Shown one piece after another: positions 1 to 33,708 of a DNA stretch of 33,708 nt. The position numbers and the translations under genes are program-made. The notes under the pieces are model-generated. The model was not told where the DNA came from, searched no databases, and saw only the letters and a program-made list of their open reading frames with translations. The DNA is from Paracoccaceae bacterium (GTDB lineage: Bacteria; Pseudomonadota; Alphaproteobacteria; Rhodobacterales; Rhodobacteraceae). Location of the stretch: positions 1-33,708 of the forward strand of contig JAAEZA010000046.1 of assembly GCA_018223125.1 (NCBI GenBank), in the 5' to 3' direction. How positions within the stretch are numbered: the first letter of the stretch is position 1; each line of letters begins with the position of its first letter.

Positions 1-474
1 TCCATTGTCAGACTGCGCGCGATCGCGACCCGTTGTTGCTGCCCCCCCGAAAGCTGTGCGGGGCGTTTGTTTGCCTGTTCGGGAATGCGCACCCGTTCAA
101 GATAGTGCATTGCCCGATCGGTGGCTTCTGCGCGGGACAGGCCGCGGGCTTTCATCGGGCCAAGGATCAGATTGTCCAGCACGCTGAGATGGGGGAACAG
201 ATTGAATTGCTGGAATACCATACCCACTTCGGAACGGATGGTGGCGATCGCGGCTTTGTCGTTGGTCAACTCTACGCCGTCCACGCGAATAATGCCGCTT
301 TGATGTTCTTCAAGCCGGTTGATGCAGCGCACGACGGTGGATTTGCCGGAACCCGACGGCCCGCAAATCACCACGCGCTCTCCGGTTTTGACGGTCAGAT
401 TGATGTCTTTAAGCACATGAAAATCACCGAACCATTTGTTCACACCGATCATCTCGATCTTGTTTTCAGCCATC
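1..474 (-). CDS. Polar amino-acid ABC transporter ATP-binding protein (3' end cut by window edge)
   Basis: This is the ATPase of a PAAT-family amino-acid importer (GlnQ/AapP/BztD type). Reading the minus strand, the protein starts MAENKIEMIGVNKWFG. It shows a Walker A motif GPSGSGKST, the Q-loop segment VFQQFNLFPHLS and the signature LSGGQQQRVAIARS just before the window edge. Walker B and the C-terminus lie outside. Two adjacent ATG codons are possible starts (474 and 477). The one at 474 is preferred because the GAGG in GACGAGGG sits only 1-2 nt before the 477 ATG but at a workable distance from 474. The gene is divergent from the binding-protein gene at 612, with 137 bp between them, so the two probably form one transport system. 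Partial gene; family assignment is secure, the substrate is not. Confidence 0.93.
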
Positions 475-611
475 ATCCCTCGTCATTCCCTGATTGCGGG
501 CTACTTCCCCGAGGGGACGAATTTGCTTGAGTTTAACGGGGGATTATTCCCTTATTCAACGATGAAACGCAGCCCGTCACGAAATGGTGCGGGAATGACA
601 TAGGGAAATTA

Positions 612-1385
612 ATGATGAAATTCTGGAAAATCGGGGTCACCGCCGCCGTTCTAAGCCTTGGTGCGGCCTTTGGGGCGTCGGCACAATCCGCGTTGAACGA
701 AATACTGGATAGCGGCACTTTGAAGGTTGGTACAACGGGCGACTGGAACCCGATGACGCTGAAAGATCCGGCGACAAACAGCTATAAGGGATATGATATT
801 GATATCATGACCGAGCTGGCAAAGGATCTGGGGGTTGAGGTTGAATTTGTCCCGACAGACTGGAAAACGCTGGTGAACGGAGTGGTCGCGGGCAAATACC
901 ACCTGACGGGCTCAGCTTCTATTTCTGCGGCGCGCATGAAGGTTGCCGGTTTTTCCGACAGCTATATCGCGGTGGAGATCGTCCCCTTTACCACCAAGGA
1001 CAAGGCAGATCGGTTCGACGGTAACGACAGTATCAACAAGGCGGATGTAAAGGTTGCAACCACCCTTGGTACATCGTTTGAAAAGATGGTGCGTGACTGG
1101 TATCCGGACGCAGACATCAAGGTTGTTGAAGCCCCTGCGCGGGGTTTTCAGGAAGTTATCGCAGGTCGCGCGGATGTGTTCATCACTTCAAACATCGAAG
1201 GGTCTACGCTGGAGGCCAAGTTTCCGGTGACACGGGTCAAGAATGTGGATGCCCCGTCGAGCACGCCGATTGCAATGATCATGCCGCAAGCGGATCAGGT
1301 CTGGATCAACTATGTGAACAACTGGATCGAATTGAAAAAAGGCGAAGGCTTTTTTGAAGCAACTCGGGAAAAATGGGGTCTTTAA
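612..1385 (+). CDS. Family-3 periplasmic substrate-binding protein (PheC/amino-acid-binding-like)
   Basis: This 257-aa secreted binding protein belongs to the bacterial extracellular solute-binding family 3. A Sec signal peptide spans about residues 1-24 (charged start, hydrophobic AAVLSLGAAFG core, ASA-Q cleavage context). The mature part begins with the typical LNEILDSGTLKVGTTGDWNP and continues with GYDIDIMTELAKDLG and VEFVPTDWKTLV, a pattern shared by PAAT binding proteins and cyclohexadienyl dehydratase-like (PheC) proteins. A catalytic dehydratase role cannot be excluded from sequence alone, but the divergent transporter ATPase at 1-474 favours ligand binding. AGGGA at 602-606 serves either ATG 612 or ATG 615. 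No permease gene is visible here; it may lie beyond the left edge. A strong terminator follows at once. Confidence 0.88.
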   Translation: MMKFWKIGVTAAVLSLGAAFGASAQSALNEILDSGTLKVGTTGDWNPMTLKDPATNSYKGYDIDIMTELAKDLGVEVEFVPTDWKTLVNGVVAGKYHLTGSASISAARMKVAGFSDSYIAVEIVPFTTKDKADRFDGNDSINKADVKVATTLGTSFEKMVRDWYPDADIKVVEAPARGFQEVIAGRADVFITSNIEGSTLEAKFPVTRVKNVDAPSSTPIAMIMPQADQVWINYVNNWIELKKGEGFFEATREKWGL

Positions 1386-1411
1386 CCCCCTCCCGTCAAA
1401 GACATGGGGAA

Positions 1412-1436
1412 GGGTTGCCATCTGGCAGCCCTTTTT
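1412..1436 (+). terminator. Rho-independent terminator of the binding-protein gene
   Basis: GGGTTGCC and GGCAGCCC form an 8-bp stem (one G-U pair) with an ATCT loop, followed directly by TTTTT. It lies 26 bp after the stop of the binding-protein gene and separates it from the next operon. Confidence 0.85.
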
Positions 1437-1452
1437 CGTTGCGGTTTATTAG

Positions 1453-1482
1453 TTGACAGACTCAGGGGTTGGGTTGTTTATT
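1453..1482 (+). promoter_or_regulatory. Candidate sigma-70 promoter of the molybdenum-hydroxylase/Hnr operon
   Basis: A consensus -35 hexamer TTGACA lies at 1453-1458 and a weaker -10-like TTTATT at 1477-1482, with an 18-bp spacer. It sits 38 bp upstream of the first gene (1520) and the repeated TTAGTGTACA element overlaps its downstream edge. The -35 match is exact; the -10 is only 4 of 6, so the exact start site is uncertain. Confidence 0.5.
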
Positions 1483-1493
1483 AGTGTACAAAC
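1481..1493 (+). promoter_or_regulatory. Shared operator-like element, copy A
   Basis: TTAGTGTACAAAC lies just downstream of the candidate promoter and 26 bp before the first start codon. The first ten bases, with the palindromic core TGTACA, recur on the opposite strand at 16134-16143 in front of the ABC-importer operon. The position at the promoter is what a repressor such as the MarR protein at 8461 would use. The regulator-site link is inference. Confidence 0.5.
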
Positions 1494-1519
1494 GAATAAC
1501 CGCCGAGAGGTGCTGCCTT

Positions 1520-2341
1520 ATGTACTTCCAACCGAAGACTCTGGAACAGGCTGTGCAGGATGCGCAGACGCAAGGCTTGCGTATTCTGGCGGGGGGCACG
1601 GATTTTTACCCGATGAACGGCGATCGCCTTCCCGAAGGCCCTATACTGGACGTGACGCGGATTAAGGGGATGACCGGCGTCACCCGAACGTCGGACGGGT
1701 GGCGCATCGGCGGTGCGACCTGCTGGAGCGATATTCTGAAAGCGGACCTTCCGAAGGCGTTTGACGGTTTGAAAGCCGCGGCCAGAGAGGTCGGCTCGAT
1801 CCAGATACAGAATGTCGGAACAATCGCGGGGAACCTGTGTAATGCGTCTCCGGCGGCGGATAGTGTTCCTCCGCTGCTTACACTCGGTGCCAAAGTGGAA
1901 TTGACCTCTGCTTTTGGCAAGCGTCTGTTAAATCTGGAAGATTTTATTCTCGGCGTGCGAAAAACTGCCCTGCGATCCGGTGAAATACTGACTGCCGTTC
2001 ACATTGCCGATGCTGGGCAGGCGCGCAGTGTTTTCAGCAAGCTGGGCAGTCGTAAATATCTGGTCATTTCCATTGCGATGGTCGCTGTGCTCATTGAAAT
2101 TCAAGATGGTGCAATCGCCCGGGCGCGGGTGGCGGTGGGGGCGTGTTCTCCGGTGGCACAGCGCCTGCGGGACTTGGAAGCAGATTTAAGAGGACGCAGA
2201 CAGGTTGCAGGCGTGGTTACGCCAGCCCACCTCTCTGCGCTGTCCCCGATTGATGATGTGCGCGGGTCAGCAGACTACCGTCTGGAGGTCGTTGCGCCGA
2301 TGATAGAGGAAGCCCTCGAAAGATGTCTGGAGAGCACATGA
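1520..2341 (+). CDS. FAD-binding subunit of a xanthine-dehydrogenase-family molybdenum hydroxylase
   Basis: This 273-aa protein is the medium, flavin-carrying subunit (CoxM/NdhF type) that passes electrons from the Fe-S clusters of the partner subunit to an acceptor. It shows the family FAD signatures AGGTDFYP at residues 24-31 and QNVGTIAGNLCNASPAAD at about 97-114, and the usual SGEILTAVHI and later SKLGSRKYLVIS segments. The start at 1520 is chosen because GAGAGG (1505-1510) is 9 nt upstream and the protein then begins MYFQPKTLEQAV, the normal family N-terminus; an in-frame upstream codon at 1469 only adds unrelated residues. The gene overlaps the next one by ATGA, so the two subunits are probably translationally coupled. 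The cytoplasmic enzyme is expected to hydroxylate a heterocycle such as nicotinate. Confidence 0.9.
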   Translation: MYFQPKTLEQAVQDAQTQGLRILAGGTDFYPMNGDRLPEGPILDVTRIKGMTGVTRTSDGWRIGGATCWSDILKADLPKAFDGLKAAAREVGSIQIQNVGTIAGNLCNASPAADSVPPLLTLGAKVELTSAFGKRLLNLEDFILGVRKTALRSGEILTAVHIADAGQARSVFSKLGSRKYLVISIAMVAVLIEIQDGAIARARVAVGACSPVAQRLRDLEADLRGRRQVAGVVTPAHLSALSPIDDVRGSADYRLEVVAPMIEEALERCLEST

Positions 2342-5076
2342 AAGATGCTGCCCCCGAAGGGATCGCCTTTACCCTGAACAACAAACCTGTGCAGGCCGGT
2401 GCGGCGGCGGGGGAACGGCTGTCTGCAACCTTGCGCGAAACCCTTGGTGCGCGGGATGTGAAAATCGGGTGTAACGCAGGGGATTGCGGTGCCTGTACCG
2501 TTCTGGTGGACGGCGCGCCGGTGTGCGCCTGTCTGATGTCAACGGCGCAGGTGGAAGGGCGCCACGTGGAAACCCTGTCCGGTCTGGTGCAAAACGATAA
2601 GGACACTCGCGCACTGGCAGAGGCTTTTCAAAATCACGGCGCCGCCCAATGCGGCATTTGTACTCCGGGAATGATGGTCTCTGCGACGGCTTATTTGCGC
2701 AATAAAAACAGCAGTGTGGAAGACGCGCTCGGCGGTGTTTTGTGCCGCTGCACCGGCTATCGCAAGATCCTTGACGCCGTAGCAGAGACCGCAAACGGCG
2801 GGGCGGGGCCGCTGCCTGTATCCGGTGGTATGGGAACATCAATCCGGCGGCTTGACGGTGTGGCAAAAGTGGAAGGACGCGAGGCTTTCGGGGACGATGT
2901 AGCACCCGCCGCTACGCCGGTGGTAAAGGTGATCCGCTCTCCCTATCCTCGGGCGCGTTTCGAATTCGGTGATCTCGAAGGGTTCTGCACCCATACAGGG
3001 GGTGTGCTGGCCGTGCTCAGCGCGAAAGACATTAAAGGACGCAACTGTTTTGGCGTGATCCCGCCTTTTGCGGACCAGCCTGTGTTTGCCGTAGCTGAAA
3101 CCCGTTTTCGCGGTGAAGCCGTGGCCGCCGTGGTTGGCACGCCGGAGTTGATGGCGCGGTTCGATCCGGCAGATTTTCCCGTCACATGGCAGGAACTGCC
3201 CGCCGTGATGGATTGCGACACCGCAATGGCCGCGGATGCGCCGCAGATTCATTCAGGGCGCAGTGGCAATGTCATGACCGGCGGTTTCGTGCAGTGCGGC
3301 GATGCGGATCGTGCTTTAAACGGGGCAGCGCAGCGCGTGTCTGGCCGCTTCAGCACAGGGTTTGTGGAACATGCCTATATCGAACCGGAAGCAGGTTACG
3401 CCACAGTGACAGACGGGCGGGTGGAAATCCACGGCTGCACCCAAGCGCCGGTTATGGATCTGGATTCTATGGAGGAAATTCTTGGAATTGATCGTGACAG
3501 GATCAGGATTGTTCCCACGGCTGTGGGCGGCGGGTTCGGCTCCAAGCTGGATATTTCCATGCAGCCCTATCTTGCGCTGGCCGCGTTGAAAATCAACGGT
3601 CCGGTGCGTATGGCCTATTCCCGCGCGGAATCCATGCAATCTACCACGAAACGTCATCCAGCCGACATCGAACTCACTATCGGTGCGGATGAAACGGGGC
3701 GGGTGCAGGGGTTCCGCTTTGACGGTCTGTTCAATACGGGTGCTTATGCAAGCTGGGGGCCGACGGTTGCCAACCGCGTGCCGGTCCATGCCTCCGGTCC
3801 CTATCGCATTTCCGATTACCGCGCGGAGGCAAAGGGTATTCACACCCATTGCCCGCCATCGGGTGCCTTTCGCGGCTTTGGCGTGCCACAGGCGGCCATT
3901 GCGCAGGAGGTTCTGTTCGACGAACTCGCTGCCAAACTGGACATGGACCCGCTGGAATTCCGCGAGCTGAACGCGCTGGAAAACGGTGCGCCAACGGTCT
4001 GCGGGCAGGTGTTTAAACAGGGGGTCGGAATCAAGGCCTGTTTTAAAGCGCTGCGCGAACCTTGGGCCAAAGCCAAGGAAGAAGCGGCGGCGTTCAATGC
4101 AAAGGGCGGGCCCTTACGCCGCGGCGTCGGGATCGCGGCGGGCTGGTACGGTTGCGGGAATACCTCTCTGCCGAACCCTTCGACGATCAAATCTGGCGTG
4201 CGCAGCGACGGCACGATCGTGTTGCATCAGGGGGCGATGGACATCGGGCAGGGTGCAAATACCGTTATTTCCCAAATATTTGCCGAAGCGCTCGGCTGTG
4301 ATGTGAAACACTTGCACCTGATCGGTGCAGACACGGATGTAACACCGGATGCAGGTAAAACCAGTGCTTCTAGACAGACGTTCGTGTCCGGAAATGCGGC
4401 GCGCCTCTCCGGTCTGGCGCTTCGCGCGGAAATCCTGCGCCGGTGCAATGTGGACAGCGCAGCGGCGATAATTGAACCGGCTGAAGGGGCGCTGGTCGTT
4501 CGGGACGGGTCAGCGCGGCATGAAGTGTCCCTTGGCGGTCTGGGAAGCGACGCGGATGGCTACGTCCTGCGGGCCGAAGAAACCTATGATCCACCGACCA
4601 AACCGCTTGATAAAGACGGGCAGGGCGTGCCTTACGCGCAATTCGGCTATGCGGCCCATCTGGCAGTTGTGGATGTGGACATGCGCTATGGCACGGTGCG
4701 TCCGGTGCGGTTTGTCGCGGCCCATGATGTGGGCCACGCGGTGAACCCGATGCTGGTGGAAGGGCAGGTCCACGGCGGAATAGCGCAAGGGTTGGGCATG
4801 GCGCTAATGGAGGAGTTTATTCCCGGGCGCACCGAAAACCTGCACGACTATCTGATCCCGACAATCGGGGATATTCCGCCGATTGAGACCCTGATTATCG
4901 AAGAACCGGATGCCCACGGTCCATACGGGGCCAAGGGGCTGGGGGAGCATGTGTTAATCCCGACCGCACCTGCCTTGATCAACGCAATTAATCGCGCGGC
5001 AGGGGTGCAATTACGGCAGGTTCCGGTTACGCCCTCCCGTCTGAAAGCCGCAATGAAGGAGGCGTGTCATGACTGA
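2338..5076 (+). CDS. Fused [2Fe-2S]/molybdopterin subunit of a molybdenum hydroxylase (putative nicotinate dehydrogenase)
   Basis: This 912-aa catalytic subunit has an N-terminal Fe-S part fused to the molybdopterin part. The plant-type cluster uses C45, C50, C53 and C65. The second cluster uses C105, C108, C136 and C138 (CGIC ... CRC), matching the spacing in Desulfovibrio aldehyde oxidoreductase (MOP). The molybdenum domain has VGGGFGSK, GAFRGFGVPQ, GQVHGGIAQG and PYGAKGLGE, whose Glu fits the family base. MOP has the same Fe-S/Mo fusion but no flavin; here a separate FAD subunit is encoded just upstream. The start at 2338 is preferred over 2323: GGAG lies 5 nt upstream and ATGA overlaps the preceding stop. 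Because the next genes resemble 6-hydroxynicotinate reductase and enamidase, nicotinate C6-hydroxylation is the likely job; the substrate remains inference. Confidence 0.88.
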   Translation: MKDAAPEGIAFTLNNKPVQAGAAAGERLSATLRETLGARDVKIGCNAGDCGACTVLVDGAPVCACLMSTAQVEGRHVETLSGLVQNDKDTRALAEAFQNHGAAQCGICTPGMMVSATAYLRNKNSSVEDALGGVLCRCTGYRKILDAVAETANGGAGPLPVSGGMGTSIRRLDGVAKVEGREAFGDDVAPAATPVVKVIRSPYPRARFEFGDLEGFCTHTGGVLAVLSAKDIKGRNCFGVIPPFADQPVFAVAETRFRGEAVAAVVGTPELMARFDPADFPVTWQELPAVMDCDTAMAADAPQIHSGRSGNVMTGGFVQCGDADRALNGAAQRVSGRFSTGFVEHAYIEPEAGYATVTDGRVEIHGCTQAPVMDLDSMEEILGIDRDRIRIVPTAVGGGFGSKLDISMQPYLALAALKINGPVRMAYSRAESMQSTTKRHPADIELTIGADETGRVQGFRFDGLFNTGAYASWGPTVANRVPVHASGPYRISDYRAEAKGIHTHCPPSGAFRGFGVPQAAIAQEVLFDELAAKLDMDPLEFRELNALENGAPTVCGQVFKQGVGIKACFKALREPWAKAKEEAAAFNAKGGPLRRGVGIAAGWYGCGNTSLPNPSTIKSGVRSDGTIVLHQGAMDIGQGANTVISQIFAEALGCDVKHLHLIGADTDVTPDAGKTSASRQTFVSGNAARLSGLALRAEILRRCNVDSAAAIIEPAEGALVVRDGSARHEVSLGGLGSDADGYVLRAEETYDPPTKPLDKDGQGVPYAQFGYAAHLAVVDVDMRYGTVRPVRFVAAHDVGHAVNPMLVEGQVHGGIAQGLGMALMEEFIPGRTENLHDYLIPTIGDIPPIETLIIEEPDAHGPYGAKGLGEHVLIPTAPALINAINRAAGVQLRQVPVTPSRLKAAMKEACHD

Positions 5077-6490
5077 ACGGGCTGCTGTTGAGAAGATCCG
5101 CTGTGATGCCTGTCCGGTGTTGTGCTATATTGCCGAAGGCCGTTCCGGTGCCTGTGACCGTTATGCAAATCATGACGGCGAACTGGTGCGGCTGGACCCT
5201 CTGACGGTGATCGAAAATGGTGGTCCTGCTGTGCCCTTCCTGCAAGGGGCCGAATGGGACGGAGACATTGTGCAAGGCGCGCGCCCCTTCGTGACGGCCA
5301 TTGGTGCGGGCACCACTTATCCTGATTACAAGCCTGCGCCGTTTATCGTCTCGGCGGAAACGCGGGGCGTGGATATGGTGACGGTCGTGACCGAGGGCAT
5401 CTTCAGCTATTGCGGTGTAAAGGTTAAAATCGACACGGACCGCCATATCGGAGAGGAACGTGCCATCGTACGCGTCGACGGAGAAGCCATCGGCCATGTG
5501 ATGACCAGCGAATATGGCAGCAAGATGTTGTCCCTTGGCGGGGTCGATCACCTGACGGGCGGATCGAAAAAGGAAGGCCGTGTCACTTGCGATGCTTTGT
5601 TGGCTTTGTGCAACTGTGAGCCGGTCGAGATGGAAATCGACGGTGGATCTGTCGTGATTGTGCAGGCTGGAAAGGCGCCGGTCATCAACGGCGATCAGGA
5701 AAGACTGATGCGGGTGGGCTGTGGTTCCGCCGCAATCGGCATGTTTGCCGCCCAGTGGAAGGGGCATGCGGACGAGGTGATTGTGGTGGACGATCATATT
5801 ACCGGAGTGCTGTCCGAACATCAGGCCGGCGTTCTGCTGGACATCCCCCCGAGCGGTATCCGCGTGGTCGGTCGCCGCTCTACTCCGGGGCGGTATTTTC
5901 AGGTGGCCGAACCGGGGACGGGGTGGGGTGGCACCGATATTTCCGATCCCTTGAAGGTGATCAAAAACGTAAATCCCAAAGTGGCATGGCCCGGATTGCG
6001 GTTGTTCATGATCTCGACGACTGGCGAACAATGGGCCTATTTCGAGCTGGACGAGGATCTTGTGCCCCAACCTGCGGAAGCACCCGCCGCGCTGCGGGCC
6101 AGTGCAGAACGGGTGGCCGAGAATTGCGAACCTTCAGTCTGTTCGGTGCTGTTCATGGGCGGCGCAGGGGGATCCCTGCGGGCGGGAGTGACTGAAAATC
6201 CGGTAAAGCTGACCCGATCCGTGCGCGATACACTGACGCAAGTGACGATTGGCGGGGCAGAAGCCTATCTCTGGCCCGGCGGCGGGATTACCGTGATGGC
6301 AGATGTAACGCAGATGCCTTCCAATGCCTTCGGATATGTGCCGACACCGGCATTGGTCGCGCCGATCGAATTTACCATGCGCCGCAGCGATTATATCGCC
6401 TTGGGTGGCTATGAGGCGGAAATCCGCAAGGTTGACGATGTGCTCAACGGCAACGAGCGCCGTATCGGTGGCGCAGAGGCGGCAGAATGA
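5069..6490 (+). CDS. hnr: 6-hydroxynicotinate reductase-like iron-sulfur flavoprotein
   Basis: This 473-aa protein resembles 6-hydroxynicotinate reductase, which in Eubacterium barkeri reduces 6-hydroxynicotinate to 1,4,5,6-tetrahydro-6-oxonicotinate and carries Fe-S clusters and a covalent flavin. Visible here is an N-terminal cysteine cluster C12-x2-C15-x3-C19-x9-C29, suited to a [4Fe-4S] centre, and further cysteines (C115, C174, C181, C183, then GCGSA and ENCEPSVC) that could hold a second cluster. Glycine-rich stretches (AIGAGTT at 77-83, FMGGAGGS) are candidates for flavin contact. Its start overlaps the molybdenum-subunit stop by 8 bp and has AAGGAGG at 5056-5062. It is followed with ATGA overlap by the ApbE-superfamily gene. 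The identification rests on remembered family appearance plus the enamidase in the facing operon. Confidence 0.75.
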   Translation: MTERAAVEKIRCDACPVLCYIAEGRSGACDRYANHDGELVRLDPLTVIENGGPAVPFLQGAEWDGDIVQGARPFVTAIGAGTTYPDYKPAPFIVSAETRGVDMVTVVTEGIFSYCGVKVKIDTDRHIGEERAIVRVDGEAIGHVMTSEYGSKMLSLGGVDHLTGGSKKEGRVTCDALLALCNCEPVEMEIDGGSVVIVQAGKAPVINGDQERLMRVGCGSAAIGMFAAQWKGHADEVIVVDDHITGVLSEHQAGVLLDIPPSGIRVVGRRSTPGRYFQVAEPGTGWGGTDISDPLKVIKNVNPKVAWPGLRLFMISTTGEQWAYFELDEDLVPQPAEAPAALRASAERVAENCEPSVCSVLFMGGAGGSLRAGVTENPVKLTRSVRDTLTQVTIGGAEAYLWPGGGITVMADVTQMPSNAFGYVPTPALVAPIEFTMRRSDYIALGGYEAEIRKVDDVLNGNERRIGGAEAAE

Positions 6491-7302
6491 TCGCAGCGCG
6501 GATTTCAGCAGACCGGTTGCATTTGCAACACGGGCCGATCGACCTGATCATCGGCGCGGATGGCAACCGTGAAGCCGCTTTCGCCGCTGCCGGGGCCCGT
6601 TTTGCCACGGTCCTTGAAGAACTTGTTTTGGAACTCCCCCTGTTGCGCAGGCCGATGCCGGTGGCGCCGCGCGGGCATGTGGCACAACGTATGGCGCAGG
6701 CCGCAGCAGGGTATCGGGATTTTGTCACGCCCATGGCTGCGGTGGCGGGGGCTGTTGCTGATGAAGTTCTTGCCGCGATCCGCACGCAAGCACGTCCCGA
6801 ACGGGCATATGTAAACAACGGCGGTGACATCGCGGTGTTTCTGGCCAAGGGGCATAGGTTTGACGTGGGTATTACCGGTCTGGATGCAACGGCGCTGGGC
6901 ACGGTGACACTGCACAGCGGTGACGGAATTGGCGGAATTGCCACCAGCGGGCAGGGCGGGCGCAGCCTGTCGCTGGGCATCGCGCAAAGCGTGACGGTTC
7001 TGGCAGACTGCGCGGCGGTCGCGGATGCTGCCGCGACTCTGATTGCCAACAGGGTTGATTTGCCGGACCATCCCGCTATCACGCGGGAGAGCGCAGACCG
7101 TCTGGACCCTGACAGCGATCTGGGCGACCGGATGGTTGTGACGGGATGCGGCTCCTTGGGGGTAAGGGATAAAAGGCGCGCCTTGGAATATGGCGCGCAC
7201 TTTGCGCAGGAATTGCAGGCGCAGGGACGGATAAAAGCGGCTTACCTGCTGTTGCAGGGGGAAAGCCGTGTGATCGGCAGAGAGGAACTGGCACATGCCT
7301 GA
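6487..7302 (+). CDS. UPF0280 family protein, ApbE superfamily (possible flavin transferase)
   Basis: This 271-aa protein belongs to UPF0280 (COG2122), a family of unknown function related to ApbE, the FMN transferase that links flavin to threonine. ApbE-like landmarks are visible: TPMAAVAGAVADEVL at 81-95, VNNGGDI at 109-115, GIATSG at 150-155 and ADCAAVADAAATLI at 173-186. These correspond to the GGD/N, ATSG and A-DA-aTa motifs of ApbE. No signal peptide is present, so it should be cytoplasmic, unlike most ApbE proteins. The gene overlaps the hnr-like stop by ATGA. Since E. barkeri 6-hydroxynicotinate reductase has covalent flavin, a role in flavinylating the neighbouring protein is an attractive inference. 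A catalytically different ApbE relative is the main alternative. Confidence 0.85.
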   Translation: MIAARISADRLHLQHGPIDLIIGADGNREAAFAAAGARFATVLEELVLELPLLRRPMPVAPRGHVAQRMAQAAAGYRDFVTPMAAVAGAVADEVLAAIRTQARPERAYVNNGGDIAVFLAKGHRFDVGITGLDATALGTVTLHSGDGIGGIATSGQGGRSLSLGIAQSVTVLADCAAVADAAATLIANRVDLPDHPAITRESADRLDPDSDLGDRMVVTGCGSLGVRDKRRALEYGAHFAQELQAQGRIKAAYLLLQGESRVIGREELAHA

Positions 7303-7879
7303 CGTAGTGGTTCGCAAGATTATGACAACGATGGAGGAGATCCATCACGAATTCGGCCCCGAACCGGAGGTGCCCCTGCGCCGTGTCGCGGCTGTAGCGG
7401 TGATCAAAAACCCGTTTGCGGGCAAATACGTTGCTGATATTGCAGGATTTATGGAGGATCTGAAGCCCTTGGGGCTGGAGATGGCGCAAAAGGCGCTGGC
7501 GCTTTTGGGTGGGGATGCTTCGGCTGTAGAGGGCTATGGAAAGGGCTCTATCGTGGGGACCGCCGGAGAGTTGGAACACGGCGCGCTCTGGCATGCGCCG
7601 GGGGGCTATGCCATGCGCGAACTGCTCGGGGATGCGGCGGCGATTGTGCCTTCGACGAAAAAGGTCGGCGCTGCGGGAACGCGGCTTGATGTGCCGATCA
7701 CCCATATCAACGCTTCCTACGTGCGCAGCCATTTTGACGCGATGGAAATCGGTATGAATGACGCGCCCCGCGCTGATGAACTGGCCTTTATACTGGTGAT
7801 GAGCACGGGTGCGCGCATTCATGCGCGGGTTGGTGGTCTGGCCGCAGACGAGATTAAAGGGAAGGACGGGTTGAGATGA
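7295..7879 (+). CDS. DUF1185 (amino acid synthesis family) protein, first paralogue
   Basis: This 194-aa protein is a DUF1185/AA_synth family member. The family name suggests amino-acid synthesis, but no reaction is established to my knowledge. Conserved pieces are VAVIKNPFAGKY near residue 35, YGKGSIVG and GELEHG in the middle, STKKVG, YVRSHFDAMEIGMNDAPRADE and the C-terminal GKDGLR. It overlaps the UPF0280 stop by 8 bp and has GAGAGG a few bases upstream. The next gene is a same-length paralogue overlapping by ATGA. The tight coupling and conserved surfaces suggest that the two proteins form one heteromeric complex acting in the heterocycle pathway, possibly on a ring-opened or ring-reduced intermediate. 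That role is inference only. Confidence 0.85.
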   Translation: MPDVVVRKIMTTMEEIHHEFGPEPEVPLRRVAAVAVIKNPFAGKYVADIAGFMEDLKPLGLEMAQKALALLGGDASAVEGYGKGSIVGTAGELEHGALWHAPGGYAMRELLGDAAAIVPSTKKVGAAGTRLDVPITHINASYVRSHFDAMEIGMNDAPRADELAFILVMSTGARIHARVGGLAADEIKGKDGLR

Positions 7880-8460
7880 GCGCGAAAATCAGGAAAACCG
7901 CTGTTTGGGTGGAAGAAACCCATCTGGAAATGGGCCGCGAGATTTCGCCCCCGACCCGCAAGGCTGTCGCCGTGGCCGTGATCGAAAATCCCTTCGCAGG
8001 CCAGTATACCGAAGACCTTACGCCGCTGATGGACATCGGCGCGGAACTGGGCGGAATGCTCGGGGAGCGCTGCGTTCAGGCGCTGGGGATCACACCGGAG
8101 CAGGCGGAAAGCTATGGCAAATCCGCGATGGTGGGCGAAAACGGTGAACTGGAACACGCCGCTGCGATCCTGCATCCCAAACTGGGTGCACCGCTGCGCA
8201 AAGCAGTTGAGAAAGGGGCAGCCCTGGTGCCTTCGTCGAAAAAAATGGGGGGGCCGGGGCAGGATCTTGACGTGCCGCTGGGCCATAAGGACGCGGCTTA
8301 CGTGCGCAGCCATTTCGACGGGGTCGAGGTGCGGATGAGTGATGCGCCCCGCGCCAATGAAATCCTTGTGGCTGTGGCGGTGACGGACAGCGGACGCCCG
8401 TTGCCCCGTGTTGGCGGGCTGACCCACGAACAGGCCGAAGGCAAGGACGGGTTGCGCTGA
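7876..8460 (+). CDS. DUF1185 (amino acid synthesis family) protein, second paralogue
   Basis: This second 194-aa DUF1185 protein is clearly homologous to the one encoded just upstream. Both share VAVI-NPFAG, YGK, VG--GELEH, VPS-KK-G, LDVP--H, YVRSHFD, M-DAPRA-E and end in GKDGLR. They differ at their N-termini and in the central helical region, so this is an old duplication rather than a recent copy. It starts in an ATGA overlap with the preceding stop and its own stop TGA abuts the ATG of the MarR gene. No signal peptide or membrane segment is visible. Function is unknown; retention of two divergent copies in one transcript argues for different subunits or substrates. Confidence 0.85.
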   Translation: MSAKIRKTAVWVEETHLEMGREISPPTRKAVAVAVIENPFAGQYTEDLTPLMDIGAELGGMLGERCVQALGITPEQAESYGKSAMVGENGELEHAAAILHPKLGAPLRKAVEKGAALVPSSKKMGGPGQDLDVPLGHKDAAYVRSHFDGVEVRMSDAPRANEILVAVAVTDSGRPLPRVGGLTHEQAEGKDGLR

Positions 8461-8871
8461 ATGGCGTATCGTCTGGACGAACAGATCGGCTATATCCTGC
8501 GGCTGGCAAACCAGCGGCACGGGCTGATTTTTAACAAACATTCCGAACTGGGGCTGACGCCGACCCAATTTGCTGCCCTTGTGCGGATCGGGGAAATGGG
8601 GGCCTGTTCGCAGAACCTGCTGGGGCGGCGTACGGCCATGGATGTGGCCACGATCAAGGGCGTTGTGACACGGTTGAAAGCCAAAGGGTTCATCCAACTC
8701 AACCCTGATCCGGGCGACAAAAGGCGTACGGTTGTGTCGCTCAGCGCAAAGGGGCAGGATGTGATAGACCAGCTTCACGCCTTTGGTGAAAAGGTAACAG
8801 AGGAAACTCTGGCGCCCCTGAGCGCGCCGGAACGCAAGGTTTTTCTGGACATGTTGAAGCGTCTGACGTGA
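8461..8871 (+). CDS. MarR-family transcriptional regulator
   Basis: This 136-aa protein is a MarR-type dimeric winged-helix regulator of usual family length. The first helix is rich in LDEQIGYILRLANQRH, the recognition region contains LLGRRTAMDVATIKGVVTRLKAKGF, and the wing has the family hallmark DPGDKRRTVVSLSAKG. The ATG follows the stop of the second DUF1185 gene without a gap, so it is co-expressed with the pathway, as for an autoregulated local regulator. In Pseudomonas putida nicotinate degradation is controlled by a MarR-type repressor (NicR) whose effector is 6-hydroxynicotinate; the same logic may hold here. The TTAGTGTACA elements at 1481 and 16134 are its candidate operators. Confidence 0.92.
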   Translation: MAYRLDEQIGYILRLANQRHGLIFNKHSELGLTPTQFAALVRIGEMGACSQNLLGRRTAMDVATIKGVVTRLKAKGFIQLNPDPGDKRRTVVSLSAKGQDVIDQLHAFGEKVTEETLAPLSAPERKVFLDMLKRLT

Positions 8872-8890
8872 TCTGGACGGGGAGGGGCTG

Positions 8891-8905
8891 CAACCGGACC
8901 GGTTG
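8891..8905. repeat. Short perfect inverted repeat between marR-type and desaturase genes
   Basis: CAACCG and CGGTTG flank a GAC loop, 25 bp before the desaturase start codon. It could be a small hairpin or a protein site in the only real gap (59 bp) of the operon. Function not known. Confidence 0.35.
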
Positions 8906-8930
8906 TATGCCCGCTAGTCGGGAGGACGTC

Positions 8931-9875
8931 ATGACACCGGGTCGTGCATATCTGAGTACAGAAGAAATCCGCAGCTTTAACGGCCGTTCCGATCTTTGGG
9001 GCGCGTGGCTGGTGCTGCATTGCTGGGGCGTTATTGCACTGGCGCTGGCGCTGTTTACGCTCTGGCCCAATGTGCTGACCTTTGTGCTGGCGGTGATGCT
9101 TATCGGCTCGCGCCAGTTGGGGCTGGCGATCCTGATGCATGAAGCGGCCCATGTGGCCCTGTTCAGGACGCGGAAATATAACGAATTTGCGGGGGAGTGG
9201 CTGTGCGGACGGCCAATCCTTGCGGATATGTTCGAATACCGCCGCTATCATCTGAAGCACCACCAGCACACCCAGACCGAAAAAGATCCGGACCTGAAGC
9301 TGTCCCGTGCCTTTCCAACCACCAGAGCCAGCCTGCGGCGCAAGTTGTTACGCGATATCACGGGGCAGACCGGATTTCGCCAGCGCAGCCAGCAGATCAT
9401 GATGGCTTTCAAACTGGCAGGCGAAGCAGAGGGCATGTCCCGTCAGGATCTCGCACAGGCGTTTTCGGGGCCGGTGCTGGGCCGTGCGGTGATCGCCAAT
9501 GGGGTGATTTTTGCGGTGATGTGGGTGGTTGGCGCGTGGTGGTGGTGGTTTGCCTTCTGGGCGCTGCCGTTGCTGACGTGGTTTCAACTGGTGCTGCGGG
9601 TGCGCAATATTGCCGAACATGGCGTGGTGGAGTTTTCAGACGATCCCCTGCGCAATGTGCGCACCACCAGGGCGGGGCCGCTGATGCGGCTGTTTCTGGC
9701 GCCCTACTGGGTGAATTACCATCTGGAGCATCATCTGATCATGCATGTCCCCTGTCGCCACCTGCCGCGGCTGCACCGGCTGATGCTGGACAAGGGCTAT
9801 GGCGATAAAATGCGGATCGGACGGAATTACTGGGATGTGCTGAAGCTGGCCGCGTCCCGTCCGGCAGGGGGATAG
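8931..9875 (+). CDS. Membrane fatty acid desaturase family protein
   Basis: This 314-aa integral membrane di-iron protein has the three histidine boxes of the family: HEAAH at 70-74, HLKHH at 107-111 and HLEHH at 264-268, separated by hydrophobic segments at about 28-65 and 185-222. Members desaturate acyl chains, but relatives hydroxylate alkanes, carotenoids or other small molecules. The start at 8931 is set by GGAGG at 8921-8925; an in-frame upstream codon at 8868 would give an unlikely cysteine-rich leader. The gene follows the MarR gene by 59 bp on the same strand and is the last gene before the convergence point. Whether it belongs to the heterocycle pathway, for example as an oxygenase, or only adjusts membrane lipids cannot be told here. 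Confidence 0.87.
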   Translation: MTPGRAYLSTEEIRSFNGRSDLWGAWLVLHCWGVIALALALFTLWPNVLTFVLAVMLIGSRQLGLAILMHEAAHVALFRTRKYNEFAGEWLCGRPILADMFEYRRYHLKHHQHTQTEKDPDLKLSRAFPTTRASLRRKLLRDITGQTGFRQRSQQIMMAFKLAGEAEGMSRQDLAQAFSGPVLGRAVIANGVIFAVMWVVGAWWWWFAFWALPLLTWFQLVLRVRNIAEHGVVEFSDDPLRNVRTTRAGPLMRLFLAPYWVNYHLEHHLIMHVPCRHLPRLHRLMLDKGYGDKMRIGRNYWDVLKLAASRPAGG

Positions 9876-9925
9876 GCTGGCAGGTTGCTGGCTGGCGCGA
9901 TTTCTTAACAGAGGGTTAATTATGA

Positions 9926-10013
9926 CCCTGCAAATATGAAGCGTCTTACAAGACGCGTCATAAATGAAGCGTCATAAATGAAGCTTCATACAAGACGCTT
10001 CATTATTGCAGGG
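9926..10013. repeat. Long imperfect inverted repeat with internal palindromes between convergent operons
   Basis: The outer arms are 22 nt each and match at 20 of 22 positions; they begin CCCTGCAA and end TTGCAGGG and contain ATGAAGCGTCTT. Between them lie a GCGTCTT-AC-AAGACGC hairpin, a tandem duplication of CGTCATAAATGAAG and the perfect palindrome ATGAAGCTTCAT. The whole is built from variants of ATGAAGC(G/T)TC. It separates the desaturase stop from the stop of the facing enamidase gene, so it may be a two-way terminator/RNA barrier or a small repeat element. No T-tract is present at either end. Confidence 0.75.
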
Positions 10014-10018
10014 TGATC

Positions 10019-10052
10019 GTGCGGTCGGGGGCGTCCGCGTCCCCCACCGCAC
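10019..10052. terminator. GC-rich hairpin after the convergent operons, probable bidirectional terminator
   Basis: GTGCGGT...GGGGG pairs with CCCCC...ACCGCAC with one bulged C and a small loop, giving a very stable stem 6 bp after the enamidase stop on the minus strand. There is no proper U-tract on the minus strand and only GGAGCTTT on the plus strand, so factor-independent termination is not assured. Confidence 0.5.
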
Positions 10053-10058
10053 GGAGCT

Positions 10059-11222
10059 TTAGCTTACAACTTCTGGCAACCTGTTCGCGGGCGGCGTGTT
10101 GCGGGACCGTCCCGAAGTCACCTTTCCGTCAATGATCGTCATCCCGACACCGGGCAGATTGCCCAGTTCGATGCTTTCCAGAATATGCTTGCCCGGTGCG
10201 TGTTGCGCCTGATCCATCAGCACGAAATCCGCAGCCTTGCCCACTTCGATCAGGCCGGTGTCCAGCTCCCGCCGCCGCCCCGTGTTGCCATTGGCAAAAC
10301 AGAAGGCGGTTTCGGCCTTCACATTCCCGAGCGAGGACAGCATTGCCACCATCCGCATGATACCAAGGGGCTGCACGCCGGAACCTGCGGGACCGTCCGT
10401 GCCAAGGATCACCTGATCCAGCTTGCCCAACTCCCGCGCGGTGTTCAGCGTCAGCAGCGCCGCCCGTTCATTGCCGTTATGTACGATCTCCAGTGCGGCG
10501 GTGCAGTTTTCACACAGGCAAACGATCTGATCGTCAGGCAGGGCAGAATGGCCGCCGTTGATATGGCCGACAACATCCGTGCCGGTTTCCAGCACCATAT
10601 CGGCATCGATCAGACCGGAACCCGGAATGGACGGCCCGCCGGTGTGGATCGTGGACTGTATCCCGTATTTGCGCGCCCAACTCACCATCTGCTGCGCGGT
10701 CTTGCCATCCTTCACCGTGCCAAGCCCCACTTCGCCCAGCAGTTTGACACCCGCACTGGCCAGTTCCTTGAAGTCCTCTTCCACCATACCGTGTTCGATC
10801 ACCGGCGCACCGGCGTGGACCTTCATGCCTGACGGGCGGAAATTTTCGTACCAGCGCTGGGCGGCGATCGCCATGGCCTTCAGCCCGATCACATCTTTGG
10901 GACGCCCCGGCATATGCACTTCGCCCGCCGAAATCAGCGTGGTCACACCGCCGTGCAGGGTGCTGTCGATCCAGTGCAACTGCTGCTGGCGCGGTGTGTA
11001 ATCCCCGACGACGGGGTGGATATGGCTGTCAATCAAACCGGGGGCGAGCGTGACACCATTGGCATCCACCATCGTATCGGCCTGATCTATGTCCATGTCC
11101 GCACCGCGGCCGATTTCGCTGATCTTGCCGTCAATGGCGATGATGCAATCCGCGTCCAGAATCGGCTCTTCAATCCGGCCGGAGAGCATTAATCCGATGT
11201 TCTTGATCACTGTCTTTTCCAT
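10059..11222 (-). CDS. ena: Enamidase-like amidohydrolase
   Basis: This 387-aa amidohydrolase closely resembles E. barkeri enamidase, a bimetal (Fe-Zn) enzyme that hydrolyses 1,4,5,6-tetrahydro-6-oxonicotinate to 2-formylglutarate and ammonia. Metal-site residues are visible at expected positions: H67 and H69 (DSHIHP), E164 (GEVGLGTV), H193 (HTGG), H220 (HINGG) and D276 (GTDGPAG). Further enamidase-like pieces are GDYTPRQ, LHGGVTTLISAG, PGRPKD and the C-terminal SRNTPPA. The start is supported by GAGGAGAGA upstream. It lies only 12 bp after the last ABC gene, so import and ring opening share a transcript. A dihydroorotase or other cyclic amidase is the alternative, but the hnr-like gene in the facing operon supports enamidase. 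Confidence 0.85.
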   Translation of the reverse strand: MEKTVIKNIGLMLSGRIEEPILDADCIIAIDGKISEIGRGADMDIDQADTMVDANGVTLAPGLIDSHIHPVVGDYTPRQQQLHWIDSTLHGGVTTLISAGEVHMPGRPKDVIGLKAMAIAAQRWYENFRPSGMKVHAGAPVIEHGMVEEDFKELASAGVKLLGEVGLGTVKDGKTAQQMVSWARKYGIQSTIHTGGPSIPGSGLIDADMVLETGTDVVGHINGGHSALPDDQIVCLCENCTAALEIVHNGNERAALLTLNTARELGKLDQVILGTDGPAGSGVQPLGIMRMVAMLSSLGNVKAETAFCFANGNTGRRRELDTGLIEVGKAADFVLMDQAQHAPGKHILESIELGNLPGVGMTIIDGKVTSGRSRNTPPANRLPEVVS

Positions 11223-11234
11223 GGGCTCTCTCCT

Positions 11235-11930
11235 CTATACGCCTAGGTAATGGTGCAGTTTTTCGGGGTTTTCGCGCAGCGCACCCGTGTCTGTCGTCTC
11301 CAGCGAACGGCCGTTTTCGACAAATACCACCTGATCGGCAATGTTCAGAACCGCATCAATGCGCTGTTCCACCAGAACCACCGCCAGATTGCGGGATTTC
11401 ATTTGTAAAACCACGTCGCGGATCAGGTCGATCATAGAAGGTTGCAGCCCTTCGGTCGGTTCGTCCAGCAGCAGGACTTTGGGGCGCAAACACAGCGCGC
11501 GGCCCATGGCCAGCATCTGCTGTTCGCCGCCCGAAAGCGTATCGGCCTGTTGCTTCAACCGCTCGCGCAGGCGGGGGAACAGGTCCAGAACTTCTTCGCG
11601 GGTGGCGGCTTTGTCCTTGGTGTGGAGCAACCCCACCTCCAGATTTTGCGCCACGGTCAGTTCGGAAAACAGCCGCCGCCCTTGGGGAACATAGGCAATA
11701 CCGGATTTTGGCACGTCATGGGGCGGCAGGTCGGACAGGTTGACACCGTCCAGCGCCACCGAACCGCCCGAAAGCGGCAACATGCCCATGATCGCCTTTA
11801 ACGTGGTGGTTTTTCCCGCGCCATTGCGGCCCATGATGCAGGTGATCTCGCCCTCCTTGGCGGTCAGGGAAACATCAAACAGCACCTGCACACGGCCATA
11901 GCCCGACTGGATATGTGAAAGCTCAAGCAT
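11235..11930 (-). CDS. Branched-chain amino-acid-type ABC importer ATPase (LivF type)
   Basis: This 231-aa cytoplasmic ATPase drives the importer encoded upstream. It shows Walker A GRNGAGKTT, the LivF-typical YVPQGRRLFSELTV, the signature LSGGEQQM and Walker B VLLLDEPTEG. The start is placed at 11930 (MLELSHIQSGYG), with GGAG about 5 nt upstream and an 8-bp overlap with the preceding ATPase stop. An upstream in-frame extension to 11993 would run far into that gene and is unlikely. Liv-type importers also carry urea, amides and aromatic acids; placement in front of the enamidase suggests nicotinate or a related ring acid as cargo. Confidence 0.93.
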   Translation of the reverse strand: MLELSHIQSGYGRVQVLFDVSLTAKEGEITCIMGRNGAGKTTTLKAIMGMLPLSGGSVALDGVNLSDLPPHDVPKSGIAYVPQGRRLFSELTVAQNLEVGLLHTKDKAATREEVLDLFPRLRERLKQQADTLSGGEQQMLAMGRALCLRPKVLLLDEPTEGLQPSMIDLIRDVVLQMKSRNLAVVLVEQRIDAVLNIADQVVFVENGRSLETTDTGALRENPEKLHHYLGV

Positions 11931-12639
11931 GTCCGCTCCCCAGATAGGCTTCTTGTACGGCGGCATTGGCACGGATTTCCTGCGGGGTGCCATTGGCCAG
12001 AACCATGCCCTGATCCAGCACGGTGATATATTCCGCCACCTCCATCACCACATTCATATTGTGTTCGATCAACAGGATCGTGGTTTCCGCATCCAGCGTT
12101 TTGATCAGCGTGTTAAACTCTTCCACCTCGGATTCCGCCAGCCCCTGGGTGGGTTCATCGAGAATAAACAGGCGCGGTTCCTGCGCCAGCCCCATGCCGA
12201 TCTCCAGAATGCGCTGGTGACCGTAGGACAGATCGCCGGCCATCTGGTCCGCACGCTCGCTGATGTTCAGACGGCTGAGAACTTCATCCGTTTTGTCCTG
12301 CACTGCCGCCTTGTTCCGGCCCAGCCTGCGCCGTGCGGCCAGTGCAACATTCTCGCGCACCGGAAGCCCCGGAAACACCGAGGTGATCTGGAAGGTATAG
12401 GCCATGCCCCGCTCGATCCGCTTGTGGGCGGGAAGGGCTGTTACGTCTTGCCCGTCAAACGTCACAGTCCCACGGGTGGCCGGAATGCGCCCGCAGATCA
12501 TGCCGACGAAGGTGGATTTCCCCGCCCCGTTCGGCCCGATAATGGCGCGGGTCTGGCCCGCCGGCAGATCGAAATCCACATCCGTATTGGCCTTCACACC
12601 GGCGTAGGCTTTGGTCAGTCCGCGTGTTGTCAGGATCAT
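11923..12639 (-). CDS. Branched-chain amino-acid-type ABC importer ATPase (LivG type)
   Basis: This 238-aa ATPase is the LivG partner. Motifs are Walker A GPNGAGKST, the LivG-like GMAYTFQITSVFPGLPVRENV, the signature LSYGHQR and Walker B LFILDEPTQG. The start at 12639 forms an ATGA overlap with the permease stop and has GAGG 8 nt upstream; a GTG nine bases earlier is possible. The signature has Tyr in place of the common Gly (LSYGHQ), which is regular in this LivG subgroup. It works with the LivF-type ATPase to energise the two permeases. Confidence 0.93.
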   Translation of the reverse strand: MILTTRGLTKAYAGVKANTDVDFDLPAGQTRAIIGPNGAGKSTFVGMICGRIPATRGTVTFDGQDVTALPAHKRIERGMAYTFQITSVFPGLPVRENVALAARRRLGRNKAAVQDKTDEVLSRLNISERADQMAGDLSYGHQRILEIGMGLAQEPRLFILDEPTQGLAESEVEEFNTLIKTLDAETTILLIEHNMNVVMEVAEYITVLDQGMVLANGTPQEIRANAAVQEAYLGSGHA

Positions 12640-13580
12640 GGCAGCCACCTCAGGAATCGGGTTCGGATCGTGCCCGCAATGCCGTGGGGCAGAAATAGTG
12701 TGACCAGCACCAGCGTCACACCAACCACCAGCAGATAGGCTTCGGTTTTGCCAGAGGCATAGTCGATCAGATAGAACATAAACAAAGCGCCGACAAAGGG
12801 GCCGACGGTTGTGCCCGCCCCGCCGACCAACACCCAGAGCAGCGGGAAGATCGAATATTGCACGGTGGCAAAGGTCGCCCCCGCATAGCCGAACAACAGC
12901 GCATAAGTGGCCCCCGAGGCGCCTGAAACCACGCCCGACAGGATCACCGCCTTCAGCTTGATCGCGGTGACGTTATAGCCGAGCATCCGCGCCCGCTCCT
13001 CGTTTTCGCGAATGGCCACCAGTGTCCGCCCGAAAGGCGCGCGGATGATATAGGCCAGACCCAGCAGGGTGACAGAGAACAGCACCAGCGCACAAAGGTA
13101 CCGCACGCCCGGATCGCTCAGGTCATACCCCGCGATCTGGCGGCTCGCCTGTTGCAGGGCGAAGCCTTCGTCGCCACGGGTGTATTTGCCAAAGTAAAGG
13201 ATCGTCAGATAGCCCGCCTGCGCAAACATCAGCGTGACGATCATAAAGGCTACCCCCGTGGTGCGCAGGATCAGAAACCCGATCACGGCAGAAACCACAA
13301 GGGCGGCGATCAGACCGGCAGCAAAGGCAGGCAGCGGCGTCCAGTCCGCCAGATGCATCATCAGCCCGAGCCCGTAGAGACCGGCAGAAAAGAACAGCGC
13401 ATGGCCAAGGGACAAAAGCCCCGTATAGCCGAACAGCAGGTTATACCCCATCGCATAAATTGCGATGACCATAACACTGGCCAGATTGCCGGAGTGATAG
13501 GCGGGCAGCACAAAATAGGCCAGCGCAAGCAGGCCGATCAGCCCGAAGTGAAGCCCGTGGGATTTATGTGTATCGCTCAT
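12636..13580 (-). CDS. Branched-chain amino-acid-type ABC permease (LivM type)
   Basis: This 314-aa polytopic inner-membrane permease has the LivM core YNLLFGYTGLLSLGHALFFSAG near residues 47-68 and the coupling-helix region IRENEERARMLGYNV at about 187-201. About eight to nine hydrophobic segments are visible. The start ATG at 13580 overlaps the stop of the LivH-type gene by ATGA, and its stop overlaps the LivG-type start, so all four transport genes are coupled. The length is usual for the family. Confidence 0.93.
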   Translation of the reverse strand: MSDTHKSHGLHFGLIGLLALAYFVLPAYHSGNLASVMVIAIYAMGYNLLFGYTGLLSLGHALFFSAGLYGLGLMMHLADWTPLPAFAAGLIAALVVSAVIGFLILRTTGVAFMIVTLMFAQAGYLTILYFGKYTRGDEGFALQQASRQIAGYDLSDPGVRYLCALVLFSVTLLGLAYIIRAPFGRTLVAIRENEERARMLGYNVTAIKLKAVILSGVVSGASGATYALLFGYAGATFATVQYSIFPLLWVLVGGAGTTVGPFVGALFMFYLIDYASGKTEAYLLVVGVTLVLVTLFLPHGIAGTIRTRFLRWLP

Positions 13581-14503
13581 GATGTGGACTTCCCGAGCAG
13601 GCCTTTGGGACGGAACACCAGCACCATTGCCACCACCAGCGTAGCGAAAATCTTGGCCAGTGTCGGCGTGAAGAAGACAGAGATGATCCCGTCTGCCATG
13701 CCGATCAGAATGGCCGCGATAATGGTGCCGGGCAGGGAACCGAGCCCGCCGATAATCACGACGATAAAGGACAACAGCAGTGGATCATGTCCCATCAGGT
13801 AATAGGCCTGCTGGATCGGCACCACCAGCACCGCACCGATAGCGGCCAGTCCCGCACCCAGCCCGAAGACGACCGAATAGACGGTTTTGACAGGAATACC
13901 AAAGGCTTGGGCCATATCGCTGTCCTGTTGCGTGGCGCGCATCACCAGCCCTGCCTTGGTGCGGGTAATGGCCAGCCAGAGGGTGATCAGGATCACGACG
14001 GCGGCTGCAATCACAAACAGTTTGTAAGATGTGGTCGACAGCCCCCAGGGGAAGTAGAATTCAAACCCGTTCTCGCCCCATTCGAACCACGGCAGGGCAA
14101 TGCGCGAATTGAACGGGGGTTCGACAGGGCGGGCATCCGGTCCGAACGTCATTAGCGTGGTTTGTTGCAGGATGTAAAGCGTGCCGATGGTGGCAACGAT
14201 CGTGCGTTCGGGATCATAGTTGATGTGGCGCAGGATCAGCCTGTCCACGCCGGCGGCCAGAAACCCCACCAGCAGGGGCGCAATCAGCAGCGCCGCAACA
14301 AAGCCCAGTGCCGGATGCGCGCCAACACTTGTGGCGATGAACCATGCGAGCACGGCACCAATCATGTAAAATTCGCCGTGGGCGACGTTCACCACCCGCA
14401 TCACGCCGAATACGATGCTCAGCCCCATGGCTGTCAGCGCCAGCACGGCGGCGGTGGTTGCGCCTTCAAGCGAGGCCAGCAGAAGGTGGGGACCAAATTC
14501 CAT
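13577..14503 (-). CDS. Branched-chain amino-acid-type ABC permease (LivH type)
   Basis: This 308-aa inner-membrane permease pairs with the LivM-type protein. It shows the LivH landmarks MGLSIVFGVMRVVNVAHGEFYMIGA near residues 26-50, MRATQQDSDMAQAFGI as cytoplasmic coupling loop at about 180-195, and VIIGGLGSLPGTIIAAILIG near 234-253. AGGGGGA lies 8-9 nt upstream of ATG 14503. It is separated from the binding-protein gene by a 293-bp gap with two hairpins, which probably lowers its expression relative to the binding protein. Confidence 0.93.
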   Translation of the reverse strand: MEFGPHLLLASLEGATTAAVLALTAMGLSIVFGVMRVVNVAHGEFYMIGAVLAWFIATSVGAHPALGFVAALLIAPLLVGFLAAGVDRLILRHINYDPERTIVATIGTLYILQQTTLMTFGPDARPVEPPFNSRIALPWFEWGENGFEFYFPWGLSTTSYKLFVIAAAVVILITLWLAITRTKAGLVMRATQQDSDMAQAFGIPVKTVYSVVFGLGAGLAAIGAVLVVPIQQAYYLMGHDPLLLSFIVVIIGGLGSLPGTIIAAILIGMADGIISVFFTPTLAKIFATLVVAMVLVFRPKGLLGKSTS

Positions 14504-14538
14504 CGGCTACGTCCCCCTGCAGGTTATGGAAAAGGGTG

Positions 14539-14588
14539 TCACAGGTTTGCAAAACAGTGCGCTATTGCACAGATTCCGTGACCTGTGA
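14539..14588 (-). other. Nested inverted repeats in the leader before the LivH-type gene
   Basis: TCACAGGT (14539-14546) pairs with ACCTGTGA (14581-14588), and inside it GTGC pairs with GCAC around GCTATT. It lies 36 bp upstream of the permease start. It could be an RNA fold or a dimeric protein site. Only the symmetry is seen; no function can be assigned. Confidence 0.35.
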
Positions 14589-14741
14589 ATTGTAAGAATA
14601 GTGAATGAAACTGGGGGCATTAGCGGCTTTCGGCACAAGCGGTGATCGTCTTTGGCTAAGGGCGGCACAGTGAATGCCCCGTCCCGAATGCAAGTGTTAA
14701 GGCGCGCCACTGAGCGGTTATGCGGCGGTTCTGCCTTGGGG

Positions 14742-14769
14742 GCCACCCTGCATGAAAATGCAGGGTGGC
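14742..14769 (-). terminator. Perfect 12-bp hairpin with GAAA/TTTC loop after the binding-protein gene (attenuator)
   Basis: GCCACCCTGCAT and ATGCAGGGTGGC form a perfect 12-bp stem around a four-base loop, 28 bp downstream of the binding-protein stop on the minus strand. No T-run follows in the direction of transcription, so it more likely protects the binding-protein mRNA 3' end or gives partial termination. This is the usual way ABC operons make more binding protein than permease. The rest of the 14504-14796 gap shows no gene. Confidence 0.65.
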
Positions 14770-14796
14770 TTTCCAATTTCCGGATTGTCCGGCGGA

Positions 14797-16080
14797 TCAG
14801 AAGCTTTGTGCGGTGTAATCCACTTCGTCCTCGTAAAGCGTATCTTCGATGGAAGATGTATGCGCGAGAACCAGTTTTCCGCTGTCCACTTTGGAAATAT
14901 ACTGGTGGCCGAAGGTCTGGTGCGTTTTCCCGTTAAAACGTTTCGCACCCTGCGGATGATCGTCCGACAGTGGCATGTCCGACATCTCCTCGATCGCTTC
15001 GATCAGTTTGGAGCGGTCTGCAATACCTTTGTAATCGGCGGCTTCCATCCCGCGTTTGACGATGTTGAGCGTTTCCCAGCAGCCGAACATATGCGAATAG
15101 GTCGAAACGTCTTTGGCATCCGAAACCGATGCACCGTTTTCATCAACGCCTACAGCCTCGCGGTACATTTTGTCATGGCTGGACTGGTCCGCCTGCGCAT
15201 GGCGGGGGTTGCCCTCCCAGAAATAGGTGCCTTCGAGGAATTCCAGACCCGGAGAGTTGATGTCCACCGCTTCCAGACTGTCGAGGAAGCCGAAGATTTC
15301 CGGTTTGGACGGGCCAAAGAATTCACCCATTTCCTTTACAAAGGTCAGAACAGCAGGGCCGATCATGACGTGGTAGATCACTTCGGTATCCCGCGGGATT
15401 TTCGGGAAATACTTGGTGAAAGAGGTCTCGCTTGGCGGGATGGCGATCTTGGCAACAACCTCACCGCCCTGTTTTTCAATGGCTTCAGAGAAGTAATCGC
15501 GGTGATCGTGACCGAAAGCAAAATCCGGATAGATCATGGTAACTTTCTTGCCCAGATTATCCGCCACAAACGGCGCCATCGCCTGAACCTGTGATTTCAC
15601 ATCAGTGATACCGGGCTGCATGGTCCAGCGGTTCAACGCGCCGGAAGCAACATGATGGCCTTCGGAAACCACGAAATACGGCAGTTTCAATTCGCCCGCA
15701 CGGGGGGCAGAACCGTAAACCACGTGGGAAAACAGTGTCCCGAACCCGATGTCGCAATTGTGCTGGGTTGCGAATTTCTCAACCACTTCGGCGCCGCGCT
15801 TCGGATCGGTGCCGTCGTCTTCCGCAACAATCTCTACAGGGCGGCCGTTGATCCCGCCCATATCGTTGATCCGCTTCACGGCGGCGGTGGTGGTACGGTC
15901 ATACCAGCGTCCGTAAGATGCGCCGATGCCGGTGCGGTGCACCTGAAACCCGATGCGAATAGGCTCTGAACTTTGTGCCTGGGCATAGCGGCCCAGCAGC
16001 GGGGTGGCGGCCGCAGCGGCTGCTGTTCCAAGCAGGGTGCGGCGTGTCAACGTAGGGGTAGGCTTAATCAATTTACTCAT
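14797..16080 (-). CDS. ABC importer substrate-binding protein (type 1, Liv/amide family), Tat-exported
   Basis: This 427-aa periplasmic binding protein belongs to the Leu/Ile/Val-amide receptor group. A twin-arginine signal is visible (TRRTLLG at 12-18, then an alanine-rich core and a YAQAQ cleavage region near 36), so it may be exported folded. The mature part starts PIRIGFQVHRTGIGASYG, followed by RINDMGGINGRPVEIVAEDDGTDPKRG and later TMIYPDFAFGHDHRDYF. GGAGG lies 5 nt upstream of the ATG. It is the first gene of the minus-strand operon and has the TTAGTGTACA element in its leader. The ligand is predicted from context to be nicotinate or a related heterocyclic acid. Confidence 0.9.
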   Translation of the reverse strand: MSKLIKPTPTLTRRTLLGTAAAAAATPLLGRYAQAQSSEPIRIGFQVHRTGIGASYGRWYDRTTTAAVKRINDMGGINGRPVEIVAEDDGTDPKRGAEVVEKFATQHNCDIGFGTLFSHVVYGSAPRAGELKLPYFVVSEGHHVASGALNRWTMQPGITDVKSQVQAMAPFVADNLGKKVTMIYPDFAFGHDHRDYFSEAIEKQGGEVVAKIAIPPSETSFTKYFPKIPRDTEVIYHVMIGPAVLTFVKEMGEFFGPSKPEIFGFLDSLEAVDINSPGLEFLEGTYFWEGNPRHAQADQSSHDKMYREAVGVDENGASVSDAKDVSTYSHMFGCWETLNIVKRGMEAADYKGIADRSKLIEAIEEMSDMPLSDDHPQGAKRFNGKTHQTFGHQYISKVDSGKLVLAHTSSIEDTLYEDEVDYTAQSF

Positions 16081-16130
16081 TGGAACCTCCGAGTCGTCTG
16101 TTGGTGGGTTAGTCTTTTTTCTTCAAGTCT

Positions 16131-16143
16131 GTATGTACACTAA
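16131..16143 (-). promoter_or_regulatory. Shared operator-like element, copy B
   Basis: On the minus strand this reads TTAGTGTACATAC, matching copy A (TTAGTGTACAAAC, 1481-1493) at 12 of 13 positions and in orientation relative to the downstream operon. It lies 50 bp upstream of the binding-protein start. Weak extra matches flank it (TTnT before, A after). A TAGACA hexamer occurs just upstream, but no convincing -10 is seen. Confidence 0.5.
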
Positions 16144-16162
16144 CAATTTGTCTACATCTTTT

Positions 16163-17527
16163 TTACGCCCCTTTCGCGGTTGCCAGCAGCCACAGCCCCA
16201 GAATCGTATAGCCGATCATGAAAGCGGATAGGGGAAGCTGGCTGATCAGAATGCCGCGCCGCGTCGCAAAATAATCGCTCGCAACGCGGTGGGAGAGCAG
16301 AATGGCCAGTACATGGCCAATCACAATGGCTGCTGCTTGGGACAGAAAAATAGCCCGCACAGTGGCCGTTGTGTTGAAAAAGCCGGTGGTCACGAAAAAC
16401 GGGCCGAGGTTCAGGTAATCCGTCCCTTGTCCAAGCGGGCTGGACAGCGCCACCAGCGTATGCTGCGCGTCCACCAGAAAGCCGGGCAGAAAATGGGCAA
16501 AGTGATAGGCCAACGCAATCGGCAGGATGGTAAAGGTCTGGCGGCGAAACAGGATGCCGGTCTGTCCTTTTGGTGCCGTCACCCACACGCAGATATAAAA
16601 AATCAAACAAAGACAGATATTTGTAACCGCCAGCCCGATCAGGGTTTCAGTCACAATGGCCGATCTGCCCGGAAATTCCAGCGGGTTCACGCCCAGCTGG
16701 ACCAACCAGAAGAAGGTCTCGTTCAAACCGTCAAAAGTTCCGGTGCCAAGCAGGACCAGCGCGAAAACTGCAAGTGAGAGACTTGGGGTTGCAGCCGTTG
16801 TTATACGCCAGCCGGGTGTCCCGACCTGAAGCTTCGCGTCCCGCCTGAAAGGGGAGATTTTGGCGAAGAGGCTGATAAAGACGCTTAGAAACTCCCCGCG
16901 CTGCAACCAGTTTTGCGCGCCAAAAAGCATCATCATCACAAAGGTGAACATCCAGTAAAGGCTGGCAAGAATTGCCAGAACCCGCGGGTCGGTGGCGTTT
17001 ACACTGGCGATGCCAAACCCGTTGAATGCCATCAGCAACAGAACCGCAGGCCAGCACCCTAACCGGTCTGGCAGTTTGAATGGCGGAGTCGGATCAGGAC
17101 CGGAGAGCAGGCGGAACAGTCCGCTCCACGGGTTCAGCCACGCCCATAGATTGCCGAACAGGCCGCAAAGGACCACCAGTGCAATCCAGACAACCGTCCA
17201 AAGTCCCAGTGTCATCAGATTGGCGAGCGGATCGTAAGGCCCAAACAACCCGAGCCAGATACAGGCGGAAAACACCAGCGTGGAGATCAGGCTCGGACCA
17301 GCACACCATGGGGCGGGTACTGTGAACAGGGGGCGAGCGCGGAACAGGCGGTGCAAGCTGTCATGATCCATCAACGCTGCGAGTGCCACAGTTGCCGCAA
17401 CAACCAGACCGCCGGATACGATATAGATTTCAGTGGGCAACAGCAGGACCAGACCCTGCTGGCCGGCGTGGGCGAAGGCGGCGGCGGGCGCCAGTAAGAG
17501 GACAAATGACAGCCAGGTCTTGTGCAT
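16163..17527 (-). CDS. Polytopic membrane protein of unknown function
   Basis: This 454-aa protein has a probable signal peptide (hydrophobic LSFVLLLAPAAAFA, then HAG) and about ten to eleven further hydrophobic segments distributed over the whole length, with short charged loops such as DHDSLHRLFRARP and a basic RRDAKLQ loop near the middle. Two conserved-looking features are NLWAWLNPWSGLFRLLSG and AYHFAHFLPGFLVDAQHTLVALSSPLGQG, which hold histidines and an Asp within or near membrane segments. I have a weak impression of similarity to proteins annotated as fenitrothion hydrolase/FedB-like in other bacteria, but I cannot confirm it. It lies 82 bp upstream of the binding-protein gene on the same strand and divergent from the FAD oxidoreductase gene. 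It could be a transporter, but its role is open. Confidence 0.8.
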   Translation of the reverse strand: MHKTWLSFVLLLAPAAAFAHAGQQGLVLLLPTEIYIVSGGLVVAATVALAALMDHDSLHRLFRARPLFTVPAPWCAGPSLISTLVFSACIWLGLFGPYDPLANLMTLGLWTVVWIALVVLCGLFGNLWAWLNPWSGLFRLLSGPDPTPPFKLPDRLGCWPAVLLLMAFNGFGIASVNATDPRVLAILASLYWMFTFVMMMLFGAQNWLQRGEFLSVFISLFAKISPFRRDAKLQVGTPGWRITTAATPSLSLAVFALVLLGTGTFDGLNETFFWLVQLGVNPLEFPGRSAIVTETLIGLAVTNICLCLIFYICVWVTAPKGQTGILFRRQTFTILPIALAYHFAHFLPGFLVDAQHTLVALSSPLGQGTDYLNLGPFFVTTGFFNTTATVRAIFLSQAAAIVIGHVLAILLSHRVASDYFATRRGILISQLPLSAFMIGYTILGLWLLATAKGA

Positions 17528-17635
17528 GTGGGGACGTTAGAAAACTATTTTGGGTTTGAACAGCTATAGTCTGGGCTTGTGTCACTGCCAGCCCCAAGCT
17601 ACGCCTTTGTAACCGGAACAGGGAAGGGAACTGGC

Positions 17636-18862
17636 ATGGCTACGGGCATCTATCCGAAAACTCCGAAATACAGGTCTTACGATGTGGTCATCGTCGGGGG
17701 CGCAATTTACGGTGCGTCTATTTCGTGGTGGCTGACGGAAATGTCAGGATTTGACGGGCGTATTCTGGTGGTGGAACGGGACGCCAGCTACGAGTTTTGT
17801 TCGACGGTTCACACAAACAGCTGTATGCGGCAGCAATTCAGTCGCGCCGTAAATATTCACGTATCACAGTTTGGTGCGGAATTTGTAAATAATTTCAATG
17901 CATTCATGGGCAGTGATGATCGCGTGCCTGATCTGGTGCTGCAAAATTTCGGGTATCTTTACCTTGCCGATACGCCGGAATTTGCACGGACATTGCAAAC
18001 CGTTCAGCAGCTTCAGGCCCGCGAAGGGGCCGGTACGCGGCACATGACTGCGGCAGAACTGGCGGCAGAATATCCGTTTTACCAACTCGATGATATCATT
18101 GCCGCGAACCATAACAGACTGAATGAAGGCTATTTCGACGGCGGCACAATGTTTGACTGGTTGAAGAAATCCGGCCGTGAGAGGGGCGTCGAATACATCG
18201 AAAACGAGGTTGTCGCCTTGGGCTGTTCTGTCGCAGGGGATCGTGTGGACTCCGTGACGCTGAAGTCGGGGGAAGTGGTGTGTTGTGGCACGGTTGTAAA
18301 CGCCTCCGGCCCGCGAGCAGCGCAGACAGCGGCAATGGCAGGCATCGACATTCCTGTAGAGCCGCGCAAGCGTTACACCTACATTTTCGCAGCAGAACAA
18401 CCGCTTGATCGTGATCTGCCCCTGACGATTGATCCCAGCGGCGTCCACTTCCGCAGCGACGGAAAATACTACATGGCCGGGTGCCCGCCGGACCCCGAAG
18501 ATGACATTGCGGTCGCGCCGGATGACTTTATTGCTGATCACGGATTGTGGGAGAATAAGGTCTGGCCTGCTATTGCCAACCGCGTTCCCCAGTTCGAGGC
18601 GATCAAACTGGTAAACAGTTGGGTGGGGCATTACGCCTATAACACACTGGACCAGAATGCGGTGGTCGGGCGGCATCCACGGGTTGAAAACTTTGTGTTT
18701 GCCAACGGGTTTTCCGGCCACGGCCTGCAACAATCCCCCGCGCTCGGGCGGGGTGTGGCCGAACTGATAACCTACGGAGAATACCGCTCGCTTGATCTGG
18801 CGCCTTTCGGGTATGAGCGGATCGAAAACAATGAAAGCTTTGATGAACAAGCGGTGATTTAA
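17636..18862 (+). CDS. FAD-dependent oxidoreductase (DAO family)
   Basis: This 408-aa flavoprotein belongs to the D-amino-acid oxidase/glycine oxidase/FOXRED1-like group. The N-terminal dinucleotide-binding motif is YDVVIVGGAIYGASISWW (about residues 13-30) followed by the acidic strand end LVVERD. The C-terminal FAD/substrate part contains NGFSGHGLQQSPALGRGVAELI, a family hallmark. Members oxidise amines or amino acids in the cytoplasm. The start is placed at 17636, where AAGGGA lies 6 nt upstream; an upstream in-frame GTG at 17579 would add a low-complexity leader. It is divergent from the membrane-protein gene and followed after 75 bp by the SDR gene. The substrate is unknown; a link to the heterocycle cluster is possible but not shown. 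Confidence 0.88.
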   Translation: MATGIYPKTPKYRSYDVVIVGGAIYGASISWWLTEMSGFDGRILVVERDASYEFCSTVHTNSCMRQQFSRAVNIHVSQFGAEFVNNFNAFMGSDDRVPDLVLQNFGYLYLADTPEFARTLQTVQQLQAREGAGTRHMTAAELAAEYPFYQLDDIIAANHNRLNEGYFDGGTMFDWLKKSGRERGVEYIENEVVALGCSVAGDRVDSVTLKSGEVVCCGTVVNASGPRAAQTAAMAGIDIPVEPRKRYTYIFAAEQPLDRDLPLTIDPSGVHFRSDGKYYMAGCPPDPEDDIAVAPDDFIADHGLWENKVWPAIANRVPQFEAIKLVNSWVGHYAYNTLDQNAVVGRHPRVENFVFANGFSGHGLQQSPALGRGVAELITYGEYRSLDLAPFGYERIENNESFDEQAVI

Positions 18863-18937
18863 GCCGCTGACGCTGCAACGCGACTCGCCCGTTGTGGCGA
18901 ATGAGCCGACGAAGAGAATGAAAGTTAAGAGGATAAC

Positions 18938-19777
18938 ATGCTGAAAAAACTGGTTTTAACAGGTGCTGCGGGACGGCTGGGGTCTTATTTGCGAGAGCCG
19001 CTGTCAAAGATGTGCGAAGAACTGGTGTCTACGGATATCGCTGAAGGTGTGGGCAATCTTTACGCCAACGAGCGGTTTGTTCGTGCAGATATTTCCAAAT
19101 TCGAAGAGGTGGAACCGCTGATGGAAGGGGCCGATATGGTCATTCATTTCGGCGCTATTGTGGATGAAGTCCCCTTTGAGGAGATTTGGGGGCCGAATTT
19201 TGTGGGTTCGTACAATGTGTGGGAGGCCGGCTATCGGCACGGAGTACGCCGCATCGTATATGCAAGTTCGATCCACGCGGTCGGGATGCATCATTCCCGC
19301 GACAATATCGGCGTGGATGCGCCGCACCGTCCTGACACTTTTTATGGTCTGGCGAAATGCTTTACCGAAGATCTGGGGCGGATGTATTGGGAAAAACGCC
19401 AGATGGAATCGGTTCATCTGCGGATTCTTTCGGCGGCACAAGTCACCGGCGCACGGGCGTTGGGCACTTGGTTGTCTTATGACGATCTGATCCAGCTTGT
19501 CACCCGCGCCATTGAGACACCGGTTGTGGAGTGGAGCGTGATCTACGGCGTGTCAAACAATGACCGCGCACCTGTGGACAACACAAAGGCGCGGCATTTG
19601 GGGTATAAGCCGAAGGATAATGCGGAGGTGTTTGCAGAGGAAATTCTGAAAGATGCACCGCCAATGGATCCAACCGATGTGGGCCATTCCAGACTGGGCG
19701 GGCCTTTTGCATCGGTGGAGCTGGGGCAAAGCGGCTTGGCGAGTATGGACATTGTAGACGACAAAAAGATCACCTGA
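18938..19777 (+). CDS. NAD-dependent epimerase/dehydratase, uronate dehydrogenase-like SDR
   Basis: This 279-aa extended short-chain dehydrogenase has the cofactor motif TGAAGRLG at residues 8-15 and the catalytic YxxxK in FYGLAKCFTEDL. The pieces FEEIWGPNFVGSYNVWEAGYRHGVRRIVYASS and GTWLSYDDLIQLV resemble uronate dehydrogenases, which oxidise hexuronates to aldaro-lactones with NAD. The length fits. AAGAGGA is 5-6 nt upstream of the ATG. It probably shares a transcript with the FAD oxidoreductase gene, and a good terminator follows. The exact substrate cannot be set from sequence alone. Confidence 0.85.
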   Translation: MLKKLVLTGAAGRLGSYLREPLSKMCEELVSTDIAEGVGNLYANERFVRADISKFEEVEPLMEGADMVIHFGAIVDEVPFEEIWGPNFVGSYNVWEAGYRHGVRRIVYASSIHAVGMHHSRDNIGVDAPHRPDTFYGLAKCFTEDLGRMYWEKRQMESVHLRILSAAQVTGARALGTWLSYDDLIQLVTRAIETPVVEWSVIYGVSNNDRAPVDNTKARHLGYKPKDNAEVFAEEILKDAPPMDPTDVGHSRLGGPFASVELGQSGLASMDIVDDKKIT

Positions 19778-19814
19778 TCAGCACAGATTCGCAATTCATG
19801 GTGAATTGATTAGT

Positions 19815-19846
19815 CAGGGCGGTGTCATCGGCGCCGCCCTGTTTTT
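19815..19846 (+). terminator. Rho-independent terminator of the FAD oxidoreductase/SDR operon
   Basis: CAGGGCGG pairs with CCGCCCTG across an 11-nt loop that can close by two more pairs, followed directly by TTTTT. It lies 38 bp after the SDR stop codon. Confidence 0.85.
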
Positions 19847-19885
19847 GCGACCAGATTATTCTGCGGCATCGCATTAAGCGCCTTA

Positions 19886-20335
19886 TCAACCAGCGCCAAG
19901 AGCCTGCCAGCGGATCGTACAGCGCGCTATTTTTGTATCCCCCCAAGTGTGGAGCGCGATGCGAAAGCCTTGTTGGCCGGTTCTGTCCACCACCAGCCGG
20001 TAACGCAAATTCTGTGCCTTGGAACAATCAAAACTGCTCAGGCTGCATGAAACCCCCGGTGTGCTGCGAAAAGGGTTCTGAAACACGATCATTCTGGAAA
20101 CAGATCGCGCTCCGTGGCCCGTCCACATGAAATCGTTGGGATCTACGTGGTTGAAAAGTTCCTCTTCGCCAGAAGCCAGAACCATACCTGCGGGCAGGTG
20201 CAAAACCGTTTGGCGATAGGATTGTTTGAAAACATCAAGTTGATGCGCTTCCTCACAGATTGGGTCACGGTTCTTTTTAACGGGTGAAGCCACAAGAGAA
20301 GGCGGTTCTGCAATCTGGTCGCTCTCAAAAAGCAT
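19886..20335 (-). CDS. Hypothetical protein, 149 aa
   Basis: I do not recognise this protein. It begins MLFESDQIAEPPSL after a GAGAGGA about 3-4 nt upstream of the ATG. Visible features are a proline/charged N-terminus, a central LHLPAGMVLASGEEELFNHVDPNDFMW segment, and a C-terminal half that alternates as in beta strands (LRYRLVVDRTGQQGFRIALHTWGDTKIARCTI). Three cysteines occur, two of them close together (SCSLSSFDCSK). There is no signal peptide. It is convergent with the SDR gene and is host DNA beside the left attachment repeat. The Shine-Dalgarno sequence and an unbroken 150-codon frame support it, but a spurious frame remains possible. Confidence 0.5.
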   Translation of the reverse strand: MLFESDQIAEPPSLVASPVKKNRDPICEEAHQLDVFKQSYRQTVLHLPAGMVLASGEEELFNHVDPNDFMWTGHGARSVSRMIVFQNPFRSTPGVSCSLSSFDCSKAQNLRYRLVVDRTGQQGFRIALHTWGDTKIARCTIRWQALGAG

Positions 20336-20668
20336 GGTTCCTCTCGCCAGACAGGGTTGATCATGCGGGCATCGGTCCGCAGCGGTTAAGAGGAGGTTAG
20401 ACGCGCGAATACTAACAAACGTTTACTGCTACAGAACCGGCAGAACGAAAACGCGCAAGATTTGAACCAATTCGTCAGGGTTCCAGGTCTGCACTGTTAA
20501 TAGGAAAAAGGTGGTGCGGGCGGTGGGCACCAGCATATTGTTTTTGCATGCTTTTATCTGCCCATCCTTGCAGGAAACCTCCTTTTTATTATGGGCTTAT
20601 TGTCCAGAAATGTCTTGCCGCGCCTTATCGCATCCAATAGCCTAAGGTGGATAAATAGGGGGATAAAA
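20336..20668. other. Gene-free stretch holding the left element junction
   Basis: No gene is seen here. The left part is host DNA with a small palindrome (AAACGTTT near 20417). The left attachment repeat is at 20512-20527, and the remainder is the element's own leader for the integrase gene, ending in the GGTGGATAA...GGGGGAT repeat. Confidence 0.6.
20512..20527. repeat. Left attachment-site core (attL)
   Basis: TGGTGCGGGCGGTGGG is identical to 27383-27398, the 3' end of the tRNA-Leu gene. The match ends exactly at both sides (G/A before, C/A after), which defines the crossover core as 16 bp. This copy is what was left when the element replaced the tRNA end. Confidence 0.88.
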
Positions 20669-20670
20669 AT
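20646..20670 (+). repeat. Element-end repeat, left copy (possible integrase arm site)
   Basis: GGTGGATAA-ATA-GGGGGAT-AAAAAT recurs with small changes at 27308-27334 as GGTGGATAA-TTA-GGGGGAT-GTAAAAAT in the same orientation. It covers the ribosome-binding region of the integrase gene, so binding here could both build the integration complex and repress int. Confidence 0.55.
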
Positions 20671-21862
20671 GCGGGCGACAAATAGACTATCGGCTCAATT
20701 TTTGAAGTCTGCGCCTGTTGGCCAGCATTGTGACGGTGCGTGTCTTTGGTTCGTAAAGCGCGAAGATGGTGGTGCACAATGGGTGCTGCGCGTTACTGTT
20801 CATGGGCGGCGTCGCGAAATGGGCTTAGGTGGCTTTCCTGCTTTATCTTTAGCCGAAGCCCGCAAGCTGGGGGAACACTGGCGCAAAGTGGCGGCAACGG
20901 GTCGCGACCCCATCAAGGAACGGGAAGCCGAAGAACGAGCTGCAAGGCGCGAAGACATATCTCTTGCCATCATCACGGCTGACGCTTTCGAAGCCCGCAA
21001 GGCAGAACTCAAGGGCGATGGTACGGCGGGCCGTTGGTTGTCGCCCCTGACCCTTCACGTTCTGCCCAAACTGGGCAAAATGCCGGTGACGGACATAGAC
21101 CAACGTGACATTCGCGACACGCTGGCCCCCATCTGGCATAGCAAGGCCGCAACAGCGGATAAAGCGCTAACCCGTCTTGCAATCGTTCTGCGACATGCAG
21201 CGGCGCTGGGCTTGGATGTTGATCTGCAAGCCACTGACAAGGCAAAGGCGCTGCTGGGAAAGTCGCGGCATGTGCCAAAGAATATTCCGGCGATGGCTTG
21301 GGCTGATGTGCCAGATTTTTATGCCAGCCTTGAAGAGCCGACCCTCACGCATTTGGCTTTTCGGTTGCTTATATTGACCGGCGTACGCTCCACGCCACTG
21401 CGAAATATTAGGCTCGACCAGATTGAAGGCGATGTTTGGACAATCCCAGCTGAAGCAATGAAAGGCCGCAAAGGGGCAACCGACCCTTTCCGTGTGCCTT
21501 TATCAAGGGAAGCCCAGCGCACTATCGACCTTGCTCGCCCTCACGCCCGCAACGGCTTTCTATTTCCCAATACGCGCGGCGGCGTCATTAGCGACATGAC
21601 GTTTACAAGGCTTATGGAACGACGCGAACTGGAAGCACGCCCACATGGATTTCGCGCCAGCCTGCGCACATGGCTGGCCGAAGCTACTGACGCCCCGCAT
21701 GAAGTCGCAGAAGCTGTGCTGGCGCATGTGGTGGATGGTGGCGTGGTGCGTGCTTATCGCCGTACAGACTATTTAGAACAAAGGCGCGCTTTGCTTGAAC
21801 GCTGGGCCGACCATGTGACAGGAGGCGCTGGGCAGTTGGTAAGATTGGCGGATGCATCGTGA
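20669..21862 (+). CDS. P4-type tyrosine integrase
   Basis: This 397-aa site-specific recombinase would insert and excise the element at tRNA-Leu. The N-terminal DUF4102-like domain is visible in WVLRVTVHGRRREMGLGGFPALSLAEAR (about 38-65). The catalytic residues are R240 (TGVRST), H326 and R329 (HGFRAS), H353 (LAHV) and the nucleophile Y363 (AYRRTDYLEQRR). The start at 20669 has a GGGGG stretch 6 nt upstream; an in-frame start at 20591 would add a non-family leader. The gene lies at the end far from the intact tRNA and reads into the element. All catalytic residues are present, so it is probably active. Confidence 0.93.
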   Translation: MRATNRLSAQFLKSAPVGQHCDGACLWFVKREDGGAQWVLRVTVHGRRREMGLGGFPALSLAEARKLGEHWRKVAATGRDPIKEREAEERAARREDISLAIITADAFEARKAELKGDGTAGRWLSPLTLHVLPKLGKMPVTDIDQRDIRDTLAPIWHSKAATADKALTRLAIVLRHAAALGLDVDLQATDKAKALLGKSRHVPKNIPAMAWADVPDFYASLEEPTLTHLAFRLLILTGVRSTPLRNIRLDQIEGDVWTIPAEAMKGRKGATDPFRVPLSREAQRTIDLARPHARNGFLFPNTRGGVISDMTFTRLMERRELEARPHGFRASLRTWLAEATDAPHEVAEAVLAHVVDGGVVRAYRRTDYLEQRRALLERWADHVTGGAGQLVRLADAS

Positions 21863-22446
21863 CTGCCCTTAGCTTTCGAGAGGCGGTCGAACAAACCAAA
21901 GAATATCTTTTAAGTCGGGAAATTGCCAAAGCGATACCTATGACCCGCGAAATTCAGGTCCAAAGGATGGCACAGGAAGTCAAACGCGCAATAGTAGGTC
22001 AAGATACTCTTAACTTCTCCGACAACCTTAGTATCGCTCTTCCCCCGCCCACGTTAAATCTGGATGGTCTTATAAAGGACGCGCGCCGGAACCCACAGGC
22101 TTTTGACGCAGTGGGGCTGCTCACTGCTGACTTTATTGAGCACGGCGAAGAAATGCCAAAAGAGCTTAGGGATGCCGCCATCGCACGCCTCAAGGGGCAG
22201 GAACGACCAAAGAGGGAAGTCAATCGAAGACGCGGCTTTATTGGTGACCACTGGTATCGTGATTTTTACATTTGGAACGCATTTTCAGACCTTGTTGATA
22301 AGGGCATGAACCCTACGCGCAATGATACTAGCCCCCCGACCAGCGCCTGTGATGCCGTAGCGCAAGCTATGATTGAGTTAGGTGAACGCCCAAATTCTTA
22401 CAGCGGCGTCAGCAAAGTCTGGATTAGCTATGAGAAACAGGACTAA
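21859..22446 (+). CDS. Hypothetical protein coupled to the integrase gene
   Basis: I do not recognise this 195-aa protein. It begins with a GTG that overlaps the integrase stop (GTGA), so it is probably translated by coupling. The N-terminal third is helical and charged (REAVEQTKEYLLSREIAKAI), followed by a proline-rich LPPPTLNLDGLIKDARRNPQAFD, a basic KGQERPKREVNRRRGF stretch and an aromatic DHWYRDFYIWNAFSDLV helix. No membrane segment or signal peptide is seen. The basic patch suggests nucleic-acid contact, perhaps as a directionality or accessory factor for the integrase, but that is a guess. A later ATG (MTREIQ, near 21940) is a possible alternative start. Confidence 0.7.
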   Translation: MTALSFREAVEQTKEYLLSREIAKAIPMTREIQVQRMAQEVKRAIVGQDTLNFSDNLSIALPPPTLNLDGLIKDARRNPQAFDAVGLLTADFIEHGEEMPKELRDAAIARLKGQERPKREVNRRRGFIGDHWYRDFYIWNAFSDLVDKGMNPTRNDTSPPTSACDAVAQAMIELGERPNSYSGVSKVWISYEKQD

Positions 22447-22651
22447 CTTGTAAACGTGCTAGTGGACTGCACGTGACACAAAATGGCCGTGCGCAACGAT
22501 GGCTTCACAACAAAAATCCAACATCCCACGCGAAAACTTCAAATGACTGCAGCCAGCCCAAAGCGGACCCCGAAATACCGATCCTTGCAAAGACGAAATC
22601 TAATTGAACGATCATCGACGGGCAACAATAGCGGTTCAATCAGTTGAGCCG

Positions 22652-23050
22652 TTAAACATCTGAGCTATCTCTTGTGTTGACTTTATGGTTACGCCGAATT
22701 TTTGCCTTCAAGGCATCGCGGCGCTCTAAAAAGTCCTTGTCATCTGTAACGAAAATATCTCTGCCGGAGCGTATGTGACCTTCAAGTTGCATCGCATCGC
22801 CATGATTATCCTTTGTCATAGCGGCTGAAATATCTGGCCATATAGTATCATCGGCCGCAATGACGCTGTTTCCAATGGTTGAATGAGGACTGTCAAAGAC
22901 AGCTAGAGGCATGTGTTTTCTTTTCAACTTCTTGTTGTCGATTGCGCTTTCGATATTCAAAGCATGGATCTCGACAAAGCCTTGGCTTTCAAGTTGCCTA
23001 AGGAGCCTTTGGTTGGCATTGCCATCGACCGTAAGTGACGTTTTCGTCAT
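22652..23050 (-). CDS. PIN-like domain protein (possible toxin or defence nuclease)
   Basis: This 132-aa protein has the acidic pattern of PIN-fold RNases: D9 in LTVDGNANQRLL, a central D85 in HGDAMQLEGHIRSG, and the motif DIFVTDDKDFLERR with D103/D104. The last motif is typical of VapC-like and related PIN proteins. No Shine-Dalgarno sequence is obvious and no clear antitoxin frame lies upstream; the short reading frame that ends in ATGA overlap with this start has no good start codon. It may be a toxin with a distant antitoxin, a solitary nuclease, or an N-terminally trimmed remnant. It is transcribed against the other element genes and looks like cargo. Function is inferred from motif pattern only. 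Confidence 0.6.
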   Translation of the reverse strand: MTKTSLTVDGNANQRLLRQLESQGFVEIHALNIESAIDNKKLKRKHMPLAVFDSPHSTIGNSVIAADDTIWPDISAAMTKDNHGDAMQLEGHIRSGRDIFVTDDKDFLERRDALKAKIRRNHKVNTRDSSDV

Positions 23051-23392
23051 CCACTGTTCCAGTTTCGGAGCATCTCATCGCAGGATACGGAACCTAGGCC
23101 AAAGATCAATAAGAGATGTGTCAAACGTCTCGACCCTCAAGCGGCGTTTTTCGCTTAGCAATCAAGAATGTGGTCACTCGTTCCAGACTTTGCAAAGTTC
23201 GCTAACTTCGCATAGCTGCCGTACGGACCTTTGCATGAACGTCGGAGGCGCATCTCTAAGGGAGGCTGGGAAACTTGCGGTAGGTGCAGAGCAAAAGCAG
23301 GTTTGCTCGAATACCGCCTTTAATTGAGCACACGAAAGAACGCTTAGGTTCGCTCATATCTGCATCACCGTAACCAATCATGGATGATGTAA
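23051..23392. other. Gene-free stretch between PIN-like and AlpA genes
   Basis: I see no convincing gene on either strand. It should hold the divergent promoters for the minus-strand PIN-like gene and the plus-strand AlpA/replication operon. No clean hairpin or repeat was found by eye. Confidence 0.5.
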
Positions 23393-23578
23393 ATGATGCA
23401 GACCTACCTAACTCTCACTGAGCTACGCGCAAAACTTGGCGGGCGCTCACGATCCGCAATCTACCTTGATCTTGCGGCAGGCCGACTGCCCCAGCCCTTA
23501 AAGCTTGGTGGGCGGCTTTATTGGCCCGAAGGCGATGTAGACGCTCATCTTCGCGCCCTTCAAGAAAAGGCCGTTTGA
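23393..23578 (+). CDS. AlpA-family helix-turn-helix regulator
   Basis: This 61-aa DNA-binding protein has the MerR/AlpA-like HTH LTLTELRAKLGGRSRSAIYLDLAAGRLPQPLKLGGRLYW, with the usual final WPEGDVDAHL. AlpA proteins in P4-like and tRNA-borne elements switch on excision or replication genes. Two adjacent ATG codons (23393, 23396) are possible starts; the Shine-Dalgarno sequence is weak. It heads a tightly packed set with the 57-aa ORF, the primase-like gene and the DUF3987 gene. The length is normal for the family. Confidence 0.87.
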   Translation: MMQTYLTLTELRAKLGGRSRSAIYLDLAAGRLPQPLKLGGRLYWPEGDVDAHLRALQEKAV

Positions 23579-23579
23579 T

Positions 23580-23753
23580 ATGGGCGGCGGGCAAATGAAA
23601 ACCCCGGCGCGCGGCCTAGCGCAACCGGGGCAGGAAAACCGCTATGCGAGTGCGGCGGGCACCTTCACATTAGCAAAAATTGACCGAATGCGCCAATGGC
23701 TTGCAAAACTCTGGGCAGCGCTTCTTGCGTTTGCAGCGAGGATTGCGCCATGA
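23580..23753 (+). CDS. Small hidden ORF between AlpA and primase genes, 57 aa
   Basis: An ATG one base after the AlpA stop opens a 57-codon frame (MGGGQMKTPARGLAQPGQ...) that ends in an ATGA overlap with the primase start at 23750. It therefore exactly fills the gap in the operon. The C-terminal 21 residues (MRQWLAKLWAALLAFAARIAP) form an amphipathic or membrane-seeking helix; the N-terminus is Gly/Pro/Ala-rich. AAGG lies about 9 nt upstream of the first ATG, and a second ATG (MKTPARG) has GGCGG upstream. The fit between neighbours supports it, but it could be a coupling leader rather than a functional protein. Confidence 0.5.
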   Translation: MGGGQMKTPARGLAQPGQENRYASAAGTFTLAKIDRMRQWLAKLWAALLAFAARIAP

Positions 23754-24634
23754 CCGATGCACGCGACATCACACTGGCGCTGGGCGGGCGCTGGCACCAA
23801 CGCTACGGCGTTGCACCTTGCCCCGTATGCCAACCTGAACGGCGACGCGACCAGAACGGGTTGACCCTGGCCGATGGCCGCACAGGGCTGCTTCTGGATT
23901 GTAAAAAAAGCGGCTGCGCCTTTCTAGACGTTCTGGTAGCGGCTGGCATCACGCCGGGTGGCTATCGTCGTCCAAACCCGGCAACACTCGCCCAACGCAG
24001 AGCTGAACGACGTAAGGAAGCCGAACGCAGGGGGGAGCATGCAAAGCGACTATGGCGGGAAGCTCAGCCAATCGCAGGCACAGCTGGCGAAGCCTATTTG
24101 CGAGATGTGCGGGGCATTACCTGCACGCTTCCTGTTACGCTACGCTTTCATAGCGCTTGCTGGCATGGGCCAACCGGAAAACCATATCCGGCAATGGTCG
24201 CGGCAGTCCAAGGTTCACGCTTACCTGCGGTGCATCGCACCTATCTACAAGCCGATGGCTCTGGAAAGGCAAACATATCGCCACCCAAGGCAATGCTCGG
24301 GGCAACCTCTGGCGGCGCTGTAAGGCTCACAGACGCACGGGGGCCGCTTGTAGTGGCGGAGGGGATAGAGACTGCTTTGAGCCTAGCTTCCGGCCTACTG
24401 TGTACGCCTGCGACCGTATGGGCTGCGCTCTCTACGTCAGGGATGCGTGGGCTAAAGCTGCCCCCCGACCCCGACAGGCTCACCATCGCCCCTGATGGTG
24501 ACAAGGCTGGCCGTGAAGCCGCAAACATATTGGCCGACCGCGTGCACGCGCTGGGCTGGCAGGTATCACTTTTACCTGCCCCAGATGGCTACGATTGGAA
24601 CGACATTTTAACAGGAAAGGAGGTGGCAGCATGA
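23750..24634 (+). CDS. Zinc-finger/TOPRIM primase-like replication protein
   Basis: This 294-aa protein combines a primase-type zinc-binding segment (C24, C27, C51, C56) with a C-terminal TOPRIM domain. TOPRIM residues are E204 in PLVVAEGIETAL and the acidic pair in LTIAPDGDKAGREAA (D249, D251). A basic coiled stretch (RRAERRKEAERRGEHAKRLWRE) links the two. It should synthesise primers at the element origin. The start at 23750 follows GCGAGGA by 7-8 nt; an in-frame start at 23696 lacks this support. It overlaps the DUF3987 gene by ATGA, so primase and helicase-like partner are coupled. Confidence 0.87.
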   Translation: MTDARDITLALGGRWHQRYGVAPCPVCQPERRRDQNGLTLADGRTGLLLDCKKSGCAFLDVLVAAGITPGGYRRPNPATLAQRRAERRKEAERRGEHAKRLWREAQPIAGTAGEAYLRDVRGITCTLPVTLRFHSACWHGPTGKPYPAMVAAVQGSRLPAVHRTYLQADGSGKANISPPKAMLGATSGGAVRLTDARGPLVVAEGIETALSLASGLLCTPATVWAALSTSGMRGLKLPPDPDRLTIAPDGDKAGREAANILADRVHALGWQVSLLPAPDGYDWNDILTGKEVAA

Positions 24635-26136
24635 ACGCGCGAACCCCTATTAATGAAACCGCCTTCACACCAGAAGGGCCGCAACCGCTGGTACGAGAAA
24701 TTGCCCCCAGTGCAGATTATCCAGTGCAAGCGCTAGGGGCACTGCGCCCAGCCGTGGAGGCTGTCCAAGGGATGACGCAAGCGCCAATTGCAATCCCAGC
24801 GCAATCAGCTCTGGCGGTAGCATCGTTAGCGGTACAAGGTTTCGCAGATGTAGAAACTCTGGGCGGCGTGCGTCCGCTGTCGCTCTATGCCATGACGGTG
24901 GCGCGCTCAGGTGAACGCAAAAGCGCCTGTGACGCGCCCCTTATTGCTGCATTGCGCGATCATGAACAGGAACAAGCCAAAGCCCAGCGCGAAGCCACAG
25001 AAAGTTGGCAAAACGCTCATGCGCTCTGGAAAGGAGAGCGCGACAAGATTCTTACCGAAGCGAAGAAAGGTAAAGGTGAGAAGCGTGTGGCGGCACAGGC
25101 TGACCTTAAAGCTCTTGGCTCTGAACCAGAAGCGCCCCCATCTTCTGACCGCACGGTGACGGAACCCACATTCGAAGGCCTCACAAAGCTTTTCGCGACC
25201 GGCCAACCAAGCCTTGGTCTTTTCAGCGATGAAGGCGGGCAGTTTTTGGGTGGACATGCCATGAACTCGGAAAATCGACAAAAGACGTTGGCTGCTTTCA
25301 ACGACCTATGGCAGGGTAACCCTATTCGGCGTACACGCTCTGGGGATGGACACGCCACACTCTATGGGCGGCGGCTGGCGGTTCATCTCATGGTGCAACC
25401 GACTGTGGCACGTGGGTTTATCGCCGACCCATTGGCGGCTGATACGGGCTTTCTGCCCCGCTTCCTGATGTGCGAACCGCCCAGTGCGATTGGGACGCGC
25501 ATGCAGTCAAACACCCGGCGCGATGATACTGCATTGGCAGACTTTGCCAAACGGCTGAATGACATACTCACCGCACCAATGCCGTTGGATGAAGAAAGCA
25601 AAGGGTTGAAGCCACGCACCCTTGAGCTTTCTTCCGGTGCACGGTCCTATCTAGCTGAGTTTGCAGACGCTACAGAGACGGCACAAGCGACGGGGGGTGA
25701 CATGACCCATATTACAGGCACAGCTTCGAAGGCTGCGGAACAGGCCGCGCGTATTGCTGGCGTGTTGACGCTTTGGCGTGATCTTGACGCGAGGGAGATA
25801 AAAGCGGGTGATATGGTAGATGCAATCACACTTGCAGGTTTTTACCTGTCTGAAGCTTCACGGCTCGCAAGCGCTGCAAACGTGTCGGCAGAAATCGACC
25901 GAGCAGAAGCGCTGCGTAAATGGCTGTTGGGAAACTGGCCGGAACCGGATGTGATGGTGCGCGATGTCGTGCGACTAGGGCCGAATGCCTTGCGGGAAAG
26001 TCCCAAGGCAAGGAACGCACTGGGCGTTCTGGCAAATCATGGATGGCTTGCGCCGCTCGAAGCGGGAACCGTAGTGCGCGGAGCCGCGCGCAAGGAAGCG
26101 TGGCGCATAGTGAGGGCGGCGGGCAATATAGTTTGA
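24631..26136 (+). CDS. DUF3987 (YfjI-like) replication/helicase-like protein
   Basis: This 501-aa protein matches the DUF3987 family, large proteins found beside TOPRIM primases in integrated elements. A P-loop-like segment ARSGERKSACDAP lies at about 91-103, and an acidic LGLFSDEGGQFLGGHAMN follows a long charged coiled region (residues 110-165). Further on, YGRRLAVHLMVQP and GFLPRFLMCEP are typical family pieces, and a winged-helix-like end (MVRDVVRLGPNALRESPKARNALGVLANHGWL) is visible. AAGGAGGTGG at 24616-24625 is an excellent ribosome site. The iteron array starts 4 bp after the stop, supporting a role as origin-acting helicase or initiator. Confidence 0.87.
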   Translation: MNARTPINETAFTPEGPQPLVREIAPSADYPVQALGALRPAVEAVQGMTQAPIAIPAQSALAVASLAVQGFADVETLGGVRPLSLYAMTVARSGERKSACDAPLIAALRDHEQEQAKAQREATESWQNAHALWKGERDKILTEAKKGKGEKRVAAQADLKALGSEPEAPPSSDRTVTEPTFEGLTKLFATGQPSLGLFSDEGGQFLGGHAMNSENRQKTLAAFNDLWQGNPIRRTRSGDGHATLYGRRLAVHLMVQPTVARGFIADPLAADTGFLPRFLMCEPPSAIGTRMQSNTRRDDTALADFAKRLNDILTAPMPLDEESKGLKPRTLELSSGARSYLAEFADATETAQATGGDMTHITGTASKAAEQAARIAGVLTLWRDLDAREIKAGDMVDAITLAGFYLSEASRLASAANVSAEIDRAEALRKWLLGNWPEPDVMVRDVVRLGPNALRESPKARNALGVLANHGWLAPLEAGTVVRGAARKEAWRIVRAAGNIV

Positions 26137-26139
26137 TCT

Positions 26140-26247
26140 CTGCGACAACGTTGCGGAAATCGCGGGGCACCCTCCTGCGACTTCCGCGACACTTGCGACA
26201 CAGGCCAGAGCGTGGGCCGGATGTCGCGAATGTCGCGAGTGTCGCAG
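26140..26247. other. Iteron array, candidate replication origin of the element
   Basis: Three 9-bp units with core GCGAC lie at 26175-26200 and three inverted units with core GTCGC at 26222-26247, with a 21-bp spacer; the two 26-bp arms match at about 21 positions. One further unit (CTGCGACAA) and a degenerate one lie at 26140-26157. Regular 9-bp spacing, opposite orientation and position right after the primase/helicase-like genes fit an iteron-type origin. The remaining bases up to 26663 hold no convincing gene. Confidence 0.7.
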
Positions 26248-26419
26248 GGCTAGGGTTTCTGTGTTACAGCAAGTGTGGTCAGAGCCAATGTTGAGGGCAG
26301 ACCGGCAAATCAACTAAAGCTACCCAAAAAATCCCTTCTTTTTTTACTCGGACTTTTCGTAGGGCGTCAAAGGGATTACACCTCTTGTGTCATTCCCATT
26401 GACAAGCAAAATGCTGAAA

Positions 26420-26444
26420 TTCGAAAGGGCGTTACCCTTTCGAA
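26420..26444. repeat. Perfect 10-bp hairpin flanked by 10-bp direct repeats
   Basis: TTCGAAAGGG and CCCTTTCGAA pair around CGTTA. The hairpin is flanked by AAGCAAAATG at 26404-26413 and 26443-26452. No T-run follows on either strand. It could be a structured RNA, an origin accessory site or a scar of a small insertion. Confidence 0.55.
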
Positions 26445-26663
26445 GCAAAATGTTATGATGATTGCCGCCCATTGCGAGCATGTTTACCGAGTAACCAGCT
26501 ATTTCCCAACCATCATCCAAAACTCTGCAAGCTCGTCTTTGCTTTCTTCAACCATCTCTCAAATCACCATTAAATTATTTGCACCTCGCCATTAATGGCC
26601 AAGATAGATTTCTTCAGTATGGATCAATACGGCGAATATTCCAAGCATACAGCCTAACTTCGC

Positions 26664-27188
26664 TCAGTCGAGGACCATGCTTTGCCAGCGACCGGTGAAA
26701 GACGACGCGCAAGCCGCTCTGAAACAGTTCTCTGGTCCTAACACGTTCACTTGTTCATATCTAAATGCCTTATCGCGCCATTGCTTGCAGCCAGAACAGC
26801 GATCCCAGAATGGCATTAGGGCGGTCCATTCCCTGACGCCCTGTGCAACGTCCGCTTCGATACGGTCCGAGCGTAGCTTCGACAGTATCGCCCTCGTTAA
26901 GGTTTCATCGAACGCAGCTTTTGGGTCCAGCCTACCTTTTTCTGAGAGCATATCAAAAGCTTCGCGAGAAATTTTTAGACGACCACTAATGCCCAGCGCC
27001 TTTCTTGCGGGCAAAGCAAGTATCTCACCAGAAGACCGTAAACCTAACGCAGCGCTATGAGGGTGCTCGCCTGTTGCAATTGCCTTTTTAACAGTGGCAA
27101 CAAGTCTTTGCTCCGCTACATCTTCAAACAGGCCGAGAGTATTCATAGATTCTCGAACCAGAACTCCGACATCCAAACCCGGCCTCAT
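26664..27188 (-). CDS. Hypothetical element protein with C-terminal cysteine pairs
   Basis: I do not recognise this protein of about 174 aa. The start at 27188 (MRPGLDVGVLVRES) is preferred because GGGGGA lies about 6 nt upstream; ATG 27200 (MGEAMRPG) is also possible. The frame stays open further, to 27257. The N-terminal two-thirds is helical and charged (EDVAEQRLVATVKKAIA, SREAFDMLSEKGRLDPKAAFDETL). The C-terminus has CSGC and then CFRAAC, which could bind a metal. It lies just inside the right attachment site and reads toward the origin region, so it is probably cargo. No defence-specific motif is seen. Confidence 0.6.
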   Translation of the reverse strand: MRPGLDVGVLVRESMNTLGLFEDVAEQRLVATVKKAIATGEHPHSAALGLRSSGEILALPARKALGISGRLKISREAFDMLSEKGRLDPKAAFDETLTRAILSKLRSDRIEADVAQGVREWTALMPFWDRCSGCKQWRDKAFRYEQVNVLGPENCFRAACASSFTGRWQSMVLD

Positions 27189-27307
27189 AGCTTCCCCCAT
27201 GAAATCCCATTGCTGGATATGCAGAACCAGCTGGTGAGTATGGTAGTACCTTTGCACACCTCAAAACAACTTAATTGCGAACCACGCTATATGAGCGCGT
27301 CGCATAC

Positions 27308-27334
27308 GGTGGATAATTAGGGGGATGTAAAAAT
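27308..27334 (+). repeat. Element-end repeat, right copy (possible integrase arm site)
   Basis: This near-copy of 20646-20670 lies 48 bp inside the right attachment core. Finding it near both ends in the same orientation suggests binding of integrase or an excision factor. Confidence 0.55.
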
Positions 27335-27382
27335 AGCCGCCTATGCTTTATCAAGCAATCTCAACAACTTGCTTTATAGATA

Positions 27383-27398
27383 TGGTGCGGGCGGTGGG
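27383..27398. repeat. Right attachment-site core (attR) inside tRNA-Leu 3' end
   Basis: This is identical to the 16-bp core at 20512. Because it restores the CCA end and acceptor strand, the tRNA remains whole after integration. Confidence 0.88.
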
Positions 27399-27468
27399 AC
27401 TCGAACCCACACGGCACAAAGGCCCACAGATTTTAAGTCTGTTATGTCTACCATTCCATCACGCCCGC
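27383..27468 (-). tRNA. tRNA-Leu (anticodon UAA)
   Basis: On the minus strand GCGGGCG at the 5' end pairs with CGCCCGC before an A discriminator and an encoded CCA. The anticodon stem-loop CAGA-CTTAAAA-TCTG gives anticodon TAA, and a long variable arm (TGGGCCTTTGTGCCG region) marks it as class II. GGTTCGAGTCC is the T arm. The 3' end points into the integrated element and is its attachment site. Confidence 0.95.
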
Positions 27469-27536
27469 AACCGGCTGACTGGAGGCGCACAATTGCGGTT
27501 TGCACAGCGATTGTAAAGCGCCTCCGTTCGCAGTTT

Positions 27537-28463
27537 TCAGAAAAAATTGTGTCCCATGCGGGGGCGCAGGCGGGCAGCCATCTCGGCCCCGATCTCTGCG
27601 GCTTCGGTGCGCGCACCAGAGAGGGTCTCTGTCAGGCTTTCGCTGCCATCAGGACGCAGCACCTCACCTTGCAGGGTAATCCGGTCGCCGTCGAGCAAGG
27701 CCAGACCCGCAATCGGTGTCTGGCAGGAACCGTCAAGGCCGCGCAAAAGGGCACGTTCCGCGAACAGGCGGGTTTGCGTGTCGGCATCGTTTATCAGGGC
27801 CAGTGCATTTGCAGCGGAATCGTCATCCTTGCGCCGCTCGATCCCGATGGCGCCCTGCGCGATGGCGGGCAGCATGTCGTCGGGCGAAATCGGTGTGGCG
27901 GTGTCGGCTGGCATGTCCAGCCGTTTCAATCCTGCCATTGCCAGAAACGTCGCTTGTGCCACCCCTTCAGACAGTTTGCGCAGGCGTGTTTGCACGTTGC
28001 CGCGGAATTCGACCACTTGCAGATCGGGCCGCCGGTGTTGCAATTGCGCGCGCCGCCGCAAGGACGAAGTACCGACAACCGCACCGTGAGGCAGTTCGGC
28101 AATGCCTGTCACGCTGGGGGACAGAAAGCCGTCGCGCACGTCTTCACGGGGCAGGATACAGTCGATCACCAGACCGTCCGGCAGGTCCACCGGCATATCT
28201 TTCATGGAATGCACGGCGATGTCGATGGTGCCGTTTAGCATCGCTTCTTCGATTTCCTTGGTGAACAGGCCCTTGCCGCCGATCTCGCTCAGGGCGCGGT
28301 CCTGTACACGGTCGCCCGTCGTTTTGATCGGATGGATCTTGAAGGCGGATTCGGGAAGGCCCAGCGCGGCCATCAGCCTGTCGCGGGTTTCATAGGCTTG
28401 CGCCAGCGCCAGAGGAGAGCCTCGGGTGCCAATGTTCATCGGGGTATCAGCAGAATAGGTCAT
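27537..28463 (-). CDS. hemC: Hydroxymethylbilane synthase (porphobilinogen deaminase)
   Basis: This 308-aa cytoplasmic enzyme joins four porphobilinogen units into hydroxymethylbilane in tetrapyrrole synthesis. The N-terminal IGTRGSPLALAQ (11-22), the catalytic Asp in HSMKDMP (D89), the basic GTSSLRRRAQL, and the dipyrromethane cofactor Cys at 247 in GLDGSCQTPIAG are all present. The start at 28463 (MTYSADTPMNIGTRG) gives the usual family length; the frame upstream toward 28595 would extend across the hemE start and is rejected. It is divergent from hemE with 115 bp between them, a common arrangement in this group that allows joint control. Confidence 0.96.
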   Translation of the reverse strand: MTYSADTPMNIGTRGSPLALAQAYETRDRLMAALGLPESAFKIHPIKTTGDRVQDRALSEIGGKGLFTKEIEEAMLNGTIDIAVHSMKDMPVDLPDGLVIDCILPREDVRDGFLSPSVTGIAELPHGAVVGTSSLRRRAQLQHRRPDLQVVEFRGNVQTRLRKLSEGVAQATFLAMAGLKRLDMPADTATPISPDDMLPAIAQGAIGIERRKDDDSAANALALINDADTQTRLFAERALLRGLDGSCQTPIAGLALLDGDRITLQGEVLRPDGSESLTETLSGARTEAAEIGAEMAARLRPRMGHNFF

Positions 28464-28578
28464 AGGTTGCGGTTTAAGGCCGCGATCCCCCATAAGCAAA
28501 CGGGAAAATGTCGCGGACGGGTTCCCCCGAAGGCACTGGCGGGATATAGCGGGCCGAGTTTGAACGAAAGGCTGCGCG

Positions 28579-29619
28579 ATGAAAACCGAAGACAAGCTGC
28601 TGTTGCGCGCATTGCGCGGAGAAACCCTGCCGGTGCCCCCGATCTGGATGATGCGGCAGGCCGGACGCTATCTGCCCGAATACAAGGCAACACGCGCCGA
28701 AGCAGGTGATTTCCTGTCCCTGTGTTACAATCCCGATCTGGCCACAGAAGTGACCCTGCAACCGATCCGCCGCTTCGGGTTTGACGCGGCGATCCTGTTT
28801 GCCGATATCTTGCTGGTGCCACAGGCGCTGGGGGCGGATTTGTGGTTTGTCACCGGTGAAGGGCCGCGCCTGTCCACTGTTACAACGCCTGCGGATTTCG
28901 CAAAGCTGGGACCGGCAGATGACATTCACGAAACCCTGTCCCCGATCTATCAAACCATCCGCAACCTGCGCGAAAGCCTGCCGGCAGATGTGCCGCTGAT
29001 CGGGTTTGCCGGTTCGCCCTGGACCGTGGCGACCTATATGATTGCAGGGCAGGGCACGCCCGATCAGGGACCGGCCCATGCCTTGATGCAAGAGGATACG
29101 GCGCTGTTTGAAAAGCTGATTGACCTGATCACCGAAGCGACGATCCAGTACCTGTCCAAACAGGTCGAGGCCGGCGCCGAAGTGGTAAAGCTGTTTGACA
29201 GTTGGGCCGGATCGCTCGACGGGTTGTCTTATGCGAAATACTGCATCCGTCCGACTGCCAAGATCGTTTCCCGCCTGCGCGAACGCTGGCCCGAACTTGC
29301 CATCATCGGTTTCCCGCGCGGGGCCACACCGGACGGTTACGCTTCTTATGCGAAACACACAGAGATCGACGGTCTGGCCATCGGCAGCGAGACAGACGCG
29401 GCCTGGGCGGTGGAACACCTGCAACCCTTTGTCTGTGTTCAGGGCAATCTGGATCAGAAGCTTCTGGTTGAAGGCGGCCCGCGTCTGGTGTCTGAAACCA
29501 AGCGGATCGTCAAAGCTTTCTCTGGTGGGCCCCATATCTTCAACCTTGGTCACGGGATCACACCGGACGCAGATCCGGACAACGTCAAACGCATGATTGA
29601 TGCGGTCCGCGAAGGCTGA
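28579..29619 (+). CDS. hemE: Uroporphyrinogen decarboxylase
   Basis: This 346-aa cytoplasmic enzyme removes the four acetate carboxyls of uroporphyrinogen III to give coproporphyrinogen III. The signature [16 protein letters not shown] is at about 20-35, [12 protein letters not shown] near 74-85, [13 protein letters not shown] near 142-154 and [11 protein letters not shown] near 251. The length is as expected. It is divergent from hemC. A hairpin lies shortly downstream. No anomaly is seen. Confidence 0.97.
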
Positions 29620-29631
29620 AACCTTTAAATT

Positions 29632-29665
29632 CCCCTTGCCGGACGCCTAATCGCTCGGCAGGGGG
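29632..29665 (+). terminator. Hairpin downstream of hemE
   Basis: CCCCTTGCCG pairs with CGGCAGGGGG (one G-T pair) across a 14-nt loop, 13 bp after the hemE stop. It lacks a T-run, so termination strength is uncertain. A second small stem (AGACAGG/CCTGTCT) lies near 29694-29713. Confidence 0.5.
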
Positions 29666-29808
29666 TGCCCGAATAAGGGCAGAACTGCCGCAAGACAGGG
29701 CAAAGCCTGTCTGCCGGAACAGTTTGATCTTTCCAGCCCCTTCTGCGTCACTATGCTTTCAAGGTAAGAAGCCACGTAAGTGCAGAGTGTTGAACAAGGC
29801 CGGAGCGG

Positions 29809-31557
29809 ATGGACCACAAAGAGATTTTCCAGAACAAACTGAACAGTTTCATCCGTCAGATTTATCCTGCCGCGGACTGCGAAGTGCTGGCGCAGGAAAT
29901 TATCGCAGCTTTCTGGCCGCAGGGATCCACACAACGGCCCGAGGGCCGCGCCCCGAGCAATGATTTGTGGACAGAGCAGGATGCCCTGCTGATCACCTAC
30001 GGCAATTCCATCGTGGACGGGGCGCACAAGCCGCTGGATCTGTTATATGATTTCCTGTTGCGCCGTATGAAGGGCGTGCTGAACGGTGTACATATCCTGC
30101 CGTTCTTTCCCTATACGTCGGACGACGGGTTTGCTGTGTCCGATTTTCGCGCGGTGAACCCGCAGCTCGGGGATTGGGCTGATATCAACCGCATCGGGGA
30201 AAGCTTTTCCCTGATGTCCGATCTGGTCTTGAACCATGTGTCCAGTCAGGGCCAGTGGTTCAACAGTTACCGGCAGGGGCAGGCGCCTTATGACCGCTAC
30301 TTTTTTGAAGCAAGCCCCGACGATGACCTGAGCACTGTTGTGCGGCCCAGAACGACCCCGCTGTTGCAGGAAATCGAAACCGTCAATGGCCCGCGTCACG
30401 TTTGGTGCACCTTCAGTCATGACCAGATCGATCTGGATTTCCGCAACCCCGAAGTTCTGCTGGAGTTCCTGCGCATCATCCGATTGCATGTGGACAATGG
30501 CGTGCAGATCATCCGGCTGGATGCGGTGGCTTTCCTGTGGAAAGAGGCAGGCAGCGCCTCCATCCATCTGCCCCAGACCCATGCCATCATCAAACTGATG
30601 CGGTTGCTGTGTGATTATGCAGAAGAAACAATCATTCTGCTGACCGAAACCAATGTGCCCAAGGCAGAGAACCTCAGCTATTTCGGGGATCACGACGAAG
30701 CCCATGCGATCTACAACTTCCCTTTGCCGCCGTTGATCCTGCACGCAGTCATGTCCGGTTCTGCCCATTACCTGCGCCGCTGGCAAAGCGGTATGCCGCC
30801 CGCGCCGATGGGCTGTGCCTATCTGAATTTCACGGCCAGCCACGACGGTATTGGTATGCGTCCTGCCGAAGGGATTCTGCCAGACGAAGAACAGGCGCGC
30901 ATGATCGACACGATCAGGGACATCGGTGGCCTTGTATCCATGCGCTCTCTGCCGGACGGAGGAGAGGCCCCGTATGAGATCAACACCACCTACTATGAAG
31001 CCACATCGCAAACCTTTGAGGGCAGGGACGACCATCATTTCGAACGGTTCATCTGCACCCAGACAATTCCGATGTCGCTGGAGGGCATTCCCGCGTTTTA
31101 CATCCATTCAATGCTGGCGACACCCAATGACCACAAACAGGTGGCCCACCGCGGGATGAACCGCGCGATCAACAGGCACCGTTGGGGCTATCCCGAACTG
31201 AACGCCCGCCTTGATGATCCGACCTCGGCTCAGTCCCGCGTGTTAGGCGAATTGTCGGACCGCCTGCGAAACCGTGCAAAACAGCCCGCCTTTCACCCGA
31301 ATGCGACCCAGTTTACCATGCCGCTCGGGGATCACGTGTTTGGCGTGTGGCGCCAGAGCCTTGACCGCCGCCAGTCGATCTTTGCGCTGCATAATGTCAG
31401 CAATAAAAACGTATCCCTGTCCCAGCTTTCGATGAACCTTATTGAAGATGTTGAATGGATCGACCTGCTGAGCGGCGAAACGGTCGATATGGATCAGGAA
31501 AACGTCACGCTGGCCCCGTACCAGTGCCGCTGGATCACCAATTACATCGCAGGCTGA
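29809..31557 (+). CDS. GH13_18 sugar phosphorylase, probably glucosylglycerate phosphorylase
   Basis: This 582-aa protein belongs to the sucrose-phosphorylase subfamily of GH13. The nucleophile is D238 (IIRLDAVAFLWKE), the acid/base E280 (LLTETNVP) and the third carboxylate D346 (FTASHDGIG). VHILPFFPYTSDDGFAVSDF and LVLNHVSSQ are subfamily hallmarks. Members cleave sucrose, sucrose-6-phosphate or glucosylglycerate with phosphate to glucose-1-phosphate. The convergent neighbours make glucosyl-3-phosphoglycerate and its phosphatase, so glucosylglycerate is the best substrate guess; sucrose phosphorylase is the alternative. GGAG lies 5 nt upstream of the ATG. No signal peptide is present, so it acts in the cytoplasm. 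Confidence 0.87.
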   Translation: MDHKEIFQNKLNSFIRQIYPAADCEVLAQEIIAAFWPQGSTQRPEGRAPSNDLWTEQDALLITYGNSIVDGAHKPLDLLYDFLLRRMKGVLNGVHILPFFPYTSDDGFAVSDFRAVNPQLGDWADINRIGESFSLMSDLVLNHVSSQGQWFNSYRQGQAPYDRYFFEASPDDDLSTVVRPRTTPLLQEIETVNGPRHVWCTFSHDQIDLDFRNPEVLLEFLRIIRLHVDNGVQIIRLDAVAFLWKEAGSASIHLPQTHAIIKLMRLLCDYAEETIILLTETNVPKAENLSYFGDHDEAHAIYNFPLPPLILHAVMSGSAHYLRRWQSGMPPAPMGCAYLNFTASHDGIGMRPAEGILPDEEQARMIDTIRDIGGLVSMRSLPDGGEAPYEINTTYYEATSQTFEGRDDHHFERFICTQTIPMSLEGIPAFYIHSMLATPNDHKQVAHRGMNRAINRHRWGYPELNARLDDPTSAQSRVLGELSDRLRNRAKQPAFHPNATQFTMPLGDHVFGVWRQSLDRRQSIFALHNVSNKNVSLSQLSMNLIEDVEWIDLLSGETVDMDQENVTLAPYQCRWITNYIAG

Positions 31558-31584
31558 CGCGGCACTGGCCACAGTCGGGCAGGG

Positions 31585-32802
31585 TTAAAACTCTGCCTCG
31601 TCTGCCTTGGCTGCTGCATTCAGATCCGCAAGAAAGCCAGGGTCTGCCGCGTGGACGCGGTTCCATGTGGGGATGAAGGGCGTTTCATGGGGATTGTCCA
31701 GAAACACCTGTCCCGCCCGCATGATGTTTTCGGCAAACATTTCGATGGAACGTTCTTCGGAGTGACGGTCAATATCAAGCCCGTTCATCTTGGCTTCGCT
31801 GCAATAGCTATCCAGCAGATCCAGCGCCGAACGGTAATAGGTGGCCTTCAATGTCCGGAACACATTCGGGGTGAAAACCGTGCCATCCGCCGCCAGCTTG
31901 CGGAAGATCGCCTTGCAGATATCCGTGGACATACGGTTCAGTCCGGCCCCTGCCTCATCAGGGCTGAGATCTTGATGTTTGTGATCATACGCATCGGAAA
32001 TTTCTACCTGACAGACGGCTTTAGGGGCCAGATTGCGCCATGCTTCGGACAGGACGCCGATTTCCAGCCCCCAGTCCGACGGTATACGCAAATCCGGCAG
32101 GATCGCCGTGCGCATCGCAAACTCGCCAGACAGCGGATAGCGGAAACTGCGCAGGTAATCTATGTAATCCCGCGATCCGATCACACGGTTCAACGCAATC
32201 AGAAGCGGGCTGACCAACAGGCGGGAGACACGGCCGTTCAGCTTGCCGCCCCCGATCCGCGCGTAATAACCTTTGGCCACCTGATAGGGGAAGGACGGGT
32301 TCGCAACCGGATAGACAAGACGGGCCAGCATTTCCCTGTCATAGGTCAGAATATCGCAATCATGGATCGCCATAACCGCAGAGTCAGAACAACTGATCAG
32401 ATAGCCGAGCGAGGACCACACATTCTTGCCCTTGCCCTGTTCGCTTGGCGCCAGTCCCAGTTCCTTCAGCCGCTCCCCGAGTGCGAGCATACGGGGGCTG
32501 TCATTCCAGATGACGATATGGTTCTGGTTTAATCCGCGGAAAAACTCTTTGGCATGGCGGAACTGCGCCTCGTTCGCGGCGTCCAAACCAATGATTATGC
32601 GATGGAGGTAGTTTACTCTAGATAACTCCTCAAGAATGTGAGGCATCGCATCCCCCTCAAGCTCTGAATAAAGGCAGGGCAGGATCAGCGCAATCTTGCG
32701 GGTTGTGGCAAAGGCGTTCAGCTCTGCTTCCATTTCACGGATCTCGCGGACGCGAAGATTGTGCAGTGTCGTGATGTTTCCGTTCTGATGGAAGTCGGAC
32801 AT
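31585..32802 (-). CDS. gpgS: Glucosyl-3-phosphoglycerate synthase-like glycosyltransferase (GT81)
   Basis: This 405-aa glycosyltransferase resembles GpgS, which transfers glucose from a nucleotide sugar to 3-phosphoglycerate. Landmarks are ALILPCLYSELEGDAMPHI at about 38-56, GKGKNVWSS at 123-131, the metal-binding DCD at 148-150 in AIHDCDILTYD, and SGEFAMR followed by DWGLEIGVL. The start ATG lies one base after the phosphatase stop, with AGGAAA upstream, so the two genes are co-translated. It is convergent with the sugar phosphorylase gene, the stops being 27 bp apart. A mannosyl version cannot be fully excluded. Confidence 0.87.
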   Translation of the reverse strand: MSDFHQNGNITTLHNLRVREIREMEAELNAFATTRKIALILPCLYSELEGDAMPHILEELSRVNYLHRIIIGLDAANEAQFRHAKEFFRGLNQNHIVIWNDSPRMLALGERLKELGLAPSEQGKGKNVWSSLGYLISCSDSAVMAIHDCDILTYDREMLARLVYPVANPSFPYQVAKGYYARIGGGKLNGRVSRLLVSPLLIALNRVIGSRDYIDYLRSFRYPLSGEFAMRTAILPDLRIPSDWGLEIGVLSEAWRNLAPKAVCQVEISDAYDHKHQDLSPDEAGAGLNRMSTDICKAIFRKLAADGTVFTPNVFRTLKATYYRSALDLLDSYCSEAKMNGLDIDRHSEERSIEMFAENIMRAGQVFLDNPHETPFIPTWNRVHAADPGFLADLNAAAKADEAEF

Positions 32803-32803
32803 G

Positions 32804-33598
32804 TTAAATTTCCTGTTTTATTCCAAGTCGCTTGATCAGGTCGAGCACCGCTGTATTCCAGCCAGCCGGTCCTGCCTCGGCGGTGCGTATGATCCGCCCG
32901 GATGCTTCGTGTGCAAGCTCGGGCAGGGGCGGGCGCGAGGGGTTGGCAACAATAACCCCGTGGTCTGCATGTTCCAGCATGGCAATATCGTTCGGAGCGT
33001 CCCCAAGCGCAATCGTATGGGCGGGCCGGTATCTCTCATTGATCTTTGTCATTTGATCTACTTTGTTCGTGCCAAACGACAAGGTTAAAAATCGCCCGCC
33101 CTGTTGGGCAGAGATCCCGTGCTCTGCGATGGCTGCAAGAAAGCGATCCAGTTCCGCAGCGCCACCGCTCCACAATCCGGGTTCTGAAAAGCTGCGCATC
33201 TGCGCAAGTGCGGCCGCTTCTGGTGAAAGCCCGGTCATGTCCACAATCTCCGCCGTGCTGACATCCCCGAACCCACGGAAACAGCTGCGCAATCCAGCGG
33301 GCAGGGCAGCCAGAATATTCCTGATGGACCGGTAATCCCCGTCATCCGGCACCGCATCCACAAGAGGGGGAAGAACACCGGCCCCGTTCTCTACAATTGC
33401 CGGCCAGTCGTCGCAGCCGATCTCGGCCCGTAAGCGCGATATCTCCGGCGCAGTCTTGCTGCTTGCCAGCACAAGTCCGGCCGAAACGGCCTTTATTCTG
33501 GCAATAGCCGGCAGAGCGGCCGTAAACCTGTAACTGTGATGATCAATCAAAGTGCCATCAAGATCGGTGAACACAATCAGATTACATTGGGAATTCAT
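32804..33598 (-). CDS. HAD-IIB phosphatase, glucosyl/mannosyl-3-phosphoglycerate phosphatase-like
   Basis: This 264-aa HAD phosphatase should remove the phosphate from glucosyl-3-phosphoglycerate. Motif I is VFTDLDGTLID (D12, D14), motif II is LASSKT, and the C-terminal motif is IALGDAPNDIAMLEHAD. The acidic VENGAGVL piece is typical of the MPGP subgroup. The start at 33598 is chosen because it puts motif I at the expected distance; no strong Shine-Dalgarno sequence is visible, and an upstream GTG at 33640 is less likely. It is the first gene of the two-gene unit with the glycosyltransferase. Confidence 0.87.
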   Translation of the reverse strand: MNSQCNLIVFTDLDGTLIDHHSYRFTAALPAIARIKAVSAGLVLASSKTAPEISRLRAEIGCDDWPAIVENGAGVLPPLVDAVPDDGDYRSIRNILAALPAGLRSCFRGFGDVSTAEIVDMTGLSPEAAALAQMRSFSEPGLWSGGAAELDRFLAAIAEHGISAQQGGRFLTLSFGTNKVDQMTKINERYRPAHTIALGDAPNDIAMLEHADHGVIVANPSRPPLPELAHEASGRIIRTAEAGPAGWNTAVLDLIKRLGIKQEI

Positions 33599-33708
33599 AA
33601 TTTTATAGTGAACGAGTTCGCAAACAGGCACAAGAGCCACAACGGGCTGGACGTAGTAAAAGCAGGGACAGGGAACTGGCAGCGGGGGAGCTGGAGGCGA
33701 GTACCGGA

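Follow-up and report, generated by a model that had tools for sequence, protein, structure and literature searches.

A predicted locus for nicotinate uptake and reductive ring opening in a Paracoccaceae bacterium, and the ApbE-like companion of its 6-hydroxynicotinate reductase

Which ring compound would two facing operons of a Paracoccaceae bacterium take up and open, and what could the less familiar proteins encoded among the recognisable enzymes contribute? The window, by which we mean the whole stretch of DNA analysed (33,708 nucleotides, contig JAAEZA010000046.1), carries two convergent operons, with catabolic genes on the plus strand facing an enamidase and a Liv-type importer on the minus strand. 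The plus operon encodes an FAD subunit, a fused FeS/molybdopterin hydroxylase, Hnr, a UPF0280 protein, two AA_synth proteins and a MarR regulator.

1446–1499, plus: promoter/operator-like region of the plus operon, with TTGACA at 1453–1458, a site at 1478–1493 (TTATTAGTGTACAAAC) and a weaker copy at 1446–1461
1520–2341, plus: molybdenum hydroxylase FAD subunit, 273 aa (PF00941 2e-38, PF03450 2.3e-12; profile run from 1469)
2323–5076, plus: molybdenum hydroxylase of 917 aa, molybdopterin chain with fused [2Fe-2S] domains (PF02738, PF20256, PF01799, PF00111)
5069–6490, plus: Hnr, 6-hydroxynicotinate reductase family, 473 aa (naming in relatives, alignment, Cys motif)
6487–7302, plus: UPF0280/COG2122 protein, ApbE fold, 271 aa, proposed Hnr maturase (NF003322, Foldseek, co-occurrence)
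7295–7879, plus: AA_synth (PF06684, DUF1185), copy 1 (PF06684 4.1e-71; PDB 3byq 8.1e-57)
7876–8460, plus: AA_synth (PF06684), copy 2 (PF06684 3.2e-74)
8461–8871, plus: MarR-family regulator, BpsR relative (PDB 6pcp 5.6e-24, second to 2nnn 5.3e-37)
8868–9875, plus: fatty-acid-desaturase-like membrane protein, 335 aa, end of the plus operon (PF00487 2e-37)
10059–11222, minus: enamidase, 387 aa (PDB 2vun 1.3e-107)
11235–11993, minus: Liv-type ATPase, LivF (PF00005 4.5e-33)
11923–12648, minus: Liv-type ATPase, LivG (PF00005 5.4e-32, PF12399)
12636–13580, minus: Liv-type permease, LivM (PF02653 1.1e-41)
13577–14503, minus: Liv-type permease, LivH (PF02653 1.4e-35)
14797–16080, minus: periplasmic binding protein, LivJ type (PF13458 7.8e-47)
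16131–16146, minus: operator-like site of the minus operon (TTGTTAGTGTACATAC)
16163–17527, minus: membrane protein without a Pfam match (relatives in 11 of 81 Hnr loci)

Gene content and conserved context

A sequence-only reading of this DNA had named molybdenum hydroxylase subunits, an Hnr-like protein and a MarR regulator in one operon and a Liv importer with an enamidase-like hydrolase in the other, and all of these are present in two facing operons. It overlooked the UPF0280 gene (6487–7302) and the AA_synth pair (7295–7879 and 7876–8460) inside the plus operon, and its start at 1453 is the TTGACA hexamer of the promoter region; the FAD subunit begins at ATG 1520 with the ribosome site AGAGG ahead of it, the start in the ORF list being TTG 1469. 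The gene set recurs across 81 Hnr loci (80 from a genome scan plus the window's own; tblastn E ≤ 1e-8, counted within the locus stretch examined), with the FAD subunit in 67, the molybdenum chain in 78, UPF0280 in 78, AA_synth in 69, MarR in 56 and enamidase in 40, so the arrangement is not due to chance. The desaturase-like gene probably lies outside the system, since a relative of it was found in 0 of the 81 loci.

The 917-aa chain is a probable nicotinate 6-hydroxylase. All NCBIfam models scored under their cut-offs for it; its nearest solved structure is the aldehyde oxidoreductase 1dgj (1.4e-106), and chains A, B and D of E. barkeri nicotinate dehydrogenase (3hrd) also match. In the E. 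barkeri enzyme the large, medium and small FeS chains are separate polypeptides and the molybdopterin domain is distributed over two of them, whereas the window encodes FeS and molybdopterin domains in a single chain. For Hnr, no Pfam family matched at E ≤ 0.001, and 17 of the 26 plasmid records with an Hnr relative (64–76% identity) name 6-hydroxynicotinate reductase. Sulfitobacter pontiacus is among the bacteria with a plasmid-borne Hnr. An N-terminal C-x2-C-x3-C-x9-C motif is present in 47 of 47 aligned sequences. Five regions around Hnr relatives were inspected: nicA/nicB-annotated genes lie 4–8 kb from Hnr in two, and four have a ferredoxin-NADP reductase no more than 8 kb away; the latter is also found in the locus stretch of 21 of 95 Hnr loci. 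The Hnr of strain SG-6C is 42% identical to that of E. barkeri (PMC3511419, excerpt). Kinship of Hnr with DUF39/COG1900 was considered and rejected, as Pfam gave no match to that family and a profile search of the PDB found no relative of Hnr at E ≤ 10; this rests on profile searches, and a very distant link could remain. An AlphaFold2 model of Hnr from the 47 sequences (pLDDT 67.5, pTM 0.61) had no PDB match at E ≤ 0.001, and because all homologues share 69% or more identity with the first sequence, the model is weak and no conclusion on the fold is drawn from it.

Over 386 columns the enamidase shares 46% identity with the solved E. barkeri enzyme, the next best solved match being at 2.5e-06, and the same reaction order as in the E. 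barkeri fermentation would apply. The nicotinate-type assignment first suggested for this locus, with hydroxylation followed by ring reduction and ring opening, is backed by homology, conserved context and the BpsR-like regulator, and we regard a nicotinate reading of the cluster as a well supported prediction. Genes for the hydroxylase, Hnr and enamidase stand together with an ABC transporter, as in the reductive pathway of the Azorhizobium/SG-6C type, for which clusters are described in Azorhizobium, Bradyrhizobium USDA110, Rhodopseudomonas HaA2 and strain SG-6C, with reduction via 1,4,5,6-tetrahydro-6-oxonicotinate, THON (PMC3511419, Fig. 4, excerpt). The use of a reductive route by a presumed aerobe, which the earlier reading presented as a surprise, is plausible here but not new, since such a route was already reported in aerobic Azorhizobium caulinodans (PMC3511419, excerpt). 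The cluster is the published route extended to one more alphaproteobacterium.

Ring opening and regulation

Two unrelated ring-opening enzymes, enamidase and the hydantoinase HyuA, appear as if they alternate beside Hnr. Among 57 blindly found scan loci with at least 8 kb on both sides, 36 have enamidase only, 10 HyuA only, none both and 11 neither (Fisher p 8.2e-6, a value that ignores relatedness). This replaced a first count on 70 loci (p 2.9e-8), 13 of which came from genomes picked for lacking enamidase. The ten HyuA loci come from few groups (Rhizobium-like, Reyranella-like), and the counts are local, enamidase being far from Hnr in some genomes (e.g. G197). The role of HyuAB is inferred, as are those of the AA_synth proteins.

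Both AA_synth copies exceed the PF06684 cut-off of 27 (238.5 and 248.6 bits). The copy-2 type is found in 40 of 40 enamidase-bearing Hnr loci and in 4 of 23 HyuA loci, so it goes with the enamidase and does not replace it. That the AA_synth proteins, in place of the enamidase, open the ring therefore seems highly improbable to us: the operon does hold two copies, of a chorismate-mutase-like fold whose function is unknown (PMC2954203, excerpt), but at E ≤ 1e-10 they are absent from 9 of 68 Hnr genomes. Against it stand also the enamidase paralogues (38–44% identity): 7 of 8 have an AA_synth gene no more than 120 bp away, and three of these (G060, G202, G306) come from genomes that lack Hnr.

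Among solved structures the MarR regulator matches 2nnn best, which has an unnamed ligand and a Tyr where BpsR has His32; the second best, 6pcp, is like 6pco a structure of Bordetella BpsR. In BpsR, Tyr15, His23, Arg26 and His32 contact 6-hydroxynicotinate (PMC6837509, excerpt), and residues 15, 23, 26, 32 and 100–102 of the 6pcp chain agree with the numbering given there. The window's regulator keeps three of these four residues as Tyr3, Arg14 and His20, with Tyr11 in place of His23, so at most it works like BpsR. Among 61 related MarR ORFs of Hnr loci, 59 keep Tyr15, 60 keep Arg26, 48 keep His32 and 5 keep His23. Since NicR of P. putida does without the 6HNA residues (PMC6837509, excerpt), the pocket is no universal test. 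BpsR represses nicC and nicE (PMC6837509, excerpt), whereas the gene of the window's regulator sits in a reductive operon.

At the same time, the upstream regions of both operons share the 16-mer pattern TTRTTAGTGTACAWAC. It has three matches in the window, a number that 0 of 100 shuffles reach, although this count is not independent, the pattern being derived from the window's own two sites. Counts in other loci, compared with letter shuffles of each upstream region, are independent apart from relatedness: with up to three mismatches the motif precedes the FAD-subunit gene in 14 of 79 loci against 0.15 expected, the enamidase gene in 9 of 40 against 0.05 and the LivJ gene in 2 of 11 against 0.0, enriched on either strand. 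A perfect palindrome, TTAGTGTACACTAA, was discarded as operator after 0 of 79 FAD-subunit upstreams had it within three mismatches, and the asymmetric 16-mer was used.

The UPF0280 protein beside Hnr

UPF0280 and COG2122, which we take to be one family given their shared match DVU1097, are represented here by a protein scoring 330.7 bits against the NF003322 cut-off of 290. In our samples UPF0280 occurs in exactly the genomes with Hnr, 68 of 385 in the class and 17 of 209 in the phylum (five genomes are common to both samples), a co-occurrence to be read with the caveat that adjacent genes are inherited together. Because a single sequence served as query, at E ≤ 1e-5 and 1e-3, remote family members may have escaped these searches. 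Its predicted model is confident (pLDDT 94.4), and ranks 3–41 of a Foldseek search of the PDB are all ApbE, FmnB or Ftp, with matches to ApbE/Ftp structures from E 2.3e-5, TM-scores of 0.36–0.54 and 10–18% identity. The likeness extends to GGD and ADxx[AS]T, each in 45 of 46 UPF0280 proteins, and stops at DPxTG, a motif that matters in ApbE and is found in 0 of 46. Against the Pfam ApbE family PF02424 the protein scores 18.6 bits, under the cut-off of 25.6. No PF02424 match was found in the genome at E ≤ 1, in a search that also missed UPF0280 itself and so is not very sensitive. A covalently bound flavin in Hnr is reportedly described in a 2006 paper on E. barkeri; [ST]G[AS]T, the motif that usually serves as ApbE acceptor for flavinylation, is present in 0 of 47 Hnr proteins. 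Our best guess is that UPF0280 matures Hnr, perhaps by providing a covalent flavin.

Two other roles could be considered for UPF0280. It is possible, though rather doubtful, that it handles sulfur or persulfide for the Fe-S or cysteine chemistry of Hnr, as has been proposed for COG2122 acting alongside DUF39. In Desulfovibrio, homocysteine synthesis requires COG2122 together with DUF39 and NIL/ferredoxin proteins, likewise an unusual enzyme system; a persulfide role is cited, and the homology with ApbE seems to stop short of the flavin region (PMC5764234, excerpt). The absence of DPxTG and the 11 cysteines of Hnr, nine of them invariant across 47 sequences, would suit such chemistry, yet the fold is nearest to ApbE, the partner here is Hnr and not DUF39, and a search of this genome for DUF39 (PF01837) gave nothing at E ≤ 10. 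We also consider it unlikely that UPF0280 serves Hnr as a structural or catalytic subunit or is a mere operon passenger. Such a protein would be expected immediately behind Hnr on the same strand, which is where 83 of 95 loci have it (E ≤ 1e-20; 88 with the E ≤ 1e-3 extras); the stricter cut-off missed it in six loci with room for it and two without, of which the looser one recovers it directly downstream in five (L025, L063, L066, L093, L101), while L035, L048 and L068 do not have it there within the stretch examined, and L035 and L068 show none anywhere in that stretch. However, a passenger would be expected to be lost as often as its neighbours, and in the 68 Hnr genomes where AA_synth is missing from nine and enamidase orthologues (at least 66% identity) from 38, UPF0280 is missing from none. 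Moreover, it is retained in L052, L059 and L060 despite lying 6–11 kb upstream of Hnr.

Proposed pathway and its meaning

Gene content, conserved context, co-occurrence, the predicted UPF0280 fold, the regulator residues and the shared motif are what was computed, and from these we infer activities and substrates. We find it quite probable that the locus as a whole would serve nicotinate uptake and reductive ring opening under BpsR-like control, with UPF0280 maturing Hnr and AA_synth acting on the product. The Liv-type importer would bring in nicotinate, the molybdenum hydroxylase would convert it to 6-hydroxynicotinate, Hnr would reduce this to THON, and the enamidase would yield ammonia and 2-formylglutarate. 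The MarR protein would repress both operons at the shared operator and be released on binding 6-hydroxynicotinate. UPF0280, as an ApbE-fold maturation protein, would most simply install a covalent flavin in Hnr, and the AA_synth pair would act on the ring-opening product, copy 2 beside the enamidase step, possibly in decarboxylation or tautomerisation of 2-formylglutarate.

Past 2-formylglutarate the steps need not be the same as the fermentative ones of E. barkeri, whose downstream genes had no recognised counterpart among the scanned ORFs of the window. Decarboxylation and oxidation could lead to glutarate, entering metabolism via a glutaryl-CoA dehydrogenase encoded elsewhere in the genome. 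The genome has two of these, 79–80% identical to one near Hnr in Kaistia, which would agree with the glutarate route described in PMC3511419 (excerpt), although their neighbours (pipecolate-oxidase-like, glutamine-synthetase-like, no nicotinate genes) look like pipecolate or amine catabolism, and no CoA-transferase was matched in the stretches around them (L139, L140). In the Kaistia locus (L076), a glutaryl-CoA dehydrogenase and a gene resembling a succinate-glutarate CoA-transferase are no more than about 6 kb from Hnr, and its stretch shows no molybdenum hydroxylase, enamidase, AA_synth or HyuA.

The same architecture could potentially serve a relative of nicotinate (e.g. demethylated trigonelline or another hydroxypyridine carboxylate), with nicotinate as an intermediate only, which we judge improbable. 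Rieske oxygenases with a C-terminus of the VanA type often demethylate, and one is encoded in the locus stretch of 15 of 95 Hnr loci, enamidase being present in 12 of these. Furthermore, the genome holds a cluster of a flavin reductase, a luciferase-like monooxygenase, an alpha/beta hydrolase, an aldehyde dehydrogenase and a third AA_synth, which we take to resemble a trigonelline (Tgn) set. On the other hand, no Rieske oxygenase was found among the window ORFs scanned, the regulator keeps most of the BpsR residues for 6-hydroxynicotinate, and nicA/nicB-annotated genes accompany Hnr elsewhere.

Going beyond the nicotinate reading, we offer tentatively, as something that could well turn out otherwise, that UPF0280/COG2122 is a divergent flavin transferase or cofactor installer dedicated to Hnr, and that the metal-dependent enamidase and the ATP-dependent HyuAB lactamase are interchangeable ring-openers. 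Among the literature matches listed, nothing joins UPF0280 or a hydantoinase with nicotinate breakdown, and in the literature found a HyuAB ring-opener is not described for the nicotinate pathway. The value of the locus lies in two observations: in the genomes sampled, a ring-reducing enzyme of unknown fold is strictly linked to an ApbE-fold protein, itself without a settled biochemical role, and two unrelated ring-opening enzymes appear to alternate beside the same reductase. If true, a dedicated UPF0280 transferase would explain the covalent flavin of Hnr and would suggest a role for COG2122 in homocysteine synthesis.

Layout and probable nicotinate assignment of the operons

The genome carrying the window (3.9 Mb, 98 contigs, 99% complete) encodes two convergent operons, and the facing arrangement described in the sequence-only reading, with a molybdenum hydroxylase, the 6-hydroxynicotinate reductase family protein Hnr and a MarR regulator on one side and a Liv-type importer and enamidase-like hydrolase on the other, is borne out. 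Our scan of 84,980 species genomes confirmed Hnr in at least 588 places; counts over 81 Hnr loci refer to the stretch around each of the best 80 of these and of the window's own Hnr.

Plus strand, genes overlapping or abutting: FAD subunit; [2Fe-2S]/molybdopterin (Mo) chain (917 aa); Hnr; UPF0280; two AA_synth proteins (PF06684); MarR regulator
8868-9875, plus strand: desaturase-like membrane protein, following MarR in the operon, ORF overlapping the MarR stop codon
Minus strand: enamidase-like hydrolase; Liv-type importer (5 genes); membrane protein upstream
16163-17527, minus strand: this upstream membrane protein, without Pfam family, relatives in 11/81 Hnr loci

The desaturase-like gene had no relative in the 81 loci, and its closest NCBIfam model, arginine hydroxylase (GntB), scored well under cut-off; the membrane protein at 16163-17527 is a possible accessory of nicotinate uptake. 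Between the convergent operons, 9922-10017 holds 14-nt spaced direct repeats and also pairs as inverted repeats whose arms reach 46 nt (78% complementary), perhaps a two-way terminator. Between the binding-protein and permease genes, two perfectly matching 12-nt arms around a 4-nt loop (14742-14769) form an inverted repeat that may be a processing or attenuation hairpin. The nicotinate genes lie outside a probable integrated element of 6.9 kb (20512-27398) with an integrase (20591-21862), a primase/TraI-like gene and unassigned genes, bounded by an exact 16-nt repeat (20512-20527 and 27383-27398) whose second copy is one end of the tRNA-Leu(taa) gene at 27383-27468.

Several lines, the regulator and motif below among them, point to nicotinate. 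The enamidase solved from E. barkeri shares 46% identity with the window's enzyme, whose next solved match is far weaker. Hnr relatives occur in 26 plasmid records, 17 of which name them hnr or 6-hydroxynicotinate reductase. At a distance of 4-8 kb from Hnr, Neorhizobium NCHU2750 and strain La 6 carry nicA- and nicB-annotated genes. The main inference of the sequence-only reading, a reductive route in a presumed aerobe, is not new, since the accessible text of PMC3511419 already describes reduction of 6-hydroxynicotinate to 1,4,5,6-tetrahydro-6-oxonicotinate (THON) in E. barkeri and later in aerobic Azorhizobium. The same text shows the cluster, with a putative transporter for nicotinate and two uncharacterised conserved proteins, for Azorhizobium, Bradyrhizobium, Rhodopseudomonas and strain SG-6C. 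A Rieske oxygenase with a VanA-type C-terminus, which may be an N-demethylase that supplies the route with nicotinate, was seen in the stretch examined at 15 of 95 Hnr loci (e.g. L010, 14098-15165).

Regulator and operator-like motif

Among solved structures, the window's MarR protein matches the Bordetella regulator BpsR second best, behind the unnamed regulator 2nnn. The available part of PMC6837509 lists Tyr15, His23, Arg26 and His32 as contacts in the crystal structure of BpsR with 6-hydroxynicotinate; the window's protein has Tyr, Tyr, Arg and His there, and 2nnn carries Tyr where BpsR has His32. Of 61 related MarR ORFs of Hnr loci, 59 conserve Tyr15, 60 Arg26, 48 His32 and 5 His23. Both window operons are preceded by one 16-base motif, which with up to 3 mismatches also lies upstream of the FAD subunit in 14/79 loci (0.15 expected), of enamidase in 9/40 (0.05 expected) and of the binding protein in 2/11 (0.0 expected).

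Proposed ring opening and possible later steps

Loci of the scan that extend 8 kb or more in both directions number 57; near Hnr, we found enamidase alone in 36 of them, hydantoinase A (HyuA) alone in 10, neither in 11 and both in none. Rhizobial loci carry hydantoinases A and B after Hnr, UPF0280 and AA_synth, and HyuA occurs in 11 of 15 Hnr loci taken from genomes that lack an enamidase orthologue. Because THON is a cyclic amide, an ATP-dependent lactam hydrolase (HyuAB) would be a reasonable stand-in that could replace enamidase on it.

The copy-2 type of AA_synth was present in 40/40 enamidase loci vs 4/23 HyuA loci. An AA_synth gene lies within 120 bp of 7/8 enamidase paralogues with 38-44% identity and of 0/7 with 36-37%. 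We propose that AA_synth may act on a formyl-dicarboxylate product. The window's genome has a further cluster (L082, on contig G000:C20), which resembles the trigonelline (Tgn) genes:

8387-13739 of L082: LysR regulator; third AA_synth of the genome; alpha/beta hydrolase; flavin reductase; luciferase-like monooxygenase; aldehyde dehydrogenase

According to the accessible portion of PMC7913881, the oxidation of succinic semialdehyde that depends on TgnE in Acinetobacter is stimulated by TgnF, an AA_synth-type homologue, and attempts to see such stimulation with that study's own protein, HcdD, failed.

Two glutaryl-CoA dehydrogenases are encoded in the window's genome, beside pipecolate-oxidase-like and glutamine-synthetase-like genes. 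One Kaistia locus (L076) groups within about 8 kb Hnr, UPF0280, a ferredoxin-NADP reductase, a glutaryl-CoA dehydrogenase and a succinate-glutarate CoA-transferase-like gene (580 bits, under the cut-off of 750); the stretch examined had no Mo hydroxylase, enamidase, AA_synth or HyuA. Contig C25 of the window's genome carries a ferredoxin-NADP reductase 63% identical to one located near Hnr in another locus, L016.

UPF0280 as a candidate partner of Hnr

The Mo chain and UPF0280 each turned up in 78 of the 81 loci; lower counts were obtained for AA_synth (69), the FAD subunit (67), MarR (56) and enamidase (40). Hnr occurs in 68/385 genomes of a class sample and 17/209 of a phylum sample (five genomes common to both), 16 of the 17 from the window's class. 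In the phylum sample, neither the only genome of the window's genus nor any of the eight from its family has Hnr, so the cluster's distribution is patchy. In the single-contig genome G028, Hnr reads as two overlapping pieces (C1:2969823-2971198), through either gene damage or faulty sequencing.

Searched with the window's protein, UPF0280 had matches in the same 68 class-sample genomes as Hnr and in 0/317 without it (E≤1e-5), and in the same 17 phylum-sample genomes (E≤1e-3). Of those 68 genomes, 9 had no AA_synth and 38 no enamidase orthologue (≥66% identity). UPF0280 lies directly downstream of Hnr in 83/95 loci at E≤1e-20 and 88/95 at E≤1e-3.

The Hnr of E. barkeri reportedly carries covalent flavin, and for this reason a dedicated maturase of Hnr is the simplest reading of UPF0280. 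Its confident predicted model (pLDDT 94.4) matched DVU1097 best in a PDB fold search (ranks 1 and 2), with ApbE, FmnB or Ftp chains filling ranks 3 to 41 (TM-scores 0.36-0.54) and others appearing only from E 0.42. GGD and ADxx[AS]T were each conserved in 45 of 46 UPF0280 sequences and DPxTG was found in none of the 46; PF02424 gave no match in the window's genome at E≤1 in a search that also missed UPF0280 itself. The main rival is a sulfur role rather than flavin maturation: in Desulfovibrio, per the accessible text of PMC5764234, COG2122, the family of UPF0280, takes part alongside DUF39 proteins in making homocysteine, through a mechanism that is unsettled, and DUF39 had no match in the window's genome. 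The pathway itself is ordinary; the genomic link between Hnr and UPF0280 merits a bench test.
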